Below are positions 1 to 64,000 of a stretch of 64,000 nucleotides of DNA, in pieces. Every line of letters begins with the position of its first letter. The first letter of the stretch is position 1. The stretch lies in the NCBI RefSeq assembly GCF_000732325.1, contig NZ_BBIW01000001.1, forward strand, positions 728,376-792,375. The letters are read 5' to 3'. Below the pieces are notes generated by a model, which was given only the letters and a program-made list of their open reading frames with translations, was not told the origin of the DNA and made no database searches. The DNA comes from Paenibacillus sp. TCA20 (GTDB lineage: Bacteria > Bacillota > Bacilli > Paenibacillales > Paenibacillaceae). Position numbers and translations under genes: made by a program.

Positions 1-14
1 TAGCCTCCCACAGT

Positions 15-1481
15 TTATGACTTCACAAAGACTGTTTTGATCGCCGTAAAAAACTCGATTGCCGCTTGCCCCTGTTCTCTGGAATGCGAGCTTGACATCT
101 TCATTCCACCGAACGGTGCCTGCAGTTCTACGCCAGCAGTTTCCGCATTAATTCTTACGAGTCCGGCATCCATATCCCGGATGAAGGAGAGCATAGCCCC
201 GACGTTTTGTGTATAGATTGAAGCACTCAAACCATAATCGCTGTCATTTGCGAACGCGATGGCCTCTTCCAAGGAATCCACCGGAATCAAGGCCAGGACC
301 GGTCCGAATATTTCTTCCCGGGCAATGGACATGTGCGGTTCGACACCTTCAAATACCGTCGGCTGTACATAAAATCCTTCTGCGAGCTCAGGATTGTCCG
401 GTCTTTTTCCTCCAGCGAGCAGAACGGCACCTTCATCCTGCCCTTTTTGAATGTAACCAAGCACGGTATTAAGCTGACCTTCACTAGCACATGGCCCCAT
501 CCAGCTTCCTGAAGACATGCCGTCCCCCAAACGGATTTCCTGGATTTGTGACAGAAGTTTTTCTTTAAAGGCATCGTATACTTTTCGTTCAATAATGACC
601 TTACTGGTGGCTGTGCATTTTTGACCGGTTGATTTCAAGCCGCCGCTGATGGTGGCCTCAACAGCCAATTCCAAATCAGCGTCTGCCGCGATGATAATCG
701 GGTTTTTGCCACCCATCTCAAGCTGATACTTGGCTCCGCGAGCAAGTGCAGCGGCACCGACCCGCTTCCCAACTTCATTGGACCCTGTAAACGTTATTCC
801 ATTTACATCGGGGTGCTCAGCAAGTGCAGAGCCGATTACCGAGCCTTTTCCGCTCACGAGATTGAGAACACCAGCTGGTATGCCGGCTTCCTCAAAACAT
901 TCCAAAACCTTGGCTGCTGTAACCGCCGTTTCCTGAGCTGGCTTCAATACAACGGTGTTGCCATAGATCAATGCCGGTGCTGTTTTCCAGATGGGAATAG
1001 CCACCGGAAAGTTCCAAGGTGCAATTACACCGACTACGCCAAGTGGCACACGGGTCGTGAACATTAGTGCTTCTCTATCCGTCGAGGGAATCACATCACC
1101 CGTTTTTCGCATGCCTTCCCCTGCGTAATATCTCAAAATGGCGACGCCGCGCATCGTTTCTCCTTTGGCTTCCGGGAATGTTTTCCCCATTTCTCTGGTC
1201 ATGGCTTCCGCCACCTCGTCAGCCCGGCGTTCCAGCACATTTGCGGCTTGGAAAAGATAATTTCCCCGTTCCGCACCCGTTAAGTTCCGCCAGGCCTTTG
1301 CTGCTTCTTTTGCGGATGTGACTGCATTGTTCAGGTCCTCTACACCCGAGGCGGGCACATAACCCACAATTTCTTTTCGATTCGCCGGATTAATGCTCGG
1401 TTCCGTCTTTCCGGATGTTGGTTTCACCCATTCCCCGTTAATAAAATTGTTATAGGTCTGCTCTAACTGAAATGCGCTCAT
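15..1481 (-). CDS. Aldehyde dehydrogenase, probable 2,5-dioxovalerate (alpha-ketoglutaric semialdehyde) dehydrogenase
   Basis: NAD(P)-dependent aldehyde dehydrogenase of normal family length. Numbering from the GTG at 1490, the conserved Asn160 (APWNFP), catalytic Glu258 (LEMGGKNP) and nucleophile Cys292 (GQKCTA) are present, with the FTGSNEVG cofactor-loop motif at about 235. The start was placed on ATG 1481 because GAAGGAGGG lies 8 bases upstream; the GTG at 1490 overlaps that site. It lies 21 bases after a fumarylacetoacetase-fold gene. That pairing is typical of oxidative pentose or sugar-acid degradation, where the dehydratase makes 2-oxoglutarate semialdehyde and this enzyme oxidises it to 2-oxoglutarate. 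The family call is firm; the substrate is inferred from the neighbour. Confidence 0.85.
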
Positions 1482-1502
1482 CGCATTCACCCTCCTTCTA
1501 AA

Positions 1503-2378
1503 CTAGTTTGAAATGACAGGATTGATTAGTGTCCCGATATCACTTATGGATATTTCAATGCGGTCTCCTGGTTCAAGGGTGAAATCATTCGGAGGCACGA
1601 TGTTAGTGCCTGTCAAAAGTACCGTACCGTCATACAAATCGTTATCCCTTGCCAAAAAGGAAACCAGTTCATCCAGCTTACGGTTTAATTCACTCGTACT
1701 CGCTTCACTTTTAACAACCACTACTTCATCGCGATAGATCTGGCAGACGATGCTGAATTCATATGGATTCTTGACCGTTTCTGCCAGTCGAATAGCAGGA
1801 CCTATGGAACAGGAATTGCGCCATATTTTGGCTTGTGGCAGATACAACGGGTTTTCCCCTTCGATATCGCGGCAGCTCATGTCATTTCCGGCGATGTATC
1901 CCACAATGCTGCCATCTGCGGCAAGCACCAATCCAAGCTCAGGCTCCGGGATCTGCCAAGTAGAATCGCTGCGTAGCGTGACAGCCTCATTCGGTCCAAT
2001 AGTCCTGGCTGCTGTGGATTTAAAAAAAATCTCCGGTCTCTCTGCGTCATAGACCTTATCGTAAAAAGTTTCCGCATCCAACTTTCCATCTGTAGCTTCA
2101 TAATTCCGCGCTTCCCGGCTCCGCTGATAAGTAACACCCGCTGCCCACACTTCCGGAGCTTCCACTGGTGTGGTCAGGTGCAGAGAAGTCCAATCATCGG
2201 TCAGCTTGTTCAACGGTATAAGAGCGCTTTCAATCAATTGAACCGGAGTAACCTCTTTCTCCTTTGCCTGATAAATTAAAGTCATAAAATCTACTTGCGG
2301 CAAACGATACGCTTTTTCATCATCCGTAACGGCTGCCAACCACTTCTGTTGTCCATCCAAAAATCGAATAATTCTCAT
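1503..2378 (-). CDS. Fumarylacetoacetate hydrolase-fold protein, probable 2-keto-3-deoxy-pentonate dehydratase
   Basis: A 291-residue cytosolic protein with the FAH C-terminal fold. The metal-binding acidic set is visible as Glu145 and Glu147 (PEPELGLVL) and Asp166 (AGNDMSCRD), preceded by the EIFFKS strand at about 116. FAH-fold enzymes include hydrolases of acylpyruvates and the 2-keto-3-deoxy-D-arabinonate dehydratases. The adjacent semialdehyde dehydrogenase and divergent AraC regulator favour the dehydratase role, yielding 2-oxoglutarate semialdehyde. No sugar dehydrogenase or aldonate dehydratase is in view, so the upstream steps would lie beyond the window or elsewhere. Substrate assignment is inference. 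Confidence 0.75.
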   Translation of the reverse strand: MRIIRFLDGQQKWLAAVTDDEKAYRLPQVDFMTLIYQAKEKEVTPVQLIESALIPLNKLTDDWTSLHLTTPVEAPEVWAAGVTYQRSREARNYEATDGKLDAETFYDKVYDAERPEIFFKSTAARTIGPNEAVTLRSDSTWQIPEPELGLVLAADGSIVGYIAGNDMSCRDIEGENPLYLPQAKIWRNSCSIGPAIRLAETVKNPYEFSIVCQIYRDEVVVVKSEASTSELNRKLDELVSFLARDNDLYDGTVLLTGTNIVPPNDFTLEPGDRIEISISDIGTLINPVISN

Positions 2379-2547
2379 TACAGCTTGCCCCCAATCTCCC
2401 TACCGGGTTGATAACACTACCTTAACACCAGCGATGATTCATGACGATATACTAATCACTCCGGCAACTTATCCTTTTCACGCATTATTTTTCTGTTAAG
2501 ATAAATCTATCCGCATTTGGAATACAGAGCATTACAAGGAGGTAGCT

Positions 2548-3462
2548 GTGACCAAAATTTCAGAAGCCGTATATTTAGGCCGTCTGCCTGATGTTCGCAT
2601 GTCTTTTCAATTGTTGGGACTGCATGCAAGACAAGTAGATTCCAAATGGACATATCCGTCTCATGAGCATTCCATGTATGAAATTCACTGGATGCTCGAC
2701 GGTGAGATGAACATGGTGGTCAACGGTCAGTCGTACAGTCAATCCATTGGAGACCTTCTGTTTATCCGTCCGGGTATGACTCACTCCTGCACTGGTGCCG
2801 GACCGCAGGGTTTCACATACTTCTCCGTTCATTTCAGCGTACACGATACCTCTTTCTGCAGAGAACTCAACCGCTGCAAGGACATTTATTATCCGGCAAA
2901 TTCGAGCCTCACTTTAGGATTGTCCTCTTCACTGTGTACCTTGTATGATCTGGCCAGAGAGCACTTATCCATGCCGTTGTCTTCCTCCAAACAGATGAAG
3001 GTTCATGCCGCCGTATTCGAACTGCTCGGCTCCCTGGTTGGCCAGTTATCCCAGAATGTATCCGTTACCTTATCCAGAAAAGAGACCATTGCCCACCAAA
3101 TTGCCGAGCACATTGAGGACTCCGTAAGATATATCCACCTTCATGGTGACGTTAGGGAAAGCGAACGAACCTGGATCCAAGACATCGCCAAGTCGCTGAA
3201 GATTAGCCCTTCACAGATCAACCGGATCTTTCGGGAGGTATACGGTACAGCCCCGCGCAGGTTTCTGTCAGAAACACTTCTGAACGAAGCTCAGCGGCTG
3301 TTAAAACAAACAGACTTGAATATTGACCATATTGCGATGATGCTTGGATACAAGACCAACGCGCATTTCAGCCGTCAGTTCAAGCGATGGACAGGCATTA
3401 CGCCAAGCGAGTTTCGTATCCATTCCCAGCGAATTGCTGCAGAGGAGCATTTCGGTGATTGA
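2548..3462 (+). CDS. AraC family transcriptional regulator with N-terminal cupin
   Basis: A 304-residue regulator. Residues 30-95 form an AraC-type cupin (SHEHSMYEIHWMLDGEM, GDLLFIRPGMTH). Residues 205-295 hold the paired helix-turn-helix of AraC/XylS proteins (IAKSLKISPSQINRIFREV and IAMMLGYKTNAHFSRQFK). The GTG start at 2548 is set by AAGGAGG five bases upstream. It is transcribed away from the FAH and aldehyde dehydrogenase genes across a 169-bp gap and most likely senses the sugar acid and activates them. The ligand is unknown. Confidence 0.88.
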   Translation: MTKISEAVYLGRLPDVRMSFQLLGLHARQVDSKWTYPSHEHSMYEIHWMLDGEMNMVVNGQSYSQSIGDLLFIRPGMTHSCTGAGPQGFTYFSVHFSVHDTSFCRELNRCKDIYYPANSSLTLGLSSSLCTLYDLAREHLSMPLSSSKQMKVHAAVFELLGSLVGQLSQNVSVTLSRKETIAHQIAEHIEDSVRYIHLHGDVRESERTWIQDIAKSLKISPSQINRIFREVYGTAPRRFLSETLLNEAQRLLKQTDLNIDHIAMMLGYKTNAHFSRQFKRWTGITPSEFRIHSQRIAAEEHFGD

Positions 3463-3477
3463 AGAACCTTTCCACAG

Positions 3478-3516
3478 AAATAAGCAGCTGCCGGGTTACG
3501 GCAGCTGCTTATTTCA
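3478..3516 (+). terminator. Rho-independent terminator after the AraC gene
   Basis: A 15-bp perfect stem (AAATAAGCAGCTGCC pairing with its complement at 3500-3514) with a 7-base loop begins 15 bases after the AraC stop codon. A/T runs on both sides would let it also stop minus-strand transcription. Confidence 0.8.
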
Positions 3517-3605
3517 TAACAGAGTTCGAATCTGTGCAGCCCATTGCCTCATTTTCTCTTGCACTAGTCCCTGCCCTTATCCTGCTTGTCAATCAGGATT
3601 ATTGC

Positions 3606-4745
3606 TCAAGCCAGCTTCAAAATTCGACCAATGTTCTCACAGGTTCTCTCCACATTTTGAGGTCCTTCCGCTAACAGCTTCTCAATGTCTGAAGCGCCTG
3701 GCACGATGCCAAAGATTGCGTCAATTCCTTCTTCGTACAACACCTCAACACCTTCGCCGATATACCCTGCCAGTGCAATCACTTTCTTACCTTCCAGCTT
3801 GGCCGCCTTCGCAACACCATATGGTGTCTTGCCGAATTTGGTCTGGAAGTCCATACCGCCTTCTCCGGTGAAACAGTAATCCGCCAATGCCAGCTTGCTG
3901 CGAAGCCCCGTGTACTCAATCACGATATCGATGCCACGCTGCAGGGTTGCCTGGGTAAAGATAAGCAATCCTGCTCCAAGACCGCCTGCTGCTCCTGCAC
4001 CAGGGATATCACGAATATCTTTGCCGAGCTGTTCTTTGACCACAGCTGCATAATTCGCAAGATTCGCATCGAGTGTGAGTACCATTTCAGGTGTTGCTCC
4101 TTTTTGCGGTCCAAAAACATGAGAGGCTCCCGTTTCTCCACACAGTGGATTTGTCACATCACAAGCCACAATGATCTCTACATCTGCAAGGCGTGTATCA
4201 AGCTCACTTGTATCAATCGTGGCAAGCTTACCGAGACTTCCTCCGCCGCGCGGCAGTGTGTGCCCCTCCGTATCCAGAAACTTCACACCAAGTGCCTCTG
4301 CCATACCTGCACCGCCATCATTGGTTGCACTGCCGCCAATACCAATAATGATCTTCTTGATGCCTTGATCCAGACATTCCTTAATCAGTTCACCTGTTCC
4401 ATAGGTCGATGTAACTAAAGGATTCTTGGTTTCCTTGGTCACAAGATGGATGCCACTCGCAGAAGCCATCTCAATCGCAGCCGTCACACCATCTCCCATA
4501 ATTCCGTATTTTGCGGCAACCGTTTCGCCTAACGGCCCTGAGACCTTTTTTTCCACCATTCTACCGCCGGTTGCATCTACGAGAGATTGAACAGTACCTT
4601 CTCCGCCATCGGCCATCGGCACGTGGATGTAGCTCGCATCCGGAAATGCTTTACGCAAACCTGCTTCCATTGCTACGCAGACTTCCTTTGCCGTCATGCT
4701 TTCTTTGAAAGAATCGGGCGCCAGCAAAAATGTTGGTTGGTTCAT
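3606..4745 (-). CDS. Glycerate kinase (GlxK/GarK family)
   Basis: About 379 residues, the usual length of the bacterial glycerate kinase type 1 family, which phosphorylates D-glycerate with ATP. The N-terminal signature LLAPDSFKESMTA, the PMADGGEGT motif and the IGIGGSATNDGGAGM nucleotide-binding loop are all present. ATG 4745 was chosen because GAGGTGA sits five bases upstream; an in-frame GTG at 4754 falls inside that Shine-Dalgarno. It lies 41 bases downstream of a GntP-type permease on the same strand, so the two probably form an uptake and phosphorylation unit for glycerate. Whether the product is the 2- or 3-phosphate cannot be read from sequence. Confidence 0.9.
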   Translation of the reverse strand: MNQPTFLLAPDSFKESMTAKEVCVAMEAGLRKAFPDASYIHVPMADGGEGTVQSLVDATGGRMVEKKVSGPLGETVAAKYGIMGDGVTAAIEMASASGIHLVTKETKNPLVTSTYGTGELIKECLDQGIKKIIIGIGGSATNDGGAGMAEALGVKFLDTEGHTLPRGGGSLGKLATIDTSELDTRLADVEIIVACDVTNPLCGETGASHVFGPQKGATPEMVLTLDANLANYAAVVKEQLGKDIRDIPGAGAAGGLGAGLLIFTQATLQRGIDIVIEYTGLRSKLALADYCFTGEGGMDFQTKFGKTPYGVAKAAKLEGKKVIALAGYIGEGVEVLYEEGIDAIFGIVPGASDIEKLLAEGPQNVERTCENIGRILKLA

Positions 4746-4786
4746 CCCTCTCACCTCATATATTCATTTAATGTATTTACTTCACC

Positions 4787-6085
4787 TTATAATAAAAATC
4801 CGTAAAGCAATGTTGCTACAATCGCCATCGTACCCCCGACAATCGCTTCATATGGCACAAGTCCCATACGCTGCTTAATCGACATGTTCATACTTCCTGC
4901 CGTAACGTGGAAATAGTTACCTTGCGGCAGAGAGTCAATAACCGTAGCACCTGTGTGAACCATTGCTGCTGCTGCGAGAGGTGCAGTACCCATGTTCAGG
5001 ATCGCTTCACCAAAAGATCCGGTTGCCAGAATAACGCCTGTTGAGGTTGAAGCTGTGGCTGCCGCCATCAGAATACCTGCAATCGGTGCAAGGAAGGTTC
5101 CGGAAATTCCGGATGCTTCAATAATACTCACGACCTGTGTGGATAGATCCGAGTTCGAGATCAGTCCTGCAATACCGCCTGCACCGAGTAGAATGAGCAC
5201 CGTTGCGGTCATTTTATTAAGCCCGGATGCGGAGTAGTCCAGAATTTTGTTTGCTTTTCCCATCGCCAGCATCCCGATGATCCCTGCGATCGGCAGGATA
5301 AACATAGCGTCTACTTTAAAGCTGGCAAGCAAATCGATGCCCAAGATGGAACCGATCGGGTTAATCATCAGCAGGATGACAGCTACGAGCGGTGCCACAA
5401 TGGCCGTTTTGAGCGGTGGATATTTGGAAGCATCCACTTCTTCATCATTTACCGCTTCTTCAGCCGACACCATTGCCCCTTTGTTCTTCAGCAAGGACGC
5501 TACGATAACGGTTACAGCTAGTCCAAACAGAGCAGGAATGAACCCTGCGATCATGACTTGACTCAAATCTAAATTAAATCCGTTTGCTGCTGCAATCGTA
5601 TTCGGATTAGGAGAAATGATATTCCCTGCTTTACCCCCGCCTGAGAGCGCAAGCAAGAGTGCAATCTTCGAAATGCCCATTTTGTTACCCACTGACAAGG
5701 CAATGGGTGCAACGATCAGTACTGCGACTGGAATAAATACACCTACGGCTGTAATAATCATTGTGGCAAGAGCAAGGGCGAGAATCGCCTTTCCGCCGCC
5801 AAATTTCTTCACAATCGCCTGCGCGATCGTTTCGGCAGCACCGGACTCCATCATCACGCCAGCCAGAACCCCTGCGGCGAGTACCCGGAGAACCGTACCC
5901 ATAACACTTTGTGTTCCACCAACAAGCACATCGATAGTTTCTTGCAGATTGGCTCCACCAATCAATGACCCAATGATGGCTCCCAGAAATAATGCATACA
6001 CCGGATTTAGCTTTCTCAAGATGAGGATGATCGCAATGGCAAGTCCGACGAGCGCCCCGATCCAACTGATGGTTAATCCGTCCAT
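4787..6085 (-). CDS. GntP family permease (gluconate/glycerate:H+ symporter)
   Basis: A 432-residue polytopic membrane protein with about 12 hydrophobic segments, beginning inside the first. GntP-family landmarks include GKAGNIISPNPNTIAAANGF near residue 155 and a Gly/Ala-rich C-terminal half. The family carries gluconate and related hydroxy acids. The downstream glycerate kinase makes glycerate the more likely substrate here. It is the first gene of the pair, with AAGGGGG ahead of ATG 6085. The 200 bp upstream hold the promoter, but I see no operator I can name. Confidence 0.85.
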   Translation of the reverse strand: MDGLTISWIGALVGLAIAIILILRKLNPVYALFLGAIIGSLIGGANLQETIDVLVGGTQSVMGTVLRVLAAGVLAGVMMESGAAETIAQAIVKKFGGGKAILALALATMIITAVGVFIPVAVLIVAPIALSVGNKMGISKIALLLALSGGGKAGNIISPNPNTIAAANGFNLDLSQVMIAGFIPALFGLAVTVIVASLLKNKGAMVSAEEAVNDEEVDASKYPPLKTAIVAPLVAVILLMINPIGSILGIDLLASFKVDAMFILPIAGIIGMLAMGKANKILDYSASGLNKMTATVLILLGAGGIAGLISNSDLSTQVVSIIEASGISGTFLAPIAGILMAAATASTSTGVILATGSFGEAILNMGTAPLAAAAMVHTGATVIDSLPQGNYFHVTAGSMNMSIKQRMGLVPYEAIVGGTMAIVATLLYGFLL

Positions 6086-6232
6086 CTTTGTATGCCCCCT
6101 TATGTTTATTTATGAATTCGCTTTCTTGTTGAATACGCTTTCAGTATAAGATGAATTGAAGTTAAGAGATATTGATAAACGGACGATTTTTATTGTGCAA
6201 ATGCACAACCACAGCTTCATTTTTCTTCCAAT

Positions 6233-6258
6233 TAAAAAACGGAGCACTGCGCTCCGTT
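6233..6258 (-). terminator. Terminator of the peptidase E-like gene
   Basis: ACGGAGC and GCTCCGT (6239-6257) form a 7-bp stem with a 5-base loop. Read on the minus strand it is followed by six T residues, 36 bases after the stop codon at 6293. Confidence 0.8.
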
Positions 6259-6273
6259 CTGATCATTCCCTTA

Positions 6274-6295
6274 TAAGTAGATAATTATCTACTTA
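6274..6295. repeat. Perfect 22-bp palindrome overlapping a stop codon
   Basis: TAAGTAGAT-AATT-ATCTACTTA reads identically on both strands and its right end supplies the TAA stop codon (6293-6295) of the peptidase E-like gene. It lies between that stop and the terminator, so it could be an extra RNA hairpin or a protein-binding site. Confidence 0.6.
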
Positions 6296-6886
6296 GGGAA
6301 GAATGATATATTCTCCGTCACCTAGAAAAAGAATAGGATCCGTAATCTCTTCCATCGCCTTCTTCACGACAGTCTCATAGGAAGCTGTACGATATCGGTT
6401 GCTATGAGGCAGAATTGCCGCTCGAAGCACACCGAGTCCACTAAATTCGGTCAACAGGGTCTCGTTCCATTCAGGATGAAGAATATCGGCATGCTGAATA
6501 GTGCTTCCGAATATCGCAGCCCCTGCACTTTGCCCAGATACCAGCTTACCTTCTGACAGCATAAATGCCAGAATTTCATGCGCACCGGAATCTTTAACTC
6601 GAGCCAGCAGATATAAAGGGTTCCCCCCATTAATATGTACAACATCATAATTCAGCAATAAATTTGCAGGGTCTGTATCCAAATCCACATAATCGACCTT
6701 CGCAAAACCAATGGCGTAGAACAAATCTTTTGTTCTGACCGCGTGCTTGCTTTTATTTTTATACTGAATATCCGCCGTTGTTATAATACAAGCAGTTAGA
6801 CCTGTTTTCACCTGGGGAAGCAAACTGAGAAATTGTGCCATTGTGTGCTTCGAATACAGTCCGTTCGCCGTTAGAAATAGCGGCAT
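6293..6886 (-). CDS. Peptidase E-like protein (family S51, type 1 glutamine amidotransferase fold)
   Basis: A 197-residue cytosolic protein. The nucleophile elbow is GQSAGAAIFG near residue 116, with Ser replacing the Cys of amidotransferases as in S51 peptidases. INGGNPLYLL at about 83 matches the oxyanion/substrate strand of PepE-like proteins. Length is slightly under that of classical dipeptidase E (about 230). AGGGGG lies at proper distance before ATG 6886. It is a single gene with its own terminator. Activity on Asp-X dipeptides is typical of the family but not shown here. Confidence 0.75.
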   Translation of the reverse strand: MPLFLTANGLYSKHTMAQFLSLLPQVKTGLTACIITTADIQYKNKSKHAVRTKDLFYAIGFAKVDYVDLDTDPANLLLNYDVVHINGGNPLYLLARVKDSGAHEILAFMLSEGKLVSGQSAGAAIFGSTIQHADILHPEWNETLLTEFSGLGVLRAAILPHSNRYRTASYETVVKKAMEEITDPILFLGDGEYIILP

Positions 6887-7172
6887 TAGTATAATCCCCC
6901 TATCTAGTCATATAGGCAGTCTTCATGTGGCTACTTCTAGAAAAAGCATAATTCTGTAGGAATACATTGTTCGAGGTTACTGTGACTAATTAGATATTAG
7001 AACGGTTATTAATGTGAATGTTAACGGAATGGAGCGGGAAGCTTAAGATGTGTGGCAGGACCGAAAGGTTATAAAAAAGGTCCGATCCCGCCATGGGGAA
7101 TGATCTGCAAGGTGTGTTAGGAAGCAACTCTTACTTAACCTGCTCTGGCTGGCAATCGGTCTACACGGGAAT

Positions 7173-7721
7173 TTAAACCCCTGCTTCCTTCATGCGCTGG
7201 AGAATTCCCACAATGCGTAATCCTTCTACATCGCTGATCGTAATTCCATACTTCTCTTGAATGCGTGTGATTTTTTTGAGAAGGGCAAATTTAGAGTCAC
7301 AAAAATCAAACAAGGATGCATCATCTGAAATGAACATGCCGTAGTATTCCAAGCCAAAGATCTCTTTAAAAAAAATAATGCCTTCCGGCTCCAATTCATT
7401 AATCTGGTCTACGCTTGCATATACGATGCCCGCCTTGCTTCCCGGTCTAGGAAGTTCTCCACCGCGCGCTAGATAGGCTTCAAAATTTCGTTGCAGATTC
7501 GCGCAAGCCTCCTCCTTCGTATCCCCTTCCCCTCGCATCCAATACCAATTGAGTACTCTGGCTTGCCAAGGATACTTTTTGGAGTAGGAGTCTGACTCAG
7601 GTTGAATTTCTTGATTTATAATTTCAATCGGATAGTCACGAAGAGACCAATTTGACTTAAAGAAGGAAGCCGCCATCTTATATGCTGTTTTCCATGATTC
7701 TGTCAGTAATTGTTGTTTCAT
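7173..7721 (-). CDS. Conserved hypothetical protein, 182 residues
   Basis: A soluble protein that I do not recognise. The middle (about residues 70-105) resembles a HicB-like fold (GDTKEEACANLQRNFEAYLA), the kind of segment seen in antitoxins and in small proteins of unknown role, but no catalytic motif is visible. GAGGGAG precedes ATG 7721. It stands alone between a PepE-like gene and a small membrane gene. The 286 bp downstream (6887-7172) contain no feature I can support. Confidence 0.6.
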   Translation of the reverse strand: MKQQLLTESWKTAYKMAASFFKSNWSLRDYPIEIINQEIQPESDSYSKKYPWQARVLNWYWMRGEGDTKEEACANLQRNFEAYLARGGELPRPGSKAGIVYASVDQINELEPEGIIFFKEIFGLEYYGMFISDDASLFDFCDSKFALLKKITRIQEKYGITISDVEGLRIVGILQRMKEAGV

Positions 7722-7897
7722 CTTTCATAACTCCCTCATTTATATGCTTGGGTGATATTATCCTCTATTATAACAAGCTCATACCTAATCTTCGAATGTT
7801 TAGGCCTGAAGATGAAGCTTGTATAGGTATTAGACAAAAAACCATCACATTTAACGAGATATTTAGAACTTTTTAATCATTTCCATTACGGTGTATC

Positions 7898-8020
7898 TTA
7901 GTCCGCAATATTAAGCTTCCGTTTGATTGCCTCCATATCGGCTTCCATGTCTTTTAATCGGGAACGATTCGATAGCGCAACCAATAAAGTAATAAACAAA
8001 ATGATGAGAATAATCACCAT
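7898..8020 (-). CDS. Small single-pass membrane protein, 40 residues
   Basis: ATG 8020 is preceded by AAGGGAG overlapping the stop of the HAD gene, 11 bases away, so it is the second gene of that transcript. The product has one hydrophobic helix (MVIILIILFITLLVALS) followed by a charged amphipathic tail rich in Lys, Glu and Met. The topology resembles small regulatory or scaffold peptides of Bacillota. Function unknown; translation signals are convincing. Confidence 0.65.
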   Translation of the reverse strand: MVIILIILFITLLVALSNRSRLKDMEADMEAIKRKLNIAD

Positions 8021-8031
8021 GTTAGCTCCCT

Positions 8032-8715
8032 TCAAATAAACAAAGAACGCACCTCTAACAAGTTTGAACAAGTATAGTCTGGCTGCACTTCATTTTTTCT
8101 CATTTTATTCAATCGATTCAACCACACGGCAGCAATACCTGCATTCTGAGCTCCCTGGATGTCACTCTTTAGCGAATCTCCAATATGGATGACTTCATCA
8201 GCGGCCAGACCGCTAAGCGCAAGTGCCTGATGAAACATTTCGGGCCGAGGCTTATATGCTCTTACGCTTTCGCTCGTTATGATTCCATCCACTTCAATCC
8301 CGTGGTAAGACGCAGCCGATTGGACGTCATATGTGTCTATATTAGACAGAATATAAGAACGAATCCCTTCTCTTCTCAGGCATTCTAGAAAAGGCACGGT
8401 ATCCTCATAAAGTACGGGTTTCACCCAATGTTCGAACTGGGATGTGATCAGATCCTTCGACTTTAGAGGACAAGCATAATGTGTAAGCGTTCTCTCCAAG
8501 GACTCAATGCCGATATCCCTTTGCAGGCGGTATAATTCTCCAAAGCTCTCATCATACATAGCTGAAGCATTTGCCCACCAGAAGCTTCCGATTTCTTTAT
8601 GCGAGCATTTACGTGCAGCGGTGGTCCGGATCTGTTCATAAATAACCGGCAAAATGTCGTCATCTTCATGGACCAGAGTTCCGTAAAAATCCAGAAAGAA
8701 GGCCTTGATCTTCAT
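8032..8715 (-). CDS. HAD-superfamily hydrolase
   Basis: A 227-residue phosphatase-like protein. Motif I is FFLDFYGTL (nucleophile Asp with Tyr at +2, as in dehalogenase/phosphonatase-like HADs), motif II is SYILSNID, and motifs III/IV are YKPRPEMF and IGDSLKSDIQGAQNAGI. The alpha-helical cap lies between residues 15 and 95. It heads a two-gene transcript with a 40-residue membrane protein. The AGGAG before ATG 8715 fixes the start. The substrate is unknown; small phosphomonoesters are typical. Confidence 0.85.
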   Translation of the reverse strand: MKIKAFFLDFYGTLVHEDDDILPVIYEQIRTTAARKCSHKEIGSFWWANASAMYDESFGELYRLQRDIGIESLERTLTHYACPLKSKDLITSQFEHWVKPVLYEDTVPFLECLRREGIRSYILSNIDTYDVQSAASYHGIEVDGIITSESVRAYKPRPEMFHQALALSGLAADEVIHIGDSLKSDIQGAQNAGIAAVWLNRLNKMRKNEVQPDYTCSNLLEVRSLFI

Positions 8716-8749
8716 TATATCCGCTCCTATTCAAACAGGTACATAACCC

Positions 8750-9214
8750 CTATTCCTCTTCTACCTGAAAGATCGAATCAACGATAATAGGCAGATTATC
8801 ACGCACCGAAACGGCTCCAAACACAGACCTTGCATGAACTCCTTTTTCCCCAAATACGTCAGACATCAAATCGGAGTAACCGTTCAATACCTTGTGATGC
8901 TCCTCAAAGCTCGGCTCAGCATTAACGAAACCCTGAACTTTAACGACTCTCTTGACTCGATCCAGTGTACCAAGCGCATCCCTCACAACCGCTAGGACCT
9001 CAATCGCCGCATCGCGGGCAAAGGTATAACCCTCTTCTGTCGTAAAATCACTGCCAAGCTTCCCCTTCGGGCTGCCTGATGGACCTTTACCTGAAACAAA
9101 CATCAAACCATTGACGATAACAACATTCGTATATTGCGCAGCCGGATTACTCGCCGCAGGAAGCTCGATTCCGAGATCTTGTAAACGCTCTTCCGTAGTT
9201 TGTAGTTGTGACAT
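8750..9214 (-). CDS. RidA family protein (YjgF/UK114-like)
   Basis: RidA-fold protein of about 154 residues. The family acts on reactive enamine/imine intermediates or as a relative with unknown substrate. VNGLMFVSGKGPSG, FTTEEGYTFARDAAIEVLAV and HARSVFGAVSVRDNLPI follow the family order, and this is the longer RidA subtype of about 150 residues. I start at ATG 9214 (MSQLQ) because relatives begin there and GAAGGG lies upstream; an in-frame ATG at 9253 adds 13 residues with a weaker site. A conserved Arg (ARSVFGA) in the active-site strand is retained. Confidence 0.85.
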   Translation of the reverse strand: MSQLQTTEERLQDLGIELPAASNPAAQYTNVVIVNGLMFVSGKGPSGSPKGKLGSDFTTEEGYTFARDAAIEVLAVVRDALGTLDRVKRVVKVQGFVNAEPSFEEHHKVLNGYSDLMSDVFGEKGVHARSVFGAVSVRDNLPIIVDSIFQVEEE

Positions 9215-9424
9215 ATAGACCGCCAGCCCTTCGATATAAGATAGATGCTTCATTGACTGCTTCTTTCGTTCGATTGGATTCCCATATTATAACTTGATTG
9301 AATTAAATCTTCATCCCGTATTTCAGCTGATACGCCAGTCAACCACCAGCTGAAGCTGCTATTTCTGATACAATGAAAATCAATGTCTATGTATCTTGAG
9401 TTATTTAATGAACGGAGGAATATC

Positions 9425-10084
9425 ATGTCCCATTCCGAAACCAAACCTATAAAAATCGCCAAACCTAAGCTTCCTAAGCAGCTCTCATTGGTTAAGCTTG
9501 CAGATTCTACCATTCTGGATCGCGCTGAATATGGCCAGGCCATGTGTCAGGAGGAAGAGATCATGGATGTCATCGCCGAGAAAGTAACATTTGATCAGAT
9601 GGTATTCGAGAACATCACCTTTAGCAGCACCTCTCTTCTGCATGCAGAATTAACAGATGTCGTCTTCAAGAACTGTGATTTATCCAATGTGAACTTCAGC
9701 GACTCTGTCCTGCATCGAGTTCAGTTTACGCATTGCAAAATTATCGGGATTGACCTTACCGCTGCAACTATGCGAAATGTATCTTTTCAAGAATGCGCAG
9801 GAGATTATGCAACGTTTCGTTTTGCCAACATGAAAAACATCTCATTTCAGGAGTGCTCGCTCATCAAGTCGGATTTCTATCATTCCGAATTTGCCGGCAT
9901 TGAGCTCATCGGCTGTATGATTGACGGTACACAGTTCACGGGTGCGAAGCTAAAAGGCATTGATCTTAGCCAAACGGAATTTTATAACCTCGGTGTGACC
10001 ATGGAGGATTTGCAGGGCTGCATTATTGCACCGGCACAGGCACTTCTGTTCTCCAAAATATTTGGTCTCGTCATTAAGGAATAA
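9425..10084 (+). CDS. Pentapeptide-repeat protein
   Basis: About 219 residues with roughly 20 tandem A(D/N)LXX-type pentapeptides from residue 55 to the C-terminus, for example VVFKNCDLSNVNFSD and AKLKGIDLSQTEF, predicting a right-handed quadrilateral beta-helix. The N-terminal 45 residues are Lys/Pro-rich. Some relatives protect topoisomerases by DNA mimicry, but most have no known role and nothing here decides. GGAGG at 9414-9418 sets ATG 9425 rather than an earlier in-frame ATG at 9383. It is a stand-alone gene. Confidence 0.85.
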   Translation: MSHSETKPIKIAKPKLPKQLSLVKLADSTILDRAEYGQAMCQEEEIMDVIAEKVTFDQMVFENITFSSTSLLHAELTDVVFKNCDLSNVNFSDSVLHRVQFTHCKIIGIDLTAATMRNVSFQECAGDYATFRFANMKNISFQECSLIKSDFYHSEFAGIELIGCMIDGTQFTGAKLKGIDLSQTEFYNLGVTMEDLQGCIIAPAQALLFSKIFGLVIKE

Positions 10085-10193
10085 CTTCACAGAAAAAATA
10101 ATTTAAACGGTTTTTTATCCCTGTCAGATATAGATCAATGTTATATTATTACAATCATGGTTTTTCGCGTTTGCAAGAAAAGGAGTTATTCAT

Positions 10194-11426
10194 ATGATAG
10201 AAGCTATAGGAAAATACAACACGGCTAAAATTTTTACAGATACGATCGATGAAACGGCTTATGCTCAAGTCCTTGAGCTGTGTAATCAGAAGGCATTTGA
10301 AGGTGTACAGATCCGCATCATGCCAGATACCCATGCAGGAAAGGGCTGCGTGATCGGCTATACGGCTGAGCTTGGGGGACGTGTCGTTCCGAACCTCATC
10401 GGTGTGGATATCGGCTGCGGAATGGAAGTTACATCTCTCGGACCGATCGATATCAATTTTGAGAAGCTGGATCATTTTATACGTCATCAAGTACCACATG
10501 GTCATTCCATTCATCAAAAAATCGCGCACCCTATTCATAAGCCCGTACTGGAGCAAAAAATTGAGAACATCGCAAACAAAACAGGTACGGTCTATGAGAA
10601 GCATCTAAGAAGTGTGGGAAGTCTGGGTGGAGGCAATCATTTTATTGAAATTAATGAGGATTCGGCAGGTAACAAAATCCTTGTTATTCATTCTGGAAGC
10701 CGCAATCTTGGACTTCAAGTCGCCAAATACCATCAGAAAAAAGCAGAGCTCTATTGTACAGACCGCATGAAAGACCTGACTCTTCAGCAAAACGAGGAGA
10801 TCGGACTGCTCAAAAAATCTGGCAATCTTGATGCGATCCCTGCCGTTATTGAGAAGTATAAAGCACTCATGGAAGTGTACCAGGTTCCAAAACCGCTTAT
10901 GTACCTCGAAGGGGCTGGGGCTGACGAATATTTAGCGGACATGTACGCAGCACAGGAGTTCGCTCTCTTAAACCGCCAAGGGATGTCGAAGGCCATTGCC
11001 GAATTCTTGAACTTGGATTACCGTCAATTGGAGAAATTCACAACCATTCATAACTATATTAATCCAGAGGACAAAATCATTCGCAAAGGCGCGATCTCAG
11101 CCAAAGCAGGTGAAAAGGTCATCATACCGATCAATATGCGAGACGGTTCTATTATCGCCATTGGCAAAGGCAATCCTGATTGGAATCATTCCGCCCCCCA
11201 TGGTGCAGGCCGCCTGATGAGCCGATCCAGAGCCAAGGATATTTTGCATATGAACGATTTCAAGGACACCATGCGCGGCGTATGGACCTCATCCGTAAGC
11301 ACCGCTACGCTGGATGAAGCCCCAATGGCCTACAAACCAATCGAAGAAATTCTGGAGAATACGGTAGATGCATTAGAGATTGTAGAGATTATTAAGCCGC
11401 TGTACAATTTCAAAGCGAGTAATTAA
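10194..11426 (+). CDS. rtcB: RNA-splicing ligase RtcB
   Basis: A 410-residue RtcB ligase that joins 2',3'-cyclic phosphate or 3'-phosphate RNA ends to 5'-OH ends using GTP and Mn2+. Visible active-site elements are Asp72 and Cys75 in GVDIGCGM, GGGNHFIEI near 145, IHSGSRNLG near 165 and the guanylylated His within HSAPHGAGR near 335. Length equals that of E. coli RtcB. AAAAGGAG precedes ATG 10194. No archease or RtcA gene is adjacent, so the unit is a single gene, likely for RNA repair. Confidence 0.93.
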   Translation: MIEAIGKYNTAKIFTDTIDETAYAQVLELCNQKAFEGVQIRIMPDTHAGKGCVIGYTAELGGRVVPNLIGVDIGCGMEVTSLGPIDINFEKLDHFIRHQVPHGHSIHQKIAHPIHKPVLEQKIENIANKTGTVYEKHLRSVGSLGGGNHFIEINEDSAGNKILVIHSGSRNLGLQVAKYHQKKAELYCTDRMKDLTLQQNEEIGLLKKSGNLDAIPAVIEKYKALMEVYQVPKPLMYLEGAGADEYLADMYAAQEFALLNRQGMSKAIAEFLNLDYRQLEKFTTIHNYINPEDKIIRKGAISAKAGEKVIIPINMRDGSIIAIGKGNPDWNHSAPHGAGRLMSRSRAKDILHMNDFKDTMRGVWTSSVSTATLDEAPMAYKPIEEILENTVDALEIVEIIKPLYNFKASN

Positions 11427-11589
11427 TTTGTCATGTAGAACAATAGTACAGCCATTATGCTTCCAGTCTTGAGAGAAACGGTGTACCGATTTTTGAGTAA
11501 GATTCGACCCACAAAATAGGAATGCCTTACTCTCGTGCAAACTTGATTCGAGGTGAGGCGATAAAATTATTGCATTATTTAATTGGTAA

Positions 11590-12186
11590 TTATAGTGATG
11601 ATGTTTCTTTCAAGTAATTTACTAGTTCAGTAGAAGGTGTGGCAACCATTTTTCGATATTCATCAGTACGTTTTCCATTCGTATCGTATGATATTTTAAC
11701 ATAAACATTTTTATAAATATTATTTATGTTTTTTGATAGCTCTCCTTCTTCTTTTAATACATATCCCCGATATAAACTTAGACCAAGTGGCTTCTCATTT
11801 GGTTTAAGTTTATTGTTTTTTACATTATCAGGATCACTAATTGTGATTAAATCATAACTTTCTAAGTTATTTATCATTTCTGGTTCAAGAGTGAATGATA
11901 TTGTGATATTTTCCATTTCTTCTTTTACATTATTAACTAAGACATCGTAAACGATCATATTAGCATCTTCACCGCTTTTAAAAGTTGAAGTTACCGTCAG
12001 ATCATAATTTACTGGTTTCGAAGATTCAGAAGCTTGATCTCTAATAAAATCATCAAGCTTTTCTAATTCTTCTATCTCATTGTAGCCATTAGAATAAAAG
12101 CTTGTGTTAGTATTGGAAGAACATGCTGTTAACGTAAATATTATTATACATACAAGTAAATAAAATCTCGGATGAAATCTACTCAT
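11590..12186 (-). CDS. Predicted lipoprotein, 198 residues
   Basis: The N-terminus is a lipoprotein signal (MSRFHPRFYLLVCIIIFTLTACSS) with lipobox LTAC, so the mature protein starts at that Cys and is anchored outside the cytoplasmic membrane. The start follows GAGGGG, giving ATG 12186 (or 12189). A longer reading to 12345 would run into the upstream gene and lacks a ribosome site. The mature part has beta-strand character and many charged residues, with no recognised domain. It is the second of two neighbouring lipoprotein genes. Confidence 0.65.
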   Translation of the reverse strand: MSRFHPRFYLLVCIIIFTLTACSSNTNTSFYSNGYNEIEELEKLDDFIRDQASESSKPVNYDLTVTSTFKSGEDANMIVYDVLVNNVKEEMENITISFTLEPEMINNLESYDLITISDPDNVKNNKLKPNEKPLGLSLYRGYVLKEEGELSKNINNIYKNVYVKISYDTNGKRTDEYRKMVATPSTELVNYLKETSSL

Positions 12187-12277
12187 CATTTTCCCCTCAC
12201 ACAATGTGTAAAACAAGTGATTATGCTGCTGGCTGTTTTTTATCTGCTTCTTCATTGAAAATATAGCTCTCATAAAG

Positions 12278-12622
12278 CTACTTGAGCGTAAATCCTTTGC
12301 CAACAACAGTTTCCTTATCCAAGTCAACATAGACGACAAGATCACCCGAAGTATTCGTACCGGTATGATTGAAAGTCACAGCATAAACTTGATCATTGCC
12401 TACATTACTATACATATAGGAGTCGTTCTCCTCATTAACTCTTACTTTCTCTACGCTTGAATCCTTCGGGCTAGCAGGTATTAAAGCTTGTTCTTCATGT
12501 GTAAGGCTACTGAATGCCACCATTTCGATCGGTGTCTGTTCATAAGTTGAAATCAAACTGCAGCCTGCTAAAGTTGGTAAGATCATTAATAACAACGAAA
12601 TAAAAATGTGTTTTTTTATCAT
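12278..12622 (-). CDS. Predicted lipoprotein, 114 residues
   Basis: AAAGGAG lies 5 bases before ATG 12622. The product begins MIKKHIFISLLLMILPTLAGC, a clear lipoprotein signal with lipobox LAGC. The mature domain of about 95 residues (ending VVGKGFTLK) may be a small beta-sandwich; I do not recognise a family. It sits between a hypothetical cytosolic protein and another lipoprotein, all on the minus strand and possibly co-transcribed. Confidence 0.65.
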   Translation of the reverse strand: MIKKHIFISLLLMILPTLAGCSLISTYEQTPIEMVAFSSLTHEEQALIPASPKDSSVEKVRVNEENDSYMYSNVGNDQVYAVTFNHTGTNTSGDLVVYVDLDKETVVGKGFTLK

Positions 12623-12673
12623 AACACTCTCCTTTGACTTCCTCAAAAATCGTTCTTCAACCATAGACCCACG

Positions 12674-13213
12674 CTAAATATAGCCTCGTTGATGAAGGAG
12701 CTTAAGGTAGGTTGCGTAATTTTCATTACCTAGATGGCATTCTTCTTCTCGGAGGCCTCTTAATATGTATAATTCCTGCAGTAGCTGCTGGCTCATCCCC
12801 TGAAGTGTAAATCCGGTAATGTATTGTTTATCTGCACTTTCTATAATAATGCGAAGCAATCTGCCCTGCCTGATCTTTCTCCACAGCCGTTCTGCACCCG
12901 TCAAAGAACTCTCATCGGAAGGGACCGTTGCATGAATTGCCTGCATTTCTTTTATCATTTCTTGCTCTTGAGAAGTAAAGATGGAGGATAGAATTTGACT
13001 GTCGTTCACATGATAGATTTTTACGATATGATTGTAATGGATTAGAGGGTCTTTTTTCAGGTCGTATACTTCCAATGGGTTCACAACAACAACACCATAT
13101 TTACTTTTCAATAGATGATCTGCTTCCTGAAGAGTATACCGCAGCGGTAAATTGGATGCCATAAAACGCTCGTGCAGCTCGCTGATTTTTATATCCACAT
13201 TTTCTATATTCAA
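12674..13213 (-). CDS. Hypothetical protein, 179 residues
   Basis: The TTG start at 13213 is placed by GGGGGAG five bases upstream. The product is soluble and mixed alpha/beta, with an Arg-rich segment (ERLWRKIRQGRLLRIII) near residue 108 and a Leu-rich C-terminal helix. No domain recognised. It is the first of a three-gene minus-strand group with two small lipoproteins. Confidence 0.55.
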   Translation of the reverse strand: MNIENVDIKISELHERFMASNLPLRYTLQEADHLLKSKYGVVVVNPLEVYDLKKDPLIHYNHIVKIYHVNDSQILSSIFTSQEQEMIKEMQAIHATVPSDESSLTGAERLWRKIRQGRLLRIIIESADKQYITGFTLQGMSQQLLQELYILRGLREEECHLGNENYATYLKLLHQRGYI

Positions 13214-13366
13214 GTAAACTCCCCCTTTGAACTACTTTATTTCCTCAAAGTGTTGATCATAGCAGCTTCAATCCTCAGACTAGAGAGTCACTCACTCGGC
13301 AAAAACATCAGAAGTTGTTCAAGCTCACATACTACCGTATTCATTTAGAAAGCGGAAGATTCCTGG

Positions 13367-13972
13367 TCAGCACTTCAATAGTTCATTGACAGTCTTAGTC
13401 CACTGCCCTGTCGAATCTGCCAAAATGGTCTCCCATCCCATCTCTCTTGCAGGAAGCAGATTACGCTCTTGATCATCTACAAAATAAATCTCATCACTAT
13501 GCTCCAGCCTGCCGTGCAAAGCGTTGTAGATAGCAGCATCCGGTTTACACATGCCAATTTCACTCGAAATGGTACAGGATGTGATGTAAGACATAAGTGG
13601 TGCCAATACAGGTGATAACCATTCATGTCTATGATTACTTAGAATATGTATGTTTGCTTTTTCAGACCATTTCGCTACCCATTCCGCAGCAGGCAAAAGC
13701 CTCAAATGAGTTTGCAGCATTCGCCTCATGACCTCATCACTTTGATCTACTTCATTCATCTGCCTTCTTATCCAAACGTAGAATTCCGCTTCCGAAATAT
13801 GCCCAGACCATAATGACTCCCTGAGCTCTTCTTTAAATTTGCGAACAACACTATTGCCAGAGACTATATCTGATAACGTCAGTTCATTCCAGTAGCTGGG
13901 CGACAAATTTGCCGTGATTACCCCTCCGGCATCAAGCACAAGCTGTGGTTTAGGGTGCATTGGGATGACCAT
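13367..13972 (-). CDS. HAD-superfamily hydrolase (subfamily IA, YihX-like)
   Basis: A 201-residue HAD enzyme. Motif I is LVLDAGGVIT (Asp nucleophile with Gly at +2, as in YihX-like proteins), motif II is HILSNHR, the Lys motif is GMCKPDAAIY and motif IV is YFVDDQERN. The cap is a short helical bundle at residues 20-95. Two Mets (codons 1 and 5) are possible starts; GGAAGG touches the first and is 12 bases from the second. Phosphatase activity is typical; substrate unknown. Confidence 0.8.
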   Translation of the reverse strand: MVIPMHPKPQLVLDAGGVITANLSPSYWNELTLSDIVSGNSVVRKFKEELRESLWSGHISEAEFYVWIRRQMNEVDQSDEVMRRMLQTHLRLLPAAEWVAKWSEKANIHILSNHRHEWLSPVLAPLMSYITSCTISSEIGMCKPDAAIYNALHGRLEHSDEIYFVDDQERNLLPAREMGWETILADSTGQWTKTVNELLKC

Positions 13973-14000
13973 CCTTCCGGATATGATTGGTGCTCTCCAA

Positions 14001-14431
14001 TTACTTCGGGATCACCTCAAGCTTAACGACATAAGTACCTGTCCCTGCCGGCCATTCCCCATATACCACGATGAAATATGTGCCTGGCTCAGAAGGGGTT
14101 CGGATCGTATTATCTTTTACCGGCATCGCGCTCCGCTCCGTACTTGTTACTTGTACAACCGAATACTCCGAAGGCTGAATAGAGAAAGAGAGAATCATGT
14201 CTGTACTGGGAGCCACTTCATATCCCTCATATTGGTTGGCTATTTCCGTTGGTTCCGGTGCATCTGCTAACCCACTCGTCCAGACATACGAGCCTTTGTG
14301 AAAGAGAAGCTCCTGCTCATCCAAGCGCCCAATCAGATCCGGAGGCTCCGTTAGAAAGAAGGACCTGGATGTGATGTAATGACGGCAAGGAACAACAACA
14401 CTCCCACAGTAATAAGCAGCCTCTTCTTCAT
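14001..14431 (-). pseudogene. Exported small protein, disrupted by a 5-bp tandem duplication
   Basis: ATG 14431 overlaps the TGA of the upstream gene (ATGA), so translation is coupled. It opens a signal sequence MKKRLLITVGVLLFLAVIT and then shifts out of frame, ending at TAA 14351-14353. The mature region continues in another frame (FFLTEPPDLIGRLDEQEL... to the stop at 14001), about 107-130 residues with beta-strand pattern and no known domain. The cause is readable: GATGT occurs twice in tandem at 14368-14377. Removing one copy restores a single frame through ITSRSFFLT. Either a recent mutation or an assembly error. Confidence 0.7.
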
Positions 14432-14829
14432 TTTATTTTTACTCTCTCATATTTGGATACAGATTCTATCAAATTCTCAATCGTCCCTACAAATCGTTTG
14501 ACTTCAGGCAAATGATAGAACGTACTGGACTGCTCCGGTTCATAGACATGTTCTGATTCTGAGTATATCCATACTTCCTTTCCTGTACCCAGGGCAATAC
14601 CCAGCTCAATATGACTTCCCTTGCCTGCAGGCATCATCATAATGAACACATCGGAACGGATGACTCCTTCCATTTCCGCTTCTCCAATTGCAGCGAGCTC
14701 TGCATGCGTAGTGGCTTTCCCATGTCTGGTCCAATCATAGGTATGTGTATGACCTCTCAAGACAAGCTGTGCAGCAGTGTAATGAACATGCTCCATGTTT
14801 CTAAAGCTCGAAGCAATATAGAATCTCAT
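14428..14829 (-). CDS. Nucleoside 2-deoxyribosyltransferase-like protein
   Basis: A 133-residue protein with the Rossmann-like fold of nucleoside 2-deoxyribosyltransferases: MRFYIASSFRN at the N-terminus, DVFIMMMPAGKGSHIELGIA at about 60-80 (the Glu in HIELG is the position of the family nucleophile) and GTGKEVWIY. It may transfer deoxyribose between bases, but many members of this short type are uncharacterised. AGGGGG precedes ATG 14829. Its stop overlaps the start of the next gene, a small exported protein. Confidence 0.65.
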   Translation of the reverse strand: MRFYIASSFRNMEHVHYTAAQLVLRGHTHTYDWTRHGKATTHAELAAIGEAEMEGVIRSDVFIMMMPAGKGSHIELGIALGTGKEVWIYSESEHVYEPEQSSTFYHLPEVKRFVGTIENLIESVSKYERVKIK

Positions 14830-14919
14830 AAGTTCCCCCTGATACGTTAATATCTAACCTTTAGATTATATTGAAAATATTGGATTTTCTATTATATTCT
14901 ACACGATTGTCTACAACTC

Positions 14920-14946
14920 AAAAACCCCCGCATTCACACGCGAGGG
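14920..14946 (-). terminator. Terminator after the 42-residue membrane protein
   Basis: On the minus strand CCCTCGC pairs with GCGGGGG (one G-U) around an 8-base loop and is followed by five T residues, 36 bases after the stop at 14982. Confidence 0.75.
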
Positions 14947-14981
14947 CATTCAAGCTGAAGCTTATATTCTAATTCACTATA

Positions 14982-15110
14982 TTATACTTCTACAGCTGTA
15001 AAGTTACCAAAATAATAGAGCAAAAATGAAGCTAACAATAGAACAGCAACAATAATTCCAACAGTAATCTTCTTCTTGCGTTTGGTTAGGTGTTCTCTAT
15101 TTCCTGCCAT
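14982..15110 (-). CDS. Small single-pass membrane protein, 42 residues
   Basis: AAGGGAGAG lies about 8 bases before ATG 15110. The product begins with a basic stretch (HLTKRKKK) followed by one hydrophobic helix (ITVGIIVAVLLLASFLLYYF), giving an N-in topology. It has its own terminator at 14920-14946. Function unknown; ribosome site, helix and terminator together support a real gene. Confidence 0.65.
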   Translation of the reverse strand: MAGNREHLTKRKKKITVGIIVAVLLLASFLLYYFGNFTAVEV

Positions 15111-15201
15111 ATGAAGTCTCTCCCTTAATTGTTCATCTTGATACATATATAAACGTTTGAAGAGAGTTATAAACGAAGGCAGGACCGAAATTCATTCCAT
15201 T

Positions 15202-15687
15202 CTACTTTCTTTTTGGTACGGATGCCGTACTGAAATCCTGATCCTTGAGCATTTTGGCAAGGTACAGCATCTGCCCCAAATGTTCCGAGAAATGCGTCAC
15301 ACAAGCAAACAGAATATCCAGGTTACTCCGTTCCTGATCCCGGATGACTTGTGTCTTCATCAAATCTTCTTCACTCATTAGCTCAATGGTCTGTCTAACA
15401 TCTTGGTACGATTCCTTTGTGATCTCGATAAGCTCATCTCTTGTACGGTATAACACATCGAATTCGGCGTCTCTGTCTCTCGTTACATCGGATCCCCGAA
15501 TGCCTCGACGAACGCGTTCATCAATATTGCCGCTGATATGCACAACCAAGTTGGCAATGCTGTTGGATGCTTCATTGTAGCGATAGTTCACCTCATCATC
15601 ATTCAACTGATGAAGCACATGCAAGGTTCTTTTGTCGAGATCATCGAGCTTTGTACATAGCAGTTCTTTAAACAAATGAATATCCAT
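15202..15687 (-). CDS. DinB-like superfamily protein (DUF1572 type)
   Basis: A four-helix-bundle protein of about 161 residues. The putative metal-binding His residues are visible in NLVVHISGNIDERV near residue 50 and in THFSEHLGQM near 138. DinB-like proteins include thiol transferases and many members of unknown role. ATG 15687 is preferred because AAAGG is 9 bases upstream, while the ATG at 15696 overlaps that site. Stand-alone gene. Confidence 0.75.
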   Translation of the reverse strand: MDIHLFKELLCTKLDDLDKRTLHVLHQLNDDEVNYRYNEASNSIANLVVHISGNIDERVRRGIRGSDVTRDRDAEFDVLYRTRDELIEITKESYQDVRQTIELMSEEDLMKTQVIRDQERSNLDILFACVTHFSEHLGQMLYLAKMLKDQDFSTASVPKRK

Positions 15688-15883
15688 TTGGATCATCCTT
15701 TCCTGCTCATCGGTGAATTCTACAAGAGATAATAGCTACTCTTCCTGTTGCGATCTGTTCCCAAGCTGATTATATTTATCATAATTACAGAAAACAACGT
15801 CATTTCCCTCTATTTGATATATAATTTCTTTTAGCAATAACATAGCTGCAGAAACAAGATATATCAGGAAAGGAGAGCTTGCT

Positions 15884-16615
15884 ATTCGAACCTTGGTCAT
15901 CAGTGATATTCATGGCTGCTACGAAGAATTTAACGCATTGCTGCATACAGCAAATTACATACCAGAGCAGGACAAGCTCATACTCCTCGGCGATTATGTA
16001 GATCGCGGACCGAACAGCAAGGAAGTACTTAACCAAATCATACAGCTTCATCAGGATTATGGTGTCGTTACACTAAGGGGGAACCACGATCAGCTGTTCC
16101 TGGAGGCGATGCTGCTGCAGGAGGATGATCGCTGGCTAAAAAACGGAGGATACCAGACGGTCGAGAGCTACATGGGCCCTTCCTACTTCGAAGATCATTA
16201 CTTTAACAAAAATGCCTATGCAGAAGCAAAGGCCTATATTATGGAGCATTATCCTCATCACTTGGAATTTCTTCAAGCCTTGCCTTATTACTATGAAACG
16301 GATACCCACTTGTTCGTCCACGCAGGCATTAATCCATTCTATGCAGATTTTAGAGAGCAGCCGAAGGATGATTTTATATGGATACGCGATCTCTTTCACG
16401 ATCAGCCCACCAGTCTCGATAAGCCGGTTGTATTCGGTCATACGCCGACGGTGCATCTGCATGAATCTCCAGGCGTGTGGTTCCAGAAGGACAAGATCGG
16501 TATTGACGGTGCGTGCGCCTATGGCAAACAGCTGAACTGTCTCGAAATTGCAGAAGACGGAACGTATAAGACCTACGCGGTCTACAAGGGAACCAAGCTT
16601 CCTGCAAGTACATAA
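15884..16615 (+). CDS. PPP-family metallophosphatase (serine/threonine phosphatase-like), probable ATT start
   Basis: A phosphatase of about 243 residues with the full PPP metal-binding set: SDIHGC (GDxHG motif), GDYVDRG, RGNHD, VHAG and FGHTP. Bacterial members dephosphorylate proteins or cleave dinucleotide polyphosphates. The best start is ATT 15884-15886: AAAGGAG ends 8 bases upstream and the N-terminus then reads MRTLVISDIHG, as in relatives. The first standard start, TTG 15893, is 17 bases from that site and would lose the first strand. The gene stands alone, upstream of a P450. Confidence 0.82.
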   Translation: MRTLVISDIHGCYEEFNALLHTANYIPEQDKLILLGDYVDRGPNSKEVLNQIIQLHQDYGVVTLRGNHDQLFLEAMLLQEDDRWLKNGGYQTVESYMGPSYFEDHYFNKNAYAEAKAYIMEHYPHHLEFLQALPYYYETDTHLFVHAGINPFYADFREQPKDDFIWIRDLFHDQPTSLDKPVVFGHTPTVHLHESPGVWFQKDKIGIDGACAYGKQLNCLEIAEDGTYKTYAVYKGTKLPAST

Positions 16616-16695
16616 AGCCTTCTGTCTTGTTTAATCCTACCGTATAAGGGTACTAAAATGATGTATGTCTCATTTTGACCTTAATTAGGAGGTGG

Positions 16696-17958
16696 ATGCA
16701 GGTGGAAGAAAAGAAGCTCTTGCCTAAAGAGGAAGCCCTGGATCACAGCTTAAGTGTGCTGCGTGAAGGCTACCTATACATAACGAATCGTACAATCGGG
16801 TTCCAATCGGATATTTTTGAAACACGTCTTCTTGGTGAACGCGCAATCTGTATGCGGGGAGAGGAAGCTGCGAAGCTGTTCTATGATAATGATAAATTTG
16901 AAAGAATTGGCGCTGCACCGAAGCGGGTCATCCATACTCTATTTGGTGAGGGCGGCGTTCAATCCTTGGACGGAGAAGAACATCATCATCGCAAAAATAT
17001 GTTCATGTCCGTGATGTCCACAGAAGCCCTTGCCCAAATGCGGACGATCACTCGCAAGCATTGGGCCCTTGCCGCTCAGCGGTGGGAGACTATGCCGAAG
17101 GTACAGCTCTATGAGGAGGCACAGGAGCTCCTGTGCCGGGCTGCCTGCGAGTGGGCAGGCGTGCCTTTGCGAGAAGCGGAAGCACAAGAAAAAGCAGCCT
17201 GGTTTGGCGCCATGATTGAAGCCACCGCTGCAATCGGTATCAAGCACATGAAGGGGAAGAACGCCCGCTCTAAGGCGGAGAAATGGATTAGTGGCCTGGT
17301 TGAGCAAGTCCGTACAGGTGAAATAGAAGCACCCGAACAGAGCACACTCCACACGTTCGCCATGCACCGTGATCTGAAGGGAGAGCTTCTCGATTCACAA
17401 ACGGCTGCCGTAGAAATCATCAACATCCTGCGCCCGATCGTCGCGATCGCTATTTATATCTGCTTCACGGCACTGGCGGTCATTCAGCAGCCTGAGGAGC
17501 GCAAGAAGCTGGCGACGGCAGAAGAAGACTATCTTCAGAATTTTGTGCAGGAGGTACGCCGTTTCTATCCCTTCTTCCCGTTCCTGCCTGCACGTCCAAC
17601 CAAGGATTTTACTTGGCAAGGGTATGAATTTGAGAAGGGTGTTCTAACCCTCCTTGATCTGTACGGTACGAACCATCACCCGGATCTGTGGGATAATCCT
17701 GAGAAGTTCAGACCGGATCGCTTCCATGATTGGAATAGAAGTCCATTCAATTTCATTCCGCAAGGCGGCGGAGATCACTATACAGGACACCGCTGTGCCG
17801 GTGAATGGATCACGATCGAAATCATGAAGGAGAGTCTCGATTATCTTGCGAACAAGATGGAGTATGATATCCCTCAGCAGGATTTGAGCTTCAGCTTTCA
17901 TGAGATGCCCTCTCTGCCGCACAGCCGCATCGTCATGATCAACGTAAAGGCTGTGTAG
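16696..17958 (+). CDS. Cytochrome P450 of the CYP152 fatty-acid peroxygenase family
   Basis: About 420 residues, very similar in order and spacing to B. subtilis P450-BSbeta. CYP152 enzymes use H2O2 to hydroxylate, or decarboxylate, fatty acids and need no redox partner. The substrate-carboxylate Arg lies in NILRPIVAIA, the ExxR helix in FVQEVRRFYPF, and the heme Cys in GHRCAGEW at about 367. No signal peptide. AGGAGG at 16687-16692 is only 3 bases from ATG 16696 but 9 from GTG 16702, so the latter may be the true start. Single gene with its own terminator. Confidence 0.92.
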   Translation: MQVEEKKLLPKEEALDHSLSVLREGYLYITNRTIGFQSDIFETRLLGERAICMRGEEAAKLFYDNDKFERIGAAPKRVIHTLFGEGGVQSLDGEEHHHRKNMFMSVMSTEALAQMRTITRKHWALAAQRWETMPKVQLYEEAQELLCRAACEWAGVPLREAEAQEKAAWFGAMIEATAAIGIKHMKGKNARSKAEKWISGLVEQVRTGEIEAPEQSTLHTFAMHRDLKGELLDSQTAAVEIINILRPIVAIAIYICFTALAVIQQPEERKKLATAEEDYLQNFVQEVRRFYPFFPFLPARPTKDFTWQGYEFEKGVLTLLDLYGTNHHPDLWDNPEKFRPDRFHDWNRSPFNFIPQGGGDHYTGHRCAGEWITIEIMKESLDYLANKMEYDIPQQDLSFSFHEMPSLPHSRIVMINVKAV

Positions 17959-18005
17959 GGGATTATGTAACTATAAATTGAATGCAATGCGTTTAATAAA
18001 AAACT

Positions 18006-18047
18006 AAAGATGGACGTGAACCTCTACGTCCATCTTTTATTTTTTAT
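18006..18047 (+). terminator. Terminator after the P450 gene
   Basis: AAGATGGACGT and ACGTCCATCTT form an 11-bp perfect stem with an 8-base loop (18007-18036), followed by a T-rich tail. An A-run upstream may make it work for the minus-strand gene ending at 18074 as well. Confidence 0.85.
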
Positions 18048-18073
18048 ATCTGTGAAGCCAGTTCTGTTCCTAA

Positions 18074-18679
18074 CTACTCCTCAGCAAGGCCAACGATTTC
18101 AGCAGAATGGGCAATCGATAGCTCCACTGTATCTGAATAGGATTGTCCTTTAAGATCTTCCCATGTAATTACTGCAGAAGTCGATTCATAGGTGTCTGCA
18201 TTCTTTTTCAGTTCATCGTAAGAATAACTCCCAGTATTAGTACCCATCTCTTTCACATTATCTTCAATACTGCTTAGTGATGCAGATGCCACTCCTATTG
18301 CTTCGGCTGACCAGCCATATACACTTTCCCTGCTGTCCTTGTCCATCTGTTCGTAGAAGCTTACATCAATATGACGAATATTTTGAAGATCTTTGGAATC
18401 TCCCATATAAGACAGCTTTGCTTTTCCACGCATAATCTGTCCTGCTCCGATTAGAATAGTATAGTCCTGGATATTCCACAGATCTCCGCTTCCGTTTAGA
18501 ACATACATTTTCACAGGTTCATTCGGTGCTGTTTCACCCATACTTTCATGGGTCTGTGACTGAAATGAGAAGATCCCTGCAATGACAGCAAGCACATACC
18601 CTAGAAAAATCAGTAAACCGATGATGAATAGAATTCTAAACCTTCTCTTTCTTCCATCTAATCTCGCTCTGTTTTTCAT
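18074..18679 (-). CDS. Membrane-anchored hypothetical protein, 201 residues
   Basis: The N-terminus is highly basic (MKNRARLDGRKRRFR) and is followed by one transmembrane helix (ILFIIGLLIFLGYVLAVIAG). The remaining 150 residues would lie outside the cell and show no domain I recognise. ATG 18679 is four bases after the stop of the GNAT gene, whose last codons supply the GGAGAGGAG ribosome site, so the two are translationally linked. A longer reading to 18739 overlaps the GNAT gene and has no such site. Confidence 0.65.
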   Translation of the reverse strand: MKNRARLDGRKRRFRILFIIGLLIFLGYVLAVIAGIFSFQSQTHESMGETAPNEPVKMYVLNGSGDLWNIQDYTILIGAGQIMRGKAKLSYMGDSKDLQNIRHIDVSFYEQMDKDSRESVYGWSAEAIGVASASLSSIEDNVKEMGTNTGSYSYDELKKNADTYESTSAVITWEDLKGQSYSDTVELSIAHSAEIVGLAEE

Positions 18680-18683
18680 GGAG

Positions 18684-19097
18684 CTAACGCTCCTCTCCCC
18701 TTGATCTCCATACGCCTCCTCTACATCGCTTAAATCCACTCTCTATGTAAAATAATTCATGCTGATCTGCAAAAGTTACAGTTACTATAGGTATTCGTGC
18801 AGCCTCTGCCGCATGCAGCAACGCCTGAACCAACTGCTTGCCCAGGCCCTGTCTCTGATATTCCGGATGGATCATGATATCCTCCATATAACCATGCTCG
18901 AGTCCTGTCCCGGTAATATAACCAAATCCAATAAGCCTTCCGTTCATATCTCGTGCACTTCCCCATAACAAACATCGCTCGAACAAAATCGGATAATCCT
19001 GCTCTCTCCTGTCCCATCCGACAGACTGCCGCAAATCAGGCACTTCATGATCTTGAATCGAATTATTAATTAAAATAGGAACTACAACAGAATCCAT
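18684..19097 (-). CDS. GNAT family N-acetyltransferase
   Basis: 137 residues with the acetyl-CoA-binding signature HPEYQRQGLGKQLVQALL (Q/RxxGxG/A) and the following helix; ESGFKRCRGG is the usual GNAT C-terminal motif. AAAGGAGGAGG before ATG 19097 sets the start; the longer reading to 19157 runs into the NUDIX gene. Lies between a NUDIX hydrolase and a membrane-anchored protein, probably in one transcript. Acceptor substrate unknown. Confidence 0.85.
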   Translation of the reverse strand: MDSVVVPILINNSIQDHEVPDLRQSVGWDRREQDYPILFERCLLWGSARDMNGRLIGFGYITGTGLEHGYMEDIMIHPEYQRQGLGKQLVQALLHAAEAARIPIVTVTFADQHELFYIESGFKRCRGGVWRSRGEER

Positions 19098-19123
19098 AAC
19101 TGCCTCCTCCTTTTTCGCTAATC

Positions 19124-19624
19124 CTAAAATATGAGGGGGTCCTTCAGTTCCGACCATTGCATTAGGGGTTTTCCCAGCTTATTTAGGGTAATCGTTCCCA
19201 CCATAATGTGCTGACTGGAAGGACTGGTGAGGTAGTGCTCCAGCATGAAGCTATTAATTCTGGACATGGTGAGGTTAAGCAGTTCCTTTTTCGGTACCCA
19301 GATCAGCTCTCCTTCATCACAAGCTGCTAGATCTACCATATCCGTTTTACCAAAGTACACATACTGGAGACGTATCTCACTATTCTTGATTCGATGTAAA
19401 ATATACTTCAGCTCTAAATCTATGATATCCTCGCTCTTGATGCCGGACTCCTCATACACTTCACGAATACACGCCTCTTTGGGATGAGACAGCTCCTCCG
19501 GTTCGAGATGGCCACCAAGTCCGGTCCAGAAGGCATCATCAGGAAGCCGGCTTCCTAATCTTTTTAGCATGAGCACTTTATCCTCGTTAAACAGGTACGC
19601 TGTTGCCATCTGCCGAACTTCCAT
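19124..19624 (-). CDS. NUDIX hydrolase
   Basis: 166 residues. The Nudix helix is recognisable as GGHLEPEELSHPKEACIREV followed by YEESGI, with two extra residues compared with the strict GX5EX7REUXEEXGU spacing. The catalytic REVxEE core is intact. Substrates of such MutT-like proteins are nucleoside diphosphates linked to another moiety; no specificity can be read. GAGGG precedes ATG 19624, and the stop is 26 bases from the GNAT start. Confidence 0.85.
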   Translation of the reverse strand: MEVRQMATAYLFNEDKVLMLKRLGSRLPDDAFWTGLGGHLEPEELSHPKEACIREVYEESGIKSEDIIDLELKYILHRIKNSEIRLQYVYFGKTDMVDLAACDEGELIWVPKKELLNLTMSRINSFMLEHYLTSPSSQHIMVGTITLNKLGKPLMQWSELKDPLIF

Positions 19625-19720
19625 AGATCATCCCTCTTTCATTGTTAGATCTGCTAATTACTTCATCACGGCTGAAATAGGCAAATAGAGCATCTACGTC
19701 GGCATAGCAAGCATCGAACC

Positions 19721-20041
19721 CTAGAAGAAAGTATTAATAAATCCTACTGTATTTACTTTATACACCGTACCATCTTCTAAGAGCTTATATTTCATCTCAC
19801 GCTTGTTGAAGATCATACCGCTAAAAGTAGACCCTGAACGGAGGACCATTTGTCCGTCTTTCACACAGCCAAGTCCATCCACGTAATTATATTGATCACA
19901 TGAAATACCGTGTTCCTCATGCAGCCAAGCATAATAATCTTCTTGTGTTGGGCAGGTATAAGCTAGAATAAGTAACAGCAATAGGACGGCAAAGATGACA
20001 TTCCTCGCTCGATTTGTTTTCACTTTGATTAGTTTATTCAT
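19721..20041 (-). CDS. Small membrane-anchored hypothetical protein, 106 residues
   Basis: One N-terminal transmembrane helix (NVIFAVLLLLLILAYTC) follows a short basic stretch. The 75-residue remainder is predicted extracellular and contains three Cys residues, one at the helix end and two in the 48-60 region (ISCDQYNYVDGLGC), which might form a disulfide. GAGGAG precedes ATG 20041. No family recognised. It is 25 bases downstream of a lipoprotein gene. Confidence 0.6.
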   Translation of the reverse strand: MNKLIKVKTNRARNVIFAVLLLLLILAYTCPTQEDYYAWLHEEHGISCDQYNYVDGLGCVKDGQMVLRSGSTFSGMIFNKREMKYKLLEDGTVYKVNTVGFINTFF

Positions 20042-20066
20042 GGTGACTTCGCTCCTCGATGTGGTA

Positions 20067-20513
20067 TCATTCTATTTCATTATAGATTAGTCTTGCTAGT
20101 TCTGCATAAGCATCTTCCGGAATTTCATAAGCAGCATACTGTTCTCCAAGTCTAACGAGCAGTCCTCTTGCTACTTCTCCATTGACGACATTCAGATGAT
20201 AAAGTTCTGATGTGCCGTCGGAATAAGTAATGTTCATTTCAAACATGGGACTATAATCGAGCATCCCGAGCCTTTCCTGCGCCTGGTTAATCGCCTGAAC
20301 AAATTGCTCTACTTCGTCCTTGTCCACTATGGTTTGTAAGGTAAAAGGTTTGTCTCCAGGACTGAAATAGGAATCTATACTCTCCAATTGAATGGATACA
20401 GCCCCTTCATTAACAATATCACTCTCAATTTTTTTCTTCTCCTCTGTACATCCTGCCGCGATAAATATGACAAGACTCATTGTACATAGCACAAGCCATT
20501 TCCTAATCTTCAA
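20067..20513 (-). CDS. Predicted lipoprotein, 148 residues
   Basis: The TTG start at 20513 follows GGGAGGG. The signal is MKIRKWLVLCTMSLVIFIAAGC with lipobox AAGC. The mature part has a regular two-layer pattern with KPFTLQTIVDKDEVEQFVQA and YHLNVVNGEVARGLLVRLG, perhaps a small alpha/beta domain common in Paenibacillus lipoproteins. Function unknown. It probably forms a transcript with the 106-residue membrane protein. Confidence 0.7.
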   Translation of the reverse strand: MKIRKWLVLCTMSLVIFIAAGCTEEKKKIESDIVNEGAVSIQLESIDSYFSPGDKPFTLQTIVDKDEVEQFVQAINQAQERLGMLDYSPMFEMNITYSDGTSELYHLNVVNGEVARGLLVRLGEQYAAYEIPEDAYAELARLIYNEIE

Positions 20514-20571
20514 AATTCTGCCCTCCCGATGATGATATAGTATAGACGCTTGCTATATGAGGAGAGTTGCG

Positions 20572-20641
20572 AAAAAAAAGCTCAACCCGCTTCTAGAGTT
20601 CTTCGTACGAAACCCGCAGCGTTTTGAGCTATCCCTTTTTT
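20572..20641. terminator. Bidirectional terminator between RDD and lipoprotein genes
   Basis: AGCTCAA and TTGAGCT (with GC/GC inside) bracket a loop that itself holds the palindrome TTCGTACGAA. An A-run lies on the left and a T-run on the right. It directly follows the RDD stop codon at 20641. Confidence 0.65.
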
Positions 20642-21042
20642 TAGTTGCGTACGACTTCGGTTCCTGCAATAAAATCATGAAGGGAGCGCTTATCCTCTCG
20701 GATCGCTACCATCAGTGCACTGACAATCGTTCCGATTCCAAACGTAATTGCATAAACCAGACCGGCAACAACGTCTCGCAGCAGCATCGTGCCAATCCCG
20801 GGAGGTCCTTTGTCCGATACCTTGCGAATCTTAATTCCGCAAATGTATTTCCCTATGGTATACCCTCTCCAAAATACAGGCAGAAGCAAGGAATACAGAA
20901 AGCTAACCGTATCATTCAGCCAATTCTCTTCTACGTTCCCAACAATGAAAGAGGTCACAAATGCCAAAGGAATACCCACAATAATTGCATCTAGCAAAAT
21001 AGCTCCAAAGCGAATCCAAAACCCAGCCGGTTCGTTTACCAT
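20641..21042 (-). CDS. RDD family membrane protein
   Basis: About 133 residues with three hydrophobic segments. The family-defining Arg and Asp residues are in GFWIRFGAILLDAIIV (helix 1) and REDKRSLHDFIAGTEVV (C-terminus). RDD proteins are poorly characterised; some act as Na+/H+ antiporters. ATG 21042 (MVNEPAG) has GGAG 8 bases upstream, whereas the in-frame ATG at 21093 has no site. Its terminator is at 20572-20641. Confidence 0.85.
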   Translation of the reverse strand: MVNEPAGFWIRFGAILLDAIIVGIPLAFVTSFIVGNVEENWLNDTVSFLYSLLLPVFWRGYTIGKYICGIKIRKVSDKGPPGIGTMLLRDVVAGLVYAITFGIGTIVSALMVAIREDKRSLHDFIAGTEVVRN

Positions 21043-21141
21043 GCCATCACTCCATTCGTAAGCATCTTCTAAGATTGTATTCAGAATGATCATTCTTAAT
21101 TTACAATAACGATGCGACAGGGGGATAAGTTTCGTTTAAAT

Positions 21142-21175
21142 AAAAAAAGCATCATCTGGGTCAGATGAGCTTTTC
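21142..21175 (-). terminator. Terminator of the YcxB-like gene
   Basis: On the minus strand AGCTCATCTG pairs with CAGATGATGCT (one bulge) around a short loop and is followed by seven T residues, 24 bases after the stop at 21199. Confidence 0.75.
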
Positions 21176-21198
21176 TCAAAATGATGGAGTGATCATTG

Positions 21199-21699
21199 TT
21201 AACCCCAACGACGGTTGGCGTACTTCTCCACTAATTGTCTAAATTCCGTTTGCTGCGCAGTGTTAGCAAATCCTCTTTTCGGAACACCAATGCCCTGCGA
21301 ATCATTCACAAACACATAGAAGTATTGAGGATCTTCACGAAGATGCGCTACCTTGCTCCATGGGTAATTCGTTTGGTTAATCGAGGTTGTTTCGGTAAAG
21401 CCCTGTTCATTTACTTCAATCGTATGCTCACCGATCAGGCCTTTGTTCGTCTTCACATGTCGCTGCACCTTTAGCTTCACAGAAAAAACAACATAGAGAT
21501 CCGCAAGTATCCCAATAAGCAGACCTAGTATAATCGAGACCTCCCAAGATCTGCCGAGCACTTTTAATGCAGCGCACATCAGGATTGGCAATAGGATCAT
21601 GACCAGGAGGATCATATTCTTAAATTGTGGCATATGGAACATCACATACTTATTCAGCTTCCAATAATCGTCCTTTGTAAAATCTATACTCATCTTCAT
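21199..21699 (-). CDS. YcxB family protein
   Basis: 166 residues with two adjacent transmembrane helices (about 30-75: LLVMILLPILMCAALKVL and VSIILGLLIGILADLYVVF). The YcxB-like C-terminal domain follows (IEVNEQGFTETTSINQTNYPWSKV and FYVFVNDSQGIGVPKRGF), as in B. subtilis YcxB. The cytosolic domain probably is a small beta-barrel of PH-like type. GAGGAG before ATG 21699. Role unknown in the family. Confidence 0.8.
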   Translation of the reverse strand: MKMSIDFTKDDYWKLNKYVMFHMPQFKNMILLVMILLPILMCAALKVLGRSWEVSIILGLLIGILADLYVVFSVKLKVQRHVKTNKGLIGEHTIEVNEQGFTETTSINQTNYPWSKVAHLREDPQYFYVFVNDSQGIGVPKRGFANTAQQTEFRQLVEKYANRRWG

Positions 21700-21843
21700 C
21701 TACAGTACTCCTCTTGTCATTGAAGCGTAAAAACATAGTTAAGATTATAGATATCGTTAAATTTTTTGTCCAGTAAATCTATATTATTTCGTATGAAAGC
21801 AAGCAAATAAGACGGATATTGTTCTATATTAAATACCATTTTC

Positions 21844-22481
21844 TTACCCTTCCGGCAGAATCACTCTTGAAACATCATGTGTTTTGTTATATTCTTCAAG
21901 ATCATCAATTTCATTTTGAAGATTGTTAAAGTTGAAACTGTACGTTCCCGTACCATTTTCAATGATCCCATTTGACTGAGTATCGACACTGAATTTTCCT
22001 TGGGTTAGTCCGACTACATAATATCCAAAGTAATCTTTATCCGGTAAAGATCCTTTATTATGACTCAGAAATACAACGACTTCTTCTCCGATGTCAAACG
22101 TAAGGGGGTCCTTCATTCACTACGTAAATCATATCATCAGTCTCCCCGCCACTTGCCCGCACTTCTACCGTTTCAGCAGGCTCTCCCTTATATACCGTTT
22201 CCACCTGAATGAAAGTATCCGTGGCAGGATGTCCTTTAAAATCTTTTTGTACTTCCTGAGAAAGGACCGTTCCAAAGATAATCACATCGGAGTCATTAAC
22301 AAGCTGATTCTTTTCTAAAAAAAGGCAATAGTTCCTGAGCATGCAAAACTGTTTTACTATGCTGATCCGAATTAACTTCACTTTGTTCGTGCTGTGATGC
22401 CGAGTCGGTTGCGTTGCTTGTACAAGCTGTCATGATGAGAAGAAAAACAAAGATGAAAATAATGGGTATGGACTTGTACAT
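21844..22481 (-). pseudogene. Lipoprotein gene with two single-base homopolymer insertions
   Basis: A lipoprotein start (MYKSIPIIFIFVFLLIMTAC, lipobox MTAC, GGGGG before ATG 22481) runs into a stop after the A7 run at 22317-22323. One A fewer joins it to the middle segment (EKNQLVNDSDVIIFGTVLSQ). That segment ends after the G5 run at 22104-22108, and one G fewer joins it to the last segment (LTFDIGEEVVVFLSHNKG to 21844). Corrected, it is one exported protein of about 210 residues with a beta-rich domain. Two +1 changes, both in homopolymers, suggest a degenerating gene or sequencing error. Confidence 0.75.
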
Positions 22482-22777
22482 AATGATCATCCCCCTTTTA
22501 ATCCTATCTATAAAAATTAACGCAATAAAATTTAGAAAAGTTGCTTTCTTTCAAGAAACATCGCTCTTTCAACTATTGGTACGTCAGTTCTGAATTTAGT
22601 AACCTATATAAAAAAGCTCACACCGAGTTATTGAGGATTAGTGTCACCACCAACACCGACAATAAGAATTCAGCATGAGCTTACAGCTCTTAGGCATAAT
22701 TGATCCAAGCAAGAGTATACCTGCACTAGCACTTAAAAGGGAAATATGTAGAAATGAATAGACCATTTCTTATTTGA

Positions 22778-22963
22778 TCATTGGTCTATAGAGTCCTGAC
22801 GAGGTGCTCGCAATTCTTCATCTCTTTTTCTCAGATATTCATTCATCTCTCTTAATTCTCTTAAGATGAGCTTGTTATATTTGGTGTTCTTGGAATCATC
22901 AATTGCCAGCTTAATGATAAAAAAAGTAATAATCAACCCTATAATCGAAATAATAATACTCAA
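22778..22963 (-). CDS. Small membrane protein, 61 residues
   Basis: One transmembrane helix (MSIIISIIGLIITFFIIKLA) followed by a charged amphipathic helix (KLILRELREMNEYLRKRDEEL) that may be a coiled coil in the cytosol. The layout resembles the 40-residue protein at 7898-8020. It lies just downstream of a membrane-anchored protein gene. The 296 bp beyond it (22482-22777) hold nothing I can name. Confidence 0.55.
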   Translation of the reverse strand: MSIIISIIGLIITFFIIKLAIDDSKNTKYNKLILRELREMNEYLRKRDEELRAPRQDSIDQ

Positions 22964-22990
22964 CTTAATCCCCTTTCCTTGGTACCCTTG

Positions 22991-23473
22991 TTACTTTCGA
23001 TCACTTGGCATTGTACTTTTGAGCTTTTCCCAAGCTTCAGTGGGCCCAAATGCATATCCATCCATTATACTGTATTTGGTATCAAAATCATCGGATTTAA
23101 TCCATATCGTGCTGAAATCCTTCGAAATATGAATGGCCCCTGCCGTCCGTGGCACTTTGTCTTCACCCCATTGCACTATGTGATGAATATAATCCGTACC
23201 ATCCAGGTCTGCCGTGATGGGATATGTCAAATCCTGATCTACTGTGACACTGCCGACAATTCGATGCTCGCCGGAGAGCCGTTTATATCGCACACCTTCT
23301 ATATGTATCGTTGTATTCTGCTTATATGAATCTTCTGTGGAATATATTACGCTATCGAATGTCCGCTCAAACGGAGTCCCGCGATGATACAGGACAAGGC
23401 CAAGGATAATTAAGGCAAGACAGGCGAAGATAACATATTTCTTATGTGGGGTGAGTTGATTTGCAGTAGAAAT
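22991..23473 (-). CDS. Membrane-anchored hypothetical protein, 160 residues, probable ATT start
   Basis: The open frame from 23473 encodes a short hydrophilic N-terminus, one transmembrane helix (YVIFACLALIILGLVLY) and an extracytoplasmic beta-rich domain of about 125 residues. There is no ATG, GTG or TTG near the proper N-terminus. ATT 23471-23473 sits 7 bases after GAGGAGG, directly behind the stop of the MBL gene. The next standard start is GTG 23293, which would delete the membrane helix. No family recognised. Co-transcribed with the MBL gene. Confidence 0.65.
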   Translation of the reverse strand: MSTANQLTPHKKYVIFACLALIILGLVLYHRGTPFERTFDSVIYSTEDSYKQNTTIHIEGVRYKRLSGEHRIVGSVTVDQDLTYPITADLDGTDYIHHIVQWGEDKVPRTAGAIHISKDFSTIWIKSDDFDTKYSIMDGYAFGPTEAWEKLKSTMPSDRK

Positions 23474-23488
23474 GTTGGCCCCTCCTCT

Positions 23489-24271
23489 TTAGAACTGCAC
23501 ACTAAAACGTCCAAAATGATGTACCCCGGTTCCGAATTTAACAAGATCGTTCTCTTTCATGTACGTTGTCGCTCTCTTTACTTCCTCTAAAATGCTAGGG
23601 TCAAGTCCTAATGTATTATGAGAACCATACACCATCTTGACACCTGGAATCTCTGCAATTCGTTCTAAGGATTGAACTAAATCAACTGGGCTTGTTGAAG
23701 GGTAAAAAGCATATACAGGGGTCTCATCATAGAGCAGATCACCGGTAAACAAATACCCGTTAGCCTCATCAAATACAGAGATGTGACCTGGAGAATGACC
23801 TGGCGTATGATATATGACTATTTTTCTGTTACCTAGCTCGATGATATCCCCATCTTCTAACAGACCTGATGGCTGTCCTTGAAAGGGTCTATATGTACTC
23901 GGATTAAAGGCAGATGGTGTGGGGAGTGTAATGTTTCTGCTCATATCCTTTCTAATCTGCTCGATGGTTAAGCCTTGAATTCCGTTTATTAACCAGTCTT
24001 CATCGGCGGGATGGACGTAGATTCGTTCAAATTCCCCATGACTTCCAATATGATCTGCATGGACATGTGTTGTAATGACATCCAGAGGTAAAGTCGTCAA
24101 CTGGTCGGTTACTCTCCTCATATTATCGATGCCAAGACCTGTATCAATCAGTGCGGCCCGCTCTTCCCCCAATAATAGAAAAGAATGCACCTTCTCCCAA
24201 TGTCCGTATTCACTGATTGCATAGGTACGATTGTCAATGCTCTGTACTGTAAACCATTCATCCTTAATCAT
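23489..24271 (-). CDS. MBL-fold metallo-hydrolase
   Basis: About 260 residues of the metallo-beta-lactamase fold: THVHADHIG (residues 68-75, HxHxDH), YHTPGHSPGHIS, FTGDLLY and the late His in YGSHNT form the dinuclear zinc site. Members include thioesterases, lactonases and glyoxalase II-like enzymes, so the substrate is open. AAGGAGG lies 7 bases before ATG 24271. A reading to 24331 would run into the repeat element at 24289-24374. Followed after 15 bases by a membrane-anchored protein. Confidence 0.85.
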   Translation of the reverse strand: MIKDEWFTVQSIDNRTYAISEYGHWEKVHSFLLLGEERAALIDTGLGIDNMRRVTDQLTTLPLDVITTHVHADHIGSHGEFERIYVHPADEDWLINGIQGLTIEQIRKDMSRNITLPTPSAFNPSTYRPFQGQPSGLLEDGDIIELGNRKIVIYHTPGHSPGHISVFDEANGYLFTGDLLYDETPVYAFYPSTSPVDLVQSLERIAEIPGVKMVYGSHNTLGLDPSILEEVKRATTYMKENDLVKFGTGVHHFGRFSVQF

Positions 24272-24288
24272 CGTAGAAGCCTCCTTAT

Positions 24289-24374
24289 AAAAATAAACAC
24301 CCGTACTTAATGTAAAAAGAACAGCTACCAACTGGCAACTGCTCCTGACTGATTTAACTAACGTTTGCCATTAG
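24289..24374 (-). repeat. Cassette-associated element, full type (R1), degenerate left site
   Basis: In plus orientation: CACCCGTACTTAATG (decayed version of CTGCCCGTTAGCTTAATG), an A-run, a hairpin CAGCTACCAACTGGC/ACTGCTC, then AACTAACGTTTGCCATTAG. Same layout as the copies at 26051 and 29816. It follows the 3' end of the GNAT gene at 24441. Confidence 0.6.
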
Positions 24375-24440
24375 ATGAACAAAGGCATCCATCCTTTTCG
24401 CCAGCTGCCTTCGTGAAATCTATCTCATAAATAAATCTCT

Positions 24441-25004
24441 TCAGTATTGAAATTCCTCTTTCAATAACCCCAGCACAACAGTATCATAGTACTTTCCATC
24501 TACAAAAGAATGGTTCCGCATCCGTCCCTCGACAACGAAACCGCATTTTTCATAGGAACGAATAGCTCGCTCGTTTCCACTCCAAGTATCAAGCTGCACA
24601 CGGTTTAAGTTCATCGTTTGAAATAAATAATGGATCAGTGTCTTAAGAGCATCAGATCCAAATCCTTTGCTCCAATACTCTTTATCGCCAATTCCCATTC
24701 CAATCGTGCACCGCCGTGCAACAATATTCATTTCACGGTAGACAATGAAACCAATATGCTTTGGATCTTCCTCCTGCGTATAAATGGAAAATTCACCTTT
24801 TTCCCGTCGATCAAGTGTTCTAATTTCCTTTTCATACGTGGACTCAATCTGGTCCAAGGTAACATGACTATATCGGAATAAGTCCGTGCCTGCACTCATT
24901 TTCGCAAATTCTTCATCGTTTCGCCATTCGAACGTCCTTTTAAAATCCTCTAACGAAACAGGGCGTAGCTGGACTTTTCTTCCTGTAATCAAGAGTGTGA
25001 TCAT
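24441..25004 (-). CDS. GNAT acetyltransferase (RimJ/RimL type)
   Basis: 187 residues. The RimJ/RimL-like features are LRPVSLEDFKRTFEWRND at the start, IGIGDKEYWSKGFGSDALKT-type acetyl-CoA loop near 105-125, and NERAIRSYEKCGFVVEG near 145-160. Such enzymes acetylate ribosomal proteins, antibiotics or small amines; substrate unknown. First gene of the cassette-like region, with a full-type repeat element 67 bp beyond its stop. The start may be ATG 25004 or the TTG four codons later. Confidence 0.85.
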   Translation of the reverse strand: MITLLITGRKVQLRPVSLEDFKRTFEWRNDEEFAKMSAGTDLFRYSHVTLDQIESTYEKEIRTLDRREKGEFSIYTQEEDPKHIGFIVYREMNIVARRCTIGMGIGDKEYWSKGFGSDALKTLIHYLFQTMNLNRVQLDTWSGNERAIRSYEKCGFVVEGRMRNHSFVDGKYYDTVVLGLLKEEFQY

Positions 25005-25104
25005 CCTTCCAATTGTTTTTTTAAGTCTTGTAGCAAAATCAATAAAATAAGTACCTAACGATTATATCAAAAGTAATTCTTGATTATGGGGAGAGTTCTA
25101 ATAT

Positions 25105-25122
25105 AATTAACCTGCCCATTCG
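25105..25122 (-). repeat. Cassette-associated simple site, degenerate
   Basis: AATTAACCTGCCCATTCG resembles CTAACCTGCCCGTTAG with two changes in the right arm. It begins two bases after the cupin stop codon on the minus strand. Confidence 0.45.
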
Positions 25123-25124
25123 TA

Positions 25125-25472
25125 TTATAGACTTTCTGCTGTTTTGCCAGATATATCGTTAGAGGATTTTTCAAAACATAAATTAACCGTTCTTTCATTA
25201 GACCTAGTACGATGCATAACATTACGTGGAATAGTGAAAACTTCTCCAGGTTTGAGTGATATCGTCCTATCTTCCAAATCAATCAAAAGTTCTCCTTCAA
25301 GAACCATGAACAACTCATCACAATCTTCATGCTTATGCCAATGATATTCACCATTAATAACCGCAATACGTAGGACATGATCATTTACTTCATTCACAAT
25401 CCAGTTTCTATATTCGGATATCTCCTTAGTAATGTCATATAAATTAATCTTTTCAAAATGTCCTTCTTTCAT
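25125..25472 (-). CDS. Cupin-domain protein, 115 residues
   Basis: A single cupin barrel. Motif 1 is YHWHKHEDCDELFMVLEGE (two His, Asp/Glu positions) and motif 2 is LKPGEVFTIPRNVMHRTRS, with metal ligands His, His, Glu and His retained. Small cupins of this kind bind sugars or act as isomerases or sensors; role unknown. AAGGGG precedes ATG 25472. It sits alone between two cassette-type sites. Confidence 0.8.
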   Translation of the reverse strand: MKEGHFEKINLYDITKEISEYRNWIVNEVNDHVLRIAVINGEYHWHKHEDCDELFMVLEGELLIDLEDRTISLKPGEVFTIPRNVMHRTRSNERTVNLCFEKSSNDISGKTAESL

Positions 25473-25570
25473 TTCTTAAGACCCCTTTTTCTACGAATGT
25501 GATGTTGTATATTATATGGATGACTTAGAATTGAGCAGCCAATTTATAGGGATTGTTTTCTCTATTCATT

Positions 25571-25590
25571 GAATTTACGTTTCCTGTTAG
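25571..25590 (-). repeat. Cassette-associated simple site, degenerate
   Basis: GAATTTACGTTTCCTGTTAG matches AACTAACGTTTCCCGTTAG of the right-hand site type with three changes. It lies 95 bp upstream of the cupin start, between the cupin and the broken GNAT gene. Confidence 0.5.
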
Positions 25591-25703
25591 ATTATTCCTG
25601 CTGAATACAGGAGACGCTGGCGAATGCTCTATCAGGTTACATTCAAGATAATGTCCTTTAGTTCAATCAGAGTCTTGATTCCGCGCTCCCGCTTTGTGAT
25701 CAG

Positions 25704-25977
25704 TTAGCGAGTTCTTCTATTCATAAAACGTTCAGTATTTCTCATAAATCCATACTTTTCGTAAAGCCCATGACCGTCTAACGTACCGAGTAAGCCCATC
25801 ATACCTTCAAATTCTTCGGTTATAACTTCAATTAATTTCTTCCCTAGTCCCCTACCTCTATATTATTCATTTATGAAAACATCACATAAATTAATAAACC
25901 GTTGCCCAATCAGTAATGATACGTGCAAAACCAATTTGTCTGTCTCTTATTAGAAATTCGTCATACGTTAGTTCCAT
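25704..25977 (-). pseudogene. GNAT acetyltransferase remnant
   Basis: Reading from ATG 25977 gives MELTYDEFLIRDRQIGFARI then ITDWATV, a typical GNAT beta-strand pair. A frameshift near 25890 leads to FINLCDVFINE, then an in-frame TAA, then YRGRGLGKKLIEVITEEFE (the acetyl-CoA loop) and GHGLYEKYGFM to the end. At least one frameshift and one nonsense codon make it non-functional, and the N-terminus is missing. The final TAA lies inside a GTTAG core (25703-25707), as in other cassettes here. Confidence 0.8.
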
Positions 25978-26050
25978 ATAAGCACCCCACTCTCTCAAGT
26001 AAATACTATTTTCTCCAAGAGATTTACAAGTCCTTCCTAAATTTCGTGCT

Positions 26051-26140
26051 CAACCAAACTGCCAGTTTGCTTAATGAAAAAGAGCAGCTGCCAATCGGCA
26101 ATCTGCTCTATACTGTTTTTAAACTAACGTTTCCCGTTAG
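26051..26140 (-). repeat. Cassette-associated element, full type (R2)
   Basis: Layout in plus orientation: CAACCAAACTGCCAGTTTGC, then TTAATGAAAA, a hairpin GAGCAGCTGCC-AATC-GGCAATCTGCTC, a T-rich spacer, then AAACTAACGTTTCCCGTTAG. Both outer sites are inverted repeats. The IS110 element begins directly after the final GTTAG. Confidence 0.75.
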
Positions 26141-26179
26141 CCACCCATGCCCCTCCCGGGGCACCACAGAATAATGAAA

Positions 26180-26387
26180 ATTTTATGGATACGTTCTATA
26201 CTATTCTTACGGCTGGCGAGGGAGGTCGATAAACTATGGTGTCCTGAACCCTTCCGTTAGTCTGACCCCAGCGACCTCGGTGCACCATTGAATGTCGCTC
26301 CTGTTTAGGAAGCACGCAGGGTAGATTAACCCTTTTTGGTTGTTGCACCAGCCCCCAATTTCACTTTGCCGTAGAAAGGTGATTGTC
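26180..26387 (+). ncRNA. Candidate IS110 bridge RNA region
   Basis: The long non-coding segment ahead of an IS110-type transposase is where bridge RNAs with target- and donor-binding loops are encoded. Here it is GC-rich, and GAGGTCG (26222-26228) can pair with CGACCTC (26272-26278) around a 43-base loop. The loop contains CCGTTAG (26264-26270), matching the insertion-site core. No computed fold is available, so this is position plus pattern. Confidence 0.45.
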
Positions 26388-27611
26388 ATGGATGTTCTCA
26401 TCGAACGAGCATGCGGTTTGGATGTTCACAAGAAGAACATTACTGCATGCATCATTACACCTGAAGGAAAGGAGATTAAAACCTTCCGTACCCACACGGT
26501 CTTTATCTTAGAACTCATCGATTGGATTAAGAACCACCGCTGCACTCATGTGGCCATGGAGAGCACCGGTGTGTTTTGGAAACCCATCGTGAACCTGCTG
26601 GAAGCCGAAGATATCGAATTCCTAGTCGTCAACGCACAGCACATAAAAGCAGTTCCCGGACGGAAAACCGACGTGAAAGATGCGGAATGGATTTGCAATC
26701 TACTTCGGCATGGTCTGCTTAAACCTAGCTATATTCCCGATCGTAACCAACGTGAAATGAGAGAACTTGTTCGCTATCGTCGGAGTCTGATTCAAGAACG
26801 TTCTCGTGAACATAACCGTGTGCAAAAAGTTTTGGAAGGTGCCAATATCAAGCTCGCTTCTGTCGTCTCAGACATTATGGGGCTCTCGAGCCGAGACATG
26901 CTTGAAGCCATGGTTAATGGTGAAACCGATCCGGAGACACTGGCTGGCTTTGCACGCAGATCCATGAAGAGAAAGAAAGAAGAACTCGAGCTCGCGCTGA
27001 AGGGCAACATGAGTTCACATCAGCGGATGATGTTAAAAACCATGCTTACCCATATCGACTTCCTGAACGAACAAATCATAGAGCTGGATATGGAGGTAGC
27101 CAAACGGCTCGCCCCTTTCCAAAAAGACCTGGATCGACTGGATAGCATTCCGGGAATCGCAGCCCGAACGACAGAACAAATCCTCGCCGAGATTGGCACG
27201 GACATTGCTTCTCGTTTCCCGAGTTCAGCCCATTTATGCTCATGGGTTGGTCTTGTTCCAGGTCACAATGAAAGTGCAGGCAAACGCAAGTCCTCCAAAA
27301 CACGTAAAGGCAACAAATATCTCCGATCCGCACTCATCGAAGCTTCTCATTCCATACGGGGATCTGATAATTATCTCGGTGCCCAGTACAGGCGAATTGC
27401 AGCTCGCAAAGGAAGGCACCGCGCAGCTGTTGCTGTAGCCCATTCCATCATGACCATTGCTTACCATTTACTAACCAGGCAAGAAGATTATAAAGACTTA
27501 GGCTCCGATTATTTTGAGAAACGACACCAAGATGCGATCGTCAAACAAACCGTTCGAAAGCTAGAAAACCTTGGATTTACCGTAACCCTGGCCACATCTG
27601 AAGTATCCTAA
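26388..27611 (+). CDS. IS110 family transposase (DEDD type)
   Basis: 407 residues. The N-terminal DEDD RuvC-like domain begins CGLDVHKKNITACI with the first Asp, has AMESTGVFWKP, and KTDVKDAEWICNLLRHG as the last acidic motif. The C-terminal Tnp_20 domain has LDSIPGIAARTTEQILAEIG and SAHLCSWVGLVPGHNESAGK with the catalytic Ser. Full length and uninterrupted, so probably active. ATG 26388 follows AAAGGTG. Confidence 0.92.
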   Translation: MDVLIERACGLDVHKKNITACIITPEGKEIKTFRTHTVFILELIDWIKNHRCTHVAMESTGVFWKPIVNLLEAEDIEFLVVNAQHIKAVPGRKTDVKDAEWICNLLRHGLLKPSYIPDRNQREMRELVRYRRSLIQERSREHNRVQKVLEGANIKLASVVSDIMGLSSRDMLEAMVNGETDPETLAGFARRSMKRKKEELELALKGNMSSHQRMMLKTMLTHIDFLNEQIIELDMEVAKRLAPFQKDLDRLDSIPGIAARTTEQILAEIGTDIASRFPSSAHLCSWVGLVPGHNESAGKRKSSKTRKGNKYLRSALIEASHSIRGSDNYLGAQYRRIAARKGRHRAAVAVAHSIMTIAYHLLTRQEDYKDLGSDYFEKRHQDAIVKQTVRKLENLGFTVTLATSEVS

Positions 27612-27716
27612 TTAACCTGCTCAAACCAAGCGACGCAGCCTTTTTAAAAATCTTGCAAGCTGCGCCTAGTTTCGTATTGTCTTTTTTAGAGTTACGCTAT
27701 GAATTAATTTTCAGGG

Positions 27717-27790
27717 TAGCTTAATGAAATAGATGTAAACTTCAGTTAGATATTTATCTAATCGGTAATCGGCCCATGTTCTTGTCCCCC
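27717..27790 (-). repeat. Cassette-associated element, second type (copy 1)
   Basis: TAGCTTAATGAAATAG, then ATGTAAACTTCAGTTAG, a hairpin TTAGATA-TTTA-TCTAA and ATCGGTAATCGGCCCATG. A roughly 80% identical copy is at 31696-31765. It is the element downstream of the gene at 27987 and is cut from its left site by the IS110 copy. Confidence 0.6.
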
Positions 27791-27986
27791 GACAAAAGAT
27801 GATGAATGCTCAAGCGCTTGCTGTGGTTTTTGGGTTTTACACTCCCTGTATTTGCATCTCTTGGATCTGCAATGTTCTAGTCTTCTGACAGTTGATTGGC
27901 GATGTTACTTTTAAACTTGTGATCCGCTCTATACTTAAAAATCCTGAGCAATTTCGATGTTACATCTATCTAGTCCGGGTTTTTTT

Positions 27987-28784
27987 CTAGTTATATATTA
28001 TAAGCATCTGTGACACAAATTGATCTTCTTTTGATAGAAAAGCTATTTTATTGAAATGTTTTGCTAGTTTTTGTAACTCTTCACTTGTTCTAACCTCTTC
28101 TTCAGTCCAGCCTACAAAATAGAACATAATATAAGGAGCTAGAGTAAGATGCTTATAAATAGAGTTTATGAATGATAATTCTTCCTCGTTAACCTCAATA
28201 CCCATTAATTGATCTCTATTAGGCCTATACTTGTAAGTAATCATATTAGAATGACTTTCGTATAAATGATATCTATCCTTACTCAAAAAGGATAGAATAA
28301 AAGAATTTAAACGGGATTCTTCATATAGAGTTTTATATATACCAAGGATTTTCTTTTTCGTGTCCATTCTGACCATGTTGATTTGAATATGGATCGTGCT
28401 TTTTTTGTATACCACACGTATATTATCAAAGATTGAAAGCAATTCACATATTAATTGATCGTTTACTGGATCATTGTTATTAGGAATTTGCAGTTCGCCT
28501 CCATACTGTGCTTGAGAGTGTTCTGCTTTATTTCCCACTGCTCTATACATTATGTAGAATTGATACAATGCGAATTGTACTTCTATATTGGCGAGTATTA
28601 CTTCTTTGATAGACTTCAATTCAAACGGAATCTCTTTTACGTTTAATCCAGAATTTAAGATCTCTCTCTTTATTATTTTATTATCTTTTATTGTATAGCT
28701 TTCCTGCTTAAGTACATCTTCATGTACTTGGTTTGCATTATTAATTAGATTGCTGTGCGTTTTAAAAACAACTTTTTCAATCAT
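27987..28784 (-). CDS. Hypothetical protein, 265 residues
   Basis: AAGGAGGGG precedes ATG 28784. The product is soluble, AT-rich in codon use and rich in Ile, Asn, Lys and Tyr, unlike the flanking core genes. Residues 55-135 and 150-265 look like two alpha/beta halves; WTEEEVRTSEELQKLAKHF near 230 is amphipathic. I do not recognise any family. Probably a cassette-type accessory gene; a second-type repeat element lies beyond its stop. Confidence 0.6.
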   Translation of the reverse strand: MIEKVVFKTHSNLINNANQVHEDVLKQESYTIKDNKIIKREILNSGLNVKEIPFELKSIKEVILANIEVQFALYQFYIMYRAVGNKAEHSQAQYGGELQIPNNNDPVNDQLICELLSIFDNIRVVYKKSTIHIQINMVRMDTKKKILGIYKTLYEESRLNSFILSFLSKDRYHLYESHSNMITYKYRPNRDQLMGIEVNEEELSFINSIYKHLTLAPYIMFYFVGWTEEEVRTSEELQKLAKHFNKIAFLSKEDQFVSQMLIIYN

Positions 28785-28871
28785 TAATTACCCCTCCTTA
28801 AGAAATGATACAAGCGCATAGCTCAATCGCCACGCGCTCATAATGAACTTATTTTAATATTCGAAACAGAA

Positions 28872-29552
28872 TTAAAAATCACTCTCCCAGTCAAAGAATA
28901 AGTCAGCATTATTCCAACCACCTAATAAGTAAACTTCTACATAACCTTCAACCTGTATATTATCGGAGACAAAATTAATTAGTATTTCATCATGCACAGC
29001 AACATGTAAATTTCTCATCGGGGGAATATTCCATTTATTTATATCCATCCTTACAGATCCAACATTTGTACCTGCTCCAGCATATCCTTTAGCTCTAGAT
29101 ATCGATGTTTCAATACCACCACCTGTAACGTTGATGTCTAAATATACATATATTTCTCCTTTATTTGAACTTATTTTATCAAATATATAAGTTGGCGTAG
29201 CACTGACTTTAGCAACTTGAGTTTGAAAGGGACTTACCTCTAAAGATTCAGAAGTGTCAACGTTAGAATATGTACTATCCCTGTAAACTTCAACAGTGAC
29301 TGGTTCCAACCTTTCAATTCTCTCAATGATTCTATTAGCCTCTTCCTCACTGTTCACCGGAATTGAAGTTAAAGACCCAGCGTGGTTCTCGTAAAGGCCT
29401 TCTATTATTTCCTGTGCATTCTCTTCAACAAAAAAAGTAGTCCAACTTTGAGACGTGTCACTACTATCAACACGTTCAGTTGCAAAGGCAGTTCCAAACA
29501 TAGTAGTTACTAACGAAAAAACCAAGAAAAATGACAATATCTTCTTCTTCAA
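28872..29552 (-). CDS. Secreted hypothetical protein, 226 residues
   Basis: The TTG start at 29552 has GGAGG about 7 bases upstream and gives a clear Sec signal peptide (MKKKILSFFLVFSLVTTMFG) with a likely cleavage after AFA. The mature protein contains a beta-rich C-terminal domain (about 130-226) with ISRAKGYAGAGTNVGSVRMD and HVAVHDEILI, reminiscent of structural or toxin-like beta proteins, but no family is recognised. It is 87 bp upstream of the 265-residue gene on the same strand. Confidence 0.65.
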   Translation of the reverse strand: MKKKILSFFLVFSLVTTMFGTAFATERVDSSDTSQSWTTFFVEENAQEIIEGLYENHAGSLTSIPVNSEEEANRIIERIERLEPVTVEVYRDSTYSNVDTSESLEVSPFQTQVAKVSATPTYIFDKISSNKGEIYVYLDINVTGGGIETSISRAKGYAGAGTNVGSVRMDINKWNIPPMRNLHVAVHDEILINFVSDNIQVEGYVEVYLLGGWNNADLFFDWESDF

Positions 29553-29567
29553 TGACTCTTCCTCCAT

Positions 29568-29815
29568 TTCGAATTGGAATTTGTTTACTAATTACAACAT
29601 AATTATACATCATTTCCTTACATGCATGTGACATTCGACAAAGAATCTAATGCTCTTACAAAATTAGTCATCAAATTGGTTTTTTATACAATTCTTCTAT
29701 CAGCCTTAAAATCCTTCATGGGGAGCAATATCAGGCCCCCTATTTAGAAGAGTTTCATACGACTTTTGTCCAACACTCAAATCAGAAACGCAACGCGTAT
29801 TATGCCCTTGTTTAA
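29568..29815. other. Non-coding stretch, no recognisable feature
   Basis: About 250 bp of AT-rich sequence between the secreted protein start and the element at 29816. It holds the secreted protein's promoter region, but short frames on both strands are broken by stops and match nothing I know. Confidence 0.4.
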
Positions 29816-29906
29816 TTGAACTAACCTGCCCGTTAGCTTAATGAAAAAGGAGCAGCTGCCAACCGGCGAACTGCCCCGTGTTATACTGAACTAACGTTTC
29901 CCGTAA
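29816..29906 (-). repeat. Cassette-associated element, full type (R3), best preserved
   Basis: TTGAACTAACCTGCCCGTTA then GCTTAATGAAAAAGG, hairpin GAGCAGCTGCC-AACC-GGCGAACTGCCCC... , then GAACTAACGTTTCCCGTAAC. Two inverted-repeat sites flank one hairpin over about 90 bp. The right site overlaps the stop codon of the broken membrane-protein gene at 29891. Confidence 0.78.
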
Positions 29907-30090
29907 CTTTTCCTCTTGTAGAGCCTATCTATAGAAAGTATTAAAATATGTACTATTGTAATAAGAGATGCCATCTGTATAGACTTTATAAAGCTAACTC
30001 CTACAAAGTAATAACTCATAAGCAAAGTTGCAAAAAATAAACTCCCACACCTAATATAAACTTAAACATATTTGATCGGTATCTCCTCAT
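29891..30090 (-). pseudogene. Small two-helix membrane protein, frameshifted at an A6 run
   Basis: ATG 30090 starts MRRYRSNMFKFILGVGVYF and then hits a stop. In the next frame the sequence continues FATLLMSYYFVGVSFIK, then a second helix (ASLITIVHILILSI) and DRLYKRKSYGKR. One extra base in the A6 run at 30032-30037 would join them into about 66 residues. The final TAG (29891-29893) lies inside the right-hand core of element R3. Either decayed or a homopolymer sequencing error. Confidence 0.55.
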
Positions 30091-30168
30091 ATTACCAGTA
30101 CTCTTTTATAGACTTCTACAAATAGTTCCAGTATCATTTCCAATGTATCTAATATGTGGGGTGGTTTA

Positions 30169-30341
30169 ATGCAGGGCATAGCAGTAGTCTATGGTTTTTA
30201 TCTTATGCCTATTTTTTTATTCATTTCTATTTACCTTTTTTACTTAACGAGAAGAGAACGACAGCAAACAGAATGTTTATCTCTTTTAGCTTAACAATGG
30301 CAGCGTGGTCTTATTTTGTGGTTATCCTTATCGGAAAGTAA
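30169..30341 (+). pseudogene. Small membrane protein with a probable frameshift
   Basis: ATG 30169 begins MQGIAVVYGFYLMPIFLFIS then IYLFYLTRRERQQ, a transmembrane helix with a basic end, and reaches a stop at 30292. The next frame supplies a second helix, NRMFISFSLTMAAWSYFVVI then LIGK, to the stop at 30341. The two halves look like one two-helix protein of about 57 residues broken near 30265-30275. Ribosome site is weak (GGGGTGG). Low certainty. Confidence 0.4.
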
Positions 30342-30412
30342 GAGTTATGGATCCCTTTTTGAGGTTTATAGAGCAACAAGAATAAGCCTACTATTTAAAT
30401 CCATCATCAGCC

Positions 30413-30448
30413 TTTTACAAGATCTACCGTGGTGGATCTTGTAAAAAA
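30413..30448. terminator. Bidirectional terminator
   Basis: TTACAAGATC and GATCTTGTAA form a 10-bp stem with CC/GG inside the loop. T residues lie on the left and A residues on the right, so it can serve the DUF2716 gene on the minus strand. Confidence 0.6.
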
Positions 30449-30520
30449 GTATCTGCGGACTGGAAAACTACTCCGTTGTTGTTTTGATCTAATGTGTCCC
30501 ATTAGCGGAATCAAAAATGA

Positions 30521-30994
30521 TCAACTTTGTCGTACAACTTTCCCTAATATAGATGGAAAGTTGATTTCAAACTGTTGTAATAGTTCAGCTCCAAAAATAG
30601 TAATTGTCTGTTCCCATGGGTGTCCTAAGTATCCCCATTTGAATTCATTATGTAAATAAAAATAATAATCGCCGTCGGGGTAAAATGGCATTTTCCATTT
30701 CGCCGATTCTTTTTCCAAGTGTGGATAATACAAGAAGGACTCGTGCTGCCAGTCCAAAGCAAAGACATACTCATCTTGTTCAGTTATTGCTTTTAAAGCG
30801 TTGATACATTTCTCTTCTAAATCATCAATATCTGAATCCTTATGTTCAGTTATCTTGTAAGTGATATAAGGGTTCGGTAAGGTATAAGAAGGCCAGTCCT
30901 TACTGCGAGTACTTGGGTTAAAATTAAAAACCTCGTAGAACTTATCCCAAACAATGCGATATTGCTCATCTGTTAATGGAATCCAATTCTCCAT
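30521..30994 (-). CDS. DUF2716 family protein
   Basis: 157 residues. WIPLTDEQYRIVWDKFYEVF at the N-terminus, ALDWQHESFLYYPH in the middle and PFYPDGDYYFYLHNEFKWGYLGHPWEQTI toward the end match the Trp/Tyr-rich pattern of DUF2716 proteins, whose role is unknown. GGGAGG precedes ATG 30994. It is a single minus-strand gene between a terminator and a cassette-type site. Confidence 0.65.
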   Translation of the reverse strand: MENWIPLTDEQYRIVWDKFYEVFNFNPSTRSKDWPSYTLPNPYITYKITEHKDSDIDDLEEKCINALKAITEQDEYVFALDWQHESFLYYPHLEKESAKWKMPFYPDGDYYFYLHNEFKWGYLGHPWEQTITIFGAELLQQFEINFPSILGKVVRQS

Positions 30995-31032
30995 TTGAAG
31001 TACCTCCCAATGCCATTTCCCTTTATCTTACC

Positions 31033-31057
31033 ATTGAACTATCCCTGCCCGTTAGTT
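31033..31057 (-). repeat. Cassette-associated simple site (R4)
   Basis: ATTGAACTATCCCTGCCCGT followed by TAGTTC. Inverted arms AACTA/TAGTT. The TAA stop of the remnant gene at 31052 lies inside it. Confidence 0.65.
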
Positions 31058-31233
31058 CAACAAAGTTGCTCCAATGACTAATTCTCTCCTTGCGATCTTG
31101 TGATAAAAATTTGTAATCCCTTCTATACCGAGTGTCCCATCATTCAATTTTTTATCCTCATTGAAAGGATATATAGAAACTAATCCAGTCTTAATTCTTA
31201 AGTTTTATATGGGGAATGTTCTAAATTAGTCAT
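31052..31233 (-). pseudogene. Remnant small gene ending inside a cassette site
   Basis: From ATG 31233 the frame reads MTNLEHSPYKT and stops. The adjacent frame then gives 45 uninterrupted codons (RIKTGLVSIYPFNEDKKLND, then GTLGIEGITNFYHKIARREL) and ends AACTAA within the GTTAG core. This looks like a short gene with one frameshift near 31200. No clear ribosome site; family not recognised. Confidence 0.4.
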
Positions 31234-31257
31234 CGTGAACAGGTCTTCAACAAGATA

Positions 31258-31611
31258 TCACTTCACTCTTTCGGAAATATTTTTACTTATTTCTTCAGGA
31301 TTTTGAACACCAATGATCAACTTTGATATTTTGAACATGCCAACTTTAAAGCTATTCAAATCTAAATGGAGGGTTTCAAGCTCTTTTTCAAAAAAGTGTA
31401 GTTGAAAGCCACCATTGGATCTAAATAACCCATTTCTCATTTCTCCGAATAAAGCACCATATAGTTTAAAACCATCTGGTATCGGCCTACCTGTTGTTGT
31501 TCCCTTGATTGAAGAGTATGGAATTTGCAACCCTTTATCTAAGTTTAAAAACGGAGAGTTTCCAAAATCGATATTTACGTAGGTTTCCATTAGTTGAATT
31601 TTTCGTTCCAT
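31258..31611 (-). CDS. Hypothetical protein, 117 residues
   Basis: ATG 31611 (MERKIQLMETYVNIDFG) lies 8 bases after a GGGGGG run; an earlier in-frame Met at 31653 has no site. The product is soluble and beta-rich, with PDGFKLYGALFGEMRNGLF and HLDLNSFKVGMFKISKLIIG. No family recognised. Single minus-strand gene; the site-bearing remnant gene lies downstream. Confidence 0.55.
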   Translation of the reverse strand: MERKIQLMETYVNIDFGNSPFLNLDKGLQIPYSSIKGTTTGRPIPDGFKLYGALFGEMRNGLFRSNGGFQLHFFEKELETLHLDLNSFKVGMFKISKLIIGVQNPEEISKNISERVK

Positions 31612-31680
31612 ATTTTGATCCCCCCAACGCCCTATAATTACATATAATACCATGAATACCTCTTTTGTTTGAAAAAGTCT

Positions 31681-31765
31681 ACGCTCTGCCTGTTAGCTTA
31701 AAGGAATATCTGTAAACTTTAGTTGGATATTTATCTATTCGGGAATCGGACCACGTTCTTCTCAT
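31681..31765 (-). repeat. Cassette-associated element, second type (copy 2, R5)
   Basis: TCTGCCTGTTAGCTTAAAGG, then ATCTGTAAACTTTAGTTGG, a weakened hairpin GGATA-TTTA-TCTA and TTCGGGAATCGGACCACG. Aligns at about 80% with 27717-27790. It lies downstream of the MerR gene. Confidence 0.6.
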
Positions 31766-31797
31766 TGGCTCGGGATAAGAACGTGAACCGATTAAAT

Positions 31798-31823
31798 AAA
31801 AAAGTCGCTTATTTAGCGACTTT
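31798..31823 (-). terminator. Terminator of the MerR gene
   Basis: AAAGTCGCT and AGCGACTTT pair around TAAATA; read on the minus strand a six-T run follows. It lies 36 bases past the MerR stop. Confidence 0.8.
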
Positions 31824-31858
31824 CAATGGGAATATGCTCTTGTCCCCCGATAGGAGAT

Positions 31859-32224
31859 TTAATACTTTCCAAACCCATCTTCACACGTAGTATCGGAATG
31901 AAGCATATCGTAAAGATTTTGTTTAGAATTTTCCAATTTCTTCTGAGCCTCTTCAATTTCTGATATCTTCTCTTGGATAATGCCAGTTTGTTCATTTTTT
32001 GAGAATCCGTTTTTGGATATCATGGACTGTATATTCTGAATCGTAAAACCAACAGACAAACAATTTTTGACCACTTTCAGATGTTGAATAATACCTGGTG
32101 CATAGTTCCGATAGTTGTTCTGGTCTCTTAGCACATACTCATCCGTGATAATTCCTATTTTCTCATAATATCGGATAGTTGATATGGGAAGGTCTGCTAT
32201 TTTGGCTACTTCACTAATCTTCAT
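31859..32224 (-). CDS. MerR family transcriptional regulator
   Basis: About 121 residues: winged helix-turn-helix MKISEVAKIADLPISTIRYYE at the N-terminus, RNYAPGIIQHLKVVKNCLSVGFTI as second part of the MerR domain, and a C-terminal coiled coil (EKISEIEEAQKKLENSKQNL). One Cys near the end (TTCEDG) could sense ligand. It diverges from a nitroreductase gene across 120 bp and probably controls it by distorting its promoter. GAGGG precedes ATG 32224. Confidence 0.88.
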   Translation of the reverse strand: MKISEVAKIADLPISTIRYYEKIGIITDEYVLRDQNNYRNYAPGIIQHLKVVKNCLSVGFTIQNIQSMISKNGFSKNEQTGIIQEKISEIEEAQKKLENSKQNLYDMLHSDTTCEDGFGKY

Positions 32225-32256
32225 ATGAATCACCCTCGATTCTTATTATTGCTATA

Positions 32257-32266
32257 AAGTATACTT
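32257..32266. promoter_or_regulatory. Possible MerR operator between divergent genes
   Basis: AAGTATACTT is a perfect 10-bp palindrome in the intergenic region shared by the MerR and nitroreductase genes. MerR proteins bind such dyads inside long-spacer promoters. I cannot place -35 and -10 boxes with confidence. Confidence 0.3.
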
Positions 32267-32344
32267 CATAGTTTACACTCCTCATAGTGAGACGGATTAA
32301 AGCTTAACCCAACTCACAAATATGATTTTAAGGGGAGATCCTAC

Positions 32345-32995
32345 ATGAATACAATTACTGGCCAATACGCCAAAACAAATGATTTTAATAAAATCGTCTT
32401 GGAGCGTCGTTCTATTAAAGTCTACGACCCCGAAGTGAAAATCAGACGTGAGGAAATGACCGAAATATTGGCGAAAGCTTCCCGAGCCCCTTCTGCCATT
32501 AACATGCAACCATGGCGTTTCCTTGTCATCGACACCGCTGAAGGTAAAGAGAAGCTCGCGCCACTGGCCTCTTTCAACCAAACGCAGGTCCTTACCTCAT
32601 CAGCTGTTATTGCTGTATTTTACGATGCTAACAACATTGAATATATGGACGAAATATTCAGTAAGTCAGTAGAACTTGGATATATGCCACAAGACATCAA
32701 GGAAATGCAGATGCAACAGGCGAAACCTTATTATGCGAGCATGAACCCATCTGATCTGCGTGACATGAACCTCATTGACTCGGGTATCATATGTATGCAG
32801 CTCATGCTCGTTGCCCGTGCCCACGGATATGATACCAATCCAATGGCCGGGTATGCCAAAGACCAAATCGCTGAAGTTTTCGGCCTGGATAAGGAACGGT
32901 TCCAACCTGTGATGTTAATCTCCATAGGCAAAGCTGCCAAAGAAGGCTATCCTTCCTATCGCCTCCCAGTTCAAACGATCGCCACTTGGGTATAA
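32345..32995 (+). CDS. Nitroreductase family protein
   Basis: 216-residue FMN-dependent oxidoreductase. RRSIKVYDPEVKI (FMN phosphate contact), ASRAPSAINMQPWRFLVID and GYDTNPMAGY/VMLISIGKAAKEGY are typical for the family. These enzymes reduce nitro groups, quinones or flavins with NAD(P)H. GGGGAG precedes ATG 32345. Divergent MerR regulator suggests induction by a xenobiotic or redox signal. Followed by its own terminator. Confidence 0.9.
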   Translation: MNTITGQYAKTNDFNKIVLERRSIKVYDPEVKIRREEMTEILAKASRAPSAINMQPWRFLVIDTAEGKEKLAPLASFNQTQVLTSSAVIAVFYDANNIEYMDEIFSKSVELGYMPQDIKEMQMQQAKPYYASMNPSDLRDMNLIDSGIICMQLMLVARAHGYDTNPMAGYAKDQIAEVFGLDKERFQPVMLISIGKAAKEGYPSYRLPVQTIATWV

Positions 32996-33052
32996 TTCAC
33001 TCTCAAGATTAACACGAAATTAAATGAAGGCATTCGTCGCTTACCTAATGAG

Positions 33053-33088
33053 AGGCCCACGGCATTGTCGCCAAGGGCCTTATTTTTC
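33053..33088 (+). terminator. Terminator after the nitroreductase gene
   Basis: AGGCCC and GGGCCT, with inner GGC/GCC pairing, form the hairpin, followed by TATTTTTC. Confidence 0.7.
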
Positions 33089-33189
33089 ACCAATTTATAG
33101 AATTCGGGCCTACAACCTTATTCTAGAGGAGGAATCTAAACTGCTGAATACGAGGTTCCAAGTTTATAAATTTCCTGTAAAATGATGGT

Positions 33190-34365
33190 ATGAAAAGAAT
33201 ATTATCGTTCATGGATTGGGGTATATTTGCTCTTCGTCTGTACCATTATATTTTGCTGTTGTCCCAGGTTCTGATGGTAAATGAGTTTTCGATCCGAACG
33301 TTATTTCATGCGGTCTGGCTGAGCATAGCCTTTGTCGTCCCTTTGCTGTTCTGGTTTCCTCAGCGCCGGATGAACAAAGTCTGGTTTTGTATACTAGAGT
33401 TGTTACTTGGCGGTTCTTATTATGTAAATTCTGTGATTTATCCGGATTTGACTTCAAAAGCGGACTATTTGCTGCCGAGTCTTACAATGGGATACTTATT
33501 GACTAAGCAAATTTTTTGGATCATTCCCATCGTTGTTTTCATTCCTTTTTCCTTTCAGTCTCACCTCAGATTAGCTTGGGAGCAAGCCCTAAGTATCGGA
33601 ATAGACAATCTGCTGTTCTGCTTCATCGGCATGTGGGCAAGCTTCGTCGCCAAGGCGTATGATCAGAAGAATAAACTGGTAGCCGAAGTGGAACGTCAAA
33701 ATAAGCTGTTAACTCACTATTCGGCCGAGATTGAGAAAATGACTTTGCAAAAAGAACGAAATCGTATGTCCAAAGAGCTTCATGACACACTGGGGCATTC
33801 CTTTATCTCACTCATCCTGAGTCTTGATGCCTCTATTGCCCTTATGGATAGCAAGCCTGCCGAGGCCAAAGATCGATTAATTCGCTTAAGATCATTAGCT
33901 GAAAACAATCTGGATGAAATGAGAAACATCGTACACGAGATGGGAGAAGAACAGGAATCAAGTCTGATTCGACAGGTTGAATCCCTAGTAGTCCGTTTCC
34001 GGGAGCATACGGGCACTGCTATAACTCTAGTTCTCCCTGAGACAGAGCGGCCCATACGTTTTGAAGTACGGCAGGCGATCCTTCGGGTCATCCAGGAATC
34101 CCTTACAAACGCACTAAAGCATGGAAAGGCATCTCTGCTTCATCTAGAGCTTAAATTTTCCGAGAATGATCTGCAATTGTCCGTTCGAAATAACGGGAAC
34201 CCGATCGACAAGCTGAATTACGGCTTCGGCTTGACCACGATGAAAGACCGAGTTGAGCAGTTAGGCGGTCGCCTTCAGCTATTATCTAGGGAAGGAAATC
34301 CAGCAATGACCGAAGTCCGATGTGAAATCCCGCTGAAAGAAGTGCTGCCGCATGGAGAAAATTAA
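33190..34365 (+). CDS. Sensor histidine kinase (NarL-linked, HisKA_3)
   Basis: 391 residues. The N-terminal 150 residues hold four to five transmembrane helices without a large extracellular loop, suggesting a membrane-state or small hydrophobic signal. A coiled linker (QNKLLTHYSAEIEKMTLQKE) leads to the phospho-acceptor His in SKELHDTLGHSFISLIL. The HATPase_c domain has ESLTNALKHGKA and NYGFGLTTMKDRVEQLGG. The overall plan resembles DesK/LiaS-like kinases. No clear ribosome site at ATG 33190. The response regulator gene overlaps its end. Confidence 0.9.
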   Translation: MKRILSFMDWGIFALRLYHYILLLSQVLMVNEFSIRTLFHAVWLSIAFVVPLLFWFPQRRMNKVWFCILELLLGGSYYVNSVIYPDLTSKADYLLPSLTMGYLLTKQIFWIIPIVVFIPFSFQSHLRLAWEQALSIGIDNLLFCFIGMWASFVAKAYDQKNKLVAEVERQNKLLTHYSAEIEKMTLQKERNRMSKELHDTLGHSFISLILSLDASIALMDSKPAEAKDRLIRLRSLAENNLDEMRNIVHEMGEEQESSLIRQVESLVVRFREHTGTAITLVLPETERPIRFEVRQAILRVIQESLTNALKHGKASLLHLELKFSENDLQLSVRNNGNPIDKLNYGFGLTTMKDRVEQLGGRLQLLSREGNPAMTEVRCEIPLKEVLPHGEN

Positions 34366-34999
34366 GGTACTGATTGCTGATGATCAGGAATTGATTCTCG
34401 AAAGTTTACATATCGTGTTGTCCATGGAAGAAGATTTGGAAATTGTCTGTTTGGCCAAGAATGGCGAGGAGGCACTGAAGGGCTGTGAGCAGTTTTTGCC
34501 GGATATTGTGTTAATGGATATCAATATGCCAGTCATGGACGGCGTCGCTGCAACGACTCTGATTAAAGATCGACTACCTGCAACCAAAATCATTATGCTG
34601 ACCTCTTATAAGGAAGTTGAATATGTATTAGCGGCGTTAAGCTGTGGAGCAGAAGGTTATCTGCTCAAAGCCCTTCATCCCAAAGAACTGGCTGCAGGCA
34701 TTCGGGTAGTTCAGGCGGGAGGGACTTTAATCTCGCAGGAAATGGCAAGTAAAATGATCAAGAGGATCAACAATAACAGCCCTGCGGTAAATAATGAATT
34801 CGGGCTCACTGCCCGTGAAATAGAAGTGCTGCATAAGCTGGCATCTGGCCTTCGTAATCAAGACATTGCCGAGGCGCTGTTTCTTAGTGAAGGGACGGTC
34901 AAAAATTATATCTCAACGATTTATTCGAAGCTGAATGTGAAAGGAAGGCGGGAGGCCGCCCGTATAGCCCGAGATTCGGGAATGCTGGATCATTCATAA
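34352..34999 (+). CDS. Response regulator, NarL/FixJ family
   Basis: 215 residues. Receiver domain with VLIADDQE, phospho-acceptor Asp in DIVLMDINMPVMDG, Thr/Ser in MLTSYKE and Lys in YLLKALHP. The LuxR-type helix-turn-helix at 150-210 is LTAREIEVLHKLASGLRNQD and EGTVKNYISTIYSKLNVKGR. It overlaps the kinase gene by 14 bases, so the pair is translationally coupled. The CPBP protease gene immediately downstream, behind a terminator and its own promoter, is the likeliest target. Confidence 0.92.
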   Translation: MEKIKVLIADDQELILESLHIVLSMEEDLEIVCLAKNGEEALKGCEQFLPDIVLMDINMPVMDGVAATTLIKDRLPATKIIMLTSYKEVEYVLAALSCGAEGYLLKALHPKELAAGIRVVQAGGTLISQEMASKMIKRINNNSPAVNNEFGLTAREIEVLHKLASGLRNQDIAEALFLSEGTVKNYISTIYSKLNVKGRREAARIARDSGMLDHS

Positions 35000-35009
35000 G
35001 CCGATCGTC

Positions 35010-35047
35010 AAGAAGCTGGTAACTCATTAGAGTTACCAGCTTCTTTC
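35010..35047 (+). terminator. Terminator after the response regulator
   Basis: AGAAGCTGGTAACTC and GAGTTACCAGCTTCT form a 15-bp perfect stem with a 4-base loop and a short T run. Confidence 0.85.
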
Positions 35048-35148
35048 ACATATAGCCATAGATTAAATGATGACAAAAGCGCACTGTCTCATATGACTTT
35101 TTCAGCCTATACTCATGGCATCAAGCAACAGAGGAGGAGATGTTGAAC

Positions 35149-36042
35149 ATGAAGAAAAAAGCATTTGAAAATAAAGAGAGCCTGGAGAATGGCGTCAAAT
35201 TAAGCGCTCGGAGTTCATTTTGGAGTTTTCCAATCGTCTGGATGCTTGTGGGAGCTATCGGTATTGTTCTTATAGATACCTTATTCCGGCAGCTGACTGA
35301 GCGGGTAGATGGGACGATTTCCCTTGTCCTTACATTAGTGATGGGGTCGCTGGCTATCTTAGTTTATAAGCTCACGCTAACATATCTGGCCCGGCGCTCC
35401 ACTCCAGAGATCTCTAGACAACGAGCAGGGATTGAAACCTTACTGGGCGTACTTACCGGGGCACTCTTTATCACAGGGTCCGTCTTTATTATTACGGCCC
35501 TGGGAGGTTACTCCTTTCAGTGGGCAAGTTCTGTGAATGCGGGTCTTGTTCTACGATCCTCCATTGGGGCAGCTCTAGGAGCAGCCATTGTCGAGGAGCT
35601 TATCTTTCGTGGACTTATGTTTCAAGCCATTGATAGATTGGGAGGGAAACCGCTCGCACTCACTGTGACCTCACTATTCTTTGGAGTCGCGCATCTTGGC
35701 AATCCAGGGGCAACATTATGGAGTGCGTTCGCTATAGCCCTGGAAGCAGGTGTTCTGCTCGGAGCGGCCTTCCTGTGGCGGCGGAACTTATGGTTTATCA
35801 TGGGTCTGCATTTTGCATGGAATGCCATTGAAGGGTTGCTAGGCTTTCCCGTATCCGGACACTCAGTTGCCGGTCTATTTACTGTAGAAATGAACGGTGC
35901 CGCACTTCTCACAGGAGGCGAGTTTGGACTTGAAGGATCCATTGTTCCGGTTGTGGTCAGTCTTCTGATCTCCATTCCAATGCTAATTGGGGCTGCACGT
36001 TATCGAAGGGCTGAGGCTCGGAACCTTCCTGTATCAAAGTAA
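35149..36042 (+). CDS. CPBP family intramembrane metalloprotease
   Basis: About 298 residues with some eight transmembrane helices. The CPBP (Abi, Rce1-like) motifs are complete: IVEELIFRGLMFQ (EExxxR), FFGVAHLGNP (FxxxH) and LHFAWNAIEG (HxxxN). Family members cleave prenylated or membrane substrates, or act in bacteriocin self-protection. GAGGAGG at 35131-35137 allows ATG 35149 (11 bases) or TTG 35143 (5 bases). Lies behind the two-component system. TCATATGA at 35090-35097 is a possible regulator half-site pair. Confidence 0.85.
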   Translation: MKKKAFENKESLENGVKLSARSSFWSFPIVWMLVGAIGIVLIDTLFRQLTERVDGTISLVLTLVMGSLAILVYKLTLTYLARRSTPEISRQRAGIETLLGVLTGALFITGSVFIITALGGYSFQWASSVNAGLVLRSSIGAALGAAIVEELIFRGLMFQAIDRLGGKPLALTVTSLFFGVAHLGNPGATLWSAFAIALEAGVLLGAAFLWRRNLWFIMGLHFAWNAIEGLLGFPVSGHSVAGLFTVEMNGAALLTGGEFGLEGSIVPVVVSLLISIPMLIGAARYRRAEARNLPVSK

Positions 36043-36135
36043 AGGGCAGACATTTTTTTCGAAGGCTAGTCTATGCGAGATCCCTTGTCATGAAAAAGAA
36101 GTTTCATAAAAGCTTTCGTTCACCTTGTACTCGTC

Positions 36136-36429
36136 CGAAGGCGTATCCCTGGGCTTCGAAGGGAGGAAGTCGCTTATCTTGCTAATGCCAATCTTACTTA
36201 CTATACCTGGCTAGAGCAGGGCTAGAGAAGAATCCTCCCCCTGATGTGTTGTCTTCAAATAAGCCAAGAACTACAGCTGAACGATGACGAGCTGAAGCAC
36301 TTACTCGATCTGTCCGCACCCGATCCGGTCCGTTTCAGTATGGCACCAAAACAGAAGAACTCGATGCCTGATTGTATTGAAGTAAAGACACCACCAGTTC
36401 GAGGTGATGTCTTTTTTTTGCACAAATAG
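36136..36429 (+). pseudogene. Remnant of an XRE/MmyB-type transcriptional regulator
   Basis: The frame from 36136 reads RRRIPGLRREEVAYLANANL then TYYTWLEQG, the unmistakable helix-turn-helix of MmyB-like XRE regulators, followed by an in-frame TAG. It then continues QISQELQLNDDELKHLLDLS, the usual next helix, and runs into unrelated sequence. The start and the ligand domain are missing and the promoter-proximal part is out of frame. Confidence 0.75.
36383..36419 (+). terminator. Rho-independent terminator
   Basis: AAAGACACCACC pairs with GGTGATGTCTTT (one mismatch) around AGTTCGA and is followed by eight T residues. Confidence 0.75.
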
Positions 36430-36431
36430 TT

Positions 36432-36461
36432 ATTAAACTATCCTGCCCGTTAGCTTAGCGA
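36432..36461 (-). repeat. Cassette-associated simple site (R6)
   Basis: ATTAAACTATCCTGCCCGTT followed by AGCTTAGCG. It lies 29 bases past the stop of the LysE gene on the minus strand. Confidence 0.65.
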
Positions 36462-36489
36462 AGTGAATTTTTAAAACTGTGTTGCCAAT

Positions 36490-37122
36490 TTATTGAGGTG
36501 CTTTCGTTGCAAGTAATTTTAATCCTAATCCGATAAATATAACCCCAGTTATTTTGTTTAAGTAGGTACCAATTCTTTCGTTTACATTAATCTTCTTAGT
36601 GATGAAAGAGGAAAAATAAGCAATAAAAAGGCACCACATCAATCCAGTGAATGAAAATGTTAGTCCTAAAATTATGAATGGCATTGGACCAGAAGACTTT
36701 GTATCAATAAATTGTGGAAGAAAGGATAGGAAAAATAAAGATACTTTTGGATTTGTAAGACTTGTCAACATCCCTTGTATGTATATTTTTCTGGGGTTAA
36801 GGTTATTTGTTTTCGATGCACTGAAATTTAAATTTGATTTATCAAGTAACATTCTAATGCCCAGATAAACTAAATACATAACTCCGACTATTTTTATGAT
36901 ATTGAATAATACAATGGACTTTGTAAGTATAATCGACAAACCAAAAGCAACTAACAAAGTATGTATTAACGATCCACTAATAATACCGAAAACAGAATAT
37001 ACTCCAGCTTTTCTACCCTGCGAAACACTTCTTCCAACAATATACATTGTATCTGCCCCAGGAATTAAATTGATAAGAATTCCTGTAAGCAAAAATATTT
37101 CGTAATTTATTATTCCAAACAT
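36490..37122 (-). CDS. LysE family translocator
   Basis: 210 residues with six hydrophobic segments. Family landmarks are LINLIPGADTMYIVGRSVSQ near residue 20 (NPGP-like loop), GSLIHTLLVAFGLS, and LTSLTNPKVSLFFLSFLPQF near 122. LysE/RhtB proteins export amino acids or related compounds. GGGGG precedes ATG 37122. AT-rich codon use. Stands alone with cassette-type sites on both sides (36432 and 37216). Confidence 0.88.
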   Translation of the reverse strand: MFGIINYEIFLLTGILINLIPGADTMYIVGRSVSQGRKAGVYSVFGIISGSLIHTLLVAFGLSIILTKSIVLFNIIKIVGVMYLVYLGIRMLLDKSNLNFSASKTNNLNPRKIYIQGMLTSLTNPKVSLFFLSFLPQFIDTKSSGPMPFIILGLTFSFTGLMWCLFIAYFSSFITKKINVNERIGTYLNKITGVIFIGLGLKLLATKAPQ

Positions 37123-37215
37123 TTTGTTAATTCCCCCTCTCCATTATGAAATACATAAAGAAGAAACAATACTATAGATAAAATAGTAAGTCAATCATTG
37201 ATTAACATGCTATCT

Positions 37216-37241
37216 TGTTAATATCCTGCCCGTTAGTTGAA
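37216..37241 (-). repeat. Cassette-associated simple site (R7)
   Basis: TTAATATCCTGCCCGTTAGT followed by TGAAGC, 20 bases past the stop of the GNAT gene at 37261. Confidence 0.65.
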
Positions 37242-37260
37242 GCATCTAAAAATCAAAATC

Positions 37261-37806
37261 CTATTCGTTAATTCTCCCCATTAATATAGTGCTATAGAAT
37301 TTATTATCAGACAAAACTTTGTCATTTTTTAAAATCCCTTCTATTTCAAAACCATTACGTTTATATAGCTCAATAGCTTTTTTATTTATTTCTAGAACAT
37401 TTAAACTAATCTTTTTAATCCCATTAGATTCAGCCCACCGAATAGATTCTCTTAATAGATTTTTACCTATCCCATACCCCCAGTACTCTTTTAATACACA
37501 TACCCCAAATTCTACTTTATGAGAAAATCTTTTTAAGATATTCCCTTCACATCTAGAGAAACCAACGATTTGTTCATTAGCTTCAACTACTAAGAATAGA
37601 TTATTGCTGCTCTTAGAATCGTTATCGATTAATTTTCTAAATCCTAATTCATCTATGTATCCTTCACCCTGTTCCCTGTCTAGATATTCAGTCTCTCCAT
37701 CTATCTGTATTCTTACTTCAGAAAGCTTCTTTGCATCCTCTTCCTTAGCGGATCTTATAAAGTAATGTAAATTATTTACATAATATTCCACTTGATTAAT
37801 CCTCAT
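37261..37806 (-). CDS. GNAT family N-acetyltransferase
   Basis: 181 residues. FIRSAKEEDAKKLSEVR at the start, VCVLKEYWGYGIGKNLLRES (acetyl-CoA loop) near 105 and NKKAIELYKRNGFEIEG near 142 follow the RimI/RimL-like GNAT order. GAGGGAGGG precedes ATG 37806. Low GC and rich in Asn, Lys and Ile. Single gene between two cassette-type sites. Acceptor unknown. Confidence 0.88.
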   Translation of the reverse strand: MRINQVEYYVNNLHYFIRSAKEEDAKKLSEVRIQIDGETEYLDREQGEGYIDELGFRKLIDNDSKSSNNLFLVVEANEQIVGFSRCEGNILKRFSHKVEFGVCVLKEYWGYGIGKNLLRESIRWAESNGIKKISLNVLEINKKAIELYKRNGFEIEGILKNDKVLSDNKFYSTILMGRINE

Positions 37807-37868
37807 TGGGCCCTCCCTCTTAAAAATCTAATAAATCATACTATATATTTTGAATACACAGTAGAACT

Positions 37869-37898
37869 ATTAAACCAACCTGCCCGTTAGCTTAATGA
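37869..37898 (-). repeat. Cassette-associated simple site (R8)
   Basis: ATTAAACCAACCTGCCCGTT followed by AGCTTAATGAGG, 39 bases past the acetamidase stop. Confidence 0.7.
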
Positions 37899-37936
37899 GG
37901 TAGACTTACCTCTAATTACTTTTCATTTTTAAACTC

Positions 37937-38869
37937 TCATTTGATGGAGCCATGGTTCAATACTGCATGAACTCCACGAACACCATTCACCAATTGTGTA
38001 ATGCGCAAATCGACGACGAGACTTGCAAGAGCCAATGCTTCTTTACGCTCAAATCCGTACATTTCACCCATTAAGTCCAACATACCTTCTAAAGCTATCA
38101 TTGACGCTTCATTTAAATCCTCATGGAAACCCATTGTAATCCAGGAAGTTGGAGTTTTAGCTCGAGGCATGTTAATGCTCATCTCTTCATGTACGATAAA
38201 TTCCAGATCAACGATATCCATTGGGCATTCTAATGCCGGACATCCTACTTCACCATCTCCTTGTACGGCGTGTCCATCACCGACTGAAAATAATCCACCT
38301 GGCACTGGGATTGGCAAGTATAATGAACTCCCCGCGATTAGTTCTTTACAGTCAATGTTTCCACCACAGTAGCGCGGTGGAAATGTAGAATGAACACCAG
38401 GCTCATTAGGAGGCATACCCATTACACCCATAAAAGGGTTTAAAACTACCTTATGTCCTTTATTACTTGTGCCAACCATTAACTCGCTGTCTATATTCCA
38501 ATTCAGATGAAATTCTTCACCATCAGCTACCCCTAATCTCTTATTAATTGGATGTTGAAACCCACCCGCACTATTCCATCCCCAAGATCCTGGACGTATT
38601 TCATTAATTTTTATTTCGAGTGTCATCCCGGGTTCTGCGCCACGTATAGCAATAGGTCCACACAAAGCATGTCCCCCATCTCTTGTACGTTCTCTAGGCT
38701 CAAATCTTTTCCTTGAACCTGAAGAGGGAAATGGTTCCATTCCCCAACCTGCATCCAAAGTTTTATAACAAATTGAATCTCCGGAGTTAATGGTTAGAAT
38801 CGGATTGTATTCCTTTGAGAATGAGCCATGAAGTGTTGATCTTTCAGGATGTATCGAAAATTTAGCCAT
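37937..38869 (-). CDS. Acetamidase/formamidase family protein
   Basis: 310 residues, the normal length of the FmdA/AmdA amidohydrolase family that releases ammonia from short amides. Typical segments are GHALCGPIAIRGAEPGMTLE, HSTFPPRYCGGNIDCKEL, GGLFSVGDGHAVQGDGEVG and the C-terminal ITQLVNGVRGVHAVL. No signal peptide. GGAGG precedes ATG 38869. GC content is closer to core genes than its neighbours. Single gene between cassette-type sites. Confidence 0.9.
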   Translation of the reverse strand: MAKFSIHPERSTLHGSFSKEYNPILTINSGDSICYKTLDAGWGMEPFPSSGSRKRFEPRERTRDGGHALCGPIAIRGAEPGMTLEIKINEIRPGSWGWNSAGGFQHPINKRLGVADGEEFHLNWNIDSELMVGTSNKGHKVVLNPFMGVMGMPPNEPGVHSTFPPRYCGGNIDCKELIAGSSLYLPIPVPGGLFSVGDGHAVQGDGEVGCPALECPMDIVDLEFIVHEEMSINMPRAKTPTSWITMGFHEDLNEASMIALEGMLDLMGEMYGFERKEALALASLVVDLRITQLVNGVRGVHAVLNHGSIK

Positions 38870-38963
38870 CGTATTCCTCCAGAATTTTATTTACTTATAA
38901 GTTTACAATTATTTAAAATTATGTAATAAATATATGTCAATTTACTCTTTTCAAAACTATTTT

Positions 38964-38990
38964 ATTAAACTAATCTGCCTGTTAGTTGAA
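38964..38990 (-). repeat. Cassette-associated simple site (R9), overlaps the fabZ stop
   Basis: ATTAAACTAATCTGCCTGTT followed by AGTTGAA. The minus-strand reading AACTAAC supplies the last sense codon and TAA stop of the FabZ gene. Confidence 0.7.
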
Positions 38991-39422
38991 TGCCTCAATA
39001 GAATTAAACGCAAACATTATTTCTGCTTCACAAACCAATTCATTGTTTACCATTGCGATGCCTGTTCCTTTGACAATCTGTCCCTTGGTTCGGGTCACTT
39101 CGAATTCAAGATGGAGCTGATCCCCTGGTTTAACTTGCTTTTTGAACCGACAATGATCAATACCAGTCAGTAACCCTATCTTATGGTTATTGCTCTCTAA
39201 GTTAGACATAACGATACCACCCACCTGTGCCAATGCTTCTACAATCAAGACTCCAGGCATGACAGGATAGTCAGGAAAGTGACCAAGGAAATAAGGTTCA
39301 TTGAAAGTCACATTTTTAATTCCAACAGCTTTCTTTCCTTCAACAATTTCTAAGATTCTATCGACCAAAAGAAAGGGATATCTATGGGGAATAAGCTCTT
39401 TAATTTGATTAATATCCAGCAT
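38982..39422 (-). CDS. fabZ: 3-hydroxyacyl-ACP dehydratase FabZ, solitary copy
   Basis: 146-residue hot-dog-fold dehydratase of fatty acid synthesis. [13 protein letters not shown] and [20 protein letters not shown] are present with catalytic His48 and Glu62. AGGAGG precedes ATG 39422. No other fatty-acid gene is nearby, and the usual chromosomal fabZ of Bacillota sits elsewhere, so this may be an extra copy carried in the accessory region. Its stop codon is formed by the cassette-type site. Confidence 0.9.
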
Positions 39423-39457
39423 GGATTTTCCTCCTCTAATATTGGGTTATAAGCATT

Positions 39458-39474
39458 CTAACGTCATTCATTAG
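39458..39474 (-). repeat. Cassette-associated simple site, degenerate
   Basis: CTAACGTCATTCATTAG keeps both arms of CTAACGTTTCCCGTTAG with an altered centre, just past the remnant frame that ends at 39482. Confidence 0.5.
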
Positions 39475-39481
39475 AAGATGG

Positions 39482-39646
39482 TTAGATCAATAGCCGAGAA
39501 ACTAGTGCGTCAGCCTCATGATTATACCCTAATAAACAAAGATTATTGGGAATTCGATCAATTATAGTTTTTTCACTAGAGCAAGTATATTGAAGATGGT
39601 GAACGAGGGCTAACATGGCTATAATTTCATTAGACACTGCTGACAT
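39482..39646 (-). pseudogene. Remnant minus-strand reading frame
   Basis: From ATG 39646 the frame reads MSAVSNEIIAMLALVHHLQY and ends LLGYNHEADALVSRLLI before a TAA inside GTTAG (39481-39485). The frame stays open upstream to about 39740, overlapping the plus-strand gene. There is no ribosome site. It looks like the tail of a lost cassette gene; family not recognised. Confidence 0.35.
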
Positions 39647-39693
39647 GAATTGTTTGATACCTACTGTATCTAAAGTATTTACAGTTACTTGGA

Positions 39694-40227
39694 ATGATCT
39701 TTCTAGACGAAGCTTCTTCTTTGTTAAATAGAATTAAAAGGATTGATGATGTGTTAAAGTTAGAGGAATGTTTTAAGAAAGTAATAATTTATTTTAATGA
39801 GGAGCATATGTTTATATGCCCACATCAGCCGGTGCTTAATGAAGCCGGAGAGTTTCTAAATTTTTTAGATGATGGACCCGTTCTAGAATTAGAGCGTAAT
39901 ATTACTATTGAAGAGTTACAGAATGCGATATTCGAAACTCTTAAGAAATCCAATCTGTATATTCTCAGTCAGCGCCCTAAACGTTTAGGGATTGAAAGAC
40001 ATCTAAAAGTAAGGAGCTACAAAGCAGCTACAAAAGATAAGAGCTTAATATCACTAGGTTATTCTCCTGATGAGTCTATTGAGTATAGAATAATTGCTTA
40101 CAGGAAGGAAAATAGTCTCGTCTATCTCAAGGAAAAAGAACTTTTAATAAAACAAGAAGATGCAATGCAGAATAATCAACTTGCTAAAACAGTGATTGAA
40201 TTTATGGAACTATTACGAAATAAATGA
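39694..40227 (+). CDS. Hypothetical protein, 177 residues
   Basis: A soluble, mostly helical protein with ERNITIEELQNAIFETLKKS and KSLISLGYSPDESIEYRII. No family recognised. The ATG at 39694 lacks a convincing ribosome site, so the start is uncertain. It is one of few plus-strand genes in the cassette-like region. Confidence 0.5.
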   Translation: MIFLDEASSLLNRIKRIDDVLKLEECFKKVIIYFNEEHMFICPHQPVLNEAGEFLNFLDDGPVLELERNITIEELQNAIFETLKKSNLYILSQRPKRLGIERHLKVRSYKAATKDKSLISLGYSPDESIEYRIIAYRKENSLVYLKEKELLIKQEDAMQNNQLAKTVIEFMELLRNK

Positions 40228-40248
40228 ACTAAACACTAATCAAATACC

Positions 40249-40277
40249 CTACCATTATACTAATGGTAGAATTTAAT
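40249..40277 (+). terminator. Possible weak terminator
   Basis: CTACCATTA and TAATGGTAG form a 9-bp stem with a 3-base loop 21 bases past the stop; the tail (AATTTAATT) is only moderately T-rich. Confidence 0.35.
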
Positions 40278-40361
40278 TAGTTCATATTCCCACTCGTTCG
40301 TACAAGGGATAAGATAAACCTTACCTTTCGGTAAGCCCCACATGGTTATTTACTTCATTAT

Positions 40362-40388
40362 TTAAACCAGACAGCCCGTTAATGAAGT
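40362..40388. repeat. Cassette-associated simple site, degenerate (R10)
   Basis: TTTAAACCAGACAGCCCGTT followed by AATGAAG: the left arm and the CCCGTT core remain, but the AGCTT of the right arm is deleted. Confidence 0.5.
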
Positions 40389-40471
40389 TTATTAAATTTG
40401 TAATCAAACCTTAGTTGAAAAAGCCGTGTTAAAGTAGTATCGAACAAATATTCACAAAAGGAGTGGGCAAA

Positions 40472-40729
40472 ATCAAATCACATTTTCAGAGTTTGGCTGT
40501 CATTTTCTTAGGTGTTTGTTTAGTAATCAGCTCATGGTTAATTTCAGATGCTATTAAAGATCAACCAAATATTCAACCAAATATTCAAATACCAGATAAT
40601 AGCCTTACCACTAACAAGTACGAATTTATCCCTGTATCAGAAAAACATTTTATTATTCTCGATACCGAAAGTGGCACCTATTTAGAAAAAAAGGATAACT
40701 CTGAAGCATGGACTATAAACTCACCTTGA
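40472..40729 (+). CDS. Small membrane-anchored protein, about 85 residues, probable ATC start
   Basis: AAAAGGAG (40456-40463) is 8 bases from ATC 40472, giving MKSHFQSLAVIFLGVCLVIS then SWLI, a signal-anchor or signal peptide. The remainder is hydrophilic with FIPVSEKHFIILDTESGTYL. The standard-codon alternative is GTG 40463, which lies inside the Shine-Dalgarno itself. Short proteins of this kind are common in Bacillota; role unknown. Confidence 0.55.
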   Translation: MKSHFQSLAVIFLGVCLVISSWLISDAIKDQPNIQPNIQIPDNSLTTNKYEFIPVSEKHFIILDTESGTYLEKKDNSEAWTINSP

Positions 40730-40767
40730 ATATATATTTCCATATGACAGATCGTGATTTGAAGTGC

Positions 40768-40802
40768 GAAAGGAACAGCTACCAATCGGCAACCTGCTCC
40801 AT
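40768..40802. repeat. Central hairpin of a full-type element (R11)
   Basis: GGAACAGCTACC-AATC-GGCAACCTGCTCC matches the central hairpin of elements at 24289, 26051 and 29816. The two outer sites are no longer recognisable. Confidence 0.5.
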
Positions 40803-40809
40803 TGAATAT

Positions 40810-40905
40810 TTAATTGATGATCATTAATAAAACCATTACAAAAATCATTCCTATAACCCACTCAGTAACACCGAGGCCTTTCCACGCATTTTGATTACTT
40901 TCCAT
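40810..40905 (-). CDS. Very small membrane protein, 31 residues
   Basis: MESNQNAWKGLGVTEWVIGM followed by IFVMVLLMIIN: a hydrophilic start and one transmembrane helix. Ribosome site is weak (AGAGAAACAAG). Supported mainly by its composition and position next to another small membrane gene. Confidence 0.4.
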   Translation of the reverse strand: MESNQNAWKGLGVTEWVIGMIFVMVLLMIIN

Positions 40906-41036
40906 TTTTCTTGTTTCTCTTATCAATCTGAGCAATTTCAATCAATCTCACCTCTAATAAATTGATCTTACGATATTTACAACCAGTAAGTTACAATGCA
41001 TTTGGATTTTACTGGAATAAATCAAAGACACTAATT

Positions 41037-41183
41037 TTATATAAGAATCACGATTAAAGAAATCACAAATCCTTGCGCCGCAGCTATAATCAAATCATTT
41101 TTCCAGTAGGATTTTGTGTATAGACTAAATAATCTGAAGATAATAAAACCGCAAATTGCCATTAGAAACCAGTTCATTAACAT
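41037..41183 (-). CDS. Small two-helix membrane protein, 48 residues
   Basis: AAGGAG lies 8 bases before ATG 41183. The product has two hydrophobic helices (MLMNWFLMAICGFIIFRLF and DLIIAAAQGFVISLIVILI) joined by a short basic loop (YTKSYWKN). Function unknown. It is 53 bases downstream of the nucleotidyltransferase gene. Confidence 0.6.
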   Translation of the reverse strand: MLMNWFLMAICGFIIFRLFSLYTKSYWKNDLIIAAAQGFVISLIVILI

Positions 41184-41236
41184 TCCAACCACTCCTTCGT
41201 GAACTGTTGGTAAAGTCCCATTGGATCGTTATGTCA

Positions 41237-42352
41237 TCAAATTTTATTTATGTAATATGATTCGAATTCAGTGACAGAGTCAAACTTGTTTACAGCTACA
41301 CCTTCTGTTTTGAGGTGATTTTCTAGCTTTTCCATTAATTGCAGTACAGCTAAACGCAACGGTTCAAAATTTGTGGGATTTAACAATGCGATAAGATCGG
41401 GGTATCCATAACTATCATAGAATTCACGATATTCACCAAGGTCAGCAGTACTAGGCCAACGTCCTTTCTCTGCAGCATACAAAATTCGAGATAAACTGTC
41501 TTGTACACTTATTGCTACGAAAAATGCCGTTTCGTAGTGGCCTGTTTCGCACGCGGTTAGCAGTTTATTCATCATCCCTCTCTCTTCTTCGTAGTATCCA
41601 CTCATGTGTCCTTTATAGAAGCGCACCACTTCTTGACTATTTCGTCGCATCGAGATAAGACGAAGTGTATCTGTAGTTAATTTTTCACACGCTAACATTA
41701 TTTCTTCTGGAATTAAACTAAACATTAGGGTATCCAGGTGCTTGTCCAGTTGCTCCGGTTTAAGAGAAAGATTCCGGACTTGCTTACGATAGTGCCCCCA
41801 CATACGTGTATAATAGGTTTGATTCAACAACCCAAGAGACTTAAAGATATTTGCTGCGATCTCTTGAGATTGGGTTCGGAAATAACTCAGATCTTTGGCA
41901 TTCTCAGCAATTCGCATTTTAGCTATGCTAATAAGACAATTGTTCAATATCGATTCGGCTTTGGTGATCATTTCAGCTGTTTTGGATTCACTTCCCATGT
42001 TGGATATAGTCTCACGTAGTTCTATTAATCTCGCAAGATCATCATCTGATCGGACATATAACAGCTCACAGTCTGCTATAATTGTCGTGCTCCAATCTTC
42101 AGCAGTTGCCATTCTCTCTGCACGTTCCCACCCAATTGGCCAGAAGTCAAAACTTATACCATCAATAATGAACTGACACTCTACTTCTCTCCCTCTGGTT
42201 GTAGCTGGAATGAAAAAGAAATCCAAATCTGATCGTTCAGTCGCTCGACCCTGCAGATATGACCCATAAAATCCTACAATCGCTACATCTTGAGGATAAT
42301 GATCCTTAATATGCCTGATAATAATGTCAGCAACAGCAAATACATCAACCAT
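41237..42352 (-). CDS. Nucleotidyltransferase-domain protein, 371 residues
   Basis: The N-terminal 110 residues are a Pol-beta-type nucleotidyltransferase: VGFYGSYLQGRATERSDLDF has the GS motif and the DxD metal pair, with a later acidic residue in GISFDFWP. Residues 130-365 form a helical domain, similar in plan to aminoglycoside adenylyltransferases or kanamycin nucleotidyltransferase relatives. Drug modification is possible, but the substrate cannot be read. GGGAGG precedes ATG 42352. Last gene of the cassette-like region. Confidence 0.75.
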   Translation of the reverse strand: MVDVFAVADIIIRHIKDHYPQDVAIVGFYGSYLQGRATERSDLDFFFIPATTRGREVECQFIIDGISFDFWPIGWERAERMATAEDWSTTIIADCELLYVRSDDDLARLIELRETISNMGSESKTAEMITKAESILNNCLISIAKMRIAENAKDLSYFRTQSQEIAANIFKSLGLLNQTYYTRMWGHYRKQVRNLSLKPEQLDKHLDTLMFSLIPEEIMLACEKLTTDTLRLISMRRNSQEVVRFYKGHMSGYYEEERGMMNKLLTACETGHYETAFFVAISVQDSLSRILYAAEKGRWPSTADLGEYREFYDSYGYPDLIALLNPTNFEPLRLAVLQLMEKLENHLKTEGVAVNKFDSVTEFESYYINKI

Positions 42353-42538
42353 CAGATAACCTCCCTGTAATTTGGAATCAACTACGTGGCTGTCCGAAGT
42401 ACTTTCTTTCTAGAGTAACTTGCAATCCTGATGAACAAAACGGAGAGATTACATATAATTATTATCTACCTGTTGTTTTATGAAATGACAATTAGGTTTA
42501 TGAATGTCAATCCCTTGATAGAGTCAACACTCCATTTT

Positions 42539-43144
42539 TCAAAAATCATTAGTCGGAAAGTAATCTTCAACAACCTCAACAACCTCAATTTGTCCGTTAA
42601 TTAAGAGCTCAGGAAGTGTGTTGTTAATATTCCTCTTCCAGTATTCTCTAGCCTGTTCAATTTTGCGTGAGAACGAAGCACCATCTTCTTTAGGTAATAA
42701 ATTTGCATCACCTTCGAAGATCCCACCTACAACTCTTAGTTTAACAAGCCGCAATACCTTTCGATTATACGAATCAAATATCGCTTTCCACTTTAATGCG
42801 TCTTCATAGCTTTTTGCAGCATATAAGCAGGATAGTCTCGAAGGATACTCAGGATATTCCTGTAGTCTCACCATTTCGACAATCGTTTCTCTAATCGCTC
42901 TAATCGTCTGTCCTACATAATTAAGTGCTACATCGGCATTTTCTCTGTCCAACTTCAAACCCTCATGGTTATAGTTACCATATAAAATATGTATAAAATC
43001 CCCTCCCTTGGAATTCAAACGCTCCTTCTCAAAAAAGAAATGATATAGAGAATTTTTTTGGTTATTATCATAGAATATCCTCTGTCCAGGGATCATTTTT
43101 TTCTTAGTAACAATGTGATATACATACAAATCTTTATATTCCAC
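42539..43144 (-). CDS. DUF2441-like hypothetical protein, 201 residues
   Basis: GTG 43144 follows [26 protein letters not shown] and [20 protein letters not shown] at the start, then [20 protein letters not shown] and [19 protein letters not shown], match my recollection of DUF2441 proteins, which are single accessory genes of unknown role in Bacillota. No catalytic motif is obvious. AT-rich like the preceding region. The flanking 42353-42538 shows only a very weak repeat-like stretch (near 42465). Confidence 0.6.
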
Positions 43145-43273
43145 GGATTTCCTCCTAAAATAGCAATCGCTTATTTTACAATAGAAAATTAAGAAACTAC
43201 ACTGCTATTACGTCAAAATAATTTCCATATTATTATGTAATTAAGATTGTCTTTTGTAATTCATCAGGGATTG

Positions 43274-43507
43274 TTACAATACCCAAGCTTGCATGAGAAA
43301 GACGAAAGAGAATGCGTAACATAGGATAGCCATTGCACGTGAACCTTTGTTATATAAGTTTCTCCCAATAAAAAGAACAGTAAGGGCAGCCGCACAGAAA
43401 AACAGATACAGGTACTTGTCTATACCGAGCACTGTTGAAACCATGATACAGACGGCTATAACAGCCATTGCAATACATGCATGCAACAGACTATATAAAA
43501 ATCGCAT
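43274..43507 (-). CDS. Small membrane protein, 77 residues
   Basis: TGGAGG before ATG 43507 fixes the start (MRFLYSLLHACIAMAVIAVC). Three hydrophobic helices follow with a short basic loop (GRNLYNKGSRA). Family not recognised; the earlier in-frame Met at 43579 has no site. Stands alone. Confidence 0.6.
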   Translation of the reverse strand: MRFLYSLLHACIAMAVIAVCIMVSTVLGIDKYLYLFFCAAALTVLFIGRNLYNKGSRAMAILCYAFSFVFLMQAWVL

Positions 43508-43606
43508 ATTTACCTCCAGTAAATCTATTACCTTGAATATAAAAAAACAGCCAGGTCCCTCATGGAAGTGGCTGTTCATATCGTTGAAGTATATTATATT
43601 AACAAA

Positions 43607-44110
43607 TTAAGAGCTTACATTTTCTGCTCGGTTAGCCTGACTTGCATGAATCTTCTTCATTGCAAATCTTGCGATCGGCTGTGCGACAAGCAGTTCAATC
43701 CAAAAGGCAACACCAAAATTTCGAAACCATGTCGGAAAGAAGTTGTGGAAAGGTTCTAGAGATATTTGTCTCATCCCCACCCAGGTACCGATAATCGTTA
43801 ACAGAACCGATAGAACCGTCACGTTCATTACAATGTTCAATAACACTCTGGCGTTAAAACCATCTGTTTTACCCACAAATTTGGGTAATACCTTGCGAAC
43901 CAAAGGTCCTGCCACCAGCTTCACTAACAGAATAACGATAACCCACATGAACGGGATGACCTTCAATGTTTCTAAGTAATTGGCTACGCTAAAGCCTCGT
44001 TCCAACCCCAATATGATGGGCCCAATGGTGTTTACCGAAATAATGGACACGATCAACATAAAAATAATGCCTTCTCTAGCATTTTGCGGAAGTCTATCTT
44101 CCTTGAACAA
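43607..44110 (-). CDS. DUF2798 family membrane protein
   Basis: The TTG start at 44110 has GGAGGGG six bases upstream, giving MFKEDRLPQNAREGIIFMLI. Four helices follow in about 167 residues. The VLLNIVMNVTVLSVLLTIIG and FFPTWFRNFGVAFWIELLVA segments are typical of DUF2798 repeats, a family of unknown function. Upstream lies a 6-bp tandem repeat (44125-44148) between promoter and start. Confidence 0.75.
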   Translation of the reverse strand: MFKEDRLPQNAREGIIFMLIVSIISVNTIGPIILGLERGFSVANYLETLKVIPFMWVIVILLVKLVAGPLVRKVLPKFVGKTDGFNARVLLNIVMNVTVLSVLLTIIGTWVGMRQISLEPFHNFFPTWFRNFGVAFWIELLVAQPIARFAMKKIHASQANRAENVSS

Positions 44111-44124
44111 AATAATCCCCTCCG

Positions 44125-44148
44125 AAATTAAAATTAAAATTAAAATTT
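44125..44148. repeat. Tandem hexamer repeat (AAATTA, about four copies)
   Basis: Three exact AAATTA units plus AAATTT, 15 bases upstream of the DUF2798 start codon and just ahead of its ribosome site. Its length could vary by slippage. Confidence 0.7.
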
Positions 44149-44400
44149 CAGATGGTAGACGTATCTTGCGACATATATTTTTGGCGATCAAATAGTGCCA
44201 ATATCTCTACACACCCTGAATCAATTTCATATCGCGTTATAACGAACGAAATTGGTTCAACAACTGAACAATTATAACATTTTACCTTAAGTTTAGGTAA
44301 GAGCGAATTTTGAATAACTCTTAATAATGATTCATTTCTCTTCCAACTCTGCTACACTGAGCTTAGAACTAGAACTCAAAATCTTGAAGAAGGTGCCTCC

Positions 44401-45027
44401 ATGCAGCTCGAATTTGCTAATCTCCCTCCGACCTATTATGCTAATCTGCCTAACCCAGGAGGGCATTTTCCGTTTACATTTAACCAAGAGCATGCTCCGT
44501 ATATTATGGATTTTCTAGGTACGAACTCAGTCTTCCTCGATGATTCCAGTGCTCCGTTTATGTTAGAGTGGATGAACAATCTCGATAGTTACCCGATCTG
44601 CTTCTGTCTGAATACCTCCGTTCTCTGGAAGGAAGATCTCGCACAGCTGTGTACGCTGCATTCGTTAGAACACGAGCTGTTGAACAGAAGAATTACGTTA
44701 CTATATATAAGAAACAAGAGCCAGCTTGCTAGTAGCTTGCCGTTATTTCTAAACATGGCAAGCTGCAATGAACAGGTGATCTGGTCTATAGGCTCGAACG
44801 AGTCTCCCTTTGCCATTGAGCCGATATCTGTGACATATCAGGGCGGGATTCAGATTCAGGATACGGTTGTTATTGATATGACGATTGCCCGAACGATATT
44901 TTGGCCGGGGTACGATGGTAATTGTATCTCTGTTTTATCTAATGATCCATACTTCTCTAATATATCGAAGATCAGATCGAGCTTTCCTGCAGGTGTTGAG
45001 CTGATCGAGATTGAATTGTCATCTTAG
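44401..45027 (+). CDS. Hypothetical protein, 208 residues
   Basis: ATG 44401 follows GAAGAAGGTG. Residues include PPTYYANLPNPGGHFPFTFN and MLEWMNNLDSYPICFCLNTS; the C-terminal half is beta-rich. No domain recognised and no membrane segment. Single gene with a strong terminator. Confidence 0.55.
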   Translation: MQLEFANLPPTYYANLPNPGGHFPFTFNQEHAPYIMDFLGTNSVFLDDSSAPFMLEWMNNLDSYPICFCLNTSVLWKEDLAQLCTLHSLEHELLNRRITLLYIRNKSQLASSLPLFLNMASCNEQVIWSIGSNESPFAIEPISVTYQGGIQIQDTVVIDMTIARTIFWPGYDGNCISVLSNDPYFSNISKIRSSFPAGVELIEIELSS

Positions 45028-45049
45028 AAGTTGTAAATACGAATTAACA

Positions 45050-45100
45050 AAAAGACCGCCAGCTTACTCCATTCCCAGGAGTAAGCTGGCGGTCTTTTTA
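45050..45100. terminator. Strong bidirectional terminator between converging genes
   Basis: AAAGACCGCCAGCTTACTCC pairs perfectly with its complement at 45078-45097 around a 7-base loop, with A-run left and T-run right. It serves both the 208-residue gene and the SDR gene. Confidence 0.9.
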
Positions 45101-45127
45101 ACTATTGAACTATTGTATACTTAGAAA

Positions 45128-45892
45128 TTAACGGGCAGTCCATGCGCCATCCACCGTGATGACTTCACCATTAATGAACTTCGATTCGTCCGAACCAAGG
45201 AACAAGGCCGTTTGTGCAATGTCCTCTGCTTCTCCTCCGTTGAATGGTCCGAGGTCACCGAAGGTTGCCGCACCAAGCGGGTCCAGATCTGCAAAATTAG
45301 GAGTCATGCCTGTAGCAATAGAGCCTGGTGCAATGACATTCGCACGAATCTTGCCGTTTTCACGTCCGTAGAAGGATGCAATATTTTTAACAAGACCAAT
45401 CGCTGCATGCTTGGACATGGTATAAGCGGCACCACCGCGTGCACCAAGATAGCCAGCTACGGATGCAACGTTCACGATCGTTCCGCCTGTCTCTTGGGTG
45501 TTAAATACTTTGATCGCAGAGCGGCATGCATAAAATTGACCATTCAGGTTAACGCCCATTACACGCTCAAACAGCTCATTTGAAGTATTTTCTACGGAAG
45601 TCATGTTATCGAAAATACCGGCAACGTTAGCCAGGATATCCAGCTTACCGTATTCGCTAACCGCCTTTTGAATCATTGCTTCAACATCAGCTTCTTTAGA
45701 CACATCTGTTCTGATGGCTACAGCCGTACCGCCTGCTGCTTGAATATCCTGCAAAGTCTCGTTCATAGAAGCCTCGTTGAACTCGGCGAGTACCACTTTT
45801 GCTCCTTCTTGTGCGTATAATTTCGCAGTTGCGCGTCCCATTCCGGACCCTGCACCTGTTACAATTGCCACTTTACCTTCTAATCTAGCCAT
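45128..45892 (-). CDS. SDR family oxidoreductase
   Basis: 254-residue classical short-chain dehydrogenase. Cofactor loop VTGAGSGMGRATA (residues 11-23), NVAG at 89, catalytic Ser144, Tyr157 and Lys161 (YTMSK). The acidic pattern after strand 2 (VVLAEFNE) favours NAD. The family includes glucose dehydrogenases and 3-oxoacyl-ACP reductases; substrate not decided. AAGGAGG precedes ATG 45892. Divergent from a TetR regulator, which probably represses it. Confidence 0.88.
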   Translation of the reverse strand: MARLEGKVAIVTGAGSGMGRATAKLYAQEGAKVVLAEFNEASMNETLQDIQAAGGTAVAIRTDVSKEADVEAMIQKAVSEYGKLDILANVAGIFDNMTSVENTSNELFERVMGVNLNGQFYACRSAIKVFNTQETGGTIVNVASVAGYLGARGGAAYTMSKHAAIGLVKNIASFYGRENGKIRANVIAPGSIATGMTPNFADLDPLGAATFGDLGPFNGGEAEDIAQTALFLGSDESKFINGEVITVDGAWTAR

Positions 45893-46062
45893 GAATGTCG
45901 TCCTCCTTACCTTGAAACCGAATTCAAGGAATGTCGAAATTTTGTAACAAATTCAGTATAATACGACTATATACATGGCCCAATATGCAATATTTTTTGT
46001 TTTGTACGAAAACATACATAATCACGGTTTTTGTCCGTTAAAATTTTCAAAAGGAGTTTCTC

Positions 46063-46662
46063 ATGCCCGTTCAACATCCAGACAAGCGAGTTAGACGAAC
46101 CAAAGAAAATTTCAAATTAACACTGTTATCTCTGATGGAGCAGAAAAGCTTTCATGACATCACGATCACTGAGATTGTGACTGCCGCGGATTATAACCGG
46201 GGAACCTTTTATGCTCATTATGAGTCGAAGGAAGATCTGCTGGATGAAATGATAGAAGAAGTATTCGAGCTGATGACGGAAGCTCACCGCAAGCCGTATG
46301 TGGGTCTTCAGATTATTGATTTTAACAAGCTTCCACCGGATTCGATCGTATTATTCCACCACTTTCTCACGCATAAGCGATTCTATAAGGTGATGTTCGA
46401 TGAGAAAACAAACTATAATTTTTATGAAAAAATGTCTAAACGATTAGATCAGCTGTTCCGAAAAGAATTTGATTTTTCCTATATCGACATTGACCCTCAT
46501 ATCGACATCAGCCTGTTCAGCACCTACCGGATTCACGGCATCATTGGACTCATTATGGAGTGGATCAACAATGACTTTGATCAATCCCCTGAGTACATGG
46601 GAGAACAGCTGATTCATATATTAAAATTCAAGACCCCTGTTGTGTTTGTGAAGAAAGAGTAA
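46063..46662 (+). CDS. TetR/AcrR family regulator
   Basis: 199 residues. The N-terminal helix-turn-helix is KSFHDITITEIVTAADYNRG and TFYAHYESKEDLLDEMI, followed by an all-helical ligand domain ending at the dimer helices. The plan matches the DhaS-like TetR subgroup. AAAAGGAG precedes ATG 46063. It diverges from the SDR gene over 170 bp; both promoters must lie there. I cannot name a clear operator. Confidence 0.88.
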   Translation: MPVQHPDKRVRRTKENFKLTLLSLMEQKSFHDITITEIVTAADYNRGTFYAHYESKEDLLDEMIEEVFELMTEAHRKPYVGLQIIDFNKLPPDSIVLFHHFLTHKRFYKVMFDEKTNYNFYEKMSKRLDQLFRKEFDFSYIDIDPHIDISLFSTYRIHGIIGLIMEWINNDFDQSPEYMGEQLIHILKFKTPVVFVKKE

Positions 46663-46689
46663 GTGTATTTAGTACACTTGAATTGAAAT

Positions 46690-46758
46690 GAAAACAGTTC
46701 TTTTCAATGTAAAAGTTCTTATCAAAAAGAGCTTTAACACAGAAAAGGACTGTTTTTC
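46690..46758 (+). terminator. Long hairpin after the TetR gene
   Basis: AAAACAGTTCTTTTC pairs with GAAAAGGACTGTTTT (one G-U) around a 36-base loop that has a smaller AAAGTTCTT/AAGAGCTTT stem. T-run at the end. Confidence 0.6.
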
Positions 46759-46795
46759 AGTCTGCAGCTATAATATTGAACGGTCGAGGTAACGA

Positions 46796-47175
46796 TCACA
46801 GCCAACCTTTGCGATGCAGCAGTGCCTCTATTTGAGCAGTGTGATGTCTATTATGCCAAACGAATCTTTGCAGTGCCGTATCAAGTGTGATCGTCCCCAG
46901 TAGTTCGGTTCGGAGCATTCGGTAAAAGTCTTCATCAAACAGACTGCTTACCAGAATATAGAAACGTTTATGCAGAATGGCTAGCAGTGTTATTGACTCA
47001 TCCACTTCTGCTCTCCTATACTCTTCGAGCTCGGCCCACAGGTCCTCCCTGTAAGAGCTGGCGATCGGCACATCCTCGGTCAGAGTACGTTTAAACCGAA
47101 TATAGGCATTCATATCATTATCCGCCATAGCCCAACAGGTACAAATCGACCTATAGGATAACGTAGTGGATCCAT
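46796..47175 (-). pseudogene. YfiT-like DinB-fold metal-dependent hydrolase with an internal deletion
   Basis: ATG 47175, behind GAGGGAG, encodes MDPLRYPIGRFVP, the conserved YfiT N-terminus. The reading then shifts, and the downstream frame resumes ADNDMNAYIRFKRTL near residue 70 of normal YfiT and runs to the usual C-terminus with WHNRHHTAQI. About 50-60 codons, including the first metal-binding His, are missing and the frame is changed. The remaining frame from 47128 could still make a 110-residue fragment. Confidence 0.7.
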
Positions 47176-47292
47176 GAAATCACCAACTCCCTCTCAACAT
47201 GTTATTATAAAAAATAACCCAGCCTTAAACCACGTGGATTACAGGCTGAGTTATTTTCCGAGAATATCCTTTATAGCTATTGTATCTGTTAT

Positions 47293-48900
47293 TCACTGCT
47301 CATGTAGAGTTGAAACATCCTTGGACCGTTCCATATACCACATGTAAAAATGATCTGCTGCTTGCACCGGTACATCCTGCGCTTTATGATGAAGGACAGG
47401 CTTTGCACGATTGGTGGTTTGGATGGAAGCCAGGTCTAGACGGCGCTGGAGTATGCCTTGCGTTACTTTGACTTCGGTGATCTTGGCTCTCTTGGAAATA
47501 AACAGACTTGTAGCAAATCCTCCGCTCTTAAACTGAACGAAATGCTCTCCAATGCTGTATCTGCAGTTGAGATAATCCAGTACTCTCCATAGCACGACAC
47601 AGACAAGCAAGCCAGCGGATAATACCCACCAAGCTTCATCCCAGCCAAATAGGTTCGGCTTAAAATAAACGAGCAGCGCTGTTGCAACGATCCAGATCCA
47701 GCTTGGCCTCACAAGACGCAGCCATAACGATGTACGAGGCAAACGCTGCATATCGAGAGATACTTCATAGGCCGGCAGCATCTTGGGGATCATGGCGTGG
47801 ACTTTGCTCACCGGTAAAAAAGGATACAGGCTGTTCACTTCATGCTCCGCTTCCCCCACACTGCCTGCCGTGACCAGCTTGACCTCTGCCAGTCCGAGCA
47901 GCCTCTTGATGAAGGATTGGGTAATTTCAATCGCCTGTACCTTTTCTTTTGCAATGGAAAACGCAGTTTGCTCCATGACCCCTTTGGCAATATAGATCCG
48001 TTCCTCATCTGAAGAAATTTCAAAGTTTCCGTACTTAAGAAATGTAGTCACGATCCCAAGAATGACAGCCAGCACGATGATTCCGGCAATGACCAATGAG
48101 GTCATCCACCAAGAGGATAACACCGTGGACAGTATCCCCTCGGCCTGCTCCTCGATATCGATAAACTCCTGCACATTAGAGTACAGTGTCCCCACAATGG
48201 GAATAAGGACCAGGAAACTGAGCGATGTAAAAGAAGCCTTTAATACTTCCTTCCTGGTCGGCTTGAAATGGAGCGTGCGCTGCTGTGCTTCAGGAGCTTG
48301 TTCATAAGTCGCGGCATGGACCGTGTCGTGGGCCTGATCCGAAGAATCTTGTATCTGATCTGCTGTCAATTCGATCTCGTTCTCATCATTTGGAGCGCTG
48401 TCCATTTCGTTAGTTGTGTTCTTGGAATGCATAGCAGAAGCGACACGCTCTTTATTCACTTGGTCAGCGATGTACTTCTCAATGCGATCTGCTTCGGCAC
48501 GAGATATCACTTGAAACTCCACAGCCGCTTCGTCCCCCGTCATCCCTGTCTCAAACCTGATGGAGGTCACCTTAAAAATTCGATGAAACAATGAAGCATG
48601 ACGGTTTACATTTTGAATTTTTCTGAATGGAATCGTGCGCTTCGATTTGACGAATACCCCTTGCGCAAGATGAAAGGAGGTATCATCGAGGCGGTAACGC
48701 TCGGTGATCCAGCGCCACACGATAGTAATAAGACAACCCACGATAACCAGATAAAAAAGCCATCTTCCGTATATGACCCACTTCGCTTCGGAACCCATTT
48801 GGATAACAAACAACAAAATAATAATGGAGAAGGTATTTTTAATCAGCTTCCATACTTCAAATAGAATTAACAATGGATGATAACGTTTATCTTCGGTCAT
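47293..48900 (-). CDS. PH domain-containing membrane protein (YdbT-like)
   Basis: 535 residues with bacterial PH (bPH2) repeats: the first after two helices (RYRLDDTSFHLAQGVFVKSK), the second at about 285-345 (NFEISSDEERIYIAKGVMEQ) and a third at about 445-500 (RYSIGEHFVQFKSGGF). Helix pairs lie between them. A long acidic linker (140-205) separates the first and second. Corresponds to B. subtilis YdbT, partner of YdbS. It overlaps the YdbS-like gene by four bases. Confidence 0.85.
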   Translation of the reverse strand: MTEDKRYHPLLILFEVWKLIKNTFSIIILLFVIQMGSEAKWVIYGRWLFYLVIVGCLITIVWRWITERYRLDDTSFHLAQGVFVKSKRTIPFRKIQNVNRHASLFHRIFKVTSIRFETGMTGDEAAVEFQVISRAEADRIEKYIADQVNKERVASAMHSKNTTNEMDSAPNDENEIELTADQIQDSSDQAHDTVHAATYEQAPEAQQRTLHFKPTRKEVLKASFTSLSFLVLIPIVGTLYSNVQEFIDIEEQAEGILSTVLSSWWMTSLVIAGIIVLAVILGIVTTFLKYGNFEISSDEERIYIAKGVMEQTAFSIAKEKVQAIEITQSFIKRLLGLAEVKLVTAGSVGEAEHEVNSLYPFLPVSKVHAMIPKMLPAYEVSLDMQRLPRTSLWLRLVRPSWIWIVATALLVYFKPNLFGWDEAWWVLSAGLLVCVVLWRVLDYLNCRYSIGEHFVQFKSGGFATSLFISKRAKITEVKVTQGILQRRLDLASIQTTNRAKPVLHHKAQDVPVQAADHFYMWYMERSKDVSTLHEQ

Positions 48901-49394
48901 TCATCCACCTCTTTTATTTTGGCATAATAAGCGATTTGGTCTCTCAGGTCCAGCGCAACCTGCTCAGGCAGAATAGGAATACTGTGTGAAGATCCCATCG
49001 TATCTACCGATAAAGCGTACAAATTATATTTGCGAAGCAGCGGACCCTGACGGGTAGCCACCGATTGAATCTTGGTCATGGGAATTAGCTGATGGACCTC
49101 AGTCAGCGTACCGAACTTCAGCTGGAGAAACTGCTCTGTTACATCATAGCGCCAGTGTGCGTATAGCAGCTTGGGACGGATCAAGATATCCCAGACAGCA
49201 TAGAGCACCGAGATGATCGTGAGTCCGATGAGAACCCAGCCGATCCAAGCATACCAGGAGAAATAATAGTCGAGAAATAACAACACCCCGAGTACTACAA
49301 ACCCGATCACATTACTGATTACTGCACTGATCCACCATATTTTGACCGCATTGTCTGCTAATCGCTGCTGCGGCTCTTTCGTTTGCGAGTACAA
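48897..49394 (-). CDS. PH domain-containing membrane protein (YdbS-like)
   Basis: About 165 residues: two transmembrane helices at 25-75 followed by one bPH2 domain (HWRYDVTEQFLQLKFGTLTE, VHQLIPMTKIQSVATRQGPL). The start is TTG 49394 because AGAGGTGG is six bases upstream; a GTG at 49418 is less well placed. Its last four bases overlap the YdbT-like start, so the pair acts as one operon. In B. subtilis the pair is linked to resistance to some bacteriocins. Confidence 0.82.
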   Translation of the reverse strand: MYSQTKEPQQRLADNAVKIWWISAVISNVIGFVVLGVLLFLDYYFSWYAWIGWVLIGLTIISVLYAVWDILIRPKLLYAHWRYDVTEQFLQLKFGTLTEVHQLIPMTKIQSVATRQGPLLRKYNLYALSVDTMGSSHSIPILPEQVALDLRDQIAYYAKIKEVDE

Positions 49395-49526
49395 TGTACC
49401 ACCTCTTATTCCGACCACCCTTATGTCTTGGTCTTCGTTTCGTCTGAATGATCGTCTAATGACAATTTTTCATATATACCTTCATTTAATGTAACAGGAG
49501 AATACTCATTTGAAAATGCTAACTCA

Positions 49527-49640
49527 TTAATTGGTATGACTTGTTTCTACATGCTCTTCTTTGAGCCATTCATTTTTGAACTGTTCCAGCAGCTCACCAA
49601 ACAAAGAATTAATCGTAGAATGAAACGAATTCACATTCAT
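49527..49640 (-). CDS. Small soluble protein, 37 residues
   Basis: GGGGGGAG lies just before ATG 49640. Product MNVNSFHSTINSLFGELLEQ continues FKNEWLKEEHVETSHTN: one amphipathic helix rich in Glu and Lys. Convincing translation signal; no known role. Sits between the PH-domain operon and a metallophosphatase gene. Confidence 0.5.
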   Translation of the reverse strand: MNVNSFHSTINSLFGELLEQFKNEWLKEEHVETSHTN

Positions 49641-49683
49641 ATACTCCCCCCTATCAGAGCTTGAGTCATCAGAGCAAACACTC

Positions 49684-50436
49684 TCAACCCTTAACAAGTG
49701 CTCTTCCTGTCATAATGGCATAAGCATAGTCGTTACGCCCGTTCTGGTTGGCAATGTCAGCCGCACGTTCCCAGTCATAGGCGATTTGGAGATGTGCAAT
49801 ATCCCAAGAACCTCGATCGTTTCGCGTTAGTATGACATATTTGGCGTGAGGACTACCCGATTCCATTACATGTGGAACAGGCAAATCATCTTCGTATGCG
49901 GGAAGTCCGACACTCCCTGCGTTAATAACGATTTTATCATCCAGCAGGAACTGAGTCCTGCTCACGTGACTATGCCCGCATATGATATATTGCTCCTGTA
50001 TAGAGCGAAGCTCGTCCGAGAGCAATTCAGCACTTTTATAGACAATACCTGATTTAGTAGCTTGCTCCAATAAATAGGTACGATTAGATCCTGGCGTTCC
50101 ATGGCAAAACAAGATATCTTCATACTTCCACGTTGACTTATAGCTGTGGACCCACCTGAGCAGCTCTGAATCCAGCAACGGTTTGACAAATTGATATGTA
50201 AGAGAATCGCTATGATCCTTCAATAATTCCTCGTCACAATTGCCCATGATATGAATCATCTGGTCGTGATCCATCAAGCGCTGAGCAGTTCCTATTGGAT
50301 CGATTGGTCCGAACAACGAATCTCCCAGATTCAAAGTAATATCTATATCTCTCGTTTCAATATCCTTCAGCACCGCATTTAAAGCATATACATTACTATG
50401 AATATCTGAAATGACTGCGATCTTGTTGTACAGCAT
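49684..50436 (-). CDS. Metallophosphoesterase, calcineurin-like
   Basis: 250 residues. Dinuclear metal motifs: ISDIHSNVYAL, NLGDSLFGP, IMGNCDE (GNxD/E), LFCHGTPGS and ICGHSHVSR. The NxxAL after the first motif and the length place it with the YfcE/MJ0936-like single-domain phosphodiesterases. AGGGGG precedes ATG 50436. Substrate unknown. Confidence 0.85.
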   Translation of the reverse strand: MLYNKIAVISDIHSNVYALNAVLKDIETRDIDITLNLGDSLFGPIDPIGTAQRLMDHDQMIHIMGNCDEELLKDHSDSLTYQFVKPLLDSELLRWVHSYKSTWKYEDILFCHGTPGSNRTYLLEQATKSGIVYKSAELLSDELRSIQEQYIICGHSHVSRTQFLLDDKIVINAGSVGLPAYEDDLPVPHVMESGSPHAKYVILTRNDRGSWDIAHLQIAYDWERAADIANQNGRNDYAYAIMTGRALVKG

Positions 50437-50475
50437 TTTAGCTATCCCCCTGCTTTTTTCAATTCAGGATGAGAT

Positions 50476-50769
50476 TTATATTTCTTTCCCAATACCCTTA
50501 TGTTTATATTTGTGCTTTAGTGATCTAATCACCAGCAGCACGCTATAGATTGCAGCAACATTAATTATGAATGGTAGGATGTCAATGGAGATATTGTCGA
50601 GAATCCAAGAACCATTATTAGGTGCGCGATCATACCGAGTAATATACTTGAACGGAACTCCAAATTCTGTTCTTTGATTACCATCAAAAGCCTGTCTTCC
50701 CGGTATGAATAATACCAATAACACGGTCAGCCAAGCGGATAGATTCAATAATCTGAAATGGATGTACAT
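50476..50769 (-). CDS. Small membrane protein, 97 residues
   Basis: Starts MYIHFRLLNLSAWLTVLLVL with a first helix, has a 35-residue extracellular loop (GVPFKYITRYDRAPNNG) and a second helix (ILPFIINVAAIYSVLLVI) ending in a basic tail. ATG 50769 has GGTGAG upstream; an earlier Met at 50808 lies before it. No family recognised. It follows a lipoprotein gene. Confidence 0.55.
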   Translation of the reverse strand: MYIHFRLLNLSAWLTVLLVLFIPGRQAFDGNQRTEFGVPFKYITRYDRAPNNGSWILDNISIDILPFIINVAAIYSVLLVIRSLKHKYKHKGIGKEI

Positions 50770-50817
50770 CGCAGAACACTCACCATCCTTACAGAGATTA
50801 CTTTTCAAGACATCTTC

Positions 50818-51240
50818 TCAATGAACGGGTAACACCTGCTCGGTTGTGATTTTAAAATTTTGAATATCGAGGTCCTCATCAATGATTTGTTGCTTAGACA
50901 TCCCTTCCGTATTTAGATTAAAGAGACCTTCAATATACACAGAGGCTTCTGGCTCTATTGTTTGGTTCAGCTCCATACGGATGTCTTGACCTTCCAATCG
51001 CTCCATTGCTGCTTTCGACAGAACGGGTTCAATAGATGAAACAGTAATGGGCTCCTCGCTCAAGTTCCATAGTGTAAAATTGTAGGAAACGATGGTGCCA
51101 TTAGCTCCCCCGCCGAAAGCAACCATAAGAGATCTGACTTCAAGACCTTCTTGCTCTTGTTCACCCACCAAAGAACAGCCTGAAATAATTACACCAAAGA
51201 GTAACAAAATAAGTGTATAATTTATTCCTCTCTGTCTCAT
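50818..51240 (-). CDS. Predicted lipoprotein, 140 residues
   Basis: MRQRGINYTLILLLFGVIIS is followed by GCSL, a lipobox (ISGC). The mature domain (about 115 residues) is beta-rich with LWNLSEEPITVSSIEPVLSK, similar in style to small immunoglobulin-like lipoproteins of Bacillota. Its ATG overlaps the stop of the preceding 65-residue gene (ATGA), so it is translationally coupled. Confidence 0.7.
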   Translation of the reverse strand: MRQRGINYTLILLLFGVIISGCSLVGEQEQEGLEVRSLMVAFGGGANGTIVSYNFTLWNLSEEPITVSSIEPVLSKAAMERLEGQDIRMELNQTIEPEASVYIEGLFNLNTEGMSKQQIIDEDLDIQNFKITTEQVLPVH

Positions 51241-51434
51241 TTACCCTCCTTGCTCTTCAAGTGGATTCTTCGCTGTTCTTCCAGCTTTAATTTGATCTGA
51301 CAGAGGTATGTATCCAACACACGGATCCGGTGACAGCTAACGAAATGAATGCAATATAGCAGCACATATAGTACGGTGAGGAAGTCCCCGTTTGCCCTAA
51401 GCTTCTCACTGCTGGAATCTACTAGCCTTTCCAT
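51237..51434 (-). CDS. Small hypothetical protein, 65 residues
   Basis: AGGAGG lies nine bases before ATG 51434, and the TGA overlaps the lipoprotein start. The product has a hydrophobic middle (FLTVLYVLLYCIHFV) and a basic C-terminal half (IKLKLEEQRRIHLKSK), so it may be membrane-bound. No family recognised; the good ribosome site and the coupling support it. Confidence 0.5.
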   Translation of the reverse strand: MERLVDSSSEKLRANGDFLTVLYVLLYCIHFVSCHRIRVLDTYLCQIKLKLEEQRRIHLKSKEGK

Positions 51435-51452
51435 ATCCGCCTGCCTCCTACA

Positions 51453-51884
51453 TTACTTTATTTCACGGTCATGAATGACGCCGAACATGCCGGTCATGCC
51501 TTGATGCATATTAAAACCGTATTTCTGATAAAAGCTTTCTTTGCCCTGAGCGGAAAATAGCCCGACAAATGCCTTCTCAGCCGCATGCTCACTTAAATAT
51601 TGCTGGATCGCCCTCATGATCAGCTGTCCCAGCCCCTTACTCTGATGCTCCGACTTCACGACAATATCCTGGACGTAGAAATACATGATGCCATCGCCCA
51701 CGACTCTTCCCATGCCGACAGCCTCTCCATTATATTCTATAACAACGCCATAGCAGGAATGCTGCAGTGATTGTTCAGCTGCATCAAAATTCATGACCTC
51801 TTGCCAGCCGACTGAACTGCATAAATCAATATATTCCTTCACACTTGGCATCCTGTGAATCGTTTGATATTTATGTTCGGACAT
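51453..51884 (-). CDS. GNAT family N-acetyltransferase
   Basis: 143 residues. VGMGRVVGDGIMYFYVQDIV, the acetyl-CoA loop EHQSKGLGQLIMRAI and QGKESFYQKYGF near the end match the short GNAT type with two-fold repeats of strand 4/helix 3. TAGGAG precedes ATG 51884. Acceptor unknown; an aminoglycoside or polyamine role would be a guess. Confidence 0.88.
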   Translation of the reverse strand: MSEHKYQTIHRMPSVKEYIDLCSSVGWQEVMNFDAAEQSLQHSCYGVVIEYNGEAVGMGRVVGDGIMYFYVQDIVVKSEHQSKGLGQLIMRAIQQYLSEHAAEKAFVGLFSAQGKESFYQKYGFNMHQGMTGMFGVIHDREIK

Positions 51885-51930
51885 TGTCGTTCGATCTCCT
51901 ATTCATTGTCTTGTTGTCTGATCACTCGTC

Positions 51931-52668
51931 TTAATTTGGATCTCTGTAAAGAATAGCTCTCACTGCAAATCTTGGCAAGATCAGCTGCCTTCTCCACCTT
52001 GAAGGCTGATTTATAAGTCTGTACATCCACTCCAGATTCAGCCTCTGCCAGATGCGGGGTGCTCTTTTTACTCTTCCAGCTATAATATCAAGCGTGCCTC
52101 CAACGCCGATCGCGATCCGCGCATTCAGTTGATCTCGGTGCTTATCGATCCATTCTTCCGCATAAGGCGCGCCGAGTGCAACGACAAGGATATCCGGATT
52201 CGCTGAACTGATCTCCTCTAGGATTCGCCCTTCCTCGGAAGGATGGAAGAAACCATGATGCCTCCCCTTTATGATGGCACCAGGGTAGGATGATCGTATA
52301 TTCGCTTCCGCGGCATGGCTCGTCTCCTCATCCGCACCTAGCAGATAGAAAGACCAATTCTTCTGATGCCCGGCGGCAAGAAGATGATAGAGAAGATCGC
52401 TGCCCGTTACCCGCTCAGGAAGGGGATCTCTTTTGACCCTTGAGACCATCACAATTCCTGCACCATCGGCGGTAAGCAGCCCGGCACGATCTACAATCTG
52501 ACGAAGCGCAGCATTATGCTGACAGGACATCGCGATCTCCGGGTTCAAGGTAACGACATGGTAAAGCTCTTCCCGCTGCTTCTCTATGACCTCACTCAAG
52601 ATTTGGACCGTCTCTGTCATCGTGAGCTTTGGAACTGGAATGCCCATAATTTTCGAATAGTTCTCCAT
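51931..52668 (-). CDS. WecG/TagA/CpsF family glycosyltransferase
   Basis: 245 residues of glycosyltransferase family GT26, which transfers ManNAc(A)-type sugars onto lipid-linked GlcNAc in wall teichoic acid or exopolysaccharide synthesis. Landmarks: VTLNPEIAMSCQHNAALRQI, LTADGAGIVMVSRVK (catalytic Asp in DG), FYLLGADEETSHAAEANIR, VALGAPYAEEWI and GVGGTLDIIAGRVKRAPRIW. GCGAGG precedes ATG 52668; a longer reading overlaps the HAD gene. Not in a polysaccharide cluster here. Confidence 0.88.
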   Translation of the reverse strand: MENYSKIMGIPVPKLTMTETVQILSEVIEKQREELYHVVTLNPEIAMSCQHNAALRQIVDRAGLLTADGAGIVMVSRVKRDPLPERVTGSDLLYHLLAAGHQKNWSFYLLGADEETSHAAEANIRSSYPGAIIKGRHHGFFHPSEEGRILEEISSANPDILVVALGAPYAEEWIDKHRDQLNARIAIGVGGTLDIIAGRVKRAPRIWQRLNLEWMYRLINQPSRWRRQLILPRFAVRAILYRDPN

Positions 52669-52684
52669 GATGATAACCTCGCTT

Positions 52685-53401
52685 CTATACTTTATGTCCT
52701 TCGTTCGATGCATTATTTAATCCTAACGCGTTCTCATATATCGGCACTAACTCCTGCAGGTTTCTGATCGACTTGTGTGGCTTATGCTCGAGCTGATCAT
52801 CCCATACGTTGTCTCTTGCCATCCATATGGCCTGAATGCCGCATTTTACTGCCCCTGCTACATCATTCTGAGGATGATCTCCGATGAACCATACATCCGC
52901 TGGGGCCATGTTTAACCTTTGTAACGCGATGGCATAGATATCCGGATGAGGCTTCTTTATCCCTGCTTCCGCTGATATGATCACGGTATCAAAATAGTCC
53001 CGAATTCCAAGCTGAGCAATCTTAGCGCCTTGCACCTGGACCGAACCATTTGTGATGACAGCCATGGGTACGCCTTTGGACTTAAAATAATCCAGAACCG
53101 GATATAGATGCTCCATCGGCTTAATGCAGCGTGGCAGCTCTTCTTTGAAGAAGGCAATGTACTCCTCAGCCGTGGGCGGATCAGACCAGCTGAGCTGACT
53201 TACCAGCATATCGTATACTTCTTTTTTATCACGGTAGCCATTCTGATCTGCTTCTCTAAACCGTTCAGCGATGAAGGCTTGCCTGCTTGCATCCGCTTGA
53301 GGGAAGTACGTTGTAATGAATCTCGAAATATAGTCTTCAATGGAAGCCTGTCGATCGGACAGCGTATCATCCAGATCAAATATTAATGCTCTTACCGGCA
53401 C
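52685..53401 (-). CDS. HAD-superfamily hydrolase (subfamily IA)
   Basis: About 238 residues. Motif I IFDLDDTLSD has both Asp residues, motif II is AVITNGS, Lys is in IKKPHPDIY and motif IV is WFIGDHPQNDVAGA. A large helical cap (residues 15-90) is of the YjjG/phosphoglycolate-phosphatase kind. GTG 53401 is six bases after GGAGGG; this overlaps the deaminase end by 10 bases. A reading to 53461 would overlap more and lacks a site. Confidence 0.85.
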   Translation of the reverse strand: MPVRALIFDLDDTLSDRQASIEDYISRFITTYFPQADASRQAFIAERFREADQNGYRDKKEVYDMLVSQLSWSDPPTAEEYIAFFKEELPRCIKPMEHLYPVLDYFKSKGVPMAVITNGSVQVQGAKIAQLGIRDYFDTVIISAEAGIKKPHPDIYAIALQRLNMAPADVWFIGDHPQNDVAGAVKCGIQAIWMARDNVWDDQLEHKPHKSIRNLQELVPIYENALGLNNASNEGHKV

Positions 53402-53931
53402 GAAGATCCCTCCGCTTCTTGATTCCAATGGGTATCCGTATAGCCGCGATTGATATTCCACTCTGCCAGCAAGGCTCTTTGACGCTCTTCTAAATCTGGA
53501 TACGGTGCCGCGGTGTACTCAATTTGATTAAACAAATCATCATATACAGGAAGTGGACTGCCCGCGTTTTTAAACCTTCTGAACGCACCAATCTCTTCAT
53601 CATTGGCTGCCCACACTACTTTTCGAATCAACGACAATACGATTGTACCTGTACACATCGGACAAGGCTCACAAGTAGTGTATAACGTCAGACCATTGTT
53701 GGGTATGAATTTACGGGTTGCTGGGTTTACGATAAGCTGTCCTGCTTGTCTAATCGCATCCACTTCGGCATGGGCTGTTGAATCACATTCCGAAAACACC
53801 CGATTTCTTCCCCTGCTGATGACTTTACCGTTCTCATCCACAAGGACTGCTCCAATGGGAAAGGTCCCTTCATCTCTTGCTATCATCGCTTCTTCAAATG
53901 CCATCATTAAGTATGTATAATCTGTGTCCAT
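53392..53931 (-). CDS. Nucleoside deaminase (CDA superfamily)
   Basis: About 179 residues. Zinc-binding motifs THAEVDAIRQ (His and catalytic Glu) and TTCEPCPMCTGTI (PCxxC) are complete. The type resembles guanine or tRNA-adenosine deaminases; the long C-terminal tail (YTAAPYPDLEERQRALL) suggests a free nucleoside or base enzyme. ATG 53931 has AAAGGAG eight bases upstream. First gene of a group with a HAD phosphatase and a glycosyltransferase. Confidence 0.85.
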   Translation of the reverse strand: MDTDYTYLMMAFEEAMIARDEGTFPIGAVLVDENGKVISRGRNRVFSECDSTAHAEVDAIRQAGQLIVNPATRKFIPNNGLTLYTTCEPCPMCTGTIVLSLIRKVVWAANDEEIGAFRRFKNAGSPLPVYDDLFNQIEYTAAPYPDLEERQRALLAEWNINRGYTDTHWNQEAEGSSCR

Positions 53932-53984
53932 CACTACACTCCTTTGAATTAAAGCATCTGTTGTGCTGTGTCTAATTTATTATA

Positions 53985-54033
53985 TAAAAAAGAAGGCCCG
54001 GCCTCAGATATCTTCTATCTTGGGCAGGGCCTC
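53985..54033 (-). terminator. Terminator of the MCP-NRPS transcript
   Basis: On the minus strand GAGGCCCTGCCC pairs imperfectly with GGCCGGGCCTTC around an AT-rich middle containing ATAGAAGATAT, followed by TTTTTTATAT. It lies about 125 bases past the NRPS-like stop. Confidence 0.7.
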
Positions 54034-54159
54034 GGAAATCATTACGAGCTTATGTACATAAAGCCCAACATTCCATTATTATACAATTGTTGAATACAGC
54101 TTGAAAACCTAATCTTGATATTCCTCTATTTCTACTGATGCTCGAATCCATTTCTTAAC

Positions 54160-57100
54160 TTATCTTGTAACATTATCAAATGAATTCGGTTGAATAAAAT
54201 ATCCAATCTCCACCGCATGATGAATCAGCTTATTAAAGTACGCCGCGTCTGGCTCGGCACACTGCACCCCAGTGCCTGCAAGGAACTCCATCGTCTGCGG
54301 ACATGTGTACCGGAACATGGAATTCTTCGCTCCATCCCCTTCCAGCTGAGCCATCGCAAGTTCGACTCCAGCTGAATCCTTCGGTTCGTTGGGATTAAGC
54401 AGCCAGCCCTCAAACTCTTTCAAGTCCATTAACGTGATGTCATAGCCAGCGTCTGTAAAGTACTCGACCATACGCTCATATGGAATCGTAACCGGATTAC
54501 ATATGTGAAAGACTCTTCCTACGGTCTCATCCTGAAGCGCAAGCGCGGTAACGGCTTGTCCTGCGTAGTCGATCGGAGTCATATCCACTTCCCATCGAAC
54601 CCGAGGGGCTCTTCTCAGCAGCAGCATCGCCTTCAGCATGCGGTAAAAGGCGTTGTTATCGATATTATTTTGGAATACCCCATTATCTGAGCGGCAGGAT
54701 AAATTACCCACTCGATAAACATTCACCGGCACTCCTTCTTCACCCGCCTGTATTACCAGTTTCTCCGCTTCAAGCTTGCTATTCGTATATACATTCTCGA
54801 CATATGATGTCATATAGTCGTTCCCTTGAACGATGTCGGCCCATTGTCCATTCTCAGCAAGCTCTTCCGGAATACCAAGTGTGGAAATAAAGTGGAACCG
54901 GATGCCACTTCCTTCTCTCGCGAGAGACAGCAGGCGATTCGTGCTCTCTACATTCACATTAGCAAAATGCTTGGCATCTCCAAAGTGTCTCACATCCGCA
55001 CCGCAGTGGATGATAGAATCAATCTGCTTAGCCACCAGCATTTGGTCTGCCTCACTAAGCCCCAGGTTCTCCTTCTCCAGATCTCCTTCCAATACAACAA
55101 CCCGGTTCTCGATCCATTCTGCAGATTCACTGCCGAAGTAGCCCTCCATAATGTGAACCAAACGTGAGTAGGGATCGACTCCCGAAGAAGAGCGAACGAG
55201 ACAGTACACGATAGCATCTGAACGCTGAAGCAGCTCTGCCAGCAAATGAGAGCCTAAATATCCGGTTGCTCCGGTTAGCAAAATGTTTTTCTGTGCAGAC
55301 CTCTTTATGCTGAAATGATCTGCAGTACCAATGACTGCCGGATGTTCTGCTAAATCCTCAATCGGACGATTGACGATATCTATATCCCTGGCATCCTTCT
55401 CTACCGCCTGATTAAGCTCCTCGATCCGCTCGGCCAATCTGGCAATCGTTGGATACTGGAAGAAGTCATTGATCTTGAGCAATGGATAGCTTGGCTTCAG
55501 CAGAACCAGAATCTCAAGAATCTTGAGCGAGTACCCGCCAATCTCGAAGAAATCATCATGAATACTGATTCTCTCTAAGTCCAGTACCTGCTTCCAGGAC
55601 GCTGCGACCGCTTGCTGAATCTCATTCTCCGGTGCCATATATATCGAATCATACTCATCTGCCTTAAGTTCATAAGCTGCGAGTTGTTTACGGTCCACTT
55701 TTCCCGTAGGAGATAACGGCATTTCCACTACATGCTGCATATACGTAGGAACCATATATCCCGGAACCTTCTTACTTAGATATTGCACAAGAGCCTTCTT
55801 AGGTATTGCTGCCCCATCGTTCGTTGTATAAAATGCCGCTAACAATTTGTTGCCATCCTCAGTAATTGGAATGACTGCAACGTCCTTGATATTCTCGTGC
55901 TTGGCAAAACTATTTTCAATCTCACCAATTTCAATTCGGAATCCTCTGATCTTAATCTGCGAATCCCGTCTGCCTCTGTATTCAACCTGTCCATTCGGCA
56001 ATAGCCGCACCAAATCACCAGAGCGATAAAATTTCTTCCCTGAACCCGGTCGAATCGGATCTGAGATAAATGCTTCCTTCGTCTTCTCCGGCTGGTTCAA
56101 GTAACCTTTGGCTACACCTACAGAGCTGATTAGCAGCTCTCCTGTTACTCCGATGGGACACAGGTCATTGTTCCCGTCCACAATATACAGCTCGTAATTG
56201 GCAAGCGGAGTCCCGATCACAATCGTGGAGACATCCTCCGGCACGGGGTAGTCTACCTTATGTCCGGTTGCAACAACGGTAATTTCGGTAGGACCATAGA
56301 GATTCGTCACCGGAATCTGCAGCTTTTTCTGAAACATCCGTACCGTCTCTCCTGTCAGGGCTTCTCCCCCGACAGTGATGCTCTTAATCTTCTCATATTT
56401 TACTGCGGCATCTTCCGGCAGATAGGCGGCAAGCCTGTTAAAGAATACGGTTGGCAAAATGGCGATACGGGTCGCTTCTAACTGCTCCACAGCTTCTGTA
56501 AAAGCGTCGATAGAGAACCGTTCTTCATCGGACAGCAGATGCAGTCTGGCACCGCTCCCGATCGAACCGAAGATATCATACACGGAAGCATCGAAACTGA
56601 AGGTAGAGTACTGCAGAATCATATCCTCTTCCGTTAAGCCAAGATCCTGCTTGGTCGCCATCGCCAAATTGACAACCCCTTTATGGGCAATCAAGGCTCC
56701 CTTCGGCTTGCCTGTTGATCCCGAAGTATAAATGACATAGGCCAGATCATCCTCGTCAATACGGATCGCTGGCGCCGTCTCGGAATAGGAACCGTCAAGC
56801 TGATCTAAACAGACGATTTCCGGTCTATGCTCGAATCCGGCAAGCAGTGAATCCAGCTTCGGAATATAGCTGCTCTCGGTCAGGATCACCTTCGATTTCG
56901 TATCTTCGATGATATATGCATTTCTCTCCTCCGGATGGGTCGGATCAAGCGGGATATAAGCTCCTCCAGCTTTCATTACACCCAGCAGGCTTACAATCGT
57001 CTCTAAGCTTCGCTCCATAAAGAGGGATACAAATTCACCCTTGCGTATCCCCTTCTCCAAGAGCATATTTGCAACTTTGTTTGACAGCAGGTCGAGCTCC

Positions 57101-57894
57101 TGATAAGTAAGCTCATCCTCATTCGCGGACAAGGCGGTTCGATCTGGAAACTGTGCAGCTACCGAAGTGAACATGGACACGATGGTGGTCTGCTCAGGGA
57201 CACTCATCTTCGTGTCGTTCAGCACATCGTAGGCTCTCCAGTCTTCTTCTGTCAGAATGGGAAGACTAGAAATCGTCGTATCCATATCTCCATCTTCAAG
57301 CACACCGCTCAATAACCGCTCAAAGTGCTGCATGTATCGGCGAATGGTAGCTTGCTTGAACAGCTGCGAATCATACGAAACATGAAGGAGCCAGGTATCC
57401 GGCCCCTCCTGCACGTACCAATTCAGTCTGCTGGCTTCATGATGAAGCTTCATGCCGTATATCGTTTGATATTGAACCGTGTATCCAGCTATATGCTCCA
57501 CATCCGCATGGCTCAGCTCTGTTGAATCCAGTTGTACAAGCTTATCCAACACCTGCTCATACACACGTCTGAACGAATCTGTTCCACTTATGGAGATACG
57601 CATGGGAAGAAGCTGTTCTCTTCTGTTTTGCACACCAATCAGCATCTCATTGTCCTGAGTCATTCGGTGCAGGAATACCGCGTATCCGGCAAGCATCCAT
57701 GCCTTCATATCATATAGTTCACTGTAACGCTTCAGCATTACGGGCTCGAGGTTCAGTACCTGTTCTGTCTGAGCTGCTGCCTGCTTGGCATAGTTCAATG
57801 ACCCATCTGTATACAAATGAAATCCAGGCAAAGGCAGCTGCAGCTCGTCAGACCAATACTGCTTGGTTTGTTCTAACAACATGGTGGTATTCAA
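54160..57894 (-). CDS. NRPS-like protein: partial condensation, adenylation, carrier and thioester reductase domains
   Basis: 1,244 residues. 1-215: C-terminal half of a condensation-like domain without HHxxxDG. 240-745: adenylation domain with YVIYTSGSTGKPKG (385), the FDASVYDIF motif whose Asp435 is the usual amino-group contact, NLYGPTE (531), FYRSGDLVR (622), IKIRGFRIE (647) and PTGKVDRK (729). 750-830: carrier protein, phosphopantetheine Ser789 in IGGYSL. 870-1244: NAD(P)-binding thioester reductase with LLTGATGYLGSHLLAEL and YTNSK. It should activate one amino acid and release it as an aldehyde or alcohol. TTG 57894 follows AAGGGGG. It starts 20 bases after the MCP gene. Confidence 0.88.
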   Translation of the reverse strand: MNTTMLLEQTKQYWSDELQLPLPGFHLYTDGSLNYAKQAAAQTEQVLNLEPVMLKRYSELYDMKAWMLAGYAVFLHRMTQDNEMLIGVQNRREQLLPMRISISGTDSFRRVYEQVLDKLVQLDSTELSHADVEHIAGYTVQYQTIYGMKLHHEASRLNWYVQEGPDTWLLHVSYDSQLFKQATIRRYMQHFERLLSGVLEDGDMDTTISSLPILTEEDWRAYDVLNDTKMSVPEQTTIVSMFTSVAAQFPDRTALSANEDELTYQELDLLSNKVANMLLEKGIRKGEFVSLFMERSLETIVSLLGVMKAGGAYIPLDPTHPEERNAYIIEDTKSKVILTESSYIPKLDSLLAGFEHRPEIVCLDQLDGSYSETAPAIRIDEDDLAYVIYTSGSTGKPKGALIAHKGVVNLAMATKQDLGLTEEDMILQYSTFSFDASVYDIFGSIGSGARLHLLSDEERFSIDAFTEAVEQLEATRIAILPTVFFNRLAAYLPEDAAVKYEKIKSITVGGEALTGETVRMFQKKLQIPVTNLYGPTEITVVATGHKVDYPVPEDVSTIVIGTPLANYELYIVDGNNDLCPIGVTGELLISSVGVAKGYLNQPEKTKEAFISDPIRPGSGKKFYRSGDLVRLLPNGQVEYRGRRDSQIKIRGFRIEIGEIENSFAKHENIKDVAVIPITEDGNKLLAAFYTTNDGAAIPKKALVQYLSKKVPGYMVPTYMQHVVEMPLSPTGKVDRKQLAAYELKADEYDSIYMAPENEIQQAVAASWKQVLDLERISIHDDFFEIGGYSLKILEILVLLKPSYPLLKINDFFQYPTIARLAERIEELNQAVEKDARDIDIVNRPIEDLAEHPAVIGTADHFSIKRSAQKNILLTGATGYLGSHLLAELLQRSDAIVYCLVRSSSGVDPYSRLVHIMEGYFGSESAEWIENRVVVLEGDLEKENLGLSEADQMLVAKQIDSIIHCGADVRHFGDAKHFANVNVESTNRLLSLAREGSGIRFHFISTLGIPEELAENGQWADIVQGNDYMTSYVENVYTNSKLEAEKLVIQAGEEGVPVNVYRVGNLSCRSDNGVFQNNIDNNAFYRMLKAMLLLRRAPRVRWEVDMTPIDYAGQAVTALALQDETVGRVFHICNPVTIPYERMVEYFTDAGYDITLMDLKEFEGWLLNPNEPKDSAGVELAMAQLEGDGAKNSMFRYTCPQTMEFLAGTGVQCAEPDAAYFNKLIHHAVEIGYFIQPNSFDNVTR

Positions 57895-57914
57895 CAGATA
57901 TCAGCCCCCTTTTA

Positions 57915-59678
57915 TTATTGCACTCTAAGTTTGTCTACTAATGATTCTAATTCGCTTGCAACCTCATTCATTTGTTCCGCTGAATCAAAAATCTTGGCAA
58001 AAGCAGCCTGCTGCTCTTGAGCACTACGCTCAATTTGACCGGAGACTACTGAATTCTTCTCAGCCATATCCGCGAGTGATTTAATTGAAGCTGTAATTTG
58101 CTCTGTTTCTGCAACCATCTGCTGTGTAGCCGCAGATACTTCTTGAATTTGACTTGTGACGGAATCGGTTGAAACCAGAATGCCTTTGAAGATCGAGCCG
58201 GTTTCTTTGACGATCTCAATACCTTTGGCTACATTTTGCTCTCCATCACCAATGGCCTCTACAGCAAGAGCCGTCTCATCCTGGATGTATCCGATCAATT
58301 CTGCAATCTGATCTGCCGATTTCTTGGAGGCTTCGGACAGCTTCTTCACTTCATCCGCTACGACCGCAAATCCTCGTCCCTCTTCACCAGCTCTTGCTGC
58401 TTCAATACTTGCATTCAGAGACAACAGGTTCGTCTGTGAAGCAAGCTCTGTAATCACTTGAACGATCTGGCCAATTTCGCCGGAACGCATCTGCAGCTTC
58501 TCAATAATATCTACCGAGTTCTTAACCGAACGATTGATGGAATTCATCTGCTCAATGACCTGATCTACATTCTGATGTCCTACCTCAGACTGCTCCTTCA
58601 TCTGCAAGGATATCTCGGACAGCTCGGACGTATTTCCGGCAATTGTGGTCACACCGGATGAGATCTCTTCGAGCGAAACAACGCTCTCTGATATCGACAC
58701 ACTTTGCTTCGCAACACTATTGGTCATTTCTTCAATATTTTTCGTAATATCTACCGTATTTTCGTTGTTAACTTCAACCGCACTGAACAAGAATTTGGAT
58801 TGCTCCGCGGATTGCTCGGATACCCTCTTGATCGTAGTAACCAAACGACCGATGTTACTTGCTGTGGTGTTGAATTTCTCGTTGACTTGTCCAAGCTCAT
58901 CATCACTCGTTCTCAGCTGTACGGTAAAGTCACCCTTACTTATCTTATCAAGTGCACCCATCAGCTCTTTGACCGGCTTGAAGGTCTGTCTAAGTGTAAT
59001 GTATTGCAATGCAAGAACGATAACGAGCGTAATCAGCAGTGCAAGAAGTGTGTATGTCAGCAGCTCCTGCTTGCCTGTTGCAATCAGACTTGCATCCACA
59101 TCAATTCCCATATATGCAAATACTTCGCCTGCTCCATTCACAAAGGGATACAGTACCGTAATCCATGTACCATAATCATCGTTATAAGCAGCGGTGTAGG
59201 CTATTTCCTTGGTCTCAAGCATCTCCTTCACGCCGTCTGCATGAATTTGAGGCTGTGCGTACATGTCGCCAAGTGCCATATCTTCTGCAGCGAACATCTC
59301 AAGCACTGCAGTTGGCAGTGCAATGATCGAGGTTTGCGTACCCTCTTCCAGCTCCGGTCCAAAGATATAGCCTTGTGCTACATTGGGATGGGTCTTGGAT
59401 AACTCATCAAATACAGCCGTAATTTGCTGTTGAATCGGAGAATTCGGATCCGGGTTATTTTTCGCTGCTTCCGCATCTTCCACAGATACCTGGCTTCCCA
59501 GAGCCTCCATTAATTTTCCGGAATCGGATTGAAGCTGTTTGGTCAATACATTACCTTGAATAAACTGACTGCAGCCAATAACGACAGCACCTGTAATAAT
59601 GATATAGAAGCTTGTGAGTATCATATTTCTAGCAACAATGCTCAGGTTTTTGAAGCTCCATTTTTTTAACTTACTCAT
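57915..59678 (-). CDS. Methyl-accepting chemotaxis protein
   Basis: 587 residues: transmembrane helix 1 at about 18-38, an extracellular sensor region at 40-205 with a Cache-like ending ([20 protein letters not shown]), helix 2 at about 208-230, HAMP at 232-285 and the signalling coiled coil with the conserved tip [20 protein letters not shown]. Several Gln/Glu methylation-type sites lie in the helices. The ligand is unknown. A c-di-GMP-I riboswitch precedes it and an NRPS-like gene follows, all on the minus strand. Confidence 0.92.
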
Positions 59679-59802
59679 GTCTGACAGTTCTCTCCCTACT
59701 CATCCATATGTATTTCTATTTCATCTTAAATTGCATGGTAAACCTTCCAGCCTTGGTCGTTGTTGTCTACTTCCTCCTTTCTCATGGATTGCTTTAATAA
59801 AC

Positions 59803-59842
59803 AAAAAAATGAACCTATGGACAAAATAATGCCATGGCTCAT
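59803..59842 (-). terminator. Terminator-like expression platform of the c-di-GMP riboswitch
   Basis: On the minus strand GAGCCATGG pairs with CCATAGGTTC (one internal bulge, one G-U) around an AT-rich loop and is followed by ATTTTTTTG. It starts right after the 3' end of the aptamer and precedes the MCP gene by about 125 bases. Confidence 0.6.
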
Positions 59843-59930
59843 TCAAGCAACTGGCTGACATTTCCTTACGGAAGTAGTCCCTCTAGCTTTGCGTCACTGC
59901 TTTTCAACAGCTTTGCCACGTATTCAATTT
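59840..59930 (-). ncRNA. Cyclic di-GMP-I riboswitch aptamer (GEMM-I)
   Basis: Minus strand, 5' to 3': ACGTGGCAAAGCTGTT, GAAA tetraloop, AGCAGTGACGCAAAGCTAGA, GGGACTA, a short stem CTTCCGTAAGGAA, then GTCAGCCAGTTGCT. The GNRA tetraloop, the hallmark GACGCAAAGC, and the closing GCC-GTTGCT segment that pairs with the start match the GEMM-I consensus. Placement upstream of a chemoreceptor gene is a known context for this class. The direction of control (on or off) cannot be decided by eye. Confidence 0.88.
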
Positions 59931-60123
59931 ACAAGTAGTGCTTAAGAACTATATAATCTTACCTTCACTAAAAGTAAACTGGTGTTCACTTTTTCTAATC
60001 GGCTTTTTTTGTTAGTTTTTTAATACTATAAGACTATTTTTTGCATAAATTCTCTATTCTCAAGTTAAATATGACCCCGTCATGACTAGTTTCTAATTGC
60101 AAGGAATTATTTCACATTTCGAC

Positions 60124-60160
60124 AAAAAAAGCCCCCATTCCTAAACGGATGGAGACTCTA
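60124..60160 (-). terminator. Terminator after the GNAT gene
   Basis: On the minus strand GTCTCCATCC pairs with GAATGGGGGC (several G-U) around GTTTAG and is followed by seven T residues, 54 bases past the stop. Confidence 0.65.
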
Positions 60161-60213
60161 ACCTATTTTATAATCCCTAAACTAAAAAATTTGAATCGAT
60201 CTTTGAAAGGAGA

Positions 60214-60708
60214 TTACTCCTTCTCATATAAATTGATCTTCCAGCCATTATCCCAGTGGAGCAGCTTCTTATGGATATATCCAGAAGTTACATAGTACTG
60301 ATTTAGCCTCTCGTTATCTGCCATGCAGTCCAGCCTAATCTGCTTCTTTCCTTTACTTCGTATGTAATCTTCTGCCCACAACAACAGCTCTCTGCCTACG
60401 CCTTGACCCAAATGTGATCTCTTGACGGCAAACCTGTGAATATATCCGGACGACACCGCATCATTCAGATCGCCCCAGACAACCGGGTCAGACCAGCAAA
60501 TGTACAGCGTACCTATGATGATCCCGTCCATTTTTGCCACAAAAAGCTCCAGCTCACGATCCATAATCAATTGTTCGGTCTTCGCGAGGTTAAATTCATC
60601 AGGATGCCACTGGTTGATCCCTTTGGCCTGTATCCAGCGGGCCGCACCTGTCCACAGCTCTAATATTTCTGGACCATCCGTTAATCTTGCAGGAAGTACT
60701 TCAAGCAT
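60214..60708 (-). CDS. GNAT family N-acetyltransferase
   Basis: About 164 residues. LPARLTDGPEILELWTGAAR at the start, FAVKRSHLGQGVGRELLLWA as acetyl-CoA loop (near 100) and CMADNERLNQYYVTSGYIHK near 135 follow the GNAT plan. ATG 60708 is nine bases after AAGGTGAGG; the GTG at 60723 lies inside that site. Acceptor unknown. Next to a second, double-domain GNAT. Confidence 0.88.
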   Translation of the reverse strand: MLEVLPARLTDGPEILELWTGAARWIQAKGINQWHPDEFNLAKTEQLIMDRELELFVAKMDGIIIGTLYICWSDPVVWGDLNDAVSSGYIHRFAVKRSHLGQGVGRELLLWAEDYIRSKGKKQIRLDCMADNERLNQYYVTSGYIHKKLLHWDNGWKINLYEKE

Positions 60709-60801
60709 GAACCGATTCCTCACCTTCTGTGTCAGCGAATCGTAAAACTCTGAATTCTCTTTCCTTGTTCGTATCTGACTGTAAGATCCTCGCCAGCGGC
60801 T

Positions 60802-61860
60802 TCAGTCAGGACCCGATTCCAAAATGAGATCTACTTTTACATTTGATTCGAGTTTAGCTGCTTTGTTCACTAGAGCATTATTCTCTTTAGGCAGTTTCTT
60901 TACCATCTTATATCTTCCCGGCACCGGCTTATATCCCAGCAGGTCTCGATTGATGTGAAGCATGGGATGGTTCAGAGAGTCATTATTCGTACGCAAGTAC
61001 TTGATCTTCAACTGCTTCGCAAGCTGTACAGCGCTTACCTTCAATGCAAATCCGATCCCTCTGCCGCGGTACGCTTTATCTACCCCTGTATACTCATGGT
61101 ACATGCTCTCCGTGGAGGTCTGATGCAGCAGATGCGCTACTCCGACGTAACGATCTCCATCCAGGGCGATCAGCACATACTCGGGCCTTGAGCCGGGCAG
61201 CTCCAATGTCCACTTCTTCCATTCGTGAAAATCAAAATAATTTCCGCTAATTCCCGGAATATCTCGGCTCGTTCCTTTATACAGCTCATACAGCTTCTGT
61301 TCGGCCTCTGTCTCTAGCATCTCGGATAAAGGCTGAATAACAATAGAGGACTGTGAAGGCATCGATGATTCCAGGCCATCATTCGATAGCTCTAGGACAG
61401 ATTCGAATTGATGTCTTTCTCGTTCAAATCGACGATGCTCGGCAAATGCGATAGACGAAGCATCATTATCGTTTACTTCATAATTCAGCTTGCTTGCTCC
61501 GTTCAGGACAGCCCAATTCTCAAGCTCTTTGTACAGTGCTCGGCCAATGCCTTGCTTGCGGTAATCCGGATGAACAGCCAGAAGATGATTCAGCTCTCCT
61601 GCCTCGGTCCAAGGCGCTCTCCAGGATATTCCGTAGCCCACAACCTCGCCTTTCTCATTCACAGCGACCAAGCGATACCGGTCAAATCCGGCAAGTTGTC
61701 CGTCCTCATTGATCCAAAGTGATCCGGCAGCAGGAATTTTGGCATCCTCGTCAGCCAGATTCTCTGCAGTTGTCGGTTCAGAGAAAACATAACCGAGAAT
61801 CTCCGCGATGGAAGTATAGTCTTCTGGAGTTCTGATTTTACGAATGATATAGCTCATCAT
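60802..61860 (-). CDS. Tandem GNAT acetyltransferase, 352 residues
   Basis: Two GNAT domains. The first (about 1-155) has VHPDYRKQGIGRALYKELEN; the second (about 165-330) has YTGVDKAYRGRGIGFALKVS and NDSLNHPMLHINRDLLGYKP. The double-domain plan resembles mycothiol-synthase-like and other tandem GNATs, but those belong to other phyla and the substrate here is open. GGGGGAAC precedes ATG 61860 (or ATG 61857). Confidence 0.85.
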   Translation of the reverse strand: MMSYIIRKIRTPEDYTSIAEILGYVFSEPTTAENLADEDAKIPAAGSLWINEDGQLAGFDRYRLVAVNEKGEVVGYGISWRAPWTEAGELNHLLAVHPDYRKQGIGRALYKELENWAVLNGASKLNYEVNDNDASSIAFAEHRRFERERHQFESVLELSNDGLESSMPSQSSIVIQPLSEMLETEAEQKLYELYKGTSRDIPGISGNYFDFHEWKKWTLELPGSRPEYVLIALDGDRYVGVAHLLHQTSTESMYHEYTGVDKAYRGRGIGFALKVSAVQLAKQLKIKYLRTNNDSLNHPMLHINRDLLGYKPVPGRYKMVKKLPKENNALVNKAAKLESNVKVDLILESGPD

Positions 61861-61889
61861 GTTCCCCCAATCTCATATTCAGCAGCATA

Positions 61890-61927
61890 TAAAAAAAACG
61901 CCCACCATATATTAATTCTTCGGGTGG
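61890..61927 (-). terminator. Terminator overlapping the end of the isochorismatase-family gene
   Basis: On the minus strand CCCACC and GGTGGG pair around the stop codon region and are followed by CGTTTTTTTT. The 5' arm is part of the last codons of the gene. Confidence 0.75.
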
Positions 61928-62421
61928 GTAAGGCTTGCTGCAAATAACTCGACGACAGTATAAGATATGATCTGCCTGTCACGATATGTCGTTTGAACTG
62001 CATCTTCCCTTGAACTTAGAATACCTCCTTGCAGCATCGCCGTGTTGAAGCCCCTCTCGATGGCACCATTATATGTGAAGAGCACACAATGCTCCGCCGC
62101 GAAGCCAGAAACGATGACGAGCTCGACACCTTTTTCAGTAAGCATCGATTCCAGCTCTGTCTGCCAGAATGCATTGGAATGGACCTTGTTAACGGTGGTA
62201 TCCCCAGCTTCTACATGTATCTCTGGTATAAAATCATAAGCCGCATCGTCAGGATGATCTGCACCTTCTATATCCTTGATATGGACGACGACCTGATCAT
62301 TCTCGCGAAGCCGATCCGCTACGTAATTGATATACTCACAGGCATTGTGCTTATCCTGCGGTTTAACCTGGTCCTTCAGTAATAGCTCCTGCATATCCAC
62401 GATCAGTAAAGCAATCTTCAA
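61912..62421 (-). CDS. Isochorismatase-family cysteine hydrolase
   Basis: About 169 residues. The catalytic Asp is in LLIVDMQELLLKD, and the nucleophile Cys in VSGFAAEHCVLFT; NKVHSNAFWQTELESML provides the usual middle segment. The family includes nicotinamidases and N-carbamoyl hydrolases. TTG 62421 lies six bases after GGGGGA; an earlier Met at 62460 is not preceded by a site. Stand-alone gene. Confidence 0.85.
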   Translation of the reverse strand: MKIALLIVDMQELLLKDQVKPQDKHNACEYINYVADRLRENDQVVVHIKDIEGADHPDDAAYDFIPEIHVEAGDTTVNKVHSNAFWQTELESMLTEKGVELVIVSGFAAEHCVLFTYNGAIERGFNTAMLQGGILSSREDAVQTTYRDRQIISYTVVELFAASLTHPKN

Positions 62422-62623
62422 ATCGTATCCCCCATTCATTTTTCTAATCCTGTAATTCACTATACTTCATCACGGCTCATTCGTCTTGGTAGTAAATTTC
62501 TATAACCATCTTGTCTCCTGCAGGCTAAACAATGTCTTGCTTATCTCAACTTGATCTAATGATATACCGTATCTGCTCCACTACCTGATTCATTGTTACA
62601 ATGCTTGTATCTATTAGAGTGGT

Positions 62624-63040
62624 TTACATATGCTCATACCCTTGGAGTCTATCCACGCTTCGCTTAATCTCTTCCTCGGTTCGCTGATCCTGCTCCATTC
62701 TCTTCCTCAAGGCAGTCTCAGAGCAATTCAGCGTGATCGTATCGACTTGGAACTCCAGCCCACTGAGCCTGTCCAGCAGTTCATCCCTGATCTCTTCCTT
62801 ATGCAGAACCCAGCTCAGGATGACGTAGTCAAATGTGGAATTGGTAAGATAATTACGAAGCAAATAGGTAATGTTGTCCATGACCATCCGAATGTTCTCC
62901 TCACTGAACACCCAAGGATTCATCATCCAGCACCAGTCTCCATCGAGCCAGACGGATCTGTCCAGTGATTTATGGACCTCTTTGCTTACCGTTGTTTTGC
63001 CGACACCCATCGTTCCGTTAATAATAATTAATTTCTTCAT
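62624..63040 (-). CDS. P-loop nucleotide kinase, probably cut short by a nonsense codon
   Basis: Walker A is INGTMGVGKTTVS at the N-terminus, followed by LDGDWCWMMNPW and LSWVLHKEEIRDELLDRL; EQDQRTEEEIKRSVDRL is the lid. Cytosolic kinase of the chloramphenicol-phosphotransferase-like type. The present stop (TAA 62624-62626) comes after GYEHM. The same frame then stays open for 25 more codons (TTLIDTSIVTMNQVVEQIRY, then IIRSS) to TGA 62546, which looks like the missing C-terminal strand and helix. So the gene originally ran 62546-63040. Confidence 0.75.
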   Translation of the reverse strand: MKKLIIINGTMGVGKTTVSKEVHKSLDRSVWLDGDWCWMMNPWVFSEENIRMVMDNITYLLRNYLTNSTFDYVILSWVLHKEEIRDELLDRLSGLEFQVDTITLNCSETALRKRMEQDQRTEEEIKRSVDRLQGYEHM

Positions 63041-63048
63041 TGCCACCT

Positions 63049-63669
63049 CTAGTCACAAAATACGTCCCTTGAAGGATCTCTCAAGTCATTGAACAATGCC
63101 TTAATCTGCTTCTCGGTGTTTCTGTCGATGGAGAGCTCCGGCAAATGATCCTCATCAAAAAAGCCAACATCTGATGTTTCCACACCTTCTTGAGGTTTGC
63201 CGCCAATGAGCTCACATCGAATAAACATCTTGTATACATAAAAGGGGGACGGCGGATGATCGTGGAACTTCTTATCATATACGCCAAGCAGGCGGACAGC
63301 CTGTACTTCATAGCCGGATTCTTCCCGCACTTCCTTTACAACAACCTCTTTGGGAGACAGCCCGATGTCCGCCCAGCCCCCAGGAAGCGCCCATGCTCCA
63401 TCGATCTTTTCTTTCACCATTAGAATCTTATTGTCTTGAAAAACAACCCCGCGGACGTCCACCTTCGGTGTTGCATATCCAGTCTCACTTGCGAAAAGGT
63501 CTCGGATCTGATCGACTTCCACATCCACATATTCTTTCATGATTTCGATGCTGATTGCTCTAAGCTGCTCAAAACGCTCCAGGTCATATACGTCCTTCGA
63601 ATAAGCCAAACCGGTTTGACTAATGGCCTGAATCTGCTGTGCCCACGTGAGCCATTTAAGCTGCTCCAT
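63049..63669 (-). CDS. NUDIX hydrolase, YjhB type
   Basis: 206 residues. The N-terminal 60 residues form the helical NUDIX N-terminal domain seen in YjhB-like ADP-ribose pyrophosphatases (LTWAQQIQAISQTGLAYSKD). The Nudix box is GGWADIGLSPKEVVVKEVRE followed by ESGYE, with standard spacing. GGGGGAG precedes ATG 63669. It probably hydrolyses a nucleoside diphosphate linked to a sugar. It is followed by the P-loop kinase gene a few bases on. Confidence 0.88.
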   Translation of the reverse strand: MEQLKWLTWAQQIQAISQTGLAYSKDVYDLERFEQLRAISIEIMKEYVDVEVDQIRDLFASETGYATPKVDVRGVVFQDNKILMVKEKIDGAWALPGGWADIGLSPKEVVVKEVREESGYEVQAVRLLGVYDKKFHDHPPSPFYVYKMFIRCELIGGKPQEGVETSDVGFFDEDHLPELSIDRNTEKQIKALFNDLRDPSRDVFCD

Positions 63670-63697
63670 TGACGTCTCCCCCTTGTAATAGACTAGA

Positions 63698-64000
63698 TTA
63701 CAATATCAAGCCCTTGCTATGCAGTTTTGCAATCAATTGCTTATCTTCCCTCGCCTGCTGGATCGTCTGGATAATAAAATCCGATTTCCCTTCGGTATAG
63801 GCCACACGGTCATAGATATGCGCTGCTTGCAGTTTCTTTTTGAGCCGATCATATTCCTGTTTGACTTCTTCATGGGAGTTCAGATACTCGCGGAACAGCA
63901 ACTGGTTAATCCAATGCGGACCCTTGTACTTGTACACATGCAAGTGATGGGTTCCAGCTCTCCATTTTCCTTTTCGAAAAAAGAGCCGCTCTGGAAATTC
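63698..64000 (-). CDS. GrpB family protein (UPF0157), C-terminal part
   Basis: The gene runs off the window at 64000. The visible C-terminus reads FPERLFFRKGKWRAGTHHLH, then PHWINQLLFREYLNSHEEVK and AYTEGKSDFIIQTI. This follows the GrpB family order (THHLHVY motif, then LFRDYLR and EYxxLK). The family has a nucleotidyltransferase-like fold; role unclear. The 28 bp before the NUDIX start hold its ribosome site. Confidence 0.85.
   Translation of the reverse strand, partial: EFPERLFFRKGKWRAGTHHLHVYKYKGPHWINQLLFREYLNSHEEVKQEYDRLKKKLQAAHIYDRVAYTEGKSDFIIQTIQQAREDKQLIAKLHSKGLIL

Follow-up and report, generated by a model that had tools for sequence, protein, structure and literature searches.

A chromosomal array of single genes and 28-base dif-like sites in Paenibacillus, probably moved by a dedicated Xer-type recombinase

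Integrons are the known means of storing and reshuffling single genes. In Xer systems that use a single recombinase, Cre/lox among them, the site has inverted arms about an asymmetric centre, and the pdif modules of Acinetobacter contain inversely oriented sites. The pdif site is described, in parts of one report, as 28 bp long, with inverted arms of 11 bp on either side of a 6-bp centre (PMC12907356), and sections of another give attC as the target of IS1111 elements (PMC11187229). Excerpts of a 2022 survey present integrons as extremely rare in Firmicutes, with one complete case (PMC9024848), and in the open-access portion of the PubMed Central literature we found no cassette system of the kind reported here for Paenibacillus or Bacillales.

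The window analysed here, a 64,000-nucleotide stretch of Paenibacillus sp. TCA20 DNA, contains an array of single genes, most of which have a common 28-base site at their end (Table 1). From the comparisons that follow we consider it likely that these are single-gene cassettes lying between directly repeated 28-bp dif-like sites, and that they are moved by a dedicated Xer-type recombinase, CasInt, whose own gene is among the cassettes of related genomes. With a 28-nt weight matrix built from 136 sites, all from genomes other than the window's, eight clear sites are identified on the minus strand between 25.1 and 39.0 kb (starts in Table 1; scores 13.9-43.8); six Markov-1 sequences scanned at the same threshold gave one match in total, and the weak plus-strand scores of 9.9 and 9.7 are two of the minus-strand sites seen on the opposite strand. 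The clear sites share a single orientation and each is 3′ of a single minus-strand gene, as the sequence-only reading had described, with a spacing that varies from overlap with the stop codon up to a few hundred bases. Three further copies (at about 31686-31696, 25572-25590 and 27717-27724) are variously decayed, reduced to half-sites or interrupted by an IS. The count of at least ten elements in that reading is borne out by eight clear and about four degenerate copies; seven of the eight copies it named are recovered by the matrix, and the remaining one, at 24289, has decayed and lacks the right half. The first core of that reading matches the window six times at up to three mismatches (shuffle mean 0.42) and its second four times (shuffle mean 0.01). 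Across the whole genome, CTAACGGGCAGGTTAG with up to two mismatches matches five places in the window and a single one on contig 28; matches at three mismatches were left uncounted because the reversed control (51) exceeds the pattern (27).

Table 1. Sites, cassette genes and other features of the array, in window coordinates
Feature	Coordinates	Strand	Evidence
FabZ-gene site ATTCAACTAAC-AGGCAG-ATTAGTTTAAT, overlapping the gene's stop codon	38964..38991	-	matrix score 33.8
Cassette gene, FabA/FabZ-like	38982..39422	-	Pfam PF07977; tblastn
Recombination site (putative)	37869..37896	-	matrix score 39.9
Cassette gene, acetamidase/formamidase family	37937..38869	-	Pfam PF03069
Recombination site (putative)	37215..37242	-	matrix score 26.4
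Cassette gene, GNAT acetyltransferase	37261..37806	-	Pfam PF00583
Recombination site (putative)	36432..36459	-	matrix score 39.0
Cassette gene, LysE-type exporter	36490..37122	-	Pfam PF01810
Degenerate core CTAACAGGCAG; homology to other genomes begins here	31686..31696	-	
Cassette gene, 131 aa, function unknown	31258..31653	-	in nine other genomes of the genus, neighbours differ
Recombination site (putative), right arm shifted	31034..31061	-	matrix score 16.6
Cassette gene, DUF2716	30521..30994	-	Pfam PF10898
Composite: left variant half-site, terminator-like hairpin, full site 29815-29842	29813..29913	-	matrix score 43.8
Two genes without Pfam match (27987-28784 and 28872-29567), probable cassette content	27987..29567	-	
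IS110-family element, transposase 26340-27611 (+)	26141..27716	.	sits within a site, flanks ..TTAAGCTA and CTAACGGGAAACG..
Composite: left half 26124-26140, hairpin, degenerate right site 26048-26075	26048..26140	-	matrix score 20.2
Half-site, left only	25572..25590	-	3 mismatches
Degenerate site overlapping the cupin gene's stop	25101..25128	-	matrix score 13.9
Cassette gene, cupin	25125..25472	-	Pfam PF07883
Cassette gene, GNAT acetyltransferase	24441..25004	-	Pfam PF13302
Decayed composite; left half and hairpin present, right site gone	24300..24374	-	

The 136 sites from relatives give the consensus ATTAAACTAAC-GGGCAG-GTTAGTTTAAT, a perfect dyad of inverted 11-bp arms about a 6-bp centre, and the likeness to a Xer/dif site appears to be one of layout (11+6+11). 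Sequence conservation is strong, the centre GGGCAG being exact in 110 of the 136, and right arms are interchangeable among sites. Many sites have a hairpin followed by T residues, and 46 of 141 show a composite build of left half, hairpin and right half, which gives them an attC-like look. Consensus folding of the 46 aligned composite sites yields zero pairs, and no covariation was found between the arms among the 136 sites. Because the left half is present in only 46 of 141 sites and the arms lack covariation, the element resembles a dif-type site used in double-stranded form more than it does a folded attC.

The composite sites, together with cassettes of one gene in uniform orientation and the occurrence of IntI-like integrases in the genus, would fit a true integron remnant, that is, an attC cluster that has no integrase, whose folded single-stranded sites were once moved by an IntI-type enzyme, perhaps the IntI-like one that other Paenibacillus genomes encode. 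We regard this as quite improbable, as the site is conserved in sequence and in most cases lacks the left half, CasInt falls outside the IntI clade, and the IntI-like protein is not among the recombinases of site-rich genomes such as G220, G123 and G080. The IntI-like integrases were the first candidate enzyme and were rejected; those examined adjoin arrays of another repeat, for which reason we set them aside as a second system, and the stretches around them hold only one clear copy of the window-type site. Their N-terminal match to a HARP-like domain is weak (E 0.0027-0.07, under the Pfam cut-off).

Whether the cassettes are mobile can be judged from the relatives, and here the sequence-only reading stands: in single-contig genomes the sites form clusters confined to one strand, and the genes flanked by them differ between relatives. 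At two mismatches the matches contain noise, with controls giving 4 to 11 per genome. Cassettes are reshuffled in two pairs of related genomes, in which homology stops near a core at 18 of 38 ends in one pair and at 16 of 33 in the other (random expectation 3.4% and 9.9%, respectively), with about half of the ends having no recognised core nearby. Comparison of G080 with G123 reveals site-to-site blocks with unlike neighbours, and one site that is uninterrupted in one genome contains a 1833-bp insert in the other. In the window, the genes at 33190-36042 are kept in five relatives, as against none of the 19 other ORFs (23489-43144) in the fetched surrounding stretches. The 131-aa gene recurs elsewhere in other contexts (Table 1), and the FabA/FabZ-like gene has relatives with 85% identity (tblastn) within arrays of two other genomes, L188 (= G197) and L200 (= G336), the former with an exact core 84 bp past the end of the match. 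Some cassettes consist of several genes or of divergent genes. Taken together, cassettes have evidently been gained, lost and reordered in related genomes, with many of the breakpoints at the site core.

The hairpins and T residues, and the IS110 elements present within the arrays, raise the alternative that the sites are ordinary repeats or terminators, rearranged by homologous recombination or by IS110 transposition. We consider this highly improbable: many breakpoints fall at the 11-bp core, which is below the length needed for RecA-type exchange, and the IS110 elements are inserted within sites and not at cassette ends. Ordinary repeats would also leave unexplained a recombinase gene that ends in the same site.

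That recombinase, CasInt, is a tyrosine recombinase of about 280 aa located inside such arrays in related genomes, where fragments of it are also found and where its neighbours are unrelated genes. In intact members R, K, H-R, H and Y are invariant, and we take them to be residues of the catalytic set. Intact copies are present in, for example, the soil strains Paenibacillus pabuli NBRC 13638 and Paenibacillus sp. L3-i20 (loci L228 and L233). Its gene is followed 3′ by its own site at 39 of 69 loci, with none recognised at the other 30 (38 of 58 in a separate count, for which the gene was located in 62 of 80 loci and the other 18 were dropped), which makes CasInt a cassette in its own right, without a set place at the array head. 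Homology extends more than 40 bp beyond the core in only 3 of 594 pairs of CasInt loci, and of 1554 downstream ends taken before selecting for a recognised site, 271 lie at core +8 to +20; the upstream borders are not mappable from the pairs, being near a core in 13 of 1587. Of 51 genomes that have CasInt 47 contain sites, against 123 of 244 genomes that lack it, counting as present at least one site at one mismatch or fewer, on a hand-made list of genomes with kinship ignored; four CasInt genomes have zero sites at this setting. CasInt forms a clade of its own, separate from both the integron integrases and the host Xer proteins, and its AlphaFold model is poor (mean pLDDT 45.5). Distant relatives are found on plasmids, one of them adjoining an array of 16 copies of a variant site with a 7-bp centre, all on one strand, and a phage collection contains two distant relatives only (33-35% identity). 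We infer that CasInt catalyses the shuffling. The sequence-only reading had proposed that the cassettes are mobile and use a different recombination site, or are a relict of such a system, and the clustering, the variability and the co-occurrence with a particular recombinase all support it.

CasInt itself is absent from the window's genome, whose eight tyrosine recombinases all lie off the window's contig and score below the cut-off of the integron-integrase model. At the search threshold intact CasInt was likewise not found in the array-rich G220, G123 and G080, although G080 and G123 differ by shuffles. With no CasInt in its genome, the window's array would be either a relict or dependent on a recombinase supplied in trans. 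Such genomes, the 11+6+11 dif layout and the finding of XerD and XerS in the site-bearing genomes compared could alternatively mean that the host Xer recombinases move the cassettes in the fashion of pdif modules, with CasInt as a passenger. This seems unlikely to us, given that the CasInt gene has the same site at its end and tends to be present in genomes with the sites, and that the sites are direct throughout with none inverted. A XerC-like protein is present in all four genomes compared, in several of them near site clusters, but was dropped as the enzyme, similar proteins occurring in site-free genomes too.

Under the favoured reading, movement by CasInt, monomers of the recombinase would occupy both arms of the site in its double-stranded form, with cleavage around the 6-bp centre. 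Recombination between two direct sites would release a circle of one gene and one site, for which any other site could serve as the point of insertion; the right arm of each site would thereby be brought by the next cassette. Arrays could also spread via plasmids, and CasInt cassettes may decay after settling, leaving arrays without a recombinase, as in the window, that would move only with CasInt in trans.

It is likely, in our judgement, that the Bacillales hold an independently evolved counterpart of the integron, in which cassettes with dif-like sites reside on chromosomes and plasmids and the Xer-type recombinase that moves them is a cassette too. If correct, it would provide a Gram-positive counterpart to the integrons of Gram-negative bacteria in which the engine spreads along with its cargo and a fixed platform is unnecessary, and a second, possibly simpler, model for cassette recombination, with a recombinase able to travel as its own cassette. 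A separate system in Paenibacillus relatives, its arrays running to dozens of genes and one form carried on plasmids in Bacillaceae, would account for some of the gene turnover in these soil bacteria.

In its working the system appears integron-like without being an integron. It shares with integrons and integrase-less attC clusters the long arrays of mostly single genes, each with a 3′ site and in one orientation, as well as a tyrosine recombinase and, in a third of the sites, a composite attC-like build. It differs in that CasInt belongs to another clade (98.8 bits on the integron-integrase model against a cut-off of 265) and lies among the cassettes, whereas the integron integrase is fixed beside attI, and in that its sites show sequence conservation and a dif-like dyad. 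The pdif (dif) modules of Acinetobacter plasmids are alike in their 28-bp 11+6+11 site and in the shuffling of site-flanked genes, but the sites described here have another sequence, a single orientation with clusters on one strand, and a dedicated recombinase ending in the same site. Cre/lox likewise has inverted arms around an asymmetric centre, with a single recombinase presumed here on both arms, but the present system forms open-ended arrays with many sites and cargo genes. As with IS1111 elements, IS110/IS1111-type elements are found at the cassette site, both in the window and in 3 of 3 copies in one plasmid array; their target here is the window-type site and not attC.

The two site cores named in the sequence-only reading, which had proposed an integron-like cassette array, are both present in the window well above chance. 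A weight-matrix scan for the 28-bp dif-like site, with the matrix trained on sites from other genomes only, locates eight sites in the window, every one of them minus-strand, spread from 25.1 to 39.0 kb; in six Markov control sequences the same matrix finds one match in total. The genes that separate these sites are unrelated to each other (two GNATs, cupin, LysE, acetamidase, FabZ, DUF2716 and unknowns). With up to two mismatches the whole genome contains six site matches; five lie in the window, and the sixth is on contig 28. We also note a second type of left element, a block with TTAGATAAATATCTAACTGAA that aligns over about 70 bp upstream of some cores.

The consensus of 136 sites, ATTAAACTAAC-GGGCAG-GTTAGTTTAAT, is a perfect 11-bp inverted pair flanking a 6-bp centre, with a total of 34.8 bits, a value inflated in the core through which the sites were chosen, the outer arms being unselected. 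Of the 136 sites, 110 have an exact centre, 113 an exact CTAAC and 52 an exact GTTAG. The two arms agree no better within a site (64.3%) than with right arms shuffled among sites (63.4%), as expected if the right arm arrives with the next cassette. A variant half-site plus hairpin, often followed by T residues, lies 58–74 bp upstream in 46 of 141 sites; this composite is similar to attC, the cassette site of integrons, yet the majority of sites are without it.

Sites are widespread, with at least one match (≤1 mismatch) in 170 of 295 family genomes. At ≤2 mismatches there are 72 matches to the site versus 2 to the reversed pattern in genome G220, 84 versus 3 in G008, 56 versus 7 in G026, and 39 versus 7 in G123. 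One-strand clusters occur in six single-contig genomes, for example five sites within ∼6 kb in G080 and sixteen within ∼49 kb in G197; since each of these six also yields 4 to 11 matches to the reversed control, lone weak matches are not trusted. In G080, G197, G053 and G281 plus-strand sites predominate over the contig's first half and minus-strand sites over its second half, which, judged by contig position, would fit co-orientation with replication; in G090 and G115 every site is on the same strand.

G080 and G123 are close relatives, with common recombinases 91–99.7% identical and the majority of long blocks 90–97% identical, and the neighbours of site-to-site blocks differ between them. 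In one clean case, a site that is uninterrupted in G123 is split in G080 by 1833 bp of inserted sequence, whose left edge falls within CTAACGGG/CAGG. Eighteen of 38 homology ends in this pair fall within 25 bp of a core (3.4% expected), as do 16 of 33 near a core in G053 and G197 (9.9% expected), which share 17 blocks in scrambled order; the other ends, about half, are away from any recognised core. These sequence comparisons show mobility at the site.

Among 75 genus genomes, 11 match the 131-aa cassette gene of the window. These are the window's own genome, nine more that have the gene, and G286, with a match of just 36 bp. A core is recognisable ∼100 bp upstream in five of the nine other genomes and reduced to a remnant in G115, G315, G070 and G259, and the neighbouring genes differ among the nine except for a downstream flank common to G070 and G259. 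Five relatives keep the two-component and CAAX genes (33190–36042), and none of the 19 other window ORFs (23489–43144) is found in the stretches compared there, which span ∼15 kb per side, except for G107, where one side covers 3.4 kb.

The window's genome encodes eight tyrosine recombinases, including XerD and XerS above model cut-offs, and none of the eight is above the integron cut-off. Pieces of a further tyrosine recombinase, CasInt, lie in the G197 array; a G123 array has a remnant of it, and arrays of G220 and G053 have shorter ones. The larger G197 piece has matches in 88 of 394 family genomes (E ≤1e-25); those at 33–44% identity are other integrases, outside CasInt. Members of the close family are ∼280 aa long, and 16 intact ones (83–93% identical to the first) keep the catalytic-set residues at what we take to be their positions; many copies are fragments. 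A core lies 3′ of the gene, mostly ∼45 bp past the stop. With up to two mismatches allowed, it is present at 38 of 58 loci; with up to one, and within 95 bp, it is present at 39 of 69 loci once duplicates are removed. Among 594 pairs of CasInt loci with their own core, 235 lose homology at core +8 to +20 and three keep it for more than 40 bp beyond the core start, most others stopping before the core. CasInt is thus itself a cassette. CasInt or a fragment is present in 51 of 295 genomes, a list compiled by hand from the site scan and the CasInt search, and 47 of these 51 have the site versus 123 of the 244 others (Fisher p = 5e-9, ignoring shared descent of genomes). From location, linkage and co-occurrence we infer that CasInt is the enzyme that moves the cassettes. 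CasInt is absent from the window's genome, where the best match (33% identical) is the XerD locus, and the window array is therefore a relict or reliant on an outside supply of recombinase.

In a 39-row tree, CasInt and nearly all of its sisters form a single clade (100/100), with one row pre-labelled as a sister placed outside it. IntI proteins (integron integrases) and IntI-like proteins of Paenibacillus form a separate clade (100/99), and XerD, XerS and an XerC-like protein lie outside both; the backbone of the tree is weak. Of the best 80 named CasInt loci 72 are titled Paenibacillus, the others being Bacillus sp. FJAT-28004 (four), Brevibacillus (two), Cohnella (one) and a Bacilli MAG (one).

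The Paenibacillus integrases that group with IntI have a HARP-like N-terminal stretch (loci L096–L104 and L110, from G115, G183, G006, G147, G170 and G154) and adjoin a conserved radical-SAM-like gene followed by single-gene arrays with attC-like repeats (TAACATAATATTCACG..CGTGAATACAGGAACGTTA). This looks like a true chromosomal integron. Genes labelled by sequence as nucleotidyltransferase-like, kinase-like and P-loop have similar copies in integron-type loci (L097, L099, L104) and in arrays of the 28-bp site (L187–L189), as if the two systems draw on a common gene pool.

Nine plasmids, mainly from Bacillaceae and Planococcaceae, bear CasInt relatives at 34–50% identity. A site variant whose centre is GGGGCAG matches 22 times in Peribacillus simplex pSHB26, the reversed pattern not at all. 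Sixteen of these matches form a one-strand array (3.6–35.5 kb), 13 of them 71–231 bp from where the preceding gene ends, the other three at 363, 490 and 768 bp, with the preceding gene on the opposite strand in three cases; a further site (three mismatches) lies 37 bp past the recombinase gene. A group II intron reverse transcriptase in pSHB26 (L326:13256–14584) ends 149 bp before an array site, a placement reminiscent of the group II introns that occur at attC sites. All three IS110 copies in the array start at a site arm. These, and the IS110 in the window, can be likened to the IS1111 elements, some of which insert at attC (PMC11187229). Sporosarcina psychrophila pSP10-266k also carries a CasInt relative, and its variant sites (L314) adjoin a GNAT gene, a mercury-resistance operon and IS110.

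Insertions and repeated elements associated with the two kinds of array
Feature	Location	Remarks
IS110 at cassette-site arm	L326:3650-5045, 27165-28560, 33182-34580	both palindrome orientations represented, at least once each
IS110 splitting site core	window 26141-27716	
Block with TTAGATAAATATCTAACTGAA	window 27717-27787 and 31700-31770; L009:1514-1583	
attC-like repeat	L097, L099, L100, L102, L104, L110	6, 10, 6, 7, 14 and 8 copies, respectively

The best reading is of a Xer-like recombinase working on double-stranded, directly repeated sites, in which excision would yield a circle of gene plus site that could then insert at any site. Such a system works like both an integron and the pdif modules (dif-flanked) of Acinetobacter plasmids. 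It is not an integron, from which it differs in two features, the recombinase family and the lack of a fixed platform, and it is not a pdif module, from which it differs in site orientation. Judged against open-access papers, we are aware of no other system in which these parts occur together, although the function, cassette shuffling, is already known.
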